NCBI RefSeq assembly: GCF_900188275.1
Contig: NZ_FZNY01000014.1
Coordinates: 1 to 50,349, forward strand
Direction of reading: 5' to 3'
Source: Dokdonia pacifica
Lineage (GTDB): Bacteria > Bacteroidota > Bacteroidia > Flavobacteriales > Flavobacteriaceae
DNA: 50,349 bases
Below the pieces are notes generated by a model. It saw nothing but the letters and a program-made list of their open reading frames with translations. It had not been told where the DNA came from and made no database searches. Below are positions 1-50,349 of the stretch, one piece after another. The position numbers and the translations under genes were made by a program. The number at the start of each line of letters is the position of its first letter. The first letter of the stretch is position 1.

Positions 1-1263
1 AATGGAACTACAGTAGCTACACATACCATGACACAAAACTTCCCTTCTCTAGTTGGAGATATGGTGATGTATGATGAAGGGACGCAAATAAGCAGCTTAA
101 ATCTCTATGCAACAACTATTGATAAGAGTCTACAAAAAGTAGATTATGCCTACAATGTTCGTGGATGGCTCACTGATATCAATGATATTAATGATAATTC
201 TAAAGAACGTGATTTGTTTAACTTCCACATCAATTATGATTCTAAAGACGGAATGACTGCTACCGGTAGTATCACCCCACTCTACAATGGAAATATCTCT
301 CAAACCATGTGGAAAACAGCAAACACTGACAATCAAATAAGAGCCTATGGATATGCCTATGATGATTTAAATAGAATTAACAGCGGATTTAGTAGGCGTG
401 GAACTAATTTCGATACCGTAGATAGTTATAGCCTCATTAATGTCAGTTATGACAAAAATGGAAATATCGGTGGTTTAGAACGTAGAGGGTTAGGATCAGG
501 TACAGAGGTAATGGATGACCTTACCTATACCTACGACGGAAATCAATTACTCAGTGTTACCGATCTAAGTGCCAATACATCAAGTAGTATTAGTAATCAG
601 GGATTCTATGATGGAAATACTTCAGGAGATGATTTTGAGTATGATGTCAATGGAAATATGATCAAAGATCGTAATAAAGGGATTACTGATAATATTGAGT
701 ACAATCACTTAAATCTGCCTGAGATTGTTAAAATCAATACAACTGACCCTTATGGATTTACTCAACAAGGAACGATTACGTATATCTACGATGCCGTAGG
801 AACAAAACTTGCAAAAATAGTGAATGATGAAATTCAAAATAGTACCATTACTACTTATTATGCAGGAAGGTATATCTATGAGAACAACAATAACTATGAA
901 TCTTTAAAAATGTTTTCACATCCTGAAGGATATGTAGAACCTGTCTATGGAACAACTAAATCTATTCAGAAGTTTAGTAATAAAACACAAACGACAAGCT
1001 TCTCTAGTTATCAATATGCTTTTAACTTTACTGACCATTTAGGAAATGTAAGACTCACTTATGCAGATTCTGATGGAGATGGAGCTATTGCGCCTTCTTC
1101 CGAAATTATTTCTGAAAAGCATTACTATCCACTAGGACTTCAGCAGAAAGGCTACAATAATACGGTTACTTCAAATTCAAACTCGATAGCGGAACAATTT
1201 GCGTACAATGGTAAAGAAAACAATCCTGAATTCGGATTAGATTGGTATGACTTTGGAGCCAGA
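1..1263 (+). repeat. Left arm of a large inverted repeat (RHS core)
   Basis: This arm is the inverted counterpart of 49090-50349. The first 95 bases match the reverse complement of the last 95 bases exactly. Roughly 270-750 matches with only scattered substitutions; divergence then rises up to the FGAR motif, after which the sequences are unrelated. The arm lies inside the RHS coding region. Confidence 0.95.
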
Positions 1264-2094
1264 CTATATCAACCAGAAACAGGACGTTGGTTTACAACTG
1301 ATGCATTTGCAGAAATGTACTATGATCAATCATCATATAATTATGTTTTAAATAATCCCATTTACTATTTTGACCCTGATGGTAATGTGGTTAAAGCTTG
1401 TTGTAATTGGGAAAAGATTGCTAGTGCGTTTAAGATTGGAATTGGTGCTTCCGCGGGTGTAGGTTTAAAAGCTAAAGTAACAAAATACGCTTCTGCAGGT
1501 GTTTCAGCTGTATTAGGAGAAGCAGACTATAGTGTGAATGATGATCTTCTTACAGTAAGAATTTTTGGGCTAAAAGGAAATTTGACTATTGGAGGTAAAG
1601 ATTTTATAGACTCCAAAGGGGATGTAACTGTAGCTACTTTAGAAATAAGAGGTTTAAGGACTATCTTTAGTGATGAAGATTTAAACGTAGAAACAAAAAG
1701 TTTTACCTTTATAAGGGCGGGCGGAAAAGCTAAAATATTTAAATTAGTAAATGCTAAAGGAGAAGCATATCTAATAAAATATGATGAAGAGGAAGGTTGG
1801 ACTGGATTAGAAGCTAATGGAGATGCAGATATAGAATTAGATAGAGTTTTTGAAAACTCTGATGTCGCTGCTGAGCTTAAGTTTGGAATAAAACTAAAAG
1901 CAGGTATAAATTTTACAGAATTATGGGAAGGTTTAACTGAACCAGATCCAGCTAGTACATATAGCCCTATCCCTCCAGAAGAAACTAATAATGAAACTAC
2001 AAATGAAGTTTGTTCTGATTGTGAAGGGAAACAAGCAGAATCAATAGAAGAGGAGAAAAGCAGCTCTATAGATCCTTCTAAAAAACAAGGATAA
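1..2094 (+). CDS. RHS repeat-associated core protein, 3' part with private C-terminal tip (5' end outside window)
   Basis: The frame is open from base 1, so the N-terminal part lies outside the window. Visible first are YD-repeat segments (YDKNGNIGGLERRG, FEYDVNGNMIKD, YIYDAVGTKLAKI). The RHS-associated core follows (DHLGNVRLTYADSDGDG, YDFGARLYQPETGRW, NNPIYYFDPDG). After the DPDG boundary the last ~235 residues are a different, tip-like domain: a glycine/alanine-rich start, many alternating beta-like strands, and an acidic tail with a CSDC motif. RHS proteins are surface-exposed or secreted beta-cage proteins whose variable tips are often toxins; I do not recognise this tip. The core is nearly identical to the inverted copy at the right end of the window, but the tips are unrelated. 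Two small membrane proteins follow and are possible immunity or accessory partners. Confidence 0.9.
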   Translation, partial: NGTTVATHTMTQNFPSLVGDMVMYDEGTQISSLNLYATTIDKSLQKVDYAYNVRGWLTDINDINDNSKERDLFNFHINYDSKDGMTATGSITPLYNGNISQTMWKTANTDNQIRAYGYAYDDLNRINSGFSRRGTNFDTVDSYSLINVSYDKNGNIGGLERRGLGSGTEVMDDLTYTYDGNQLLSVTDLSANTSSSISNQGFYDGNTSGDDFEYDVNGNMIKDRNKGITDNIEYNHLNLPEIVKINTTDPYGFTQQGTITYIYDAVGTKLAKIVNDEIQNSTITTYYAGRYIYENNNNYESLKMFSHPEGYVEPVYGTTKSIQKFSNKTQTTSFSSYQYAFNFTDHLGNVRLTYADSDGDGAIAPSSEIISEKHYYPLGLQQKGYNNTVTSNSNSIAEQFAYNGKENNPEFGLDWYDFGARLYQPETGRWFTTDAFAEMYYDQSSYNYVLNNPIYYFDPDGNVVKACCNWEKIASAFKIGIGASAGVGLKAKVTKYASAGVSAVLGEADYSVNDDLLTVRIFGLKGNLTIGGKDFIDSKGDVTVATLEIRGLRTIFSDEDLNVETKSFTFIRAGGKAKIFKLVNAKGEAYLIKYDEEEGWTGLEANGDADIELDRVFENSDVAAELKFGIKLKAGINFTELWEGLTEPDPASTYSPIPPEETNNETTNEVCSDCEGKQAESIEEEKSSSIDPSKKQG

Positions 2095-2114
2095 CATATT
2101 CAAAATTAATTAAA

Positions 2115-2510
2115 ATGAAAATTAAATATTATCTAAAAAGAATATCTGCAGCATTAATTGATGTAATTATAATAGCTATTATTATGCACCTATATGCATT
2201 AATAATAGATGATTCATTAACCACAGAGGATCAAACTATACCTACCAAAGTATTTTTACCTTTTTTTTATTTGTATTATATAGTGTCCGAAATAATATTC
2301 AAAACAACTTTAGGGAAAAGTATTTTTTCTTTAAAAATTAAGTCTGAAAAAAAAATAATATTTTTCAGAATAATTCTTAGGAATATTTTCAATTTTTTAG
2401 AAATTGTCTTACCATTTATTTATATAATCCCATTAATTATAACAGGTTATACAACTCCTAAGAAACCAAAAAAACTAGGCGATATTATTAGTGGTTGTTA
2501 CGTAGCTTAA
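2115..2510 (+). CDS. RDD-family small membrane protein
   Basis: 131 residues with three to four hydrophobic segments. The N-terminal RISAALID segment carries the Arg and Asp characteristic of RDD proteins, and the second membrane region is followed by TTLGKSIFSLKI, also typical of the family. RDD proteins are inner-membrane proteins of mostly unknown role. The gene starts 20 bases after the RHS stop, so co-transcription is likely. A membrane-embedded immunity or tip-accessory function is possible from position only. The ATG is preceded by an A-rich leader with no Shine-Dalgarno, as usual in Bacteroidota. Confidence 0.75.
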   Translation: MKIKYYLKRISAALIDVIIIAIIMHLYALIIDDSLTTEDQTIPTKVFLPFFYLYYIVSEIIFKTTLGKSIFSLKIKSEKKIIFFRIILRNIFNFLEIVLPFIYIIPLIITGYTTPKKPKKLGDIISGCYVA

Positions 2511-2521
2511 ACAAAATCAAA

Positions 2522-2911
2522 ATGTATAATATTATCTTTATTATAATATCTTCAATTACTTTTATTTTGGGTCTTTATTATTATATTAAAAACTTAAAAT
2601 TTAAAAAAGATGCAATTACTACAAGTGGTGAGGTAATTGATGTGATTGAAAAAGAGGTGTATTCATTTGAAGAAAAAATTCTCTATTATTTTCCAGTTAT
2701 ACAATTTTCAGATCAAATAGGTAATGAATATAAATTTTCATCTGAAAATGGGGAAGGAAATTCAAAAAGAAATTTTATAGGTAAAAAAGTCGAAGTATTA
2801 TATAACCCAAGAAACCCGGAAAAAGCTCAATTAAAAAAAGGAAATAATTTTATCATTGTTCTATTATTTTCTATGTCTTTACTTTTTTTATTTTTTGGAA
2901 TTATAGGGTAG
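2522..2911 (+). CDS. DUF3592-like membrane protein
   Basis: About 129 residues starting at the ATG (MYNIIFIIISS). An upstream in-frame TTG exists, but it would overlap the RDD gene and precede the first hydrophobic helix. The protein has an N-terminal membrane helix (about residues 2-20), a beta-rich extracytoplasmic domain with PVIQFSDQIGNEYKF and VEVLYNPRNPEKAQL, and a C-terminal membrane helix. The VxVxYxPxNPxxA segment is typical of DUF3592, whose role is unknown. It sits 11 bases after the RDD gene, in what looks like a short RHS tail operon. Confidence 0.7.
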   Translation: MYNIIFIIISSITFILGLYYYIKNLKFKKDAITTSGEVIDVIEKEVYSFEEKILYYFPVIQFSDQIGNEYKFSSENGEGNSKRNFIGKKVEVLYNPRNPEKAQLKKGNNFIIVLLFSMSLLFLFFGIIG

Positions 2912-3098
2912 CAAAAGAATAATATATTAAACAGTTGCTCTTAAAACTTAATTAGCAGTTGTTGCTTATGATTAATAATTTAAATTAACAATAAAAAATT
3001 ATAGTAAAAATGGCCATAAGTAAAAGGCATGGTTATAAATAATTAAAAATTTATAGTTATAATAAAAATTGACTATCGATTTTCAAAAAAAATAAAAA

Positions 3099-3761
3099 AT
3101 GCTAAGAAATTTAATTTTAACAATTCTAATCGTCCAAAATATTTATGGTCAAGATTATTTTGAAGGAGAGATATTATATAATGTTACATATGAGTCTTTA
3201 GATCAAAATATTTCATCTAGTATTTTGGAAAGAGAAATGGGGAAATCTTTCTCAGCCTATATAAAGGAAGATAAATATCAATTATTTTACGATGCAAAAG
3301 GAAAACTTGGATGGATTAAGGTAAGTGTTTTCTTAAATGAAGGGTATACGCTCACAGAGTATGAAAAATCTGATACCCTAATAAAATCTCCTTTTGGTTC
3401 TCAGAAAGAAAAACTAATTGATTTTAAAGTTATTTCTTCTAATCAAAAAGAGGTTTTAGGTAAAATGTGTAAATCTATATTAATTCATTACGAATCATTA
3501 AATGAAAATAGTTTTTTTAAGGAATTTAGAGGTACATACTATTATTACGATGAGTATAAATTGAATCCAAAGTTATATGAAAAGTATACTGATGGGTTTT
3601 GGAATCTTTATGTTAAAGAATCAGAATCAGTAAGCTTACGGAATGAGACAGAATTTTTACCATTTTTTAGAGCAATTCAGGAAGCTGTTAAAATTACACC
3701 AAAAAAAATTCCCGATACTATTTTTAATTCCAATCCAAATAAGTATCTATTAATTGAATAA
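3099..3761 (+). CDS. Secreted protein, possibly GLPGLI-like
   Basis: 220 residues with a short signal peptide (about residues 1-17, ending IYGQ) and a beta-rich mature part opening with YFEGEILYNVTYES. That opening and the overall length recall the GLPGLI family of Bacteroidota secreted proteins, but I see no clear diagnostic motif, so the assignment is tentative. It stands 187 bases after the small membrane-protein genes and 177 bases before the secretion operon, so it is probably transcribed separately. A role as another RHS-associated protein cannot be excluded. Confidence 0.6.
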   Translation: MLRNLILTILIVQNIYGQDYFEGEILYNVTYESLDQNISSSILEREMGKSFSAYIKEDKYQLFYDAKGKLGWIKVSVFLNEGYTLTEYEKSDTLIKSPFGSQKEKLIDFKVISSNQKEVLGKMCKSILIHYESLNENSFFKEFRGTYYYYDEYKLNPKLYEKYTDGFWNLYVKESESVSLRNETEFLPFFRAIQEAVKITPKKIPDTIFNSNPNKYLLIE

Positions 3762-3938
3762 GAAAAAGATGTCTCAAACTAGGTCGTTGCTAGTCATGGA
3801 TCAAAATGTTGCTTGACTATACTTGTAGTATAAAATGTAGATATAGTAATAATTATAATTGTATAAAAAGAGTATATACATTATTTGTAATACAAGAATG
3901 CTCTATCATATATATCGTGAAAATAAATTAATATCATT

Positions 3939-4349
3939 TTGAAACAACAATCAAAACATAAGCTTGCAGCATTTAACTTACAAGAGATGCTCATTGTGCT
4001 AGCCATCATAGGAATACTCTTACTATTAGCGATGCCAAAATTGATGCCTCTAATTTCTAAGGCAAAAGCGATAGAGGCGCAAGCACAATTAAAGCAGATT
4101 CATAATATGCAGCTATTATATAGTTATTCGTATTCTAAGTTTTCGGGAGATTTTAATGAGATTGATTTTGAACCCCCTAAAACGGTAAAAGAAGGAGGGA
4201 CGGCTAATTATGAATACGCGATTATATCTGTTACAGGAGAAGGTTTTAAAGCAAGAGCTACAGCTATTACAGATTTTGATCGTGATGGTATTTTTAATGT
4301 TTGGGAGATTGATGAGAATGGTAATCCTAAACAAATCATTAAAGATTGA
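3939..4349 (+). CDS. gspG: Type II secretion / type IV pilus-like major pseudopilin (GspG-like)
   Basis: 136 residues. A class III prepilin leader of about 12 residues is followed by F-N-L-Q-E with the conserved Glu at +5 and a hydrophobic helix (MLIVLAIIGILLLLAMP), then a helix rich in Ala, Lys and Gln and a small C-terminal domain with DFDRDGIFNVWE. The C-terminal Asp-rich loop resembles the calcium-binding loop of GspG-type pseudopilins. The start is TTG; no in-frame ATG lies upstream of the leader. It is the first gene of the 13-gene operon, and its stop overlaps the TTG start of the prepilin peptidase. Confidence 0.85.
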   Translation: MKQQSKHKLAAFNLQEMLIVLAIIGILLLLAMPKLMPLISKAKAIEAQAQLKQIHNMQLLYSYSYSKFSGDFNEIDFEPPKTVKEGGTANYEYAIISVTGEGFKARATAITDFDRDGIFNVWEIDENGNPKQIIKD

Positions 4350-4903
4350 TAGTACTTATAAAAATAGTATTGATAGCTAGTTTACTAGCCATTTTTTATC
4401 AAGATCAAAAAGAGAGAATGGTAGACTGGTGGTTTTTTCTAATAGGCGCTATAGGTCTAGCTATACTGCATATTCAAAAAATAGGGTTTTTACAATTTGG
4501 TATTCATATATCGATGAATAGCCTTTGTGTATTATTATGTTTATTAGTAGTTGCCAGTTATACAAAAATGAAGATTCCTACTTATAAGTTTACAGAAGCT
4601 TTTGCATTAGGTGATATCCTTTTTTTTTGCATGATATTGGTAAGTTTTGGTACTATGAACTTTATGATATTATTAAGCTTTGGTATGATTTTGTCCCTTA
4701 TACTACATTCAGTTTTAAAGAAAATGAAAGGCTATAAAATATTTGGTGCTGTTCCTTATGATATATTGCAGAGGGAATACCGAGAAAAAAATATCATTTC
4801 AGAAGAACACACAGCTCCTATGGCAGGTTATTTAGCTATATTCTTTGCAGGGGTTTTATTAATTCACTGGCTAGGTTTTTATGATCACTTATATTTAATG
4901 TAA
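4346..4903 (+). CDS. Prepilin peptidase (A24 aspartyl protease type, catalytic domain only)
   Basis: 185 residues and very hydrophobic, with about six membrane helices. The two expected catalytic aspartates can be placed in YQDQKERMVDWW near the N-terminus (dispersed from the usual form) and in FALGDILFF (the GxGD-like motif, with Ala for the first Gly). The cysteine-containing methyltransferase domain of full-length PilD/GspO enzymes is absent, so this resembles the short TadV/FlaK-like form. It starts with TTG, overlapping the pseudopilin stop by four bases, which suggests translational coupling. Predicted role: cleavage of the pseudopilins of this operon at the inner membrane. Confidence 0.75.
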   Translation: MIVLIKIVLIASLLAIFYQDQKERMVDWWFFLIGAIGLAILHIQKIGFLQFGIHISMNSLCVLLCLLVVASYTKMKIPTYKFTEAFALGDILFFCMILVSFGTMNFMILLSFGMILSLILHSVLKKMKGYKIFGAVPYDILQREYREKNIISEEHTAPMAGYLAIFFAGVLLIHWLGFYDHLYLM

Positions 4904-6321
4904 TGTTGGAAGTAGACACATATCATATTCCTGTTGAATTACAACAACGTATTAGTGGGGAACAGGCCTACCAATATCGTATTGTGCCTTTTAAAGAAGA
5001 AAATGGAAGTGTTTTTTTCTATTCTGACACCTTAGAACCTGAGGCCTTATCTCAAGAACTTTTAATTTTTTTAGGATATGCAGTCACTATAGAACAAATA
5101 GATACAGATGTACTGAATACGTATTTGAGTACAAACTTTCGAAAAGCCTTTGACAATGAAAAACAAACGTTTACTTATACCCAAGATTTTTTAGAGAAAA
5201 TTCTTTTAACAGCCAAAGCGATAGGTAGTAGTGATATACATTTTGAACCTTTTGAGAATCGATGTCGTATCCGTTTTCGATTGGATGGGAAATTAAAAGA
5301 ACAATATAGTATTGCTAAGGATGAATATCCTGTGATTATCAATAAGATTAAAAATCAAGCCAATCTTGATATTTCACAGAATCGTTTACCGCAGGACGGG
5401 AGAATCACGGTAAAAACACAGACAGATGAATTTGATATTAGGGTATCTACTTTGCCTACACTGGATGGAGAAAGTATTGTCCTTCGTATTTTAAGTAAGG
5501 ACACTTCTAATATCCATTTAGATCAATTGGGGTTTACTGAAAAGGAATTGCAGATATATAAAGAAGGTGTTCGTAACCCTAATGGTATTGTATTGATATC
5601 GGGACCTACAGGTTCTGGTAAAACCACTACTTTATACGCCACCCTTAAGCTTTTAAATAAAACAGACACTAAGATTTTAACAATAGAAGATCCTATAGAA
5701 TATACCTTAGAAGGTGTGATGCAAATGCAACTCAAGGAAGAGATAGGGCTCAATTTTGAAACGGCTCTTAAAACTTTTTTACGTCAAGACCCCGATATTA
5801 TAATGGTAGGGGAGATTCGAGATGTAAAAACGGCTAACATGGCCATAAGAGCAGCACTTACAGGACATTTAGTGCTTTCTACGATACATACCAATTCTGC
5901 TTGGGGGACTATTTCTAGACTTATTGATATGGGTGTGCCTGCACACTTAATAGCAAGTACACTTAACTTAAGTGTAGCCCAACGATTGGTGCGTAAACTC
6001 TGTATCCATTGTAAAAAAGAAATGCCTGTAGAAAAGGATACGTTTCCTATCAATTATAAAGTACCTAAAGAAATAAAAAAACACTATACACCACAAGGAT
6101 GTTCTCATTGTTATCACACAGGGTATTTAGGTAGAAAAGCAATATATGAACTCCTTCCTATTACCAAGGACTTAACTGTTCATATCAAGAATAATGAAAC
6201 ACAGATCGATCAGTATCTGGAAGAGAAACGTATAAAACAATTAAGCGATCAAGCAATACATCTTATTCAAATGGGGGAAACATCTGTAGATGATGTATTT
6301 GCGTTATTAGCAAATAAATAA
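4903..6321 (+). CDS. gspE: GspE/PilB-type secretion ATPase
   Basis: 472 residues. Walker A GPTGSGKTTT is near residue 233, followed by an Asp box (TIEDPIEYTLEG), Walker B (DPDIIMVGEIRD), a His box (LSTIHTN) and a CxxC...CxxC zinc module (CIHC about 367, CSHC about 400). This is the full GspE/PilB set. The short N-terminal domain is about 100 residues. The protein is the cytoplasmic hexameric motor for pseudopilus assembly. Its ATG overlaps the preceding stop (TAATG), and the secretin gene begins at the next base after its stop. Confidence 0.97.
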   Translation: MLEVDTYHIPVELQQRISGEQAYQYRIVPFKEENGSVFFYSDTLEPEALSQELLIFLGYAVTIEQIDTDVLNTYLSTNFRKAFDNEKQTFTYTQDFLEKILLTAKAIGSSDIHFEPFENRCRIRFRLDGKLKEQYSIAKDEYPVIINKIKNQANLDISQNRLPQDGRITVKTQTDEFDIRVSTLPTLDGESIVLRILSKDTSNIHLDQLGFTEKELQIYKEGVRNPNGIVLISGPTGSGKTTTLYATLKLLNKTDTKILTIEDPIEYTLEGVMQMQLKEEIGLNFETALKTFLRQDPDIIMVGEIRDVKTANMAIRAALTGHLVLSTIHTNSAWGTISRLIDMGVPAHLIASTLNLSVAQRLVRKLCIHCKKEMPVEKDTFPINYKVPKEIKKHYTPQGCSHCYHTGYLGRKAIYELLPITKDLTVHIKNNETQIDQYLEEKRIKQLSDQAIHLIQMGETSVDDVFALLANK

Positions 6322-8499
6322 ATGATAAAAAAAATAATATTTGTATGGATGTGTGTCTTTATGACACCACTCATTTTTGCACAAGAGTACGATCAAGAGC
6401 GTATAGATCAATTAGAAAATGAGCTTACTGCTATTTCTACAGACGTGTCTGGGCTTACAGAAAAACTCAATATAGAATTACAACAAAGCAATCTTTCTAC
6501 ATTTTTATTAGGAATATCTGAGATTCACAAGATTAATATTGATGTAAATCCACAGTTACAAAGCACACAAATCATCAATAATTTTAAGGATGTCGAAGTA
6601 TCTGATGTTCTTTTATATGTTTGTAAGAATTATGATCTCACGATTGATTTTACAGGGAATATTTTATATATCACGCCTTATCAAAAAGAAGAGATTCTTA
6701 AAGAGCGTAACATTGAAATTCAATATGATCCCACTGGTCAGATACTAAGCGTAGATTTAAAGAATGATAATCTCTCAGAAGCTTTTAAATTAATTTCGGA
6801 TACTTCTGGAAAGGGGATATTTTATACGCCTGAATTAGCAAACAAAACCATTTCTGGCTTTATTAAAGAACTTCCATTTGCTATTGCCATGGAGAAAATA
6901 GCATACTCTAATGATTTGGTTGTTTCCAAAACTAAAGATGGTTCTTTTGAGTTTACATCAGGAATTATACAATCTTCAGCAGAGAATGGAGATAGAAATC
7001 AACAACGAACTCGTCCTATAAGAGCTCGGAATGCTAGTTTTTTCTTTAAGGTTTTAGACAAAGAAAATGGCATTTTAGATGTAGATATTCAAAATGTGCC
7101 GATAGCAGATATTATTTATGATATAGGTAATGAATTAGGATTAGATATTTTTACAGCATCTCCTTTAAATGAAGCAGGTTTTGCAAGTGTTAGTGCAAAA
7201 AACATTTCTTTTGATAGCTTACTAACTAAGATTTTTGAGAATACTACACTGGCTTTGAACTCATCTCAAAATAATAATCAAAACAATACTGGAAGAACAA
7301 CAGATAGAAGTCAGGATATTACTCCTACAAGTCCTGTAAACCGATTTACTTTTAAAAAGGAAAATGGGGTGTATTATTTTGGAACGTATAGGCAACTTAC
7401 CCTTCGTTCGGCAGAAGTGATCCCACTTCGTTACCGTTCTATAGGACTACTATCAGATCCTCAACGTTCTGGTAGAAGTGCGGGAAGATCCAATACAAGT
7501 TTTGGTTTTAATTCTGGATTTAGAGGGAATGGATCAAATTTTGGAAATACAACAGGGAATGTTGATAGAGGTGTTCAAAGCAGTAGAGAGCGTGAAAATG
7601 ATCGAGATAAAACAGATATAAGTTCACTTATTCCTGATGATGTAAAACAAGATTTGAATATCATAGCAGACAAAGAACTTAATAGCTTTATTGTGAGCGG
7701 TGCTAGTGCCGATATAGAGCGTTTTAAACGCTTTGTAAAAGAAATAGATAAACAAGTTCCTATTGTTATTGTCGAGGTAATGATTTTGGAGGTAAATAAA
7801 AACTCTACACTAGATACGGGTATTGAATGGGGTATTGGTTCTCAGCCTACAACAACGCAAGGAGCGATATTTCCAGAGACCAATATTAATTTAGGCGCCA
7901 GCACGATTAATCGTATTTTAGGACGTATTGATGGCTCTAGCTTTTTTAATATAGGACAAGTAGGACCGAACTTTTTTGCCAATATTAGAGCTTCTGAATC
8001 TAATGGTAACTTTAAGATTAAATCATCTCCTCGTATCACAACCCTCAATGGACATCGCGCTTATTTTTCTAATGGACAGACAAGTTATTTTGAAGTTACA
8101 CAAAATCAATTTGTGGGAACCCAAAATCCAATATTAAGTGAAAGTGTAAATTTTGTTCCTGTAGATGCAGAGCTTTCTCTTGAGGTACTTCCTTTTGTTT
8201 CTGCTGATGGAGAAGTAACGATGGATATTAAGGTGATTCAGTCGAGTTTTAATGGAGAACGTGTCACAGAAAATGGACCACCTGAAATTAGCTCCAGAGA
8301 ATTTACATCTATTATTAAATCCCGCACCAATGATATTGTTGTATTAGGAGGATTGGAAGAAAATCGAAAAAGTAATTCAGGTTCTGGGGTTCCTTTTTTA
8401 GCACGTATTCCAATTATAAAGTTTTTATTTAGCAAACGCGTACGTACCGCTTCCACATCAAAACTCACAGTACTTATAAAACCAACGGTTATTTACTAA
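6322..8499 (+). CDS. gspD: Outer-membrane secretin (GspD/PilQ type)
   Basis: 725 residues with a signal peptide (about 1-20, ending FAQ), a short coiled-coil-like stretch, STN/N0-like and N-domain repeats, and a long Ser/Asn/Arg-rich linker around 380-430. The C-terminal secretin domain contains PIVIVEVMILEVN, the SPRITTLNGHRA strand, and the hallmark end VLGGLEENRK...VPFLARIPIIKFLFSKR. The protein forms the multimeric outer-membrane channel. It is inside the operon; the last base of its stop is the first base of the next start. Confidence 0.96.
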   Translation: MIKKIIFVWMCVFMTPLIFAQEYDQERIDQLENELTAISTDVSGLTEKLNIELQQSNLSTFLLGISEIHKINIDVNPQLQSTQIINNFKDVEVSDVLLYVCKNYDLTIDFTGNILYITPYQKEEILKERNIEIQYDPTGQILSVDLKNDNLSEAFKLISDTSGKGIFYTPELANKTISGFIKELPFAIAMEKIAYSNDLVVSKTKDGSFEFTSGIIQSSAENGDRNQQRTRPIRARNASFFFKVLDKENGILDVDIQNVPIADIIYDIGNELGLDIFTASPLNEAGFASVSAKNISFDSLLTKIFENTTLALNSSQNNNQNNTGRTTDRSQDITPTSPVNRFTFKKENGVYYFGTYRQLTLRSAEVIPLRYRSIGLLSDPQRSGRSAGRSNTSFGFNSGFRGNGSNFGNTTGNVDRGVQSSRERENDRDKTDISSLIPDDVKQDLNIIADKELNSFIVSGASADIERFKRFVKEIDKQVPIVIVEVMILEVNKNSTLDTGIEWGIGSQPTTTQGAIFPETNINLGASTINRILGRIDGSSFFNIGQVGPNFFANIRASESNGNFKIKSSPRITTLNGHRAYFSNGQTSYFEVTQNQFVGTQNPILSESVNFVPVDAELSLEVLPFVSADGEVTMDIKVIQSSFNGERVTENGPPEISSREFTSIIKSRTNDIVVLGGLEENRKSNSGSGVPFLARIPIIKFLFSKRVRTASTSKLTVLIKPTVIY

Positions 8500-9713
8500 T
8501 GTTAGATGGGGTAAAGCGAAATATCATCTATGGGAATACCTATTGCTGTATAGAGCATCTAGGCTCGGATACTGATCCTGTAATTAAAACCCTTGTCTGT
8601 AAAAAACAAAAAGGAGAGCTCGAAGTTTTTGGTAAGACAGAAGTTGCTACTATAAAAGATGTTCGAGCATTTGATGAAAAACTGAAATATGCACATTTAA
8701 TTATTAATAATCATCAGGTACTTCAAAAAACAGTAGAAAATGGACAGTCACTTTCGGAAATCGTTATAGTAAATCAAGCCTTTCCCAATATTGATGTAGA
8801 CTCTTTTTATTATGAGATTCTTAGAGTAAAAGAAAAAGCATATGTATACATCTGTAGGAAAAAATATGTAGATGAGCTCATTAAGAGTTATGAGAAGGAG
8901 CGTATTTTTATCACTCAGTGGAATTTAGGAAGCACATCTATACATACGCTAGTACCATTTTTAAAAAACCAAGTAGTAGTTCATACTCCAGCAGCCACCG
9001 TTTCTCTTTCTAATGGAGAAATACAAAGTATAGATCGTTTAGCGTCAGCTACTTTTCAAAATGAGTATTATGATATTGAAGGTATCAAAATAGAAGGGGA
9101 TTATATCAATACTTTAGGAGGTGCTATAGGCATTGTTGGTGGAGTTGATGACGATCAAGTGGCAACTAATTTTAGTAAAGAAGTATTACTAAAACAGGCG
9201 AATTTTAAACAGTATCGGTTTTTTGCACTGGGATTGCCGTTAGCACTAGGAACCTTACTCATAATTCTTTTAGTTAACTTTTTAATCTATAACCATTATT
9301 ATACTGAGGTAGCAGTACTACAGGAGATAGCAACTACCAATACACTGCAAAAAAAACGCTTAGTAAAAAAGGATTCTATTGTGAGTCAAAAGCAAAAACT
9401 CTTTGAAGATGTGATTGCTTCTGCGTCCTCTTCTGCTTCTTATTTTATAGATGCTATTGCAAGTGATATGCCACATACCATTCTTTTAGAAAAACTTCAA
9501 TATCAACCTTTAGAAAAAAAGATACGTAATAATAAACCGGTCCAAGTAGAAGTAAGTAATATCATTATAACAGGGGAAACGACTGTGAACAAAGACTTGT
9601 CTTCTTGGGTTTCATCATTAGAAGATTTGGAGTTTATAGAAAGGGCTTCTATGAATATTGAGAAGAAAGGAAAGAATATACATTTTAGTATTACACTTAC
9701 AATGAAATCATAA
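8499..9713 (+). CDS. GspL/PilM-PilN-like bitopic assembly protein
   Basis: 404 residues: a cytoplasmic N-terminal part (1-240) with little obvious sequence similarity but the expected size for an actin-like GspL/PilM domain, one membrane helix (about 243-265), a coiled-coil segment, and a PilN-like periplasmic domain. The C-terminal pattern (DAIASDMPHTILLEKLQYQP ... VSNIIITGETT ... SSLEDLEFIERASM) is typical of PilN/GspL ferredoxin-like domains. The gene lies between secretin and a PilO/GspM-like gene, the usual place for L. It would link the ATPase to the periplasmic parts. Confidence 0.75.
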   Translation: MLDGVKRNIIYGNTYCCIEHLGSDTDPVIKTLVCKKQKGELEVFGKTEVATIKDVRAFDEKLKYAHLIINNHQVLQKTVENGQSLSEIVIVNQAFPNIDVDSFYYEILRVKEKAYVYICRKKYVDELIKSYEKERIFITQWNLGSTSIHTLVPFLKNQVVVHTPAATVSLSNGEIQSIDRLASATFQNEYYDIEGIKIEGDYINTLGGAIGIVGGVDDDQVATNFSKEVLLKQANFKQYRFFALGLPLALGTLLIILLVNFLIYNHYYTEVAVLQEIATTNTLQKKRLVKKDSIVSQKQKLFEDVIASASSSASYFIDAIASDMPHTILLEKLQYQPLEKKIRNNKPVQVEVSNIIITGETTVNKDLSSWVSSLEDLEFIERASMNIEKKGKNIHFSITLTMKS

Positions 9714-10226
9714 ATGACGATAAAACAAAAAAATACCACCTTACTTATTAGCTTCTTTGGAGTACTTATCCTTGGGTATTTTTTGTCTATTTCAGAAACA
9801 CTTTCATTAAAAAAGAATTACGATAATTTAAAACAGCAAGAACAGCTGTATGCAAATATCCCTAAACGATTACAGGTATTAGCCCAAAAAGAAAGACACT
9901 ATGATTCACTGTTAAAGCATTATCAAATCACAGAAACTTCTTTGCAGAATAATTTATTAAAAACCATAGACCGGTATGCTATAGATCATAATATTAAGAT
10001 TGTTTCATTTGATGAGCCACATAGTGTTTTTGAAAAAGGGAAACAAACAAACTCCTATGCTTTTAGAGTCTCTGGAGATTTTAACTCAATTCTGGGCTTA
10101 GCCTATCAATTAGAACAGCGTAGTAAGTTTGGGATGGTAAAGTCATTGGAATTTGAAAAAATCAAAAGCTTTCGAACAGGAAAAATCACACTAGAAGGGC
10201 AATTTATTTTACAATTAGTTCAATAA
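9714..10226 (+). CDS. GspM/PilO-like inner-membrane protein
   Basis: 170 residues with one N-terminal membrane helix (about 9-26), a coiled-coil linker (YDNLKQQEQLYANIPKRL) and a small periplasmic alpha/beta domain ending in strands SLEFEKIKSF and KITLEGQFILQLV. Size, topology and position directly after the GspL-like gene match GspM/PilO. It begins immediately after the previous stop. Sequence similarity alone would be weak, so the call rests on architecture and synteny. Confidence 0.75.
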   Translation: MTIKQKNTTLLISFFGVLILGYFLSISETLSLKKNYDNLKQQEQLYANIPKRLQVLAQKERHYDSLLKHYQITETSLQNNLLKTIDRYAIDHNIKIVSFDEPHSVFEKGKQTNSYAFRVSGDFNSILGLAYQLEQRSKFGMVKSLEFEKIKSFRTGKITLEGQFILQLVQ

Positions 10227-10235
10227 AAATAGATA

Positions 10236-10961
10236 ATGAAATTAAAACACACACATATTAATATAAGCCTATTCTCTTTAGGTTGTTTTATTCTTTTGTT
10301 GGGATGTAGCACTACCAAACAATTAGAGTTTGCTAAGGAAAAAAGCAATACAATATCCTTAGGAGCTATTGTAAAAAAAGAAGGTGCGTTAAAAAACAAT
10401 GTTGAGATCAAAGGAGTACCCGATCTTGATCAAAAAATACGTGTTTCAGTTATAGAAAAAGAGTTTACGAAAGCTTCTTTTTCTAAATATGTAAGGATAT
10501 TTGATACCCAAAAACCATCTATTGAATTTGATGATACTACAGAAAACAAACCGACATATTTTGAGATAGAGCTTATCGATGATATAGGATATGCAAGTAG
10601 TATTAATAACGATGTTACTTCGAGGGAGTATGTGAAAAATTCAAAAAAAGCAGGCGTTGTAAGCAAAATAGTAATGGTTTCTAAAAGTGCTGTAAGTTTT
10701 GAAAATATGACATCCGCTTTTTTGGAGGAAATAGAAAATCAATATGTTGTTAATGTATATAACAATGAAGAATTACTGGCAACACTTTCTTTTTCTGAAA
10801 TAGTTGTTTTTGATTATCAAATCTCTTTTTTCTGTTATGGTAAAAATCAGCGCAATCAAGTAGTTATAATGGATATTGTCGAAGAAGGGAAGTCGTGTAA
10901 GAGACCTTTAGAAAGAAAAGCTGAAAAATTAGAGACCATAAAAAAACTAATAGATTATTAA
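10236..10961 (+). CDS. Lipoprotein of unknown function in the secretion operon
   Basis: 241 residues with a lipoprotein signal peptide (LLLGCSTTK, lipidated Cys about residue 24). The mature part is mixed alpha/beta, with a likely strand-rich C-terminal half that includes SFFCYGKNQRNQV and an isolated Cys near the end. I recognise no family. It lies in the middle of the operon with 9- and 1-base gaps to its neighbours, which argues for a structural or assembly role, such as a pilotin for the secretin or a periplasmic/outer-membrane accessory. Pilotin is an inference from position and lipidation only. Confidence 0.7.
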   Translation: MKLKHTHINISLFSLGCFILLLGCSTTKQLEFAKEKSNTISLGAIVKKEGALKNNVEIKGVPDLDQKIRVSVIEKEFTKASFSKYVRIFDTQKPSIEFDDTTENKPTYFEIELIDDIGYASSINNDVTSREYVKNSKKAGVVSKIVMVSKSAVSFENMTSAFLEEIENQYVVNVYNNEELLATLSFSEIVVFDYQISFFCYGKNQRNQVVIMDIVEEGKSCKRPLERKAEKLETIKKLIDY

Positions 10962-10962
10962 A

Positions 10963-11634
10963 ATGGATAGTATGAAGAAATTAATCGCTCTTGTTTTTGG
11001 CGTTCTATGTATTTATAGCTGTGAAGAAATTGTAAGTGTACCTGATATTTCAGAAGATTTAATTACGCTGATTGCCCCTACAGATGATGCTGTATTAGAA
11101 AATCCTGAAGTGACTTTTACTTGGGAAGAGATCGAATTTGCAGATCAATATCAGATTCAAGTGGCAACGCCAAATTTCGCGCAGGCAAATCAAGTGGTCT
11201 TAGATACCATTTTAGGAGATTCTCTTCAGACATTTCGAAGTTTTACGACAAGTTTAGCCTCCAATAATTATCAGTGGCGTGTACGTGGGTTTAATAATAA
11301 TTTTCAAACTGATTATACAACTCAAAGTTTTGAAGTAGCTACGATAGAAGTGCCAATAAATTTATCAGAACAGAGCGTTGTGATACTCGCTCCTGAAGAT
11401 AATTTTGAAAGTGCAGATACGATGATAGGTTTATCATGGGAAGCATTAGAGGGTGCAAATTTATACAGGATCATCATTACGGATACTGTTGGTAATAGTA
11501 TCTTTTTAGAGCAAACAACTACAGATACAGAAATCACTGTAGATTTTGTTTCTGGAACCTATACTTGGGAAGTGCGAGGTGAAAATGAGAGTCAGAACAC
11601 GCCCTATACGCAGCAAACTATTACAATCTTATAG
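10963..11634 (+). CDS. Lipoprotein with two fibronectin-III-like domains
   Basis: 223 residues. The lipobox IYSC places the lipidated Cys near residue 20 (17 if the second Met is used). Two tandem beta-sandwich repeats follow, with the same pattern: IxLIAPTDDAVLENPEVTFTW...DQYQIQVA...YQWRVRGFNN and VVILAPEDNFESADTMIGLSW...NLYRIIIT...YTWEVRGENE. These resemble Fn3-like domains of Bacteroidota surface lipoproteins. No catalytic motif is visible. Located inside the secretion operon, it could bind substrate or the cell envelope near the secretin; this is inference. Confidence 0.75.
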   Translation: MDSMKKLIALVFGVLCIYSCEEIVSVPDISEDLITLIAPTDDAVLENPEVTFTWEEIEFADQYQIQVATPNFAQANQVVLDTILGDSLQTFRSFTTSLASNNYQWRVRGFNNNFQTDYTTQSFEVATIEVPINLSEQSVVILAPEDNFESADTMIGLSWEALEGANLYRIIITDTVGNSIFLEQTTTDTEITVDFVSGTYTWEVRGENESQNTPYTQQTITIL

Positions 11635-11637
11635 AAG

Positions 11638-12111
11638 ATGAATAAAAAGAAACGAACGAGATATTTGTTGATTGCCGTCATTTTAATTTACGGGGCGGTT
11701 ATTGCTCGTTTTTTTATGTTGAGTAATGATGGTGATTATAGCTTGCCTACAAATGAGCTAGTAGCTTCTTTTAAACCCACTAGCTATGATGTAAAAGAGA
11801 ACTTCACCATCAATAATGATTATAGAGACCCTTTTTTAGGAACATTAATAAGAGATAATAAAAATACATCTAGCGACTCAAGAAAAGAAATTACCAATAA
11901 AAAAGAAGCCTACTTTCCAGCGATAACATATTTAGGAATTATATCTGATGCGGGCTCTTCCAAAAAAGTACTCTCTCTTAGAATCAATGCTAAAGAATAT
12001 GTAATTAAAGAAGGAAATACGGTAGATAGTATTCAGGTAATTTCAGGAAATAGGCAAAGCCTACTAGTTTCTTATAAAGGAAAACGCAAACGCATTACAA
12101 TTTCAGATTAA
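11638..12111 (+). CDS. GspC/PilP-like periplasmic connector
   Basis: 157 residues: one N-terminal membrane helix (about 9-27), a low-complexity linker, the YRDPFLG motif typical of PilP/GspC homology regions, and a short beta domain (AITYLGIISDAGSSKKVLSL...YVIKEGNTVDSIQV...LLVSYKGKRKRITI). These proteins bridge the inner-membrane L/M proteins to secretin N-domains. Three bases separate it from the previous stop, and its stop overlaps the next ATG (TAATG). Confidence 0.8.
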   Translation: MNKKKRTRYLLIAVILIYGAVIARFFMLSNDGDYSLPTNELVASFKPTSYDVKENFTINNDYRDPFLGTLIRDNKNTSSDSRKEITNKKEAYFPAITYLGIISDAGSSKKVLSLRINAKEYVIKEGNTVDSIQVISGNRQSLLVSYKGKRKRITISD

Positions 12112-13382
12112 TGTTACTAAACAAAAAGATAAAAGCAGGAGCATTACAATTTACTATTTTAGTAAGTGTTGTAATAGCTGCAATACTTAGTGCTTTTATT
12201 TTAATTAGTTATTCTCAATTACGCTTTGAAAAGCAATTACAACGGTCTTCTAATGTTATAAAACTAGTTCATGATGGTATTAATTATGCAAAACAAAAAG
12301 CGATTGTATATAATGACAGTATATCTATACAACTAGAGGAAGAAATGGCAGAAGAGATAACACTTTATAAAACCCATTGGGGTATTTTTGATAAAGTCAT
12401 TTCTAGAGGGAAAAGTAAAATTTTTGTATCTCAGAATATAGCGCTCTTAGGGGGGCAGTTATCCAAAGATAAGCGTCCAGCTGTTTATTTGGAGGATAGT
12501 AATTCCCCTTTAGTAGTTGTGGGAAATACAACAATTCAAGGGAATGTAATCCTTCCAAGACAAGGAGTAAGGCCAGGGAATATTGCAGGAAACTACTATA
12601 ATGGCACCTCGTTAGTGTATGGAGGAATCAAACAAGACGCCTCTGTAAAACCTCAAATCACAGAAGAAAAAAAAGACTATATAAAGAGTTTGTTATTTGG
12701 AGATCTTCCGCAAGAAGACTCATTACTTATTCGTTCTAGTGCTTCTAAAATTACTGCTACCTTCAAAACAAACCCTAAATGGCTATATCGCCCAGATGCG
12801 ATAGAAATCGGGAATCAAGAAATTAGAAATAATATTATTATAAAATCGGATAGTTTAATTCGTATATCCGCTTTCGCGAAAGCGGATAATATCATATTAA
12901 TTGCTCCTTATATTGAAATTGATGCCAATGTAGAGGGCTCTTTTCAAGCCTTTGCATCAAAGGGTATTAGTGTAGGAGAAAACACAAAACTGTCTTATCC
13001 ATCTGTTTTAGTTGTTCTTGAAAATGAAAATACTATTAATAGTAATCAAGAAGAGTTACAAGGAATTGTTTTAAAAAAAGGGAGCATAATTTCTGGAAGT
13101 GTAATTCATTTAAAAGGCTCAGAAAACACTTATCAAAAACCTATGATTACTATTAATGAAGATGCGATGGTTCAAGGGGAAATATATAGCGATCATAGCG
13201 TTCAAATAGAAGGTATTGTAAAAGGTTCTGTTTATACACATCAGTTTGCTATACAAGCTAGAGGTTCAGTGTATAAAAACCATCTTTTTGATGCCACTAT
13301 TGACAGTAGAAATTTCCCAGAATCATTTTGTGGAGTGATAACTACCGAAACAGAAACAAACGTAGTGCAATGGTTGGATTAA
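12111..13382 (+). CDS. Pilin-like N-terminus joined to a bactofilin-like beta-helical body (GspK position)
   Basis: 423 residues. The N-terminus (KIKAGALQFTILVSVVIAAILSAFILISY) looks like a class III prepilin: a short basic leader, Gly, then a long hydrophobic helix. It lacks the Glu at +5, as GspK minor pseudopilins do. The rest is not GspK-like: repeated short hydrophobic strands (VVVGNTTIQGNVILP, NIILIAPYIEIDANVEGS, MITINEDAMVQGEIYSDHSVQIEGIVKGSVYTHQF) resemble the stacked beta-helix of bactofilins and polymer-forming proteins. It lies between GspC-like and GspI-like genes. Inference: a large tip pseudopilin. A 24-base palindrome lies inside it. Confidence 0.7.
   Translation: MLLNKKIKAGALQFTILVSVVIAAILSAFILISYSQLRFEKQLQRSSNVIKLVHDGINYAKQKAIVYNDSISIQLEEEMAEEITLYKTHWGIFDKVISRGKSKIFVSQNIALLGGQLSKDKRPAVYLEDSNSPLVVVGNTTIQGNVILPRQGVRPGNIAGNYYNGTSLVYGGIKQDASVKPQITEEKKDYIKSLLFGDLPQEDSLLIRSSASKITATFKTNPKWLYRPDAIEIGNQEIRNNIIIKSDSLIRISAFAKADNIILIAPYIEIDANVEGSFQAFASKGISVGENTKLSYPSVLVVLENENTINSNQEELQGIVLKKGSIISGSVIHLKGSENTYQKPMITINEDAMVQGEIYSDHSVQIEGIVKGSVYTHQFAIQARGSVYKNHLFDATIDSRNFPESFCGVITTETETNVVQWLD
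12865..12888. repeat. 24-base perfect palindrome centred on CGCG
   Basis: TATCCGCTTTCG and its exact reverse complement form a perfect 24-base palindrome within the bactofilin-like pilin gene, in frame and without a stop. Half-palindromes with the same TTTCGCGAAA core occur at 25167-25178 (left half) and 44065-44079 (right half). I recall CGCTTTCGCGAAAGCG as a frequent dispersed repeat in Flavobacteriia; its function is not known to me. Confidence 0.9.
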
Positions 13383-13699
13383 AAAAGAAAATACCCGCCT
13401 CTACGCTCATGGAAACTTTGGTGGCCACAAGTATTATTTTGATTGTTTTTGTGGTTGCTTCTTTAGTGCTGATGAACACTTTTAAATCGGTAGCAGAGCG
13501 GGATACATTTTCTGTGCAGAATCGATTAGAGAAATTACAGTATCTAATAAAGCATGAAAAGATAACCCTTCCATATGATGAAACATATGATACCTATGAA
13601 ATCTCTATAGTAGCGATACAAGAAGATGTAGAATATATAATCTATAGTGCAAAAAAGACAGCGCAGTCAAAACCATTAGTGATAAAGCAAGTTAGATGA
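13370..13699 (+). CDS. Pseudopilin, GspI-like
   Basis: About 109 residues from ATG 13370 (MVGLKKKIPASTLMETL). This start is preferred over an upstream in-frame TTG because it gives a normal basic leader; it overlaps the preceding gene by 13 bases. The leader is followed by A-S-T-L-M-E with Glu at +5 or +6 depending on the processing site, then a hydrophobic helix (LVATSIILIVFVVASLVLM). The small size and position between the K-like and J-like genes fit GspI. The short C-terminal domain has no distinguishing motif. Confidence 0.8.
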   Translation: MVGLKKKIPASTLMETLVATSIILIVFVVASLVLMNTFKSVAERDTFSVQNRLEKLQYLIKHEKITLPYDETYDTYEISIVAIQEDVEYIIYSAKKTAQSKPLVIKQVR

Positions 13700-14172
13700 C
13701 AAAAAAACATAAAATACCTGCTTTTACCCTTAGTGAGATACTTGTGGTCTTAGCGATTACAAGTATTGTTATTACAATAGCATTTACGGTACTCAGTTTA
13801 ATTTCAAAGCAATTTATTACCATGCAATCGCGATATGAAGAGCGTACTGAGGTAACGAAATTTAAACAACGATTACTGTTTGATTTTGAAAAAGGATCTC
13901 AGATATTTTGGAATGAAAAAATACAAGAGTTAAGTATTACCCATCAAGATGAAGTGACTCGTTATGAGATGACTTCAGAATATGTGTTAAGAGATTCAGA
14001 TACGATTGATTTGAAAGTTTTGAATACACAACTTTATTATAAAGGAGATACTATAGAAGAGGGAATAGTTGATGGTATAGAAATAGAGTTAGAAGCAACA
14101 GGAAGGGCAGTTCAATTTTTTGTTTCAAAAGAAATAGATGCTAGGCAGATAGTACAAGAGTTATGGGATTAA
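13696..14172 (+). CDS. Pseudopilin, GspJ-like
   Basis: 158 residues with a prepilin leader (MTKKHKIPA), F-T-L-S-E carrying the conserved +5 Glu, and a hydrophobic helix (ILVVLAITSIVITIAFTVLSLI). A mostly beta C-terminal domain with charged loops follows. It overlaps the previous stop by four bases and the next start by ten. Size and order suggest the GspJ minor pseudopilin, though I and J assignments rest on position. Confidence 0.8.
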   Translation: MTKKHKIPAFTLSEILVVLAITSIVITIAFTVLSLISKQFITMQSRYEERTEVTKFKQRLLFDFEKGSQIFWNEKIQELSITHQDEVTRYEMTSEYVLRDSDTIDLKVLNTQLYYKGDTIEEGIVDGIEIELEATGRAVQFFVSKEIDARQIVQELWD

Positions 14173-15296
14173 AGGTAAAAGATATAAAAAAAGAAAAGCT
14201 ATCAGAGAATAGCGAATCTTCTCTTGATACTATCTTGAAGAAAGAGATTACACTATTTGGAAATTCTTTTGGTTCTAAAAAGAAAGAGCAATTTTATACA
14301 GAGCTAAGTGTACTTCTCAAATCGGGAATTCGTCTTAAAGATGCCTTGTATTTAATTTCTGAATCTCAAAAAAAGAAAGAGGATACAGAACTATTTTTGG
14401 GTATTGGGAATCGTATTATCGCTGGAGATGACTTTTCTAAAATCCTTAAAGAACATACATACTTTTCTACCTATGAAGAGCATTCAGTAAGAATAGGAGA
14501 AGAAAGCGGTGCTCTGGAGAAGGTGACAGCATCACTGGCTGATTTTTATAAACGTAAAAATGAACAACGACGTAACATTAAAAATGCATTAACCTACCCT
14601 GTTTTTTTGCTGATCACTGCTTTTTTGGCGGTGACTTTTATGTTGCGATTTGTAGTTCCTATTTTTCAGGATATGTTTAGACAGAATGATGTAGACCTTC
14701 CTGTGATTACACAATCAGTAATTTCAATATCTGAATGGATAGGCACCTATGGTTGGTTATTTTTAGTAGTAATCCTTTTATTCATTATTTTTCAAAAGCA
14801 ATTAGCTAAAAAGAAATGGTATCGATCTAAAAGAGATATTTTTTTAATGAGATTACCACTGATAGGATCTTTTGTGAAAACATCTAATATTGCACGTTTT
14901 TTACAAGCAGTTTCCTTACTAGTAAGCACGAAGGTATCTATCCCACAAAGTATTCATTTAGCTAAAGAAATGATTGATTTCTATCCTTTAGAAAAGGATT
15001 TAGAAAAAGTAGAAGAAGATATTCAAAAAGGAAGGAATTTAAGCGATAGTTTAAAAGAATATCCTCTTTTTGATAACAAAATGGTAGCTCTTGTTCGAGT
15101 TGCTGAAGAGACCAATAAAACAGAGTTTGTATTTCAAAGACTTAGTGAGCAATACAATGAAGAAGTCCTTCAGAAATCTAAAACATTTTCTACATTGTTA
15201 GAGCCTATCATCATTCTTGTTGTAGGTTTTATAATTGGTGTTATTTTGATATCTATGTATCTTCCTATGTTTGAGATAGGGAATGTACTTAAATAA
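14163..15296 (+). CDS. gspF: GspF/PilC inner-membrane platform protein
   Basis: 377 residues: a charged N-terminal extension (about 1-50), then two T2SSF domains. The first has FYTELSVLLKSGIRLKDALYLISES and EESGALEKVTASLADFY, followed by membrane helices at about 140-165 and 190-212. The second repeats the pattern (IARFLQAVSLLVSTKVSIPQSIHLA, VALVRVAEETNKTEFVFQRLSEQYNEEV) and ends in a membrane helix (LEPIIILVVGFIIGVILISMYLPMF). These are diagnostic of GspF/PilC. It is the last gene of the operon, and two hairpins follow it. Confidence 0.96.
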   Translation: MGLKVKDIKKEKLSENSESSLDTILKKEITLFGNSFGSKKKEQFYTELSVLLKSGIRLKDALYLISESQKKKEDTELFLGIGNRIIAGDDFSKILKEHTYFSTYEEHSVRIGEESGALEKVTASLADFYKRKNEQRRNIKNALTYPVFLLITAFLAVTFMLRFVVPIFQDMFRQNDVDLPVITQSVISISEWIGTYGWLFLVVILLFIIFQKQLAKKKWYRSKRDIFLMRLPLIGSFVKTSNIARFLQAVSLLVSTKVSIPQSIHLAKEMIDFYPLEKDLEKVEEDIQKGRNLSDSLKEYPLFDNKMVALVRVAEETNKTEFVFQRLSEQYNEEVLQKSKTFSTLLEPIIILVVGFIIGVILISMYLPMFEIGNVLK

Positions 15297-15298
15297 AA

Positions 15299-15330
15299 AA
15301 GATCGGTCAAAACCTGCATGACCGATCTTA
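15299..15330 (+). terminator. Terminator-like hairpin after the secretion operon
   Basis: GATCGGTCA at 15301 pairs with TGACCGATC at 15319-15327, with a 9-base loop, directly after the gspF stop. The T-tract is weak. Confidence 0.75.
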
Positions 15331-15380
15331 ATATTGTATAATAGTTTACTTGTTCTTTAGAAACCTTCTGATAAAAAAAG

Positions 15381-15417
15381 AACTACTATTATGAAAAGAA
15401 AGTACAATAGTAGTTTT
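15381..15417 (+). terminator. Second hairpin with T-run in the convergent intergenic region
   Basis: AACTACTATT (15381-15390) pairs with AATAGTAGTT (15406-15415), followed by TTT. An A-run precedes it, so it could act in both directions between the secretion operon and the convergent RHS gene. Confidence 0.7.
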
Positions 15418-15678
15418 TAAGCCTTTCATATACAAGCTATTTAAACTAGTGTTTCAATAGTTTCAGTGATTTGTGTTATTAGAAATCAATAATCAATCTT
15501 TAAATGAGCTACTAGATGTTCTTGTTTTACGGAAAATAAATAGTACTTTATATGATTATGACTTTTTATTTCTATATTATTTAATTGATTGATCTTCAGA
15601 TTAAAAAGAAAATATCTGCCAATTCTCTATAATCAATTATAGTTCATTTAAAATGTAGAGATGTAAAGCGCAAACGTG
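15418..15678. other. Intergenic region downstream of the - strand RHS gene
   Basis: About 260 AT-rich bases follow the RHS stop on the - strand. I see no open frame with coding character and no immunity-like gene, in contrast to the RHS gene at the right end of the window. Confidence 0.6.
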
Positions 15679-18600
15679 TTATCTTTTTTTTCTTTTGTTA
15701 AATCCACTCCCTGTATTTGATACTTCATAACCAACTTTAAAACCAACAGCACCTAATCCAACTTCTGCCTTAGCCGCTGACCTAAATTCTTTAGTGTTCT
15801 GGTTACTGATTGATACTAATTCACTACTAGCACCAATAGATGCAAATGATGCGCCAATAGTGATGCCAATTTTATATCCAGCGATAGTTATAGAAGGGGT
15901 TAAACTTACTTCTGCTACATGTCCCCGTATGCCTATGCCTATATCTAGACCTTGATTTCCATTTTCTTCATTATAAAACCCAGCTCCAGCAAACCCATCT
16001 ACATGAAAAACTGAAGCATCACCTTCCAAACTTTTTGTCGTGCCAGCACCTAGTGAGCCTGGGGGTGATAGATCTGATGACCCACTAAATTCGAGAGCTA
16101 AACCAGAAGCACTACCACTTATATGTCTACTTGTAGGCCCTTTATCAGATTCATAACCAGCTGTAAACCCTCTAAGCACAGCATTAGCTTCGCCAATTAA
16201 AGGATTCATTGCCCTAGCTTCGATTTTAAATCCATTGAATCTACTTCCGCCTTTGGTTTCTTCTACATGACTTCCTTGAGATTTAAAATATACTGGTACC
16301 TGGGGACTCTGCCCAGCAAGACTGGCATCGATTGGTGCAGGCCCATGATCATTAGGGTTTCCGCCTCCATTATAACCTACATGGTTTGTGTCGAACTCTT
16401 TACAGGGCACATTACCACAGGGTCCTACGCGACCTTGGGGAGCTCTTCCATCGGGATCTGTAAAGTAAATAGGGTTATCAAAGGCATAATTATAAGGGCT
16501 GTGTCTTCTCATTAGTTCTGCTAGAGGATCGATATTCATCCATCGCCCAATGGCAGAATCATAATTTCTGGCACCAAAATCATACCACTCTAAATCAAGT
16601 TCGGAATTTAATTCCTTACCCCCAAACTTATAAGCTTGAGCTAGAGAGTTTCCATTGGTTGTAATTATCGTATTATACCCTGCTTGTTTTAACCCGAATG
16701 GATAGTAATTCGATTCTTCGATAATTTCAGAACTAGGGTTGATAACTCCATCTTTGTTGGAATCAGCATAGCTCAGTCTCACATTACCTATATGATCTTT
16801 GTATTGGAATACATAGTTATAACTTGAATATGTAGTTTGCCCATCTCCTTTATCAAATCCTTTAACCGATTTAGATGTTCCAGCTACAGGCTCAATATAT
16901 CCTTCGGGGTGATTAAAAAACTGTAATACAGGATCATTAATGCCTATTTTTTTGTAAATAAAATTTCCATTGTATTGAGTTGTAGCATTAGGTGATCCAT
17001 CATCAGGAATATAGATCTTAGCGAGTCTTGTCCCTAAAGCATCATAAATATAATCAACACTTTTTAACCATATTGATTGATCATTGCTTCCAATACTATT
17101 TATACTTTTTGGCAAACCTAAATGATTATACGAAATATTGGTAATATTTTTATTTTTATCGCTAATCAAGTGCCCGTTTGCATCATACTCAAAGTCGTCT
17201 TCCAAAGTGTTGAGGTCATTAAATCCTTTTGTTTTTTGTATTGGATTAGTTGTATTATCGGTTACGGAATTTAATTGGTTTCCATAATAGTTATAGGTTA
17301 GCTGATCCCAGAGAGCAGGACCATTAATGCCATTATATCCATTTCGTGTTAAACTTTGAATGTTGCCATTTTTATCATATTGAAGACCCCAAATACTATG
17401 ATTATCTGCCTGATCTAATAGGGTCCCTTTCCTGCTATATGCAGCTGTTAATCTATTAAGGTTGTCATATTTGTAACCGTACCCGTGTTTGTCAGAATCT
17501 TCACTTCTGCTTCTCCAAATGGTTTGGGCAATATTTCCATTATACAAAGGCTCAGCGTAAGTTGGATCTCCCGCTGTCCCTTCGATATTTGTATAATTGA
17601 TTTTAAATTTAAATAAGTCATTGGAAGCTTTTCCATCTAACTGTTCATTTACATCATTTATATCGGTTAACCAGCCTCTAATATTGTGTGCATAATTAAT
17701 ATTTTGAAGTGTATTGTTTAGAGTAGGGTTAAACAAATTAAATTTACTAATTTGTGATGTAGGAGTGTAAAATATGCCTTTACCTAATAAATCACCCTCC
17801 GAGTTATTACTGATTGTGTAAAATGGTGTGTCTCCATTTCTTCTAAATATGATATCTCCATTGGTTGTTCGTTCGATAGAAAATTCATCTCCTGGTATAT
17901 ACCCTTCATAAATACTAGGAAGTTCATTTCCGTCTTTGATAATGAAAATATCATTTTCATTATCATTATTCCCATCATTAGTTGAGTGCTTTATTCCATA
18001 CTCAATATAATTTGGATCGATTCCTCCTATGCCATTTCCATAAATTAGACCAACTTTAATAAAGGCGCTTGGCGAATCAATTATATAACTAATGCCTCCT
18101 TCTTCAGAAAGCTTACCTTTGGTTGCTAAACTAGCATCCCAACTACTTTCAGAACTCGTTTTCAAAATGGTTCCGTCAAAAGTAACGTCTAGGTTATTAG
18201 TAATTCCAGTGTACCCATCCAAAATTGTTACACCTCCTACATTTTTTATCGAAAGCATTCCTAAATCGTCATATTCATTTTCTACAATTAACTGTAGAGG
18301 TTCATCATCAATTTTTTGTTTATGACTTAACTGCCTGCCTGTGTGATCGTAATGAAAATAATCATAAACATTAATATCTGGCTTTCCGTTTTTTGAATGT
18401 GTAGTTAACGACTCTATAGGTTTTCCAAGAAAATCTATTTTAAGTTTAACAATGTCATCAGTTTCTAAGTATTCATTAATTGAACGAGTATAAATAGTCC
18501 TTCCTTTTTCATCATAGAGGTTGAAAGAAGTAATCCAATTATTGGTGTCTAACACCTTAACTTTGGATACACTTGATAGTCCCTTAATATTTGTTGTACA

Positions 18601-20265
18601 TGCTTGACCATAAACCGAAGTAGGCAATACATAATTATCTATATCTACATATTCATCGTAGTAATTAACAGTTAAAATTTCGGCTATTGCACCAAAAGGA
18701 GAAGAATTATTTTGATAATAAATGATAGTTCCTCCTATATTTAATGGTGTACCATTGGCAGGAATTCTTTCTTCGTATGTGTCGCCATTACTATTATCGA
18801 TAAGCCCTTGAAGATCTTCTCTGGAACCCGTGTAGTTTCGAATCCCTGTGTATGCTATTCTTCCAAACACATCATATTTAGTAAATAACCATTGTCCAAT
18901 TGCTCTTAAATGAGAGTCTTGAGTAAGTAGTGGCCTATCTAATTTATCGTATACAATATATTCCCATCCTTTTCCAGGAACTTTCTTTTCAACTTGTCTG
19001 TTTTTTTCATCATAACGATAGAGGTAAGCTAATTTATCAAGTTCTTCTGGAATATGATTAGCTGTATGTACTGATAAGTCTCTTTGGATACTTAAATTTA
19101 TTCCGTGAAAACTTGCTATTGATGTTCGTTGTAAAACGAGATTGCCATTACTAATCTGAATATTCCCAACAACAAATCGATCAATTTCATTTCCATTATT
19201 ATCAATGGTAATACCTTCAATAAATCCAAGAGTCATGTCTGGAATTTGTGGCGTAGTATTTAATTCTATTACTGCCATTGGTAATAAAATACCGCTTCGA
19301 GAATTATTTTGTAATTGTAATCCAGATTGAATAGATAGCATATCATCTGTTATTCCAACCAATATATTGGTTAGAAGGGTACTTTCACTTGTTAGATAAT
19401 CTATAGGTCCAAATTGAATAGAATAATTGGAATATGTATTTGAAGTATTAGTGTCATATACAATAAGACTTGAGTCAAGCTTAGGTGATAAAACAAAGGA
19501 TAGATTTCCAAAATCATCATAGACATAATAAGTGTCAATTATGGTAGGTCCATTAACATTTCTGCTCAATATCATTTGACCCAGTTTATTCAAAAATTCT
19601 ATAGAAAGATTTCCATTTTCATCATAGGTGCTATTTTCATATAATTCCCCCTCAGAATACTCTCCATATTGCTGCACCTTTCCATTTACGGTATCTCCAT
19701 TTTCATAAACAACTTTAAATCGCTTTACATGATCTGAAGTTGCATTAATACTATATTTTAAATTAATTGTATGATCATTATCAGTAGTTTCATCTAATTT
19801 CCAATCCATACCTGGAGCGCCTTGTTCAAAAATTCGACTCATGGGAGAATTTTCATAAACTATCTCTGTATAAGGGTTAATATTTCCATTGCCATCACTA
19901 TCGCTGTAGTATTTATTTAGATAATAAGGTTCTAATTCCTGTATAATATTAGGCATCATCATACCATTATTATTCAGATTAGGATTGGCATAGGGTAAAT
20001 ATTGTTTGCTCTGTCTCCCTAATGCATCATATTTAATAGGTGTAATAATATCTTCTCTATTAGCTCCCGTTCTCTGAGCTATTATTTGTTTAGCACGACC
20101 TAGTCCATCATAATAGGTAATAGATTCAATCTTGCTGTCGGGGTCAACACTATCATTTGATGTCTCCACTTGATAAGTAGTACTCTTTACATAATTTTCA
20201 TCAGGAGTTTGTGCAAAAACACAAAGAGGGGCTACTAAAAGAATTAATAAAAAGAAAATCTTCAT
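15679..20265 (-). CDS. Full-length RHS repeat protein (Bacteroidota type, DUF6443-like N-terminus)
   Basis: About 1528 residues from MKIFFLLILLVAPLCVFAQ, a clear signal peptide. An in-frame ATG 48 bases upstream would add residues before the signal, so the inner start is chosen. The N-terminal part has YYDGLGRAKQIIAQR, typical of these proteins. Many YD repeats follow (YDEKNRQVEKKVPGKGWEYIVYD, FEYDANGHLISDKN, YIYDALGTRLAKIY), then the RHS core (DHIGNVRLSYADSNKDG, YDFGARNYDSAIGRW, NPIYFTDPDGRAP). The last ~210 residues form a glycine-rich, strand-rich tip (ITIAGYKIGITIGASFAS) ending in a basic KRKKR tail. It is paired with the upstream RHS-partner gene. No downstream immunity gene is visible. 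Confidence 0.93.
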   Translation of the reverse strand: MKIFFLLILLVAPLCVFAQTPDENYVKSTTYQVETSNDSVDPDSKIESITYYDGLGRAKQIIAQRTGANREDIITPIKYDALGRQSKQYLPYANPNLNNNGMMMPNIIQELEPYYLNKYYSDSDGNGNINPYTEIVYENSPMSRIFEQGAPGMDWKLDETTDNDHTINLKYSINATSDHVKRFKVVYENGDTVNGKVQQYGEYSEGELYENSTYDENGNLSIEFLNKLGQMILSRNVNGPTIIDTYYVYDDFGNLSFVLSPKLDSSLIVYDTNTSNTYSNYSIQFGPIDYLTSESTLLTNILVGITDDMLSIQSGLQLQNNSRSGILLPMAVIELNTTPQIPDMTLGFIEGITIDNNGNEIDRFVVGNIQISNGNLVLQRTSIASFHGINLSIQRDLSVHTANHIPEELDKLAYLYRYDEKNRQVEKKVPGKGWEYIVYDKLDRPLLTQDSHLRAIGQWLFTKYDVFGRIAYTGIRNYTGSREDLQGLIDNSNGDTYEERIPANGTPLNIGGTIIYYQNNSSPFGAIAEILTVNYYDEYVDIDNYVLPTSVYGQACTTNIKGLSSVSKVKVLDTNNWITSFNLYDEKGRTIYTRSINEYLETDDIVKLKIDFLGKPIESLTTHSKNGKPDINVYDYFHYDHTGRQLSHKQKIDDEPLQLIVENEYDDLGMLSIKNVGGVTILDGYTGITNNLDVTFDGTILKTSSESSWDASLATKGKLSEEGGISYIIDSPSAFIKVGLIYGNGIGGIDPNYIEYGIKHSTNDGNNDNENDIFIIKDGNELPSIYEGYIPGDEFSIERTTNGDIIFRRNGDTPFYTISNNSEGDLLGKGIFYTPTSQISKFNLFNPTLNNTLQNINYAHNIRGWLTDINDVNEQLDGKASNDLFKFKINYTNIEGTAGDPTYAEPLYNGNIAQTIWRSRSEDSDKHGYGYKYDNLNRLTAAYSRKGTLLDQADNHSIWGLQYDKNGNIQSLTRNGYNGINGPALWDQLTYNYYGNQLNSVTDNTTNPIQKTKGFNDLNTLEDDFEYDANGHLISDKNKNITNISYNHLGLPKSINSIGSNDQSIWLKSVDYIYDALGTRLAKIYIPDDGSPNATTQYNGNFIYKKIGINDPVLQFFNHPEGYIEPVAGTSKSVKGFDKGDGQTTYSSYNYVFQYKDHIGNVRLSYADSNKDGVINPSSEIIEESNYYPFGLKQAGYNTIITTNGNSLAQAYKFGGKELNSELDLEWYDFGARNYDSAIGRWMNIDPLAELMRRHSPYNYAFDNPIYFTDPDGRAPQGRVGPCGNVPCKEFDTNHVGYNGGGNPNDHGPAPIDASLAGQSPQVPVYFKSQGSHVEETKGGSRFNGFKIEARAMNPLIGEANAVLRGFTAGYESDKGPTSRHISGSASGLALEFSGSSDLSPPGSLGAGTTKSLEGDASVFHVDGFAGAGFYNEENGNQGLDIGIGIRGHVAEVSLTPSITIAGYKIGITIGASFASIGASSELVSISNQNTKEFRSAAKAEVGLGAVGFKVGYEVSNTGSGFNKRKKR

Positions 20266-20322
20266 AGTATTTGATTTTTTGTTTACGGTTGTTAATTGTA
20301 ATCCATTCATCACTCTTTTTTT

Positions 20323-23300
20323 TTAATTGTTACACAATACTACATGACGAATCTTTTCTCGTTTGGTAATCTCAAGTTGGGTATCGCGAACTTCACATAT
20401 GACGATAACTCCTCGAACATCCTGAGCACTACAATCAAAATCTATAGACCAGGTAGGGCTTGATTGATATGGGGTAAACTCACCTCCTTTAATCTTCCAT
20501 CGATACTCTAAATTATCTGTTCCACCTTCTGCAAAGACTTTGTAACTATGGGTAATTACATTAGCTGCCGCCATGGTACTTGTCAGCTCTACAGAAGCGA
20601 ATAAGGCATTATACTGATTTGTACTATCGGTAATACTGCTTCGAGTAATACGAACAGTGTCTGGTTCTTGAGGTAAAGAAATGATGGGGGTGGTATTTTG
20701 AGGAACACCACTGATAATATCGGGATTGATATTATATTCATACTCTTTTAACAAATTGTTATTTTGATCCCGAACAGCAATTAATCGATTTTCAGAATCA
20801 TATTCAAAGGTTTGAAAATCTCCGCGCGGATCAGAAACCTTTGTAACTCCAATCATAGGATTATAATTATAGGTTGTCACTAAAGTGTTAGCAATATTGC
20901 GAAGCTGATTTTCTTGGTTAGAGCTTAATCCATTTTGAATGTTGAAATTTTGACCGAAAGCAGATAAGTTTTCTATTTGTGAATAAGTGGCATTAACCAC
21001 TTTTGCAACTATATATTGTTTATTATACCCCCAAATGTAAGTAATAGGTTGTCCGTTTTTTTGTCGTTTTTGAAGAAGGTTACCCCGGTCATCATATTTT
21101 TCATAAAGTTCACGAACATGCTTCTCTGTTTCACTACCTTTTTTAGTGTTTTGTTTTATAGGTACTACATTTCCAGAAAGGGTATTAAAATCGAAATCCC
21201 TAGTTGCTATTTTATCTGCATTTATATATGATTCTGTTCTTACCACTTTGGAGTATTGGTTATCATTTAAAAGCATAGACATTCCACTTAAACTAGAAAC
21301 ACTTTGCGAATATGGATAATAATACTTGATTGATCGTGATTCAGTATCGCTTATGATGGATTCAGTAATAAGTAAATCTCCTGTTTCTGGAATGTACTCT
21401 TGATATTGTTCACTAAACATTTGCCCTCCATTTGGTAAATACTCTGTAGTAAAACTAGCTCTTAAAAGTGCTGTTTTAGCATAATTATTATTGAATCTAT
21501 AGGTATGATAAGTCTCATTATTCTCAAAATATGGATCATTGAGATTTCCGGAATGAGGATATGCCATAAAACCTGCAAAATAGGTAGTATCGCTATTTAT
21601 GCTAAAAATGTCATACATGTTTTCAGTTAGTTGAAGTAAAGCTCCTTGATCATCGTATATACGCTCAGATAGCACATTACCATTAATATTGTTATAACTT
21701 GTTCTTGGGGATAAACCAGTTAGTAAAGTATTCTTAACGGTCACCCAATCATAACCATTAGCATTAACATTTCCATGACGATATCGAGTAAAACTCTCCT
21801 TGGCATAAATATTAGCTCTATTATGGTAGGTTCGTTCTACAGTGCTTAACACAGTATTATTATTATCTAAGTCAGTTTCTTTAACTGTTGTGTATCCTAT
21901 ATGGTTTCCTTGAGCACTTGGTAAGCCTCTAAGAGAGCTAGTAGAAGATATATTAAATTCACTCGGATTCACTCTTGGGTCGTACGAATAATAACCATAT
22001 GACTTAGAATGAAAGATAATATCATTCATTAATTTTCCTGAAGAAGCAATTGTAGGATCGTTAACATCAGGAAGTGAATAATCATATTGTTTTTTACTAA
22101 TAAACTCTTGGTTATTGCCAAAATGAGTAATTGAATAAACACGAGCGCCTCCTATTTCAAATCTCTCAGCAAATACTTCATTTCCAGAAGCCTCAAATTT
22201 TGTGTAGACTCTATTCTGAATTGACAGGCCTGGAGTACATGCACCATTTGGAGGTAGAGGTTGAATATCTTTGATTCTATACATTCCTGGGGGTACGATA
22301 ACCTGTCTAGTCAAATTAATCGTTTCAAGAAGGACTTCTGAGAAATCATCATAGTAGAAAATAGGATACTGGATACTGGTATCAAGAGTATTTTCAATAA
22401 TAAAACGAGGTAAACCTGACCATTCAGGCAAGCATTCAGCACCTTGTTCAGTTCTCAAGTCTGCTTGCACTCTAACAAGAGTAGGGGCAGTAACGGTAAA
22501 GTTGGCACTAATCTCTGTTCCTGAATTTCCTGGTTGAAATTCATGGTCATAAAAATTAAACGTGGGATCTGCTGAATTCTTTAAATATAGGTAAGTAAAA
22601 TTATACAAATCTTCATTCTCAAGGCTTGTATTTTTAATACGATTATTAACTGGGAAACGCTCGGTAACTACATATGGTTGAGTAACATCAATTACAGCAT
22701 CATGAGGTTCATAAATTAATAGAGAGTAACCACCAGTAGGGTATTCTACTTTAGTTAATAATCCTATTTTTCCATAATTAAAGTTAGCACTTTTGTTATC
22801 ACCTTCAAAATTAAAATAAGTGCTACCTGTATGAAGTTCTTCTGGATTTCCTGGAAACTGAGGTAAATATGACTTTGCAAACCTTCCTAAACTTGGAATA
22901 CTAGTACTGTTGGTATGAACACCATTATAAAACCCCCAAAAATCCATCGCATCGCTATCTTTTTTGGGAAGATTATTGGTCTGTTCATAAGTGAATGAAT
23001 ATTCTTTGTCTCCTATAATTACTTGATCAAGTTTTAAGCGTAACCATAGTGATTTATCTGAAGCATTTATTTTATGATCATTAAAATAAGAATTCTGTAA
23101 GATCACATTCTCTATAATAGTATTATTGTAATCCTTAATGATAATTGCATTCAATTTTGCTGCTTTTAGGTCATGATCGTTAGTTCCGTGATTTTGTCTG
23201 TAGGTTCTTGTACTATTGGTTAGATCACCTGTGAAGAAAGTAAATGTATTAAAGGCATTATTTATAGGACTATATGCATTTTTAAAATCGTTTCCTGTCA

Positions 23301-24471
23301 TCAAATCCTTACGGTCATCACTCACAAATTCTACACTTCCAAAGTCACCTTCAATTTTTTCTAAATAGTTGTTTTCAAAAATATTAACAGTAGCACTAAA
23401 TTTTACAGCGTTCATGCCATAAGTACTAGTTTGATTAGGTGGATTGGAAAAAGTATACGCAAAGTCATGATTATAAGTGTGTACCTCCGCACCATCTCTA
23501 AAAGTTGTTCTTGCTCCATAAGATGGTTGTGAGAAATAGGCACTTTTTTTATAAGTAAAATCTAGTTCTCTTCCTTTAGGAGAAACAATTTTGTCTAAAA
23601 GCCAAGAAGTAATAATGGTATTGTCTTGCCCAAATAGATCCGATTTAATTTCCCCCAAAATAGCATCCTTTGCAAAAGCATTATTTGCTGCACTTTGAGA
23701 TGAGGAGCGCGTAGAACTAAATGGGGTACTATAATCCAAAGTTGAAAAATAGAAGCTAAATCCTTTATCATCAACTAAGGTAAATTTTTGTTGATTAAGA
23801 TTGTAAGTAATTGTTGCTTGAGAATTATTAAAGATGTGAGTTTGAAGAATGTTATTGGTTCCTTGTCTTTTCTCAAACCTAAACTTATAGTCCTTTCCAA
23901 AAATAGATACTTCATAAATATCAGGCTGTAAATCTGCATATAAACGAGGACTGTAGAAGTGATGTGGACTATCTCCATAGCTTTCGTGAACTGTAACTTG
24001 ATCATTTGGAAGGACATATGGAGAGCTACCTGGATTGTATTGAACCTCAATTGGATTAAAAACAAAAGCAGAGATATCACCATTGGAGTTGGGAATAACA
24101 TTTTCATTAAGATCGTCAGATCCATTAATAGTTCTTGTTATTCCTACGTGTGTTGAAAGTGACCAATTAAGTCCTATCCAACTCGCTTCGGACTGAACTC
24201 GCACACCACCAGAATCATAATTTAAGTTAATTGGGATTTGTAAACCATCAAAATTGATAGTGTGAATAGGAACATTAATGTTTGCCTTTCCATTATATGG
24301 ATTATTAGAAATATCTCCATAAGTTCCTAGATTTGATGCCTCAGGACTTTTGGGTAAATTTTCATTTATAAAGTTAGGATCAAAAGCTATGTCTTGCTCT
24401 TGACCTAAGCAGTAAAATGAAATAAATAAACATATTATAAAAGTTTTAGAAAAAAAAGAATTATTAATCAT
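20323..24471 (-). CDS. RHS-partner secreted protein (large, Bacteroidota RHS locus)
   Basis: 1382 residues with a signal peptide (about 1-23, ending CLGQ). The N-terminal region has LPKSPEASNLGTYGDISNNPYNGKAN-like and NYDSGGVRVQSEASWIG features that I associate with the first protein of Bacteroidota RHS pairs. Long beta-rich stretches follow. Near the C-terminus are RHS-like elements (YDDRGNLLQKRQKNGQPI, FEYDSENRLIAVRD) and then an Ig/PKD-like segment (YRWKIKGGEF) with late cysteines. It ends 57 bases before the preferred start of the RHS gene, so the two are probably one operon. Likely an export, encapsulation or surface-anchoring partner; this is inferred from pairing. Confidence 0.85.
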   Translation of the reverse strand: MINNSFFSKTFIICLFISFYCLGQEQDIAFDPNFINENLPKSPEASNLGTYGDISNNPYNGKANINVPIHTINFDGLQIPINLNYDSGGVRVQSEASWIGLNWSLSTHVGITRTINGSDDLNENVIPNSNGDISAFVFNPIEVQYNPGSSPYVLPNDQVTVHESYGDSPHHFYSPRLYADLQPDIYEVSIFGKDYKFRFEKRQGTNNILQTHIFNNSQATITYNLNQQKFTLVDDKGFSFYFSTLDYSTPFSSTRSSSQSAANNAFAKDAILGEIKSDLFGQDNTIITSWLLDKIVSPKGRELDFTYKKSAYFSQPSYGARTTFRDGAEVHTYNHDFAYTFSNPPNQTSTYGMNAVKFSATVNIFENNYLEKIEGDFGSVEFVSDDRKDLMTGNDFKNAYSPINNAFNTFTFFTGDLTNSTRTYRQNHGTNDHDLKAAKLNAIIIKDYNNTIIENVILQNSYFNDHKINASDKSLWLRLKLDQVIIGDKEYSFTYEQTNNLPKKDSDAMDFWGFYNGVHTNSTSIPSLGRFAKSYLPQFPGNPEELHTGSTYFNFEGDNKSANFNYGKIGLLTKVEYPTGGYSLLIYEPHDAVIDVTQPYVVTERFPVNNRIKNTSLENEDLYNFTYLYLKNSADPTFNFYDHEFQPGNSGTEISANFTVTAPTLVRVQADLRTEQGAECLPEWSGLPRFIIENTLDTSIQYPIFYYDDFSEVLLETINLTRQVIVPPGMYRIKDIQPLPPNGACTPGLSIQNRVYTKFEASGNEVFAERFEIGGARVYSITHFGNNQEFISKKQYDYSLPDVNDPTIASSGKLMNDIIFHSKSYGYYSYDPRVNPSEFNISSTSSLRGLPSAQGNHIGYTTVKETDLDNNNTVLSTVERTYHNRANIYAKESFTRYRHGNVNANGYDWVTVKNTLLTGLSPRTSYNNINGNVLSERIYDDQGALLQLTENMYDIFSINSDTTYFAGFMAYPHSGNLNDPYFENNETYHTYRFNNNYAKTALLRASFTTEYLPNGGQMFSEQYQEYIPETGDLLITESIISDTESRSIKYYYPYSQSVSSLSGMSMLLNDNQYSKVVRTESYINADKIATRDFDFNTLSGNVVPIKQNTKKGSETEKHVRELYEKYDDRGNLLQKRQKNGQPITYIWGYNKQYIVAKVVNATYSQIENLSAFGQNFNIQNGLSSNQENQLRNIANTLVTTYNYNPMIGVTKVSDPRGDFQTFEYDSENRLIAVRDQNNNLLKEYEYNINPDIISGVPQNTTPIISLPQEPDTVRITRSSITDSTNQYNALFASVELTSTMAAANVITHSYKVFAEGGTDNLEYRWKIKGGEFTPYQSSPTWSIDFDCSAQDVRGVIVICEVRDTQLEITKREKIRHVVLCNN

Positions 24472-25122
24472 TTATAAGCTTTTTAAATTGATGTATTTCT
24501 TAATAACTGATTGCTAATTTTTCGTTTTAAGAGAACTTATACAATAGTTATTGTATATACACAAAGACTTATTTCATAAATGTTATGATTAATTTCAAAA
24601 GTGTTATCTAAGAAGTATTACCCAGTAATTTCCATGAATTTTTTTGAATAATTTTTTTCTTATAAGTAAATTGGCTAGATATCAGCTATTTAGTTATTGT
24701 GTTTAATGGCTTTGTTGAAAAAAGTATGAATAGGATTTCGTATGACATAACTATAAAACATAATACTCGTTACGAACTTCTAGAAGATATTTTGACTGAA
24801 AAACAAATTGCACAGATTCCAAATTCAAATATCTCTCGTTGGAAAAATGAATCTGATAATAAATTTCATTGTGAGAATATGAAATTTTAAACACGTTTTT
24901 TAACTTTAGTAGCTTTAGTCTTTTCAGTACTTCCCAACGACTCATACTTTTTGATTTTTATGATATTGTTTCTTTTCATCTGATAGATGGATCCATCATA
25001 TAATCTCCATGACACTTTTTAATAAATTATTCCATACACGGGAAGTGATTAAATATCATTAGTTTATTTTTTTATCTGATGGATAGTGTATACTTTTTAT
25101 TTATGATGTAGACACATAACAT
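24472..25122. other. AT-rich, degraded intergenic region with transposase debris
   Basis: About 650 bases upstream of the RHS-partner gene and downstream of the IS1-type transposase. It contains one short frame that resembles a transposase N-terminus (listed separately). Otherwise I see no intact gene and no confident terminal inverted repeats. The promoter for the RHS pair should lie at its left end, but I could not place a convincing box. Confidence 0.6.
24726..24890 (+). pseudogene. Remnant of an insertion-sequence helix-turn-helix protein
   Basis: 54 residues from ATG 24726. The pattern of a short helix (RYELLEDILTEKQIAQIP) followed by NSNISRWKNE resembles the N-terminal helix-turn-helix start of flavobacterial transposases that read I-P-x-S-x-x-x-R/W. 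The frame ends abruptly and nothing downstream continues it, so it looks truncated. It lies about 230 bases from an IS1-type transposase, in a region that looks like a graveyard of insertions. Confidence 0.4.
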
Positions 25123-25785
25123 TCATCCCCAAAAATAAATTCTTAAGTGTGCCTCTAAATATTCTTGCTTTCGCGAAAAACAAATCGTCTTCCTTGAAAG
25201 TCGTTTGATATGTGTTCGTAATGTCAAATTCATTCGCTCTATCTTATTTGTGCAATATCGAAAGCGTCTATGAATTTCTTTTGGAATCAAGCTAGGATAA
25301 ATGTTTAATCTATCCGTATAAATCCGTTTAGGATTGAGCAATAATATCTTATTGATTAATTGACTAATATTCTCTTTTGTTCTTCCACCAATAACAAAAC
25401 CAATTAAAGATTTTGTTACTCTTTCAATACCATAAATTAACCAGTTTTGATTTTCACCATTTGCAATCTTTATAAACATTTCATCTATTTCAAATTTGCA
25501 ACCTTGTTTATCAAAGTAAGGAACTTTGATCGAATTACTAATCTTGAGCATTCTAGATAAAACAGTGTTCTTTGAAATTTTTAGTATCCTTGAAATACTC
25601 CTAAGTCCACAGCCTTCTTTTAAAAGATCAATAATGAATTCATTTGTATTGCTGTTATATGCTTTATACGTATATGAAACTTGAAATCGTTTATTACAAA
25701 CTTTACATTTATATCGTTGAGTTTTATTTTGAAATCCATTTTTTACAGATATACCATTACATTTTGGACAGTGTATTTTTTCCAT
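25123..25785 (-). mobile_element. IS1-family transposase, apparently intact
   Basis: 220 residues. Zinc finger C6-x2-C9 and C27-x2-C30, a helix-turn-helix around 58-80 (CGLRSISRILKISKNTVLSRML), and the DDE residues plausibly D101 (EIDEMF), D158 (IYTDRL) and E183 (NKIERMNLTLR). N-K-I-E-R-M-N-L-T-L-R is typical of IS1-like enzymes. A single reading frame without the classical IS1 frameshift is normal for the Bacteroidota branch. I could not identify matching terminal inverted repeats at either side, so element borders are not called. Confidence 0.88.
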
Positions 25786-25873
25786 GTCCTAATTTAATAC
25801 ATGACGATTTAAAGAATCCTTATTTTAAGACCTCTTAGCGATTTTCTTTCTTACCAACATACCAATGAACGAA

Positions 25874-25913
25874 GAAAAACAGTAATTAACTTTTTAGCTA
25901 ACTACTGTTTTTC
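25874..25913 (-). terminator. Hairpin terminator between the transposase and the membrane-protein gene
   Basis: GAAAAACAGTA (25874-25884) pairs with TACTGTTTTTC (25903-25913). It follows the stop of the - strand membrane-protein gene, and both ends carry A or T runs. Confidence 0.75.
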
Positions 25914-25944
25914 AATAATTTAAACTATCATCTTTGATAATGAC

Positions 25945-26637
25945 CTATTTTGGGACATCACCGAACTCTATAAGATTTTTATTAAGTATCCCAACATCTT
26001 CTAATAAACATTGAACAGTAGCAATGAGAGTTCCAAGCATTAAAAAAATTGGGATTACAAAACTTAACCAATTGATTACAGAATTAAATTCAAGTTTAGT
26101 ATAAAGAATACAAACCCCATATATTCCAAATGCATAGGGTATTACAAACACAATAAATAGCATCAATAACCAAATGAATGCCATAGTTTTTATGAGAAAT
26201 CTTGAGCCTCCTCTAATATGATTTAGTATGGCTGACTCCGTAAATGATTGTAAACTTATATTATAGTTAAGTAGAGAGTTGGTATTAATAGAAAAGATAT
26301 TTGAAGTTAAATATTTATATATTTCTTTTTGTTGAGTAATATTTGCCCAAACTGACATATACCTATAGTGAATAAAAGTAAATACTGTTGGTATTAATAA
26401 TACAATAATACTATCCTCTACAAGCTTAAAAGGACCTAGAGATATTTCTGATATCTTGGAACTTACCAATAAAGGAAAAGCCAATATGCACAGCAACATT
26501 ATATTAATAAATTTACTGTTGAGTTTTATATTTCCTTCAATTCTATTAGTTAATATATCAAGATATTTTTCTCTATCCTTAATTGGAAGTTCTGCCTCTA
26601 TTAAACTTCCTATTTTTTGACTCACATCGTTATCCAT
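25945..26637 (-). CDS. Hypothetical membrane protein
   Basis: 230 residues. A soluble N-terminus of about 40 residues is followed by a hydrophobic pair (FINIMLLCILAFPLLVSS and DSIIVLLIPTVFTFIHY), a soluble middle, and a second hydrophobic pair (TMAFIWLLMLFIVFVIPYAFGIY and SVINWLSFVIPIFLMLGTLIATV). No family is recognised. It is a single gene with its own terminator between an insertion sequence and the mobile block, so it may be cargo or a native gene. Confidence 0.6.
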   Translation of the reverse strand: MDNDVSQKIGSLIEAELPIKDREKYLDILTNRIEGNIKLNSKFINIMLLCILAFPLLVSSKISEISLGPFKLVEDSIIVLLIPTVFTFIHYRYMSVWANITQQKEIYKYLTSNIFSINTNSLLNYNISLQSFTESAILNHIRGGSRFLIKTMAFIWLLMLFIVFVIPYAFGIYGVCILYTKLEFNSVINWLSFVIPIFLMLGTLIATVQCLLEDVGILNKNLIEFGDVPK

Positions 26638-26823
26638 TAATAAACTATTGTATTTACTTTAAATTTTCAACACACAATTTATTCCAACAAAATATAAACG
26701 ACACATTGTCAGAATTTTAATTACAATTATTTCAGTAGATAAATTTCTCTATACAAATAGTAATTGCTTTTAAGAGATTAGCCTTAGTATTATATGCAGA
26801 TACAAATAACTACTTCCGACACT

Positions 26824-26897
26824 AGCCCAGAACACCTTTTTCGCAAGGAATGCTCCTAGCGGATTCCTCCTTGTCAAAAAAGCTTTACCACTGGGCT
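26824..26897. repeat. Long nested hairpin (about 74 nt) upstream of the small + strand gene
   Basis: Arms are nested: AGCCCAG (26824-26830) with CTGGGCT (26891-26897); TTTTT (26837-26841) with AAAAA (26876-26880); and CAAGGAAT (26844-26851) with ATTCC plus CCTTG (26863-26873, one bulge). The structure is GC-richer than its surroundings. It lies about 40 bases before the ATG at 26938, near the left border of the mobile block. It could be a folded RNA leader, a small RNA, or a recombination site. Confidence 0.75.
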
Positions 26898-26937
26898 TTA
26901 CCGTCAGCGTATTATTCGTTAACCTTTATATAATACT

Positions 26938-27300
26938 ATGACTAATCTTGAAATTAAAAATACTTTAGAAACTATTGCTGAAAAAGAAGCTGAAACAACT
27001 GTTGAAGGTTTCATTTCTTATGATTCTTTAAACTATGATGAGAATGATTGTACAGCCTACATCAAAAATATCATCAATCCTAAAACTTCAATGGATATGA
27101 TATTTCAGTTTATGGAATATTCAGATGTTGATAGCTTTTATACCACCTATAAAAATGACATTCTTAAAAAACAAAAAGAGTATGGCATTACAGAGAAAGA
27201 CCTTTCTAAATTTAAGGGAGACAATATTGCTAACCTTTGCTGGATCGTTATTGAAGAAACCGCTATTAGAACGGCAAAAGAATTAGGGCTTAAGATATAG
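26938..27300 (+). CDS. Small acidic protein of unknown function
   Basis: 120 residues, acidic and mostly helical by appearance (LEIKNTLETIAEKEAETTVEGF at the start, IVIEETAIRTAKELGLKI at the end). There is no signal peptide, membrane segment or recognised motif. A strong hairpin lies just upstream and a terminator just downstream, so it is a separate transcription unit. It may be the first gene of the mobile block. Confidence 0.6.
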   Translation: MTNLEIKNTLETIAEKEAETTVEGFISYDSLNYDENDCTAYIKNIINPKTSMDMIFQFMEYSDVDSFYTTYKNDILKKQKEYGITEKDLSKFKGDNIANLCWIVIEETAIRTAKELGLKI

Positions 27301-27324
27301 CCTTTTTATTCTCAATATTTTTTT

Positions 27325-27352
27325 AAAACATCTTATTTCTAAGATGTTTTTT
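27325..27352. terminator. Bidirectional terminator between convergent genes
   Basis: AAAACATCTTA (27325-27335) pairs with TAAGATGTTTT (27340-27350), followed by TT and a T-rich tract. It separates the + strand gene ending at 27300 from the XRE gene ending at 27351 on the - strand. Confidence 0.85.
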
Positions 27353-27593
27353 ATTTTTCCTCGAAATCTTTAAAGAACTCCTCAAAGGTTACATCAAGAG
27401 CCTTGAGTACTTTACAGAGTGAACTAAAACGTATATCCTGCCCCTTTTCATACCTCCCATATTGAGAGCGTGAGATATTATTTTGAAACGCGAATTGCTC
27501 ATAATTAGGATAGCCTTTTGCTATGCGTAGTTCTTTGAATCTCTTTGCGAGTTTTTCTAATTTCTCTTGTGTTTCTGTATCGTGATTTGCCAT
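27351..27593 (-). CDS. XRE-family helix-turn-helix regulator
   Basis: 80 residues forming one HTH_XRE domain (about 15-72): LAKRFKELRIAKGYPNYEQFAFQNNISRSQYGRYEKGQDI...LCKVLKALDVTFEEFF. The Glu-Lys-Gly pattern after the recognition helix is typical. It is divergent from the FG-GAP protein gene, and a 10-base inverted repeat lies in the shared 120-base intergenic region. A role as repressor of itself and possibly of the divergent gene is likely. Confidence 0.9.
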   Translation of the reverse strand: MANHDTETQEKLEKLAKRFKELRIAKGYPNYEQFAFQNNISRSQYGRYEKGQDIRFSSLCKVLKALDVTFEEFFKDFEEK

Positions 27594-27642
27594 ATCACAA
27601 AACTCTTAGAGAAACCACTTTTTCACAACCTTTTATAAATTG

Positions 27643-27670
27643 TTCCTTATAAGGTGTATTTTATAAGGAA
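27643..27670. promoter_or_regulatory. Inverted-repeat operator candidate between the xre and FG-GAP genes
   Basis: TTCCTTATAA (27643-27652) and TTATAAGGAA (27661-27670) form a perfect 10-base inverted repeat with an 8-base spacer, placed between divergent starts at 27593 and 27714. The geometry suits a dimeric XRE regulator. Confidence 0.7.
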
Positions 27671-27676
27671 TTTTTC

Positions 27677-27684
27677 TATGTTTG
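27677..27684 (+). promoter_or_regulatory. TAnnTTTG promoter -7 box for the FG-GAP gene
   Basis: TATGTTTG matches the Bacteroidota -7 consensus TAnnTTTG and lies 30 bases before ATG 27714. It begins seven bases after the inverted repeat, so a bound regulator could block initiation. I see no clear -33 TTTG. Confidence 0.6.
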
Positions 27685-27713
27685 CTTCATTAGTAACTTA
27701 AAATCAATACATA

Positions 27714-29435
27714 ATGAAAGAAATATACCTTTTTCTAGTAATTACCGTACTGTTGTTTTCCATTAAAACAATAGCTCAAGACTTTACCGTAGAAACGTTT
27801 ACTGATAATACCTCTGGTACAGACATTAGTTTTGTTGAGTTAGATACTTCTAATGATACCTTAGAGATTTTCCAAGGAGACGCACCTCAAGATGTAACAA
27901 AATGTTATATTTTTTCTCTTGGTGATTGGATACCTGCTGAAACTCTTAATATCTCATTGCGAGTTGATGGCAGACATGATTTTCTAGACTATGATGGTGA
28001 CGGTGAACTAGATGTTGTAACCATGTCACGTTTTAGCGGTATTAATATTTTTAGAAATGATGGTGCTAATGGCTTTAGTATTGTATATACAGACCCTACG
28101 CCATATAAAGTCGGTAGTATAGGCATTATTGACTATAACAACGATGGGTTTGAAGACGTCTTTTTTACAGGAAATATAGCAACAACAGGTATTAACCAAC
28201 AAAATGGTGTCCTTATCAATGACTTTGAAACGGATAGTGACAATAATTCTTCATCAGTATTTATTCCGATAAGTACTACTATCCCAGCAATTCACTTTGG
28301 TGATATTGCTATCGGTAATGTTGTAGGAAGTGATCTAAAAGATTTAATTGTTACTGGTGATGCTGAAGATATTGGAGCGTATGGCGCTGTATGGGAGAAT
28401 AACGGTGATGGTACTTTCTCAGAAAGCTTTTTGTTTGATGGCGTAGGTTTATCTATGGTTGCCATTAGTAATAATGGCGATAACTCACTCAATCATTTTG
28501 TAGTGAGTGGTTCTGGTGAGAGCGGAACACTAACAACTTTTTATGAAAATATCGGAGGAGGAAATTTTAACCCTAAATCTTCATCATTAACAGGTTTACC
28601 TGATTTACGTTTTGGAGATATTCTCTTTCAAGATTTTAATAGTGATGAAATTATGGATATTGCTATTTCTGGTATTGGAGGAAGTGAACTGTATACAGGT
28701 ATACATATAGGTATTGACTCTTCTACATTTAATTCTGAACCGATAACATTTATTGACCAAGAAACGAATCAAGTAATTGCTTTGGATAACTCTTCTCTTG
28801 ATGCGAAAGATTATAATGGTGATGGATTAATTGATCTTGTAGTAAATGGAAATGATTTTGGAAATACTAAAAGAACTTATGTGATAACACAAAACTCAGT
28901 TTCTCTGGTTACTGTCTATGAAGATAACGATGCCAATGGCGGTCCCGATGGTTTTGGTGATCCTAATATTTCCCAAGAAGTACCCTCTAACAATATTCCC
29001 AATGGATTTGTATTAAATAACACTGATAATTGTCCTGAAATTCATAATCCGCAACAAGAAAACAATGATGGTGATACTGAGGGAGATATTTGCGATCTTG
29101 ATGATGATAATGATGGTTTTAGTGATGAAGAAGAACTTGCCTGTGGTTCTGACCCTTTTAATGAAGAGGAAACATGCGATACTTTAGGTTTGAATGATTT
29201 TAATCAAAGTACTGTATCTATATATCCAAACCCTATAGAGAATATATTAAATATAAAAAATACGTCATCCCAAATCATAACTGATATCAGATTATATTCC
29301 CTTGAAGGAAGATTACTTTTCACAAAAACATCTCCTACTGAGTATATAGACCTTAATGCTTTTTCTACAGGAATCTACCTTATTAAAATCACTATTAATA
29401 ATACAATAGTTACAAGAAAACTTATCAAACGATAA
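27714..29435 (+). CDS. Secreted FG-GAP/VCBS-repeat protein with T9SS type A sorting domain
   Basis: 573 residues: a signal peptide (about 1-22, ending IAQ), then at least four calcium-binding FG-GAP/VCBS-like repeats (DYDGDGELDVV, DYNNDGFEDVFF, DFNSDEIMDIAISG, DYNGDGLIDLVVNG). A thrombospondin type 3-like Asp-rich stretch follows (DNCPEIHNPQQENNDGD...DLDDDNDGFSDEEE). The C-terminal Por secretion domain begins VSIYPNPIENILNIKN and ends VTRKLIKR. The protein should be exported by the type IX system and attached to or released from the surface, probably as an adhesin-like factor. It faces the XRE gene, which may regulate it. Confidence 0.93.
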   Translation: MKEIYLFLVITVLLFSIKTIAQDFTVETFTDNTSGTDISFVELDTSNDTLEIFQGDAPQDVTKCYIFSLGDWIPAETLNISLRVDGRHDFLDYDGDGELDVVTMSRFSGINIFRNDGANGFSIVYTDPTPYKVGSIGIIDYNNDGFEDVFFTGNIATTGINQQNGVLINDFETDSDNNSSSVFIPISTTIPAIHFGDIAIGNVVGSDLKDLIVTGDAEDIGAYGAVWENNGDGTFSESFLFDGVGLSMVAISNNGDNSLNHFVVSGSGESGTLTTFYENIGGGNFNPKSSSLTGLPDLRFGDILFQDFNSDEIMDIAISGIGGSELYTGIHIGIDSSTFNSEPITFIDQETNQVIALDNSSLDAKDYNGDGLIDLVVNGNDFGNTKRTYVITQNSVSLVTVYEDNDANGGPDGFGDPNISQEVPSNNIPNGFVLNNTDNCPEIHNPQQENNDGDTEGDICDLDDDNDGFSDEEELACGSDPFNEEETCDTLGLNDFNQSTVSIYPNPIENILNIKNTSSQIITDIRLYSLEGRLLFTKTSPTEYIDLNAFSTGIYLIKITINNTIVTRKLIKR

Positions 29436-29460
29436 GTATGAGTGTGTCCTTTAAATAAAG

Positions 29461-29618
29461 AATGTCCTAAGTCGAATACTGCGGTATTCTTTTAGGAACA
29501 TTCTTATCTCGATATGACTCAAGTCGCTCCCTAGCTTTTGAGACATATCGAGGAAAATTCATTTTTTGAATTTTGCAAGATTGCCTTTGAACTGTTCAGT
29601 ACTCAAAGGCAGTCTTGC
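29461..29618. repeat. Three consecutive imperfect hairpins (oriT-like or regulatory)
   Basis: Hairpin 1 spans 29461-29502 (AATG..TCCTAA..GAATAC against GTATTC..TTAGGA..CATT). Hairpin 2 spans 29508-29552 (CTCGATATG..CTCAA against TTTTGAG..CATATCGAG). Hairpin 3 spans 29575-29618 (GCAAGA-T-TGCCTTTGA against TCAAAGGCA-G-TCTTGC). They fill the gap between the FG-GAP gene and the relaxase end. Inverted repeats next to a relaxase gene are typical of an oriT, but no nic site is recognised. Confidence 0.65.
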
Positions 29619-29653
29619 TTATTGGGAAACCCCTTAAGAATCCCCACCAACCA

Positions 29654-29687
29654 AAAAAACCGATAGCGTATGTACCATCGGTTTTTT
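29654..29687. terminator. Bidirectional terminator downstream of the relaxase operon
   Basis: AAAAAACCGAT (29654-29664) pairs with ATCGGTTTTTT (29677-29687). Read on the - strand it gives a T-run just after the relaxase stop at 29707. Confidence 0.9.
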
Positions 29688-29706
29688 AAATTCATTCAGT
29701 ATTTAA

Positions 29707-30606
29707 TTATCTCTCTCGATCGATATCTCGATCTCTTCCCTTATCAAGTTTTTTAAGCTGTTCTAATCGAGACTTCGTTACATTATTTAGCTTGCTTTGA
29801 TTAAGCTCTTCTAGACGTTCTTTAGAGAAACCGAGCGTCTTAAGACGATAGCGCCTTTTTTCTCCCTGTAAGCCTGTTATTTCGCCATTACGCTCATACA
29901 CATTCAACTTTTTTAATGCTTTAAAAAAACTCTTTTCAGATGTTGATCTACTATAGATTTCAGCAAGTCGCATATTCATCTGCTGCTTTTCTGAAAGCTT
30001 GCCATTTAAGTTTAATTGATGCTCGGCATCCTTGAGTAGTGATCGAGCCTTATTAGAATGCTTTACGCGACTGTGCTTTAAGTTTAAATGCTTATCCTGC
30101 CACAGCTCCATACGTTCTTTCACTTCCTTAAACTCTTTGCGAGTTAAATAGCACGTTTTACCTGTTCCCACTTCTACGGAACTGGCAAGACTATGGACAT
30201 GTAAATGGTCTCTATCAAAGTGAGGCAAGGCTACTACCATAGAATTAGGGTAACGTTCTTTGGCGTAGGTGCGTGCTATTTGTTTCAATTGTTGAGGGGT
30301 TAATCTATCCTCTTTATGAAACGACAATATGGAATGATAGAATTTAGTTTCTCCTTTGCGTTTATGAATCCGTTTTCTATCATTCGCTCTATACTGTCCC
30401 ATCATATTAGCAATACGATTTTCCATGATAATAGACATCTCTTCCATATTATTTTCTATACTCTGTAATGCATTTTCAAAAGGTTTATCCCCCAAAACAA
30501 AACGTCGCATTACTTCCCCAGTTCCATCGATACCTTTGGTAAGTACATATCGAAGGGCATTTTCTAAACCTCTATAACTCTTGATACTCTTTTCCTTGAT
30601 AATCAT
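29707..30606 (-). CDS. Relaxase / mobilization nuclease (MobP/MobB-like)
   Basis: 299 residues. A conserved N-terminal segment has Tyr (SYRGLENALRYVLTKG), and the metal-binding motif H129-F-D-R-D-H134-L-H136-V-H138 is the HxxxxHxHxH three-His signature of Relaxase (PF03432-type) enzymes. The C-terminal third is basic and helical (LSEKQQMNMRLAEIY and a KLDKGRDRDIDRER tail). The enzyme nicks oriT and stays covalently attached during transfer. It is last in a - strand mobilization operon, and its start overlaps the stop of the accessory gene. Confidence 0.93.
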   Translation of the reverse strand: MIIKEKSIKSYRGLENALRYVLTKGIDGTGEVMRRFVLGDKPFENALQSIENNMEEMSIIMENRIANMMGQYRANDRKRIHKRKGETKFYHSILSFHKEDRLTPQQLKQIARTYAKERYPNSMVVALPHFDRDHLHVHSLASSVEVGTGKTCYLTRKEFKEVKERMELWQDKHLNLKHSRVKHSNKARSLLKDAEHQLNLNGKLSEKQQMNMRLAEIYSRSTSEKSFFKALKKLNVYERNGEITGLQGEKRRYRLKTLGFSKERLEELNQSKLNNVTKSRLEQLKKLDKGRDRDIDRER

Positions 30607-31088
30607 ATTTCTTTCTTTTTAAAAGTGTTTTCAAATTGTTGTTCTAATGCAGAAAGTCGCTCAAAGATTTCATCTCTGATGCTTGTCGTATCATCGTCAT
30701 CCTCCAATTCCTCTAAAAGATGTATCAAGTGTAACAAGGTTTGATGAATGAGGCCAAGGGATGCGGTATTCATCTGAGAGATACTCTTTCCTGTAAGTGC
30801 TGATGCTATTGCCTGATAAAGAAATTCAGAAATCGTATAACTTCCCTTTTGTCTTTCTATTTCACTCAACTGTTTATCATTGAAACCAAGAGTAAATTCC
30901 TTTCGTTTTTTACGTTGCTCTCTGCGGTAATGACGATACCAAAGCCTCCAGTATTCCTTTTTTAAAAGAATAATATCTTCATCGCTGACCTGAGATTTAT
31001 TGTGTAAATTAATCTCTAGATATTCATACAGCGAAGTATAGTTGAAGGTTTCGGTGTCATCATATTGCTTATTAGCGTTCAAGCTCAT
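30603..31088 (-). CDS. Mobilization accessory protein (MobC/MobA-like)
   Basis: 161 residues. The central region (RREQRKKRKEFTLGFNDKQLSEIERQKGSYTISEFLYQAIASALTGKSI) looks like a ribbon-helix-helix type DNA-binding segment with a basic arm, as in relaxosome accessory proteins. Acidic helices follow. It overlaps the relaxase start by four bases and the DUF2958 stop by 17, so these genes are translationally linked. Predicted role: oriT recognition with the relaxase. Confidence 0.75.
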   Translation of the reverse strand: MSLNANKQYDDTETFNYTSLYEYLEINLHNKSQVSDEDIILLKKEYWRLWYRHYRREQRKKRKEFTLGFNDKQLSEIERQKGSYTISEFLYQAIASALTGKSISQMNTASLGLIHQTLLHLIHLLEELEDDDDTTSIRDEIFERLSALEQQFENTFKKKEI

Positions 31089-31431
31089 CTCGCTGCTTTT
31101 CGTCTTTATTCTTCTTTAGTTCCGCCATTCTCGACTTTTGAGTTAGATCACTAAAAGGAATTTCTTTAAAGTATATATCCCTTTCAATGGATAAGCCAAA
31201 AGGACGTTGAATAGCTTCCATTTCTGTAATTGAAAATGTACCCCACTCATCGTAAGCGAGCCCTGTAACGTAACCAAAACAAACATTCGTTTCAGCATCA
31301 TATTCTGTAGCGTACCATGTAGCAGATCCTACGGGATCAAAAAACTTAGCAATAATGATAGGGTTCTCCATTTCTGACTGATCACCCACTTCCTTGAAGC
31401 GAGCAATTAATTCTTCTGTGATAAGTTTCAT
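31072..31431 (-). CDS. DUF2958-like protein
   Basis: 119 residues. The N-terminal KLITEELIARFKEVGDQSEMENPIIIAKFFDP, the ATWYATEYD segment and the CFGYVTGLAYDEWGTFSITEME stretch match the small DUF2958 proteins commonly found on mobile elements; their function is unknown. It overlaps the coupling-protein stop by four bases and continues into the accessory mobilization gene. The C-terminus is charged (KKNKDEKQRDELER). Confidence 0.85.
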   Translation of the reverse strand: MKLITEELIARFKEVGDQSEMENPIIIAKFFDPVGSATWYATEYDAETNVCFGYVTGLAYDEWGTFSITEMEAIQRPFGLSIERDIYFKEIPFSDLTQKSRMAELKKNKDEKQRDELER

Positions 31432-32885
31432 ATCGCCTCGTTATTAGTGGTCTCAACTACCGTTTCTGTTGAATGGTATTTATCTAAGGATAAATATTGA
31501 GCTTCATATTTGAAAGGTGTAATAGGAGTATGACCTAGTGGTAAATCCATTTCCATATACCGTTTATACTTTGGTATTTTGTAATACGGCTTTACTTTTA
31601 CACAGAGAGGATGCACCCCGCCATTGGGAAGTACAATCACCCTATCAATAGGCATAGTACGTATCTCATCTGCTGACATAAGCGGACGAGAACGTACTAC
31701 TTTTTTATCCTTATCTGCATAGTATTGCTTGGTTCCAAGGGTCTTTTCAAGGCGGTCGCACTCGTCTGTTAAACCAGTCATATAAATACGCGTAGCATTG
31801 TTGATAATGGTTTTTGCATTGTATTGCCCATATTTTTCATAGAGTTGATTTTCAGATTGTAATACACCAAGAATCGGTAATCTGAATTTGCGAGCGTTAG
31901 ATATGACGTTTGCAAGGTTAGGCATAGGAATAGAACTCAATTCGTCAATAAGCAAGAATATATCCTTATCATCCCCTCTAGGTAAAGTATCAAAGACTTC
32001 TGAAAATAATTGCTCAAAGAACAAGCCCATTAAAACCTCATAATATGAGGCATCACTTAAGGGACAGTTTAAAAATAATACGACCTTTTCTTTTCGCATT
32101 CGTTCACTATCAAAGGTGTCTACGCTAGTAAGATTACATAGCGTTGCATCCGAACCAATGAAAGATAAACTTGCAATAGCTGAACTGATAATACTCGCCT
32201 TCGTATTAGGACTATTTGAGATAATACTCTTATACGTTCGCCACTCATTATCCGTTGCCTTATCGGCAAATAATCCATTAATCACGTCTTCATCCCCTGC
32301 TAGATGTTGAAGTAAATAGTAGACATTGCCTAAATTCTGATTGACCTTAGGAGCATGAGTAATTAGAAAAGTTATGATAAGTGCGATAAGTTCCTGGGCT
32401 TTGATGACCCAAAAATCTTTAGCTTCCTTGTTTGAACCACTAACAATCATCTTGGCTACTTTCTGAATGTCAGCATCCGTTCGTATACGAGAGAGTGGAT
32501 TATAATGAATGGAGTGTTCTGCATCATTAGGATCAAATTTTAAAACGGTATATCCCTGATGTATTAAAAAGTTTTTAAGTTGTGATAATTCTCCTGACGG
32601 ATTATTAATCACCATGCTATTCCCTTCTTTTGATAGAGCGATCTTGATCGCTGTTGGATATAGACAGGTAGTTGTCTTTCCAGCTCCAGAAGGCGCGAAT
32701 AGCAAACAGTTATTTCTACTTTGAAGCGTAGTCATTGATTTTTGACCCAAAGAAAATCCTGTATTCTTCCGAGAGAAGAAATCAGATTCATTTCCAAATT
32801 TTGCATCTAGCAGTTTTGGTTCTGCTTTGAATAAGCTTTCTAATCCTGAGAAAACGTCATCTATGATATCTGTAATAAAGCTCAT
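31428..32885 (-). CDS. Type IV coupling protein (VirD4/TraG-like ATPase)
   Basis: 485 residues. Walker A FAPSGAGKTTT at about 63-73, followed by NPSGEL; Walker B LLIDELSSIPMPNL; and a motor segment GVLQSENQLYEKYG. This is the VirD4/TraG pattern. The classical N-terminal membrane helices are missing, so it is a soluble form or is anchored by a neighbour; the tiny gene next to it encodes a membrane peptide. It sits in the mobilization operon and should connect the relaxosome to a secretion channel supplied in trans. Confidence 0.93.
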   Translation of the reverse strand: MSFITDIIDDVFSGLESLFKAEPKLLDAKFGNESDFFSRKNTGFSLGQKSMTTLQSRNNCLLFAPSGAGKTTTCLYPTAIKIALSKEGNSMVINNPSGELSQLKNFLIHQGYTVLKFDPNDAEHSIHYNPLSRIRTDADIQKVAKMIVSGSNKEAKDFWVIKAQELIALIITFLITHAPKVNQNLGNVYYLLQHLAGDEDVINGLFADKATDNEWRTYKSIISNSPNTKASIISSAIASLSFIGSDATLCNLTSVDTFDSERMRKEKVVLFLNCPLSDASYYEVLMGLFFEQLFSEVFDTLPRGDDKDIFLLIDELSSIPMPNLANVISNARKFRLPILGVLQSENQLYEKYGQYNAKTIINNATRIYMTGLTDECDRLEKTLGTKQYYADKDKKVVRSRPLMSADEIRTMPIDRVIVLPNGGVHPLCVKVKPYYKIPKYKRYMEMDLPLGHTPITPFKYEAQYLSLDKYHSTETVVETTNNEAI

Positions 32886-32888
32886 TAT

Positions 32889-33050
32889 TTATGATTTTAA
32901 ATTCAACAATTTCTCTGCAATTTTTGCAGTAAGTGTGGAGAGGAAACCAATCACTTTAGCACAGGTGTACAATCCTATCAGGAATAGTTTCCATAGAGAG
33001 CGCAGTATGCTCCCTATGGTTTTTATAAATACATTTCCTTTATGTGCCAT
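32889..33050 (-). CDS. Small membrane protein next to the coupling protein
   Basis: 53 residues from the second in-frame ATG (MAHKGN), which overlaps the preceding stop by 11 bases; a longer start would overlap further without adding a plausible domain. One amphipathic to hydrophobic helix (LWKLFLIGLYTCAKVIGFLS) makes it a likely single-pass membrane peptide. It is immediately followed by the membrane-helix-lacking coupling protein, so it may supply a membrane anchor. This is inference from position. Confidence 0.6.
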   Translation of the reverse strand: MAHKGNVFIKTIGSILRSLWKLFLIGLYTCAKVIGFLSTLTAKIAEKLLNLKS

Positions 33051-33762
33051 AACCTGAATCTTTGAGGTTTGCAACAAAGGAGATAGTAATACCCAATTCA
33101 TTAAATACCTCCCTATACAAATGAGACATCTGTTTAAAGGATTGATCTTGCTCTAATGTTTGAGGTTGGTAGACGACTATAACTTCGATATACGCACTTG
33201 GGATAATCTCCTGTGCTTTCTCAAGGAATAATAGTTCTACCGCCTTACTATTATTTTCCAATAATTGAATATCTGAATAACGATAGGTAGAAAACCAAGA
33301 AGCGTTTTCTCGTAAATCAGAAAACACGTATAATATTACCCTTTGGGTGGTATCACGCTGTAATATCAACAGTTCTTTTACCAGTGGCTCCCAAATAGTA
33401 CTATTTTGATAGTTCGTAGAATCAGAAGTTTGATCTAATATCGTGACTACATTTTTTTGAAAACGTTTCACTTTTGCCCTGCGTTTAAACTCATTTCCAA
33501 ATAATGCCACTTCTGCTTCAAGAGATACTTCATGCCGACTATTATGCTCTAGATCGTTCAATTCTCCATAGCGAAAAAGTAATTGTTGCCATGGGTCATC
33601 CTTTAGCTGAAATAATGGAAGTATCATCTTAGAATTAGGCTGTATCACAAAATCATATTCAGTGCGATCATTAAGAACAGATATAATTCTGCCTTGATTA
33701 GCGGAATCGGTACAGGAAGCTATCAGCAATCCAAGTCCCAGTGTATAGAATACCCTCATCAT
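33040..33762 (-). CDS. Lipoprotein, possibly vWA-like, in the mobilization operon
   Basis: 240 residues with a lipobox (LGLGLLIASCTDS, Cys about 17). The mature part has a Rossmann-like rhythm: VVTILDQTSDS near the start, VILYVFSDLRENASWF in the middle, IEVIVVYQPQT later. It vaguely resembles a von Willebrand A fold (hydrophobic strand then D-x-T/S-x-S), but the MIDAS is incomplete as seen. It overlaps its upstream neighbour by one base and the small membrane protein downstream. Its role in transfer is unknown. Confidence 0.65.
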   Translation of the reverse strand: MMRVFYTLGLGLLIASCTDSANQGRIISVLNDRTEYDFVIQPNSKMILPLFQLKDDPWQQLLFRYGELNDLEHNSRHEVSLEAEVALFGNEFKRRAKVKRFQKNVVTILDQTSDSTNYQNSTIWEPLVKELLILQRDTTQRVILYVFSDLRENASWFSTYRYSDIQLLENNSKAVELLFLEKAQEIIPSAYIEVIVVYQPQTLEQDQSFKQMSHLYREVFNELGITISFVANLKDSGYGT

Positions 33763-34862
33763 TATTTCAGTTTTAAATCTTTGTAGAATACAGGTAACTG
33801 TGGAATCGGATTAGAAAAACATAAAGGTGTTTTTCCATCTGATCGATGAATGAGGTTTGTAGAGTAAAATGTTTTTAAACTTTGCTCAAAATAGCTTTGA
33901 ATAAGTTCTTGTACATCTTGTGCGTAAATCAATAGTTGTTTACGTGTGAGTTCTGCCTCGGCTTGATCTGTTCTAATTTTTTGAATACGAGACTTAAGAT
34001 CTTCAACTTCTTTCGTTAATTTCTCGGATGCTTCTTTTTTAAGTTTCCATTCATCTAATTGTTGACGCTCTGCCTTTGTTAATTTATTAAAGTACACTGC
34101 TAAGGTGGATACGATTACAAAAAAGAGATTCAAGCACATAAAGTAGATTGGCTTAATCCCTTCTGAGTTAGCAATATCATCTCCTGTGACACTAAAGGTT
34201 CTAAAGATACCTAAGACATAAAAAAGGATAGCCAAGACAGTAAAGGAGCCAAGTGCAATAAGCCTCTTCTGCATCATTGTACTTCCTTTGTTTATAATTT
34301 GCGGTAGGTACTCTGCAATGAGAAAAATACTCATTCCGATTGCTGATCCTACTATGTAAGAAGCAATAAGAGAATACTCCATTGCTTGAAGTGCGGCTGC
34401 ACTTAAAAAAGTATCGACTAAAATGATGAATCTAAGAAACCATTTGGTTTTCTGATATCGCTTATCTTTCTTTAAAAGTGTATTGTCTTCTTTTTCCAGT
34501 TGCCTGTTTGTTAATCGGAGATTATTTTCTTTAGCGCTAAGGTCTTTATGTAACTCTTCTAGTTTATGTTTAGACTCTTCTTTGTCAGATAGTATAGAGT
34601 GAGATTCAATATCTACTTGTAGTTCTTTCTTGGCATAAATACCCATCTTTCGGTATGCGCTAAATATAGGATCGGAATAGTGATCTTCTGTTTTATCAGC
34701 TTCAGGTTTATTAAGCGTCGCTAAATCTTTGGCTAGATTTAGGGAAACTTCTTCCATGATGATGGTGTGCTCCTTTAAGAGTTCTGCTTCTAGTTCTTTT
34801 TGTTGGTAACGGAATATCGTAACCTTACCGTCTGGTTTTTGGTTTTTTACTTGTTCTTTCAT
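33762..34862 (-). CDS. Coiled-coil membrane protein of the mobilization operon
   Basis: 366 residues. A charged, helical N-terminus includes a long coiled coil (KEESKHKLEELHKDLSAKENNLRLTNRQLEKED). Four membrane helices follow (about 142-165, 170-190, 200-222, 232-255). A second coiled coil (KLKKEASEKLTKEVEDLKSRIQKI) and a soluble C-terminus complete it. No enzyme motif is seen. It is the first gene of the six-gene run 34862 to 29707, and its partners are likely the lipoprotein and coupling protein. It may be an envelope scaffold for DNA transfer. Confidence 0.65.
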   Translation of the reverse strand: MKEQVKNQKPDGKVTIFRYQQKELEAELLKEHTIIMEEVSLNLAKDLATLNKPEADKTEDHYSDPIFSAYRKMGIYAKKELQVDIESHSILSDKEESKHKLEELHKDLSAKENNLRLTNRQLEKEDNTLLKKDKRYQKTKWFLRFIILVDTFLSAAALQAMEYSLIASYIVGSAIGMSIFLIAEYLPQIINKGSTMMQKRLIALGSFTVLAILFYVLGIFRTFSVTGDDIANSEGIKPIYFMCLNLFFVIVSTLAVYFNKLTKAERQQLDEWKLKKEASEKLTKEVEDLKSRIQKIRTDQAEAELTRKQLLIYAQDVQELIQSYFEQSLKTFYSTNLIHRSDGKTPLCFSNPIPQLPVFYKDLKLK

Positions 34863-35022
34863 AAGAATAAATTGTAAATGATTTTAGAATTGTATTTTTA
34901 TGAAATGGTAAACCTCCCTCATGGAAGGTTTCCATTTCTTTCTACGATAGGCATTAGCCTTCGTTCAAGGATCAAGTGAACAGCACGTGTAAATTCTTGG
35001 CGGAATGACGTGCTGTTTGTTT
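34863..35022. other. Intergenic region with two hairpins
   Basis: GAAATGGTAAACCT (34902-34915) pairs with AGGTTTCCATTTC (34925-34937). AACAGCACGT (34979-34988) pairs with ACGTGCTGTT (35008-35017), followed by a T-rich tract on the + strand. The hairpins separate the upstream gene from the mobilization operon and may combine a terminator, a promoter leader and relaxosome sites. Confidence 0.65.
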
Positions 35023-35769
35023 TTATAGAAATATGTCTAAAAGAGGATCAGTCTCAATGACCAAACATCCCATATAGCAATCACTCATTATTTGATTCAA
35101 TTCATCATAACTTACTCCTAGGAGGAGTTCGGCATATCGCTTTAGATGATTAGTAGCAGTTTCTTTACGAATTTTTGAGCATAGCTTGAAAAATGTATCT
35201 TTTTCTGTATCTGTAAGTACACCTTCTAAGTATGACTTATATAGAGTATTAAACTGTTCAATAACATCTTTTCCTGCTGTAGTATAGTGATCTTGATATT
35301 GATAAAAATAAAAGCAATCTTCTACTAGTCTTAGGAACTGTTTGTTGTACTCTAAATGCTTGATGATGACATTTAATACCTTATAAGGCACTTTCTTTTT
35401 AAGAGCAACTATATATCCTCCTAAATCTTTAAGTAGTGTTCGCAATTCTCTATCACCCAGATCAGCCCAAAGAGCTATCTTAAATGCTGGCACTTGATTT
35501 GAGAACACTTTAGAAATTGTGTTCTCTGCCTTACGATAATCATCTTCAAAGGCATCAAAAAATACTTGATTAGGATGTATCGCCTCTTGCAGTAACCTAT
35601 TGAGTAATTGCTTTTGCTTTGCAGTTGTTGTGGTGTCGTGATTTGGATTTCTACTGATCGTAATTGTCTTGATAGGTCCAATTTTACATTTACTGGTAGG
35701 GTCGTTATTGTGATTTTCTACAAATGCATCTAATTCTTCTTGTGTAATCGGTGTGTTTTGATTCATCAT
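35023..35769 (-). CDS. Hypothetical soluble protein of the mobile block
   Basis: 248 residues, without signal peptide or membrane helices. The N-terminus is polar (TPITQEELDAFVENHNNDPTS), then a helical region resembling a repeat of short helices (RYAELLLGVSYDELNQIMSDCY near the end). I recognise no family. It is separated from the mobilization operon by hairpins and starts 180 bases from the divergent NACHT gene, so it could be a regulator or a second component of a defence module; both are guesses. Confidence 0.6.
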   Translation of the reverse strand: MMNQNTPITQEELDAFVENHNNDPTSKCKIGPIKTITISRNPNHDTTTTAKQKQLLNRLLQEAIHPNQVFFDAFEDDYRKAENTISKVFSNQVPAFKIALWADLGDRELRTLLKDLGGYIVALKKKVPYKVLNVIIKHLEYNKQFLRLVEDCFYFYQYQDHYTTAGKDVIEQFNTLYKSYLEGVLTDTEKDTFFKLCSKIRKETATNHLKRYAELLLGVSYDELNQIMSDCYMGCLVIETDPLLDIFL

Positions 35770-35850
35770 TAATTGTTTTTAAGTGTATTGAAACATCGCT
35801 TGTTTCTTGGATGCAATATATTCCAGCAATACTCCTTACTGGCTTACATT

Positions 35851-35900
35851 ATCCATTCTGTATCTTTCTGTCATCCATTCTATTATCCATTCATCCATTC
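35851..35900 (+). repeat. Four ATCCATTC direct repeats in the NACHT upstream region
   Basis: Copies begin at 35851, 35873, 35885 and 35893, so the last two are directly adjacent and the spacing shrinks from 22 to 12 to 8. They lie upstream of a TAnnTTTG box and between divergent genes, so they may bind a regulator. Confidence 0.8.
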
Positions 35901-35936
35901 TTCCAATTTTTGAGAATTTTCAAGAGGATAAATTTT

Positions 35937-35944
35937 TATTTTTG
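35937..35944 (+). promoter_or_regulatory. TAnnTTTG box immediately before the NACHT start
   Basis: TATTTTTG matches the Bacteroidota -7 consensus. Transcription would start about at the ATG at 35949, giving a leaderless or nearly leaderless mRNA if this is the true promoter. A T-rich context makes chance matches possible. Confidence 0.4.
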
Positions 35945-35948
35945 GGGT

Positions 35949-38900
35949 ATGGAAGAAGTCTACTCGAAGAATTTTTGGTTTTATATTAAAAAAGAAAAAC
36001 TTTTAGAAGCTTTTGAAAAGCCCAAAAATAAAGGAGGGTATACTTTAGCCAAAGAAGCTTTAAGTGTTGAAAATGATTTTATAGAAAAAGCTAAAGAGTT
36101 GAAATTATCAGAAATCATTCCCTATATAACTTCTTCAACCGCATATACGACTATAGGAAATAACATTGCACAAGGAAAATTAACTACGTGGAATTTACGA
36201 ACATTATTATGTCTTTTATTTTCTCCAAAATCAAATTACACAATAGTACATCTTAAAAAACTATTCGAGCAACTGAAAATTTATGACCTAGAAACTCAAG
36301 AAAAAGAAGACATCAAAAGCTCTTTTAATATCTTCTTTAAAAAAATTGATTTAATTCTTGATGATACAAGTGAATTTAAAAACTACACCTATGTGTTTAA
36401 TGTTGAAAAAGAAAAGTTTTTTTGTGAAGCTATTTTTGAAGAAAAAATAACGGAAAAGGGTAAGCTAATAGAAGCTAAGAATTTTGTATCTAAAAACATT
36501 AATGATCCTGATAATTCTGATCTTAATCATAGTCTCCAAGAATATTTTAAAAATATTCGTTCAGAATTTAGTACAATTCGACTGGAACTATTTGATTTTG
36601 AAATACCAATTTCAAATTATATCCAAAAGCCTCTTGTTTTGGATAACCCTGAACTTATCTCTGAGTTAAAAGAACTACAACAAGAAAGGCATGAATGTTT
36701 TACCAGCAAAGCGAAATTTGAAAGAATTGATACCATTGACAGAAGTATCATAAGGATTAACACAATCCTTAAAGACTCACATAATATCATGCAGGTCATT
36801 GATATGGGTCATCATCTTTTTATTGAAGCTCCTGCTGGCTTTGGAAAATCCATAACATTGAAGTGGTTGGCACACACCTTTGCAAATCAAAAAACTCCAT
36901 TAATTCCTATTTTTATAGAATTGATGTATGACACCGAAAATGACTTCCAAAAGCTGTTTGATAAGCAAATTCAATCTTTAAAATATGATCAAAATATACT
37001 CTCAAAAGAGCGTATATTATTATTGTTAGACGAATATGATATAGAAACTGTAGATGCTGATAAACTGTTTGGAACTATCAAAACCTTACGATCCAACTAT
37101 CCTAAGATGCAAGTGGTATTAAGTGGGCGAACAAAACCAAGATTATCAAAGTATAACTTGGATATTCTAACCTACCAAATACCGAAATTTGAACTTTCTG
37201 ATATAAAAAAGTTTGTTTTTAATTACTTTCAAGATGACACGAAATCGTCTTTATACTATGACTTGATTCTAAGACATAACCTTAAGGTACATTTAAATAA
37301 TCCACTGTATTTGTGTATGTTTTTATCTCTGATAGGAAACAAGAAACAATCCTATTCTAAAGATCACAATAGTCTAATCAAATCTATTGTAAATAAATGG
37401 ACGTTATTCAGCAAGCTGATACAGGACAAATTTATTAACGACTACGAGGGAGATAAAATGAGTGCTGATGAAGGTAAATGGAAGGAACGCAAACACCATC
37501 ATTTTCAAGTCCTTTCGCTTTTAGCCTTTGAAATGGTATTCAAAAGTAAAACAGTAGAGAAAGTTACAACATCAAAGTTTAAAGAAGTTTGTACTCAGTA
37601 CTATAATAAAGCAACGCTTATTGATTATACCCCTTCATCAACACTTGATGAACTTATAAAACATCATCTTTTAATCCGTAATGGAACGACAATTCACTTT
37701 GCAAATGGAGAATTACAAGCATTTTTTATTGCTAGTTACCTGAAAGAGCATGTTTCTAGTTATAATTCACTCAAAAAATATGAAAGAGATGTAGCGAATC
37801 CAAAATTATGGCAAAGTATTCTCGGTTATTTAATTGGTGTATTACAACCAAATCAAATTTTAGATTGTTCTTGGTTTCAAGATGGAAATCTGCCTGAGAT
37901 TTTAACGGAAGAGTTTATAGAGCAATATAAATTAGCTATACAATTTGTTCATCAAAAAAATGCTATTTGTGGTGATTACGAAATTTTGGGTACTTCATTA
38001 ATTCAAATGAGTCGCCTTTTACTAGATCGCTATGAAACGATAGAGTCTATTTCTATTTTGGATCATATTTCTAGTGGTATTGCCAATGAATTACCGATAT
38101 TAGATATTATTCAGCCGAATAGATATCAAAAATATAAAGAGCTTAATTTTTTTATTCATCATCTACCTTTTAAAAAATTAGGGGAACTTGGAACTTTTGT
38201 CAAAAGACTGACAAAGTATAACTTGGGACTATCTTTTGAAGAACTTATTGAATTTGTAGAGCAAATCAAACGAATACATCGTACCAAAAGTAAGGAAGAT
38301 AAAGAATTATATGTACATCATATTTATCGAAATGTTCTTGATCAGGAATATACATCTGTTAGACTTTCAACCAATCAGAAAGTAGCCATTACATTTGAGT
38401 ATTTTTTCAAGGATAGTAGTGACTCCCAATACGTACAGTTCATAAATCAACAAGGGAATCTTTTGAAATTATTTGTTCCTAATGTCATGCGATATCATAG
38501 TAGTGAATTCTTTAATTATCTTTTTGATCATCTTGACGACATCCCTATTTTCAGAATCAAAAGATTTATTTACAATACTGTACATAAGTACCGCTTCTGG
38601 CTTACATTTAAAGAAGGAATTTTATCAAAAGAAAGTGCAAAACTTATTTTTGAAAGCACTAAAAATGTTTATTTGAAAATAGATGAAAATGTCAAAAACC
38701 ATATCAAATATGAAAGAGCATTGACAGCATCTACTGATATCTACCTTTTGGACTTGTATTTCAACTTTTTCAATAACGTTATTTTTGACACTTCATACCC
38801 TAATAAGCAAAGACTTAGAGCATTTGCATATATGAGTATGTCCTGGAATATTCAGTATCAAAAAGAATTTCTAAACCTTAGTAATCAACGCGCTAATCAA

Positions 38901-39017
38901 GATGATTTTCTAAATCGCATTATTAAAAAGAATTTTCCGAAAGATTATCGTTATGATAGAGTTGATTTTATTAGTAGTTGTATAGATATTTTATATTTAT
39001 ATATGAACATGGAGTAA
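35949..39017 (+). CDS. Large NACHT-type STAND NTPase, candidate anti-phage defence protein
   Basis: 1022 residues from ATG 35949 (MEEVYSKNFW). A longer in-frame start is rejected because it overlaps the divergent gene and adds a hydrophobic repeat-derived stretch. The N-terminal ~280 residues are an unrecognised, mostly helical region. Walker A APAGFGKS is at 294-301, Walker B (RILLLLDEYD) near 355-362, then a sensor-like LSGRTKPRL and winged-helix-like segment (LNNPLYLCMFLSLI). The last ~600 residues are a long helical, repeat-like sensor region. Architecture fits bacterial NACHT/NLR-like defence proteins such as bNACHT or Avs relatives. It is a lone gene between mobilization and replication modules. 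Confidence 0.85.
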   Translation: MEEVYSKNFWFYIKKEKLLEAFEKPKNKGGYTLAKEALSVENDFIEKAKELKLSEIIPYITSSTAYTTIGNNIAQGKLTTWNLRTLLCLLFSPKSNYTIVHLKKLFEQLKIYDLETQEKEDIKSSFNIFFKKIDLILDDTSEFKNYTYVFNVEKEKFFCEAIFEEKITEKGKLIEAKNFVSKNINDPDNSDLNHSLQEYFKNIRSEFSTIRLELFDFEIPISNYIQKPLVLDNPELISELKELQQERHECFTSKAKFERIDTIDRSIIRINTILKDSHNIMQVIDMGHHLFIEAPAGFGKSITLKWLAHTFANQKTPLIPIFIELMYDTENDFQKLFDKQIQSLKYDQNILSKERILLLLDEYDIETVDADKLFGTIKTLRSNYPKMQVVLSGRTKPRLSKYNLDILTYQIPKFELSDIKKFVFNYFQDDTKSSLYYDLILRHNLKVHLNNPLYLCMFLSLIGNKKQSYSKDHNSLIKSIVNKWTLFSKLIQDKFINDYEGDKMSADEGKWKERKHHHFQVLSLLAFEMVFKSKTVEKVTTSKFKEVCTQYYNKATLIDYTPSSTLDELIKHHLLIRNGTTIHFANGELQAFFIASYLKEHVSSYNSLKKYERDVANPKLWQSILGYLIGVLQPNQILDCSWFQDGNLPEILTEEFIEQYKLAIQFVHQKNAICGDYEILGTSLIQMSRLLLDRYETIESISILDHISSGIANELPILDIIQPNRYQKYKELNFFIHHLPFKKLGELGTFVKRLTKYNLGLSFEELIEFVEQIKRIHRTKSKEDKELYVHHIYRNVLDQEYTSVRLSTNQKVAITFEYFFKDSSDSQYVQFINQQGNLLKLFVPNVMRYHSSEFFNYLFDHLDDIPIFRIKRFIYNTVHKYRFWLTFKEGILSKESAKLIFESTKNVYLKIDENVKNHIKYERALTASTDIYLLDLYFNFFNNVIFDTSYPNKQRLRAFAYMSMSWNIQYQKEFLNLSNQRANQDDFLNRIIKKNFPKDYRYDRVDFISSCIDILYLYMNME

Positions 39018-39024
39018 TAAAAAA

Positions 39025-39044
39025 TCCTCCTAAACAAAGGAGGA
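39025..39044. terminator. Hairpin between the convergent NACHT and JAB genes
   Basis: TCCTCCT (39025-39031) pairs with AGGAGGA (39038-39044), with an A-run before and a T-rich stretch after. It likely terminates transcription from both sides. Confidence 0.75.
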
Positions 39045-39049
39045 CATAT

Positions 39050-39505
39050 TTATTCCCAATCGCTGAGTAAATCTCTTATGGAACTGTATTTTTCTGAAGT
39101 AATAATAAGGCTGTCTTGCAAATCAATTCCCATCATAATGGCAGTATCTCTGATATGCCTAGCGGTGGTAATATCGGCTCTAGAAAATGTTAAATCTCCA
39201 CTGGTATGATTATGCACTAATACAATTCGAACTGCATTTGCAACGAGTGTTGTCTGCACAATATTTCTTAAGCTAATTTTTACATTATCAATGCTTCCCA
39301 TCCCTATTTCAGAAATCCCTAACAAGTAATTATCCGAAGTCATAAGGATAAGCCAACAATGTTCTTTTAAGTCCAGTACGCCATCGTCTATAATTGTCCG
39401 TAGATACTTAATGGCAACATCAGGATTTGGAACATGTATAAGCTCGTCTCTGTTTGGACGCTTGTATTTTAATTCTACTTTATTGACATCTGTTATTTTA
39501 TTCAC
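39050..39505 (-). CDS. RadC-like JAB domain protein (first of two)
   Basis: 151 residues with the JAMM/MPN+ metal site: Glu near residue 48 (DLKEHCW), then VHNHTSGDLTFSRAD with H98, H100, S108 and D111. The usual Pro of HNHPSG is Thr here. The N-terminal helix-hairpin-helix of chromosomal RadC is absent, as is common for the short RadC forms on mobile elements, often associated with anti-restriction or single-strand DNA handling. It is co-oriented with the Rep-like genes. Confidence 0.9.
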   Translation of the reverse strand: MNKITDVNKVELKYKRPNRDELIHVPNPDVAIKYLRTIIDDGVLDLKEHCWLILMTSDNYLLGISEIGMGSIDNVKISLRNIVQTTLVANAVRIVLVHNHTSGDLTFSRADITTARHIRDTAIMMGIDLQDSLIITSEKYSSIRDLLSDWE

Positions 39506-39593
39506 AATAATTAAGTTTTAAATTCTAGATTATCATATCATTACAAAAACAAATGTCAATATTTAATTACTTGTATAATAGATACTTACAATA

Positions 39594-39821
39594 TTAGATA
39601 CGATACTTATTCTCTTTAATTCTCTCTCTAGCTTTCCATAATAATTGACGAATACGTGTTCCAGAAACTTCGTATTCTCTAGCAATATCATTAATATGTG
39701 TTTCGTGTTCCCAGTATAGAGAAGCTATAGTGAATAATCGTGTATCAAGAAAGGTTTTAAATTCTTTCTTATGAGCAATAAATAATGGTTTAGGAATATG
39801 CAGATATCTTTGTTTTTGCAT
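39594..39821 (-). CDS. Small helix-turn-helix protein (sigma-70 region 4-like)
   Basis: 75 residues. The C-terminal half (TIASLYWEHETHINDIAREYEVSGTRIRQLLWKARERIKE) has the helix-turn-helix spacing of sigma region 4 or a LuxR-like output domain, ending in an arginine-rich helix. No partner domain is present. It lies between the JAB gene and the Rep-like gene, all on the - strand, so it may regulate replication or transfer of the element. Confidence 0.65.
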   Translation of the reverse strand: MQKQRYLHIPKPLFIAHKKEFKTFLDTRLFTIASLYWEHETHINDIAREYEVSGTRIRQLLWKARERIKENKYRI

Positions 39822-39911
39822 AAAGGTTAGTAGGTTAATTTCGGATAAAACATACCTTAATTATAAAAGCGTAAGCTTTTATAGAAGTATAGAAGAATAT
39901 TCTTAACAATA

Positions 39912-40424
39912 CTACTGCCAACTATCCCTCTGTAACTGCTTTCTCTGTTCCTGTTCTTGTATCTGCCGTATACGGATATGGTCAGGTATTCTTTCGTTTG
40001 CTTTGTACTTTGGTAAAGAAATTTCTTTTGTAGTCCGCAAGTTATGCGGTGGTTTTTCTTTTGTTTTTTCGTTGTAGAACGTAGTTTTTTCTGAGTTTTC
40101 AAGTATAAGGGAGTAGTAAACTCGTTGGGCGTGTTTACGCTCTTTAGGGTTGCTTACATCGTTACCTATATAGTCAGTAGCTTGGATAAGTTGTTTCTCC
40201 AGTAGTTCTTGGATACCGTTTGTAACACTTCTATTGGAAAGTCCAGTCTTCTCAAATTGTGAGTGAGCTATCCAGTCTCGTTTCTTTACCTGTCCGTTTT
40301 GATCTCGCCATCCTAAAAGATTACGAACGATTTTTAAATACACCCGTATAGCTGACCCGCTTAATTCCCCAATCTGCTTATCAAAAAATATATTAGGTAC
40401 AGCAGTGGTATGGTTAAGCTTCAT
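39912..40424 (-). CDS. Rep-like winged-helix protein (phage replication O-like)
   Basis: 170 residues from ATG 40424 (MKLNHTTAVPN); an upstream TTG is less likely. The segment VPNIFFDKQIGELSGSAIRVYLKIVRNLLGWRDQ, followed by IAHSQFEKTGLSNRSVTNGIQELLEKQLI, has the winged-helix pattern of phage replication protein O and plasmid Rep N-terminal domains. The C-terminus is Lys/Glu/Gln-rich (IRQIQEQEQRKQLQRD). It starts next to a 340-base structured intergenic region, as expected for an initiator beside its origin. Confidence 0.7.
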   Translation of the reverse strand: MKLNHTTAVPNIFFDKQIGELSGSAIRVYLKIVRNLLGWRDQNGQVKKRDWIAHSQFEKTGLSNRSVTNGIQELLEKQLIQATDYIGNDVSNPKERKHAQRVYYSLILENSEKTTFYNEKTKEKPPHNLRTTKEISLPKYKANERIPDHIRIRQIQEQEQRKQLQRDSWQ

Positions 40425-40623
40425 TGTTTCCAAAATTGATTACTGGCAATGATTCATTATGATTTGGGAACACCATAAAGTCTGTATTAGGTTGATGATA
40501 CATTTGTAAAAACCATCCACCATTTTCGGTTACCTTAAGAATGCCTACTTTATGGTAGATCTTTTTGCCTATAGTATCTTGGTTAATAGTCTTGCGCGTA
40601 ACGACATTGTAGAATTTTGTCAT
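40414..40623 (-). CDS. Small protein upstream of the Rep-like gene
   Basis: 69 residues with alternating strands (MTKFYNVVTRKTIN, KKIYHKVGILKVTENGGWFLQMYHQPNTDFMVFP). It is most likely a small beta protein and no family is named. It overlaps the start of the Rep-like gene by 11 bases, suggesting translational coupling, and begins at the edge of the structured intergenic region. Confidence 0.65.
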   Translation of the reverse strand: MTKFYNVVTRKTINQDTIGKKIYHKVGILKVTENGGWFLQMYHQPNTDFMVFPNHNESLPVINFGNNEA

Positions 40624-40961
40624 TTTAAATTGTTGATTTATGTACCTGCAACCTTAGGACGTGATATCCAATACCCTTATATCTTATGAAGATAGCGGTG
40701 TCGTAAAACCCCTATTGGGTTTCGCGACAAGCAAGTCCTGAACCATATATTTTACGACGTTGTATTGTCATATTTTTCACCCCTACTAGGGGCTTGGTTC
40801 AGGAGAATGCAGAGGTAGTCATTTCAATACAAAGTATTACTTTGTAAAAACTATCTTATAAAACATAAAGGTATGTATAGTTGCAAGGTACTGGCATCAG
40901 TATAACCTAGATAATATTTCTTTACAAATCATTTAAAAAACAACGTTTTTAAAGTTGTTTT
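40624..40961. other. Structured intergenic region, candidate replication origin
   Basis: The region is bracketed by GTACCTGCAAC (40642-40652) and GTTGCAAGGTAC (40880-40891). Inside are GTCGTAAAA (40700-40708) with TTTTACGAC (40750-40758), TCCTGAACC (40736-40744) with GGTTCAGGA (40796-40804), CCCCTACTAGGGG (40780-40792), and TACAAAG with CTTTGTA (40828-40846). It lies between the recombinase stop and the Rep operon start. An origin of replication, a folded leader RNA or an attachment site are all possible. Confidence 0.6.
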
Positions 40962-41852
40962 TTAGGCTGTCTTTAAGAATCTTCCTGCGGTTTGTTTATA
41001 TCGACTTTCGGATAGTTGCAAGTAATGCATACTAGATTCAACAGCGATATGTCGAAGAATAGCACTTACATCCCTGACATTTCCGCCTTGATCTAGTATC
41101 TCATTGGCTTTTCCGTGTCTAAAACTATGCGGAGTAATATTTTTGTCTATAAGTGTCATTGCTGTGATTTCTTTAATCCATCGTTGTACGCTTCTTGATG
41201 TATAGGATTTATCTGTTTTAGGATTGATAAATAAGTAATTGTTTTCTGTTTCCATGCATAATCTCATTCCTAGATATTGATTCAACAGCTCATTGGTATC
41301 TGTTCCCCATACTACAAGATTATATCTCATATTCTTTCGAGTACGTACCTTGGCGGTGCGAAGTCCATTGATTCCTTGTTTACTAATATCATTAAGTTTA
41401 ATATCTAATAGTTCACTAATACGCATCCCTGTATCCCATAGTAAATGTATGATGAGCTTTTTAATCAGTTCATTAGCATATCGCTCATCCAACACCATGA
41501 TCAATTGCTCAAAATCTTCTTTGGTTACAATATCTTTTTCGGCATTGATAAATTTAGCTGATTTAATCTCTTCAGGATTGAGTTTAGATTTACCACGACC
41601 TTTCCAGAATTTAAAGAAGTTACGAATAATTCTTGCTGAGTACGCTATCGTAGCGGGACTATACTCTTTCTCTTCCATAGATTCGTGGTATTCGATAATG
41701 TGATCTTCGTGGATAGTTTCAAGTCTAGTGATTGCTTTTTCTTCGAGGAATATTTTAAGTAATTTTAAATGGCGATGATAAGGAACATATGCTTTGTTAG
41801 TATGACGATTTTTCCAACGTAAATAAGTCTGTATTGATTCTTTGATTTCCAT
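40962..41852 (-). CDS. Tyrosine recombinase (integrase/Xer type)
   Basis: 296 residues. An N-terminal SAM-like core-binding domain (about 1-95) is followed by a catalytic domain with R144 (TGMRISELL), H242-x-x-R245 (PHSFRHGKA), H268 (LRHIAVESS) and Y277 (MHYLQL): the full set of an active enzyme. Length and lack of an arm-binding domain are Xer-like. It may resolve multimers of a plasmid-like element or integrate it. A hairpin and short inverted repeats sit just upstream of the start. Confidence 0.93.
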   Translation of the reverse strand: MEIKESIQTYLRWKNRHTNKAYVPYHRHLKLLKIFLEEKAITRLETIHEDHIIEYHESMEEKEYSPATIAYSARIIRNFFKFWKGRGKSKLNPEEIKSAKFINAEKDIVTKEDFEQLIMVLDERYANELIKKLIIHLLWDTGMRISELLDIKLNDISKQGINGLRTAKVRTRKNMRYNLVVWGTDTNELLNQYLGMRLCMETENNYLFINPKTDKSYTSRSVQRWIKEITAMTLIDKNITPHSFRHGKANEILDQGGNVRDVSAILRHIAVESSMHYLQLSESRYKQTAGRFLKTA

Positions 41853-42247
41853 AGTGCATAAAAGACCCGCTAAAATGGAATGTTAGCGGGTCTTTCATAT
41901 ACCCCAACTAAAAAAGCTAGAGATATTTGAATGAACACGCCGTTTTTTCCATTAATCAATATTATTGATCACCCTTTCGGGCAACGGGGTTTCTTTGTAT
42001 TAAAATGACTGGTAATAGTGTAGTTCATTTTCGTGCTAATGGCAAGAAGTGTTTTAACTCCCTACATAAAATGCCTAGTATCCCCTCCCTTTGTTCAATA
42101 TGGTATAATGGTAGTAAGTTGAACGTAAAAAAGTTTCTTTCTAAAGCTCTTAAAAATTATCACAAATCCAGAACAAGTCAAGTAGTTCTTTCACATTGTC
42201 AAAATTAAATAACACTTTACCCAAATCTTACCCTTCCCTTTTATGCT
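41853..42247. other. Intergenic region upstream of the recombinase with hairpins
   Basis: AAAGACCCGCTAA (41861-41873) pairs exactly with TTAGCGGGTCTTT (41883-41895). It starts only eight bases before the recombinase ATG and could be an attenuator, a core site or a terminator. ATCAATA-T-TATTGAT follows at about 41957-41971. The rest is AT-rich without confident coding; an open frame at 42005-42208 has no coding character. Confidence 0.6.
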
Positions 42248-43414
42248 ATGAATCTCGACTATCTTAACGAGGTCAGCTATTTTGCACGTACCAATTTTAG
42301 GAGTGAACACAAACGTTTTGGTATAAAACAAGCCGATAGGCTATTTCATTTGTATGCTTTTGGTAAGTCTGGAAGTGGTAAAACTTCCCTACTTAAGACA
42401 CTAATGTATCAAGATGCAGAAGCTAGGAGAGGATTTGCTTTTGTAGATGTTCATGGAGATGCCTCACGTGAGGTTATTGAAAAACTTAAATCTCGGTTTC
42501 CCTATAGAAGCTATATATACTTTGACGTTACCGATGCTAATCTTGATATTGGGTATAATCCACTTAGAAAAGTATCCGTTTCTAAACGCTCATTAGTGGC
42601 TTCTAACATTCTGGAAATCTTCCAAAGAAATTGGAAATCTGCTTGGGGAATGAAGATGGAACACATTCTTAGAATGATCTTGCTTACTTTATTAGATCAG
42701 CCGAAAGCACAGCTTTCAGACATCTTAAAACTCTTACACGAGAGATCATATCGAGATGAATGTTTAGTCCATATTCACAACCCCGACATCAAAAACTTTT
42801 GGATAAAAGAGTTCCCAAAATACAAACCAAACGATTTGTTACCCATAATGAACAAACTCGGTGGATTTTTATCACATCGAATGGTGCGAAAAATCTTGAT
42901 TGAAAACACCAATCAGTTATCACTTCGCTCGATAATTGATAGCAATCAGATTCTTATTATCAACCTTGCCAAGGGAGAAGTTGGAGCAGACGTCGCTAAT
43001 ATTTTGGGTGGATTGCTTCTCACTTCCCTTGCATCGGCTTCTTTCTCTCGCATTGATATGCTAGAGGACGAACGAACGCCATATTACTTATACATAGATG
43101 AGTTTCAAACTCTGTCAGGCACAGAACTCATCGCCGAACTATTGGCACAGATTCGTAAGTTCAAAGTTGGACTCATTCTCGCTAATCAATTCCTTTCTCA
43201 ATTAGATGCCGAAGTACGTAATAGTGTCCTTGGAAATGTCGGAACTATTATTTGTTTTCGATTAGGAATTACTGATGCCAACTTAATGGCAAAAGAATTC
43301 TATCCAATCTTTAAAACAACTGACTTCACTTCCCTTGCCAATTACTCCATCTATCTCAAATTAATGATAGACGGAAAACCCTCTGTTCCCTTTAGTGCAG
43401 ATACCATTCTTTAA
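42248..43414 (+). CDS. TraD/VirD4-like ATPase (second coupling-type protein)
   Basis: 388 residues. Walker A AFGKSGSGKTSLLKTL is at about 37-52, then FVDVHGDASREVIEKL (typical of T4SS DNA-binding ATPases), an NLAKGEVGADVANILGGLLL segment, Walker B YYLYIDEFQTL (about 280) and ILANQFLSQLDAEVR. It is more like the DNA-pumping TraD/TrwB/DUF87 type than the VirD4-like protein in the mobilization operon. There are no N-terminal membrane helices. It is first in a five-gene + strand run 42248-45802. Confidence 0.85.
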   Translation: MNLDYLNEVSYFARTNFRSEHKRFGIKQADRLFHLYAFGKSGSGKTSLLKTLMYQDAEARRGFAFVDVHGDASREVIEKLKSRFPYRSYIYFDVTDANLDIGYNPLRKVSVSKRSLVASNILEIFQRNWKSAWGMKMEHILRMILLTLLDQPKAQLSDILKLLHERSYRDECLVHIHNPDIKNFWIKEFPKYKPNDLLPIMNKLGGFLSHRMVRKILIENTNQLSLRSIIDSNQILIINLAKGEVGADVANILGGLLLTSLASASFSRIDMLEDERTPYYLYIDEFQTLSGTELIAELLAQIRKFKVGLILANQFLSQLDAEVRNSVLGNVGTIICFRLGITDANLMAKEFYPIFKTTDFTSLANYSIYLKLMIDGKPSVPFSADTIL

Positions 43415-43457
43415 AAGGTCTATGACCTCATTTCAATAACTTAAAAACTCAATATCA

Positions 43458-43928
43458 ATGAAACCAAAAAAACAACATCCCTTGGATATTGCTTTATGCA
43501 ATGAAGTCCAAATACATTACAAACGCCCTGTATATGACGAGACAAAAAATATAAAAGGCAGTAAATCTGCTGAAGCTATTTTTCGTGATTTTGTCGATAC
43601 TGAGCGATTGGATTTTAAAGAGTTCTTTTTCGTCATGCTTGTCACCAATGCCAATCAAGTGATCGCCATTAGCGAAATATCAGTTGGTGGTACAACCGGT
43701 ACACTCGTAAACATTAAAGAGGTTGTACAATTAGCCATTCTTACGAATGCTTCTGGAGTACTTATTTGTCATAACCATCCATCGGGCGTGCTTAAAAAAT
43801 CAACGTCTGATGAAGCAACAACTCAGCGTATCAAGGGAGCCCTTGGCTTACTTGATATTAAATTACTCGATCACATCATCCTAACTACTGAAAATTATAC
43901 TTCCTTCTCTGATGAAGGTTGGTTATAG
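43458..43928 (+). CDS. RadC-like JAB domain protein (second)
   Basis: 156 residues with the JAMM site: E55 (DFKEFFFVML), then CHNHPSGVLKKSTSDE with H105, H107, S116 and D118. Unlike the first copy, it keeps the canonical HNHPSG. The N-terminal region has KRPVYDETKNIKGS, common in element-borne RadC. It lies between a coupling-type ATPase and an adenine methylase, a grouping often seen among anti-restriction genes. Confidence 0.93.
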   Translation: MKPKKQHPLDIALCNEVQIHYKRPVYDETKNIKGSKSAEAIFRDFVDTERLDFKEFFFVMLVTNANQVIAISEISVGGTTGTLVNIKEVVQLAILTNASGVLICHNHPSGVLKKSTSDEATTQRIKGALGLLDIKLLDHIILTTENYTSFSDEGWL

Positions 43929-43939
43929 CTTGACCTTTT

Positions 43940-44740
43940 ATGCCCAAACTCAAAACTCCAATTACTTACTATGGCGGAAAGCTTAATATGCTATCGCATA
44001 TTCTCCCACTAATTCCACAACACAAAATCTACACCGAAGCTTTTTTTGGTGGTGGTGCCGTCTTTTTCGCGAAAGCGGAATCTGAATCAGAAACCATCAA
44101 TGATACAAACAACCTTGTAGTTAATTTCTATGAAGTCGTTAAAACTGATTTTGTTTCGCTTAAAGCGAAAATAGAAGCAACCTTATTCTCACGGGCGACG
44201 TATTCCGTTGCTCTAGCAATCTATCGAATGCCTCACTTGTTTAACAAATTGCAACAAGCCTGGGCATTTTACATAGCTACCAATATGGGATTTGCCTGTA
44301 ACGTGGGATCTTGGGGATATGATAAGTATGGGAAACGAGTTAAGGCATTTAGGAATAAGAAGATTGCCTTTGATGAGTCGATTTATAAACGGTTAGAGAA
44401 TGTACAGATTGAGAACAATGATGCATTAAAAGTAATCACCAGTCGTGATGCTGTAGATGCCTTTCATTATGTCGACCCTCCGTATATCAATTCTGATCAA
44501 GGATTGTATGGCGGATATACCGAAAATGATTATCGTAAACTCTTAGATACCCTTTCTAATATCAAAGGAAAATTTCTCTTGTCTTCGTATCCTTCTGATA
44601 TCTTGGATGAGTATATCCAAGAGAACGGATGGTACACCAAGCGATTTGAAAAACCACTTAACGCCAGTCTTGGTAAAAGTGGTGAGGCTCGAACTTCTAA
44701 AAAAGTAGAAGTACTAACAGCCAATTACTCTATTGAATAA
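43940..44740 (+). CDS. DNA adenine methyltransferase (D12/Dam class)
   Basis: 266 residues. TPITYYGGKLNML (residues 6-18) and AFFGGGAVFF (34-43) form the AdoMet-binding part; D179-P-P-Y182 is the catalytic motif IV; a target-recognition region lies between about 60 and 165. This is the DpnM/Dam layout. No restriction partner is adjacent, so it is an orphan methylase that may protect the mobile DNA during transfer. It starts 11 bases after the JAB gene stop. Confidence 0.95.
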   Translation: MPKLKTPITYYGGKLNMLSHILPLIPQHKIYTEAFFGGGAVFFAKAESESETINDTNNLVVNFYEVVKTDFVSLKAKIEATLFSRATYSVALAIYRMPHLFNKLQQAWAFYIATNMGFACNVGSWGYDKYGKRVKAFRNKKIAFDESIYKRLENVQIENNDALKVITSRDAVDAFHYVDPPYINSDQGLYGGYTENDYRKLLDTLSNIKGKFLLSSYPSDILDEYIQENGWYTKRFEKPLNASLGKSGEARTSKKVEVLTANYSIE

Positions 44741-44778
44741 CACAAACAAATAATTATTAATTTTTAAAACTGAATATT

Positions 44779-45414
44779 ATGGAAACACCAAGTATTGTTG
44801 ATACGCTGATACAGAATATCACTACCGATCAAGAACTCTTAAAAGATGCTGATGCAAAGATTACCCAAGCCAAAGAAGAAAAAGTAACTGTTGCAGATCG
44901 TCTCAAAGGCTATCGAAAAGAAGCAGAAGTTTTTTTAAAGTATGCAAATGAAGAACAAAAGAAACAGATTGAAGCCCTTGGCTTTGATACTGCTGAAACT
45001 AGAAGTTCATTAAATGATGTGGCCACACGAGCATTAAACATTATTATGGAGACTAAAGGTAATTCACTTACCAATGATGAGCTTTATACCATCTATGCAG
45101 GGAGTCATAAAAGCCCAAAAGATGCGCTAAACTATACCGCCTTTAATATTAAATGTAGACCATTGTTTAATAGCCAGCGATTAATTCGCAAAAAAGCAGC
45201 AGAGGGATTGTCTTCTCGTGAGGATATCATTTCACTCAATGGTACGCCTATTAAAAAGGAAGAACGAAAAGACGGTGTAGTGGAAGTAAAAGAAACATCT
45301 GAAATAAAAGATGATGCAAAGCAAGCTGAAAAGAAAGAAGCGTCCAAAACCATTGCTCTTAAAAAAGGGACACCTAACAAGAAGAAAGATGATACGACAG
45401 CAACAAAAAAGTAA
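44779..45414 (+). CDS. Hypothetical helical protein with lysine-rich tail
   Basis: 211 residues: a coiled-coil-like N-terminus (KDADAKITQAKEEKVTVADRL), a middle helical domain (RSSLNDVATRALNIIMETKGNSLTNDELYTIYAG), and a long Lys/Glu/Ala-rich C-terminal tail (KDDAKQAEKKEASKTIALKKG, KKKDDTTATKK) like histone-like or DNA-coating tails. No family is recognised. It belongs to the + strand accessory operon and overlaps the next gene by 26 bases. DNA binding is plausible from composition only. Confidence 0.6.
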   Translation: METPSIVDTLIQNITTDQELLKDADAKITQAKEEKVTVADRLKGYRKEAEVFLKYANEEQKKQIEALGFDTAETRSSLNDVATRALNIIMETKGNSLTNDELYTIYAGSHKSPKDALNYTAFNIKCRPLFNSQRLIRKKAAEGLSSREDIISLNGTPIKKEERKDGVVEVKETSEIKDDAKQAEKKEASKTIALKKGTPNKKKDDTTATKK

Positions 45415-45802
45415 GGCAATAGATAACGCCTTATGGTTAAACTTTGAACATCGTAGAACTGATAAAGAGTACGGCGTTATTCAAAGTATTGAACATGATT
45501 ATTTAATAGTGCCTGTCGATCATCCAACCGTTGTTGGAGAAACCTTTGAAATATTACCTGAAAGTTACACTTCCCTTTCCTATGATAGGATTGCCGAAAT
45601 CTTTGCAGACCTTAATCCATTATGGTTTTGGGAGGAGCTTAAAGGAACCTTTGGAACTTTGAACGGAGAGCTTCTCAGGTTTTTGCTTGCCTATGACATT
45701 CCGCTTGAAAAACTGATTCGCTATAGCTTATCTGCTCGTGGGTATGACAAGGAAATGCAATGGGTTGGATTTAATAAAGCTAAGGAGATTTGGTTGGAAT
45801 AA
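45389..45802 (+). CDS. Hypothetical protein with WxxxEELKGT-like helical domain
   Basis: 137 residues from ATG 45389 (MIRQQQKSKAID), chosen over earlier starts that would overlap the preceding gene by more than 100 bases. A short strand-rich segment (EYGVIQSIEHDYLIVPVDHPTVVGETFEILP) precedes a helical C-terminus (AEIFADLNPLWFWEELKGTF, ARGYDKEMQWVGFNKAKEIWLE). No family is recognised. It is the last gene of the run and is followed by a good terminator. Confidence 0.65.
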   Translation: MIRQQQKSKAIDNALWLNFEHRRTDKEYGVIQSIEHDYLIVPVDHPTVVGETFEILPESYTSLSYDRIAEIFADLNPLWFWEELKGTFGTLNGELLRFLLAYDIPLEKLIRYSLSARGYDKEMQWVGFNKAKEIWLE

Positions 45803-45812
45803 ATGAATATAT

Positions 45813-45840
45813 AAAAGCTCACTTTCTAAAGTGGGCTTTT
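45813..45840 (+). terminator. Terminator ending the + strand accessory operon
   Basis: AAAAGCTCACTTT (45813-45825) pairs with AAAGTGGGCTTTT (45828-45840), one G-T pair aside. A second small hairpin ATTACGG/CCGTAAT follows at 45854-45871. Confidence 0.85.
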
Positions 45841-45947
45841 AACTTCTAAGTCAATTACGGCTTCCCGTAATAAAATATCTAATTTCTTATGTATTGTTAT
45901 AGAGTCCTTTTAAGAAGAATTTTAAATAACATATCAAAACTTTAGTT

Positions 45948-47636
45948 ATGGATCAATTAAAAATCATCAAAAGATTATTAATACTATTAATCTACATTTC
46001 TTTCTCAGTTGGCTATTGCCAGACTAAAATAGGCTTTTCAGCGCCATACCAAACTATAAACTCTAATTCTAAGAATATACAAGTTGTCATAAAAAACTAT
46101 GATTACGATAAAAAGGTTAATGAGAATCATCATTTTTTAAAGCTTAAAATTTCTCATGCTAATGCTAAGTTCAATGAACTTTTGATAGGAATTTCTAATG
46201 ATAAAAAATTAGAATTTGTAGTAGACACCTCAAATAAAGAAAGTATTGTAAATATTCCTATATATAAAAATATAGGTTTGGAGGATGAAGAGTTAACCTT
46301 AATATTAGAGATCAGTACTCCTAATGAAGGTTATGAGATCATTCAAAGTAAACAAATTCTATATTTTAAAGGACAATCAATTACAAAATTAGGATTTAAA
46401 TCAAAGGAAACCACTATAAAAATAACAGAGTCAAAAAAACAGGTCATCGAGATTCCTTACGAAATAACATCTTCAATACCAATTGAAGAAGATATTGAGG
46501 TAATAATAAAAACTAAAGGGCTTGAAAACTTATCTCCTAAGATAGTTGCTAAATACGAAAAACCATTTAAAGGAAGTTACTCAAATGATAAAATTATAAT
46601 AAAATTAGATGATTCAAATCTATCAAGTAAAAATAGATTAATAGAAAAAGAACAACAAAACTTAACTAAAAACTTACTCTCTCTGAAAAGGTTTGTTTTA
46701 GAAATAGATTCTATTTATTTCAAATCTCAACCTAAATCTCAACAAATAATTAAAGTTGACGAATTAAATAAAGAGAAAATTGTTTATGTAGAGCGTTCAT
46801 TAACTAAGTCATCTTTTTCTGGAAATTCTTATAATTTTTTTGGCGGGACTAATTTCGATTTAGAAGACAATCTAGAGGCTAATAGTTTTTATTCTGAAAT
46901 AGATGTTTTTTTACCCGATTTGTCAGGTGAAAGAACAGCAAAATACGGAATAAGAGCAGGGCTATATAAAACAAATAGTGTGTCTCAATTACTTGAGCTT
47001 TCAGAAAATCAAGAAGTCATAGAGATTTTAGATGAACAATCAAATTCAGAAGAAATTTTCTTTGAACGAAAACAAGTTAGGCGTGTGCCTAGTGTTTCGA
47101 TAGAAAATTTAGGTTTATTCTTTGAAGCATTTATTAATTTAAAAGAAACAATTAAAGAAGATTTTGTTTTTAGACTTATGGTAGGTCCTCATGTTGAGGT
47201 CATACAACGTACAGAAACTACAACCTTTAACAATGAAGACTTATTTTCATTGGGGGTAGAAAGTATTTCTGTAAGTGATTTAGCAGAAAATCAAGAACTA
47301 CAAAGCAATTTAATTAGAAGTAGTAATAGAACTTTAACTGTATATGATAGTTATTTTGCAATAGCAATGCCAACCATTTATCAAAGTAAAGGAATTGAAG
47401 TCTTTTTTAATCCATTTCTAGGAGGAGGGAACCCAGGAATTAGAGATTCTGGTCAAGAAACATCTACTTTTACCACTTTTGGAGCGTTTCAGTTTTATTT
47501 ATTAGAAAGATCAGTAGGAATTAAACTTAGCGGTGAAGTTCGTAAATACTTCGCCAGAGGCGAAGATCCTGTGATTAGTGTTAATATCTCCAAATCTATA
47601 AACCTTAAAGGACTATTTGAGCCTAAAAATGAATAA
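45948..47636 (+). CDS. Secreted protein of unknown function next to an RHS locus
   Basis: 562 residues with a signal peptide (about 1-25, ending GYCQ). The N-terminal two thirds look like repeated beta-sandwich domains (IGFSAPYQTINSNSKNIQVVIKNYD; LGFKSKETTIKITESKKQVIEIPYEI). The C-terminal third has alternating strands resembling an outer-membrane or beta-barrel-like domain (AKYGIRAGLYKTNS, VFRLMVGPHVEVIQ, GVEVFFNPFLGGGNP-like), ending KSINLKGLFEPKNE. No family is recognised and no T9SS tail is seen. It has its own terminator. It could be part of the RHS neighbourhood. Confidence 0.65.
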   Translation: MDQLKIIKRLLILLIYISFSVGYCQTKIGFSAPYQTINSNSKNIQVVIKNYDYDKKVNENHHFLKLKISHANAKFNELLIGISNDKKLEFVVDTSNKESIVNIPIYKNIGLEDEELTLILEISTPNEGYEIIQSKQILYFKGQSITKLGFKSKETTIKITESKKQVIEIPYEITSSIPIEEDIEVIIKTKGLENLSPKIVAKYEKPFKGSYSNDKIIIKLDDSNLSSKNRLIEKEQQNLTKNLLSLKRFVLEIDSIYFKSQPKSQQIIKVDELNKEKIVYVERSLTKSSFSGNSYNFFGGTNFDLEDNLEANSFYSEIDVFLPDLSGERTAKYGIRAGLYKTNSVSQLLELSENQEVIEILDEQSNSEEIFFERKQVRRVPSVSIENLGLFFEAFINLKETIKEDFVFRLMVGPHVEVIQRTETTTFNNEDLFSLGVESISVSDLAENQELQSNLIRSSNRTLTVYDSYFAIAMPTIYQSKGIEVFFNPFLGGGNPGIRDSGQETSTFTTFGAFQFYLLERSVGIKLSGEVRKYFARGEDPVISVNISKSINLKGLFEPKNE

Positions 47637-47645
47637 TATATCAAT

Positions 47646-47679
47646 AAAAAAGGGAAGTAAAATTAATTACTTCCCTTTT
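47646..47679. terminator. Bidirectional terminator between convergent genes
   Basis: GGGAAGTAA (47652-47660) pairs with TTACTTCCC (47667-47675). A-run before and T-run after serve both the gene ending 47636 and the lipoprotein gene ending 47702 on the - strand. Confidence 0.88.
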
Positions 47680-47701
47680 CATTTTAAGTTACTCTTTATG
47701 A

Positions 47702-48244
47702 TTATATTTTCAAATGAATAGTATCCGTAACTTCTTTAGATTCATTTACTAAATACTTTATTCCAGAATCAAGTCTTCCTCTAACAATATCAAAATCATA
47801 GATAGCTAATGAATCATTATCAATTATATTAAAATTCTGAATTTCAGAATTCACTTCTATTGGAAGATCTGCATCAACAGGACAATATGCATTTAAAAGA
47901 TAATTAAATTTTAAAGTATAATTTTCTGGAATCGTAATCTTTTCTCTTATTAAATCAATACAATACATTGTGAATTCATCTTTATCAAGATTTGGATTTT
48001 CAATATCATATATCCAAGTTAATGTTACTGATGTTGAATCATCTGAAAATTTAATGTTATTTTCTTTAGAAAGAACAAACTCTTTTTTCTTAATAGTTTC
48101 TAATGACCACTCTTTTAAAGATTTAGAATCACATTCTGTAACGCTTTTCGATTCTACAGATTTTTCTACTGAGTCCTTATTTTCTTTACAAGAAAAAAAT
48201 GTAACACATACGATACCAATATAAATTAACTTTTTAATTACCAT
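47702..48244 (-). CDS. Lipoprotein overlapping the RHS tip, candidate immunity protein
   Basis: 180 residues with a lipobox (CVTFFSCKEN, lipidated Cys about 19). The mature domain is mixed alpha/beta with three further Cys residues, including AYCPVDADLPIEVN, and no enzyme motif. Its ATG overlaps the stop of the RHS gene by one base (TAATG), so translation is probably coupled. A one-base overlap with a tip-bearing RHS gene and periplasmic lipidation fit an immunity lipoprotein that neutralises a periplasm- or cell-wall-acting tip. This is inference from context; family is not recognised. Confidence 0.7.
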   Translation of the reverse strand: MVIKKLIYIGIVCVTFFSCKENKDSVEKSVESKSVTECDSKSLKEWSLETIKKKEFVLSKENNIKFSDDSTSVTLTWIYDIENPNLDKDEFTMYCIDLIREKITIPENYTLKFNYLLNAYCPVDADLPIEVNSEIQNFNIIDNDSLAIYDFDIVRGRLDSGIKYLVNESKEVTDTIHLKI

Positions 48245-50349
48245 TATTTTTTAAATTTTGTTTCCGATTGTTTTCTTTCTCCCCTTCCCGTCAAAAGTTT
48301 AGTGAAAATAGTCTTCTTCACGATCCTTTGAACCTGTATTTGAGGGTTTTTACTTGTATAAGTCCATTTTCCAACTTTTACGCCACCATTATTATCTTTT
48401 CTATACTTCTCAACTAGTGATTTAGAATCAGAAGACCATCTATAGCCTCTATGACTATTACTATGCTTTGTAGATATTAGATCTATTCCATCCCATCCAT
48501 TTGCACCTCCAGAATAATCAGTACCACCAGAAAGTGCATTTATTACTGCACCAATTTCGTTTTCAGAGTTTTTATTTTTTGATTTTAGATATTCTGAATA
48601 ACCTTTTTGAGTAGCACCTTGTATAAAGTTATTATCATAGAGTACTAAATCTTCAAGCGTTTGTAATTGTGTACTGCCTCCTTCAGCTAAGAAATTTAAA
48701 GTAGTACTCGCTATTGCAAAAGATTCATTTTTATCTCCGCTAGATTCTTCTGCAACAGCTGCTGCAAATCCAAGAAACACATCATGACTAACTGCTTCGC
48801 CATCATGCTTTAATTGACCAAAACTTCCTTCAACCCATTCATCCTGATAACTACCATCAGGATTATGAGTTCTTTTTTTACCTTCTCCTTCTTGCCATGC
48901 ATACACATCATCTTTATCATCATCAGTTTCAAAAAGAAATGTTCCATCTTGTGCATAGTAATACGATTCTCCTTCTGGATCAATAAAAATAATCGGATTA
49001 TTTGCAACATTATGATAAGGAGACATATCAACATATAAATCAGCCATAGGATCAATATTCATCCATCTACCTAAAGAAGCATCATAATTTCTTGCTCCGA
49101 AGTCGTACCATTCCAGTCCAAGTTCAGGATTATTTTCTTTTCCGTTGAAGGCAAAACGTTCCGCCATGGAGTTAGAATTGGATGTAACCACGTCATTATA
49201 TCCTTTTTGCTGTAATCCAAATGGATAATAGTGTTTTTCAGATATAATTTCAGAAGAAGGTGTAATCGCCCCATCTCCATCCGAATCTGCATAGGTGAGT
49301 CTTACATTTCCTAAATGGTCTGTATAGTTAAATGCATATTGATACGAAGAGAAGGATGTAGCCTGCGTTAAAGTATTAAATTTCTGGATAGATTTAGAGG
49401 TGCTATATACTGGTTCTACATATCCTTCGGGGTGTGGAAACATTTTTAAGGATTCAACATTATTGTTATTATTCTCATAGATATATCCACCTGCATAATA
49501 GGTCGTGATAGTACTATTTTGAGACTGATCATCCACAATTTTAGCTAGTTTTATTCCAGTAGCATCGTAAATATACGTAATCGTTCCTTGCTGAGTATTT
49601 CCTTGAGAGTCAGTTGTATTGATTTTAACAATCTCAGGCAGATTTAAATGATTGTACTCAATATTATCAGTAATCCCTTTATTACGATCTTTGATCATAT
49701 TTCCATTGACATCATACTCAAAATCATCTCCTGAAGTATTTCCATCATAGAATCCCTGATTACTAATACTACTTGATGTATTGGCACTTAGATCGGTAAC
49801 ACTGAGTAATTGATTTCCGTCGTAGGTATAGGTAAGGTCATCTATCACCTCTGTACCTGATCCTAACCCTCTACGTTCTAAACCACCAATGTTACCATTT
49901 TTGTCATAACTCACATTAATAAGGCTATAACTATCTACGGTATCGAAATTAGTTCCACGCCTACTAAATCCGCTGTTAATTCTATTTAAATCATCATAGG
50001 CATATCCATAGGCTCTTATTTGATTATCAGTGTTTGCTGTTTTCCACATGGTTTGAGAAATATTTCCATTGTATAGAGGAGTAATACTTCCTGTGGCGCT
50101 CATTCCTTGTTTAGAATCATAATTGATATGAAAATGAAAAAGATCACCTTCTTTTGAGTTGTTATTATTTATATCGGTGAGCCATCCCCGTATGTTATAC
50201 TGATAGTCTACTTTCTGTAGACTCTTATTAATATTGGTTGCATAGAGATTTAAACTGCTTATTTGCGTCCCTTCATCATACATCACCATATCTCCAACTA
50301 GAGAAGGGAAGTTTTGTGTCATGGTATGTGTAGCTACTGTAGTTCCATT
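48244..50349 (-). CDS. RHS core protein, 3' part with hydrolase-like tip (5' end outside window)
   Basis: Open to the right window edge, so the N-terminal part is missing; about 701 residues are visible. The RHS core ends YDFGARNYDASLGRWMNIDP...NNPIIFIDPEGESY. The following ~240-residue tip differs from the other copy. It contains ESFAIASTTLNFLAEGG, an AVINALSGGTDYSGGANGWDG segment and a basic C-terminus. The spacing of ESFAIAS, INALSGG and GGANGWDG recalls SleB-like cell-wall hydrolases (EAxAVAxVxxNR ... DPTxGA), a tentative fold match only. Tip identity is inference. The lipoprotein gene that follows overlaps the stop and is the likely immunity partner. Confidence 0.9.
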   Translation of the reverse strand, partial: NGTTVATHTMTQNFPSLVGDMVMYDEGTQISSLNLYATNINKSLQKVDYQYNIRGWLTDINNNNSKEGDLFHFHINYDSKQGMSATGSITPLYNGNISQTMWKTANTDNQIRAYGYAYDDLNRINSGFSRRGTNFDTVDSYSLINVSYDKNGNIGGLERRGLGSGTEVIDDLTYTYDGNQLLSVTDLSANTSSSISNQGFYDGNTSGDDFEYDVNGNMIKDRNKGITDNIEYNHLNLPEIVKINTTDSQGNTQQGTITYIYDATGIKLAKIVDDQSQNSTITTYYAGGYIYENNNNNVESLKMFPHPEGYVEPVYSTSKSIQKFNTLTQATSFSSYQYAFNYTDHLGNVRLTYADSDGDGAITPSSEIISEKHYYPFGLQQKGYNDVVTSNSNSMAERFAFNGKENNPELGLEWYDFGARNYDASLGRWMNIDPMADLYVDMSPYHNVANNPIIFIDPEGESYYYAQDGTFLFETDDDKDDVYAWQEGEGKKRTHNPDGSYQDEWVEGSFGQLKHDGEAVSHDVFLGFAAAVAEESSGDKNESFAIASTTLNFLAEGGSTQLQTLEDLVLYDNNFIQGATQKGYSEYLKSKNKNSENEIGAVINALSGGTDYSGGANGWDGIDLISTKHSNSHRGYRWSSDSKSLVEKYRKDNNGGVKVGKWTYTSKNPQIQVQRIVKKTIFTKLLTGRGERKQSETKFKK
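49090..50349 (-). repeat. Right arm of the large inverted repeat (RHS core)
   Basis: Inverted counterpart of 1-1263. The outermost 95 bases are identical, followed by substitutions, near-identity over the middle of the core, and increasing divergence toward the FGAR motif. Beyond it the RHS tips are unrelated. Confidence 0.95.

What the first reader, a model, noticed from the sequence alone, without database searches (positions are those of the whole stretch)
1..50349. Inverted RHS cores at both ends with different tips: possible 50-kb inversion or tip exchange
Seen: 1-1263 and 49090-50349 are inverted copies of one RHS core. The outermost 95 bases and long internal tracts (about 270-750) are nearly identical, and then the tips and downstream genes are completely different. 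Known: in RHS systems the core is conserved while tips are exchanged by recombination. Inference: homologous recombination between the copies would invert the intervening ~48 kb and swap which N-terminal RHS part is joined to which tip/immunity cassette, or gene conversion homogenises the cores. The exact identity of both ends also suggests that an assembly was broken at this repeat, which must be excluded first.
Basis: partly seen in the sequence, partly recalled or inferred. Interest (0 to 1): 0.75.

Follow-up and report, generated by a model that had tools for sequence, protein, structure and literature searches.

The report
Broken RHS toxin genes beside secretion operon
The mirror-image ends of this piece of a marine bacterium's genome are halves of two shuffled toxin-like genes where the assembly broke, and many relatives keep such genes next to one poorly understood secretion machine, which makes that machine a good candidate for exporting them.

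Summary
In detail: window 1-1263 and 49090-50349 are inverted RHS-core copies (87.6%) followed by unrelated tips. The window is a whole contig of a 31-contig draft and its ends are assembly breaks: 15 of 17 pairwise contig-end overlaps among readable termini are exactly 95 bases, so the identical outer 95 bases are the assembler's overlap. Three tips and three N-terminal halves lie on six contig ends; which half joins which tip is unresolved. The cores are mosaics (A/B differ 2.4% at 295-749, about 20% on both sides), which supports gene conversion or tip exchange. A 50-kb inversion remains possible but untested. The larger finding lies between the arms: a type II secretion-like operon (3939-15296) beside an intact RHS pair (15679-24471). 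In 299 family genomes all 60 with its ATPase carry an RHS core; 80 of the 188 RHS-core-negative genomes, checked at a lax cut-off, carry no such ATPase. RHS genes lie within 10 kb in 59 of 80 named loci. I infer that this machine exports two-part RHS toxins. One published Flavobacterium cluster hints at the link; my ten searches found no general statement of it.

The parts
1..2094 (+). RHS2 gene A, 3' half only (5' half lost at the contig end); core 1 to about 1383, tip about 1384-2094
   Evidence: open frame from base 1; TIGR03696 Rhs_assc_core at residues 390-461
1..95 (+). terminal stretch identical to the other contig end: assembler overlap
50255..50349 (-). the same 95-base overlap at the right end
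295..749 (+). tract converted or exchanged between copies A and B (2.4% differences; flanks about 20%)
49607..50061 (-). the same tract in copy B (coordinates reckoned from the alignment, approximate)
2115..2911 (+). two proteins (RDD family; DUF3592), candidate immunity genes of tip A
   Evidence: Pfam RDD 6.7e-14 and DUF3592 4.8e-8; role inferred from position only
3939..15296 (+). T2SS-like operon: major pseudopilin 3939-4349, prepilin peptidase-like 4346-4903, ATPase 4903-6321, secretin 6322-8499, platform-like proteins 8499-10226 (weak PilO match for the second, the first by position), further proteins, pseudopilin-like 13328-14172 (13696-14172 by Pfam N_methyl, 13328-13699 by eye), GspF-type 14163-15296
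   Evidence: same gene order in genus relatives
15679..20313 (-). fourth RHS2, intact, 1544 aa, DUF6443 plus Rhs_assc_core, convergent with the operon
20323..24471 (-). RHS1 partner, 1382 aa, RHS/YD repeat at its C-terminus
   Evidence: a low-confidence model of a relative resembles Rhs and TcB shells
47702..48244 (-). lipoprotein-like gene after tip B, candidate immunity gene
   Evidence: lipobox-like N-terminus read by eye; no Pfam family
48244..50349 (-). RHS2 gene B, 3' half only; tip about 48244-48966
42248..45802 (+). mobile-element cluster: coupling-protein-like ATPase, RadC, D12 methylase and two more genes; homologues lie beside RHS genes in G017 (BLAST) and on contig C15 (by eye)
29707..41852 (.). 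mobilisation region with relaxase, VirD4-like coupling protein and tyrosine recombinase, and other genes between them

Best explanation
The two inverted arms are the 3' halves of two of four RHS2 polymorphic-toxin-like genes in a flavobacterium of the same genus as records titled Dokdonia. Assembly broke in a centre of RHS2 that is shared, and so probably identical, between copies. The copies exchange sequence by homologous recombination or gene conversion through centre and core, which can re-pair N-terminal halves with tip/immunity cassettes (shown: mosaic identity; inferred: re-pairing). RHS1 and RHS2 together would form a split hollow shell around the tip, each carrying a Sec-type signal peptide. 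From the periplasm they are most likely exported by the T2SS-like machine encoded beside them (inferred from conserved neighbourhood and co-occurrence; no export was measured).
For: Assembly: whole-contig window; pairwise contig-end overlaps of exactly 95 bases in 15 of 17 cases among readable termini, and the C15 terminus found exactly, 95 bases long, inside C17; three N-halves and three tips on six contig ends. Mosaic. Machine-cargo link: family sample of 299: ATPase (E <= 1e-100) in 60, DUF6443 in 64, both in 54, Fisher p 4.6e-42; RHS core in 111, including 60 of 60 ATPase genomes; 0 of 80 RHS-core-negative genomes (of 188) had even an E <= 1e-15 match (the same query matched 60 genomes). 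Of 63 ATPase places, 38 had a listed DUF6443 within 30 kb. Phylum sample of 392: ATPase (E <= 1e-90) 32, DUF6443 67, both 26, p 4e-17; 22 of 34 ATPase places have a listed DUF6443 within 30 kb; outside the own family 15 of 21 ATPase genomes have DUF6443. Named loci: RHS1/RHS2 homologues in the fetched flank in 59 of 80. N-termini of RHS1/RHS2 look like Sec signal peptides (by eye). The RHS proteins scanned carry no T9SS sorting domain by Pfam, although Pfam finds one in another protein of this window. A single ATPase of this superfamily was found in this genome at E <= 0.001, so no PilT was found.
Against: No export data. 51 of 111 RHS-core genomes and 10 of 64 DUF6443 genomes of the family sample lack the ATPase at the cut-off used; in the phylum sample 41 of 67 DUF6443 genomes lack it, among them six genomes of one genus in family f2, and 6 of 32 ATPase genomes lack DUF6443. 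Within the genus, G014 has a 53% ATPase homologue but no match to the A core. 21 of 80 named loci show no RHS homologue in the fetched flank. Of 63 ATPase places of the family sample, 18 have no listed DUF6443 on the same contig and 7 more have it over 30 kb away (the match list was truncated). The p-values ignore shared ancestry. Immunity genes are guesses by position; no tip matched a known toxin domain. The identical centre is inferred, not seen.
Confidence: 0.6

Rival explanations
1. The 50-kb contig is a real invertible segment: recombination between the two convergent RHS2 genes flips it and swaps which N-terminal half drives tip A and which drives tip B.
For: Both ends are RHS2 3' halves in convergent orientation; a shared centre, with its 95-base edges about 500 bases, is inferred; evidence for recombination between rhs genes that share 522 bp at 95% identity is given for Salmonella (PMC3967940, passages).
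Against: No reads or second isolate. With three tips and three N-halves the two arms need not lie on neighbouring N-halves. In the stretches of four genus relatives laid out (G007, G009, G013, G017) the RHS genes beside the operon are tandem, co-directional or divergent, not an inverted pair around it.
Confidence: 0.15
2. RHS genes and the T2SS-like operon are merely neighbours on the same genomic islands and have no functional tie.
For: Mobilisation genes and recombinases lie in the window and by other RHS genes of this genome; both features are patchy across the family; many RHS genomes lack the machine.
Against: The association persists outside the family, where the ATPase is only 43-56% identical; 60 of 60 against 0 of 80; a related response regulator is also kept between RHS1 and the pseudopilin gene in 20 of 80 loci.
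Confidence: 0.2
3. The machine is a DNA-uptake or adhesion filament coupled to killing by RHS, and takes up tip cassettes instead of exporting toxin.
For: The secretin scores best against PilQ and also matches the DNA-uptake porin HofQ, both under their cut-offs; the major pseudopilin has a sub-threshold ComP match; the Bacteroidetes system of this kind branches with T4aP (PMC6668835, passages).
Against: Only one ATPase of this superfamily was found in the genome at E <= 0.001, although the query itself matches the PilT family at 5e-52, so no retraction motor was found (12 short contigs were not readable at their termini). RHS1/RHS2 have Sec-type N-termini by eye and would need an outer-membrane route.
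Confidence: 0.15
4. The inverted arms are a pure assembly error (a chimeric contig).
For: The contig ends are assembly breaks.
Against: The arms carry different tips and different downstream genes and are 12% diverged; a break at a repeat truncates genes but does not create two different tips.
Confidence: 0.05

Closest known systems
Rhs/YD-repeat polymorphic toxins (T6SS-linked Rhs proteins such as RhsA and Tre23)
   Same: RHS-associated core, conserved core with variable tip, mosaic identity between copies
   Different: split into RHS1 and RHS2; Sec-type N-termini; no PAAR/VgrG-type domain found in the window pair (that this is the usual T6SS route is recalled); DUF6443 N-terminal region; linked to a T2SS-like operon
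Putative T2SS of Cytophaga hutchinsonii and other Bacteroidetes (PMC5553014, passages and section 19)
   Same: same main components and the same pseudopilin - peptidase - ATPase - secretin neighbourhood in the published gene numbers
   Different: there linked to cellulose use; 'rhs' does not occur in the held main text. No direct sequence comparison with it was made here
35-kb T2S cluster of Flavobacterium psychrophilum CC-ST10 (PMC5808330, passages)
   Same: T2S genes with two proteins carrying domains of the Yersinia entomophaga ABC toxin: probably one case of the present association (not compared by sequence)
   Different: reported for one lineage, read as possible virulence; the passages seen do not generalise it
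Tc toxin B/C shell (YenB/YenC2)
   Same: two polypeptides forming an RHS shell; the RHS2 profile matches YenC2 (E 4e-12); a low-confidence RHS1 model resembles YenB and the SpvB N-terminal domain
   Different: a TcA-like injection component was not looked for; different neighbourhood

Membership tests
RHS polymorphic toxin | RHS-associated core domain | tested here: met
   TIGR03696 over its cut-off in A, B, the C9 copy and the window RHS2
RHS polymorphic toxin | variable C-terminal tip after a conserved core | tested here: met
   A/B identity ends near 1263 and the sequences after it differ
RHS polymorphic toxin | toxic tip with cognate immunity protein | not testable with these tools
   no Pfam family in four tips at E <= 5; immunity candidates by position only
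T6SS-delivered Rhs | PAAR or VgrG-type N-terminal domain (recalled as defining) | tested here: not met
   window RHS1 and RHS2 show only RHS_repeat and DUF6443 in Pfam at E <= 0.001; the three N-halves on other contigs were not scanned with Pfam
T9SS substrate | C-terminal sorting domain | tested here: not met
   none in five RHS proteins at E <= 0.001; PF18962 found at 27714-29435 as positive control
Type II secretion system (equivalog level) | ATPase and secretin over the curated T2SS cut-offs | tested here: not met
   GspE 464 bits against 630; GspD 135 against 351
Type IV filament superfamily, Bacteroidetes T2SS-like branch | secretin, ATPase, platform protein, pseudopilin and prepilin peptidase in one cluster | tested here: met
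   Secretin 1.6e-36, T2SSF 8.2e-46 and N_methyl over cut-off; ATPase by NCBIfam below equivalog cut-offs; Peptidase_A24 below cut-off. Branch placement by tree was not tested
Type IVa pilus | PilT retraction ATPase | tested here: not met
   one ATPase match in the genome at E <= 0.001; 12 short contigs had unreadable termini
Tc toxin | TcA injection subunit | not tested
   not searched

The most novel reading that the evidence does not exclude
The so-called T2SS of Bacteroidota is a dedicated delivery machine for split-shell RHS polymorphic toxins, an export route separate from T6SS and T9SS, and the tips of its cargo are re-paired by recombination at the RHS2 centre, in this strain possibly through a 50-kb inversion.
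Probability: 0.35. Interest if true: 0.85.

Novelty: new variant of a known kind. Interest (0 to 1): 0.6.

Why it matters
How Sec-type RHS toxins of Bacteroidota leave the cell has no named machine in the passages I read: the large 2012 survey lists only a signal peptide and no signature neighbour gene for that route (PMC3482391, passages). [quoted passage not shown] A tight link between the two makes both questions testable with single gene removals. For the inversion itself the stakes are modest: recombination that joins new tips to rhs genes is already described (PMC3967940, passages).

Tried and rejected
Protein scan of genome contigs with the RHS core: 57 pattern matches, none confirmed. 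Pfam at E <= 5 for four tips: nothing. PADLOC for six window proteins: nothing. RHS1 profile against PDB sequences: best E 0.18, inconclusive. The RHS1 fold model (of the relative L096) has mean pLDDT 58; its 42 Foldseek matches at E <= 0.001 are nearly all Rhs, Tc and teneurin shells plus SpvB (best E 2.7e-14) but query TM-scores are only 0.09-0.34, so they are support, not proof. Resolving which N-half joins which tip was given up: no reads, and the relatives looked at did not resolve it. Considered and dropped: the 95-base identity as a recombination site, because it is assembly-wide. That 95 is a common largest k of one sequencing centre is recalled and was not confirmed (one search failed).

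Dropped before counts: 24 contig termini that read only N (of 56 fetched, of 62 in all) before the 95-base count, which also ignores overlaps under 20 bases. The family and phylum match lists were truncated by the tool, so adjacency counts are lower bounds.
Full report
Observation. The window carries one inverted repeat pair, 1-1263 against 49090-50349, 87.6% identical over 1267 columns. Both arms are 3' halves of RHS genes with a curated RHS-associated core domain, followed by unrelated tips.

The ends are assembly breaks. The window is exactly contig C28 of a draft of 5,520,745 bases in 31 contigs. The two arms share exactly their outer 95 bases. A third tip copy at the end of contig C9 shares 95 bases with arm A and 113 with arm B; two contig ends that carry N-terminal RHS halves (C10, C17) share exactly 95; the terminus of C15 occurs exactly, for 95 bases, inside C17. 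I then compared all 62 contig termini: after dropping 24 termini that read only N, 17 pairwise overlaps of 20 bases or more remained, of which 15 are exactly 95 bases and the others 113 and 129. The outer identity is therefore the assembler's overlap length. The smallest contig is 1080 bases, so a short collapsed repeat could have been filtered out, or could lie in an unreadable contig.

Three halves and three tips. A search of the own genome with the intact window RHS2 found N-terminal halves at the ends of C10, C15 and C17, and tips starting at both ends of C28 and at the end of C9. Mapped on an intact relative (G017, 1422 aa), the C10 and C17 halves stop near residue 624 (C15 near 579) and the tips resume near residue 728. 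So about 310 bases are unresolved; with 95 shared bases on each side a shared block of roughly 500 bases is inferred. Six pairings are possible. The convergent orientation of the two arms on one contig is real as assembled, so an intramolecular exchange would invert about 50 kb, but nothing here shows that it happens.

Mosaic cores. Differences A/B are 0/95, 38/193, 11/455 and 88/451 in the A intervals 1-95, 96-294, 295-749 and 750-1200; A/C are 0/95, 19/199, 102/443 and 102/451. At third codon positions A/B is 6.6% in 295-749 against 41.5% before and 37.1% after it. The longest A/B run was not matched in 10,000 shuffles of sites, a control that ignores dependence between sites. This fits gene conversion or recombination among the three copies. 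For Salmonella, evidence is given for recombination between a main and an orphan rhs gene that share 522 bp at 95% identity (PMC3967940, passages). Relative G017 holds rows of short genes that begin with a piece of RHS core and look like orphan tips.

The operon between the arms. Window 3939-15296 encodes a secretin (PF00263, 1.6e-36), a GspF-type platform protein (PF00482, 8.2e-46), a GspE/PilB-type ATPase, pseudopilin-like proteins and a weakly scoring prepilin peptidase. Curated T2SS and pilus equivalog cut-offs are not reached. That suits the divergent Bacteroidetes branch described in PMC6668835 (passages) and PMC5553014 (section 19), though I built no tree. Next to it, convergent, lie an intact RHS2 (15679-20313) and its partner RHS1 (20323-24471).

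Conservation in the genus. Of 18 genomes, own included, 6 match the RHS core and 7 the ATPase; all 6 RHS genomes have the ATPase. In G000, G007, G009, G013 and G017 RHS genes lie beside the operon; in G012 the ATPase contig is too short to tell. G014 is an exception: a 53% ATPase homologue without a match to the RHS core query. Contig lengths of G013, G009 and G017 equal those of records titled Dokdonia, so the host is most likely of that genus by the held taxonomy.

Conservation in the family and phylum. In 299 family genomes from 236 genera the ATPase (E <= 1e-100) occurs in 60, DUF6443 in 64, both in 54 (Fisher p 4.6e-42). The RHS core domain occurs in 111, among them all 60 ATPase genomes. 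To check the cut-off I searched the first 80 of the 188 RHS-core-negative genomes at E <= 1e-15: 0 of 80 matched. Of 63 ATPase places, 45 have a listed DUF6443 on the same contig, 30 within 20 kb, 38 within 30 kb. In 392 phylum genomes the ATPase (E <= 1e-90) occurs in 32, DUF6443 in 67, both in 26 (p 4e-17); 22 of 34 ATPase places have a listed DUF6443 within 30 kb, and 15 of 21 ATPase genomes outside the own family carry DUF6443. The p-values ignore shared ancestry. The reverse is looser: 51 of 111 RHS-core and 10 of 64 DUF6443 genomes of the family sample lack the ATPase, and 41 of 67 DUF6443 genomes in the phylum sample; 6 of 32 ATPase genomes of the phylum sample lack DUF6443 (their RHS core was not tested). 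So in the family the machine is found with RHS, while RHS is often found without the machine.

Named loci. A scan with the major pseudopilin returned 80 loci of 365 confirmed matches. RHS1/RHS2 homologues lie in the fetched flank in 59 of 80, and upstream of the pseudopilin in 41 of 56 loci that hold at least 9 kb there. The common layout is RHS1-RHS2 divergent from the operon. A related response regulator lies between RHS1 and the pseudopilin in 20 of 80 loci.

How it may work. RHS1 and RHS2 start with Sec-type signal peptides by eye, so they should reach the periplasm and need an outer-membrane route. The RHS proteins scanned carry no T9SS sorting domain, which Pfam does find in another protein of this window, and the window pair has no PAAR/VgrG-like domain. 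The RHS2 profile matches a mosquito-type salivary RHS protein (8fjp, 6.2e-17; the source organism is recalled), YenC2, an Rhs family protein and teneurin-like proteins. A low-confidence model of a relative's RHS1 (mean pLDDT 58) matches Rhs shells, YenB and the SpvB N-terminal domain. Together this suggests a split shell holding the tip, exported folded or partly folded through the secretin. Candidate immunity proteins look like membrane proteins or lipoproteins, as one would expect if the toxin crosses the producer's own envelope (inference).

Literature. Ten searches were made. DUF6443 gave no paper. The closest precedent is a 35-kb cluster in Flavobacterium psychrophilum CC-ST10 with T2S genes and two proteins bearing ABC-toxin domains (PMC5808330, passages). 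A 2012 survey labels Sec-type toxins, RHS among their repeats, 'T2SS/Sec-dependent' but lists no signature neighbour gene (PMC3482391, passages). TANFOR toxins of Bacteroidetes are proposed T9SS substrates (PMC7073777, outline and passages). A Flavobacterium columnare comparison lists T4P/T2SS parts and an RHS protein without linking them in the passages seen (PMC5524665). I did not find the general association in print; most subscription papers and bioRxiv preprints are outside the library.

Verdict. The inverted arms are a real but ordinary consequence of recombining RHS paralogues plus an assembly break. The association of the T2SS-like machine with split RHS genes is the part worth a specialist's time. 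Export itself is inferred.

Noticed in passing
L071 (G017:C6:258000-277999): Several short genes starting with a piece of RHS core lie next to a full-length RHS pair: they look like a row of orphan tip cassettes.
   Followed up: partly
L078-L152, for example L078:9321-9995: A related response regulator of about 225 aa sits between RHS1 and the major pseudopilin gene in 20 of 80 loci.
   Followed up: partly
window 42248-45802; L021:6357-9509; L069:7699-11929: A similar mobile-element cluster (coupling-type ATPase, RadC, D12 methylase, small genes) lies beside RHS genes in the window, on C15 (by eye) and in relative G017.
   Followed up: partly
window 35751-39017: A 1088-aa protein with a sub-threshold NACHT match beside mobilisation genes; no PADLOC match. 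Possibly a STAND-type defence protein.
   Followed up: partly
G089:C7:17908, G223:C1:406982, G174:C1:3239092 and similar: Near a more distant ATPase group (about 47-56% identity) weak DUF6443 matches lie in giant open frames of about 3000-3700 aa, perhaps RHS1 and RHS2 fused.
   Followed up: no
window 12111-13382: An operon protein with a sub-threshold bactofilin match, conserved in genus relatives.
   Followed up: no
family f2, genus g237 genomes: Many DUF6443 genes in six genomes with no ATPase match at E <= 1e-90: another export route or a lost machine.
   Followed up: no
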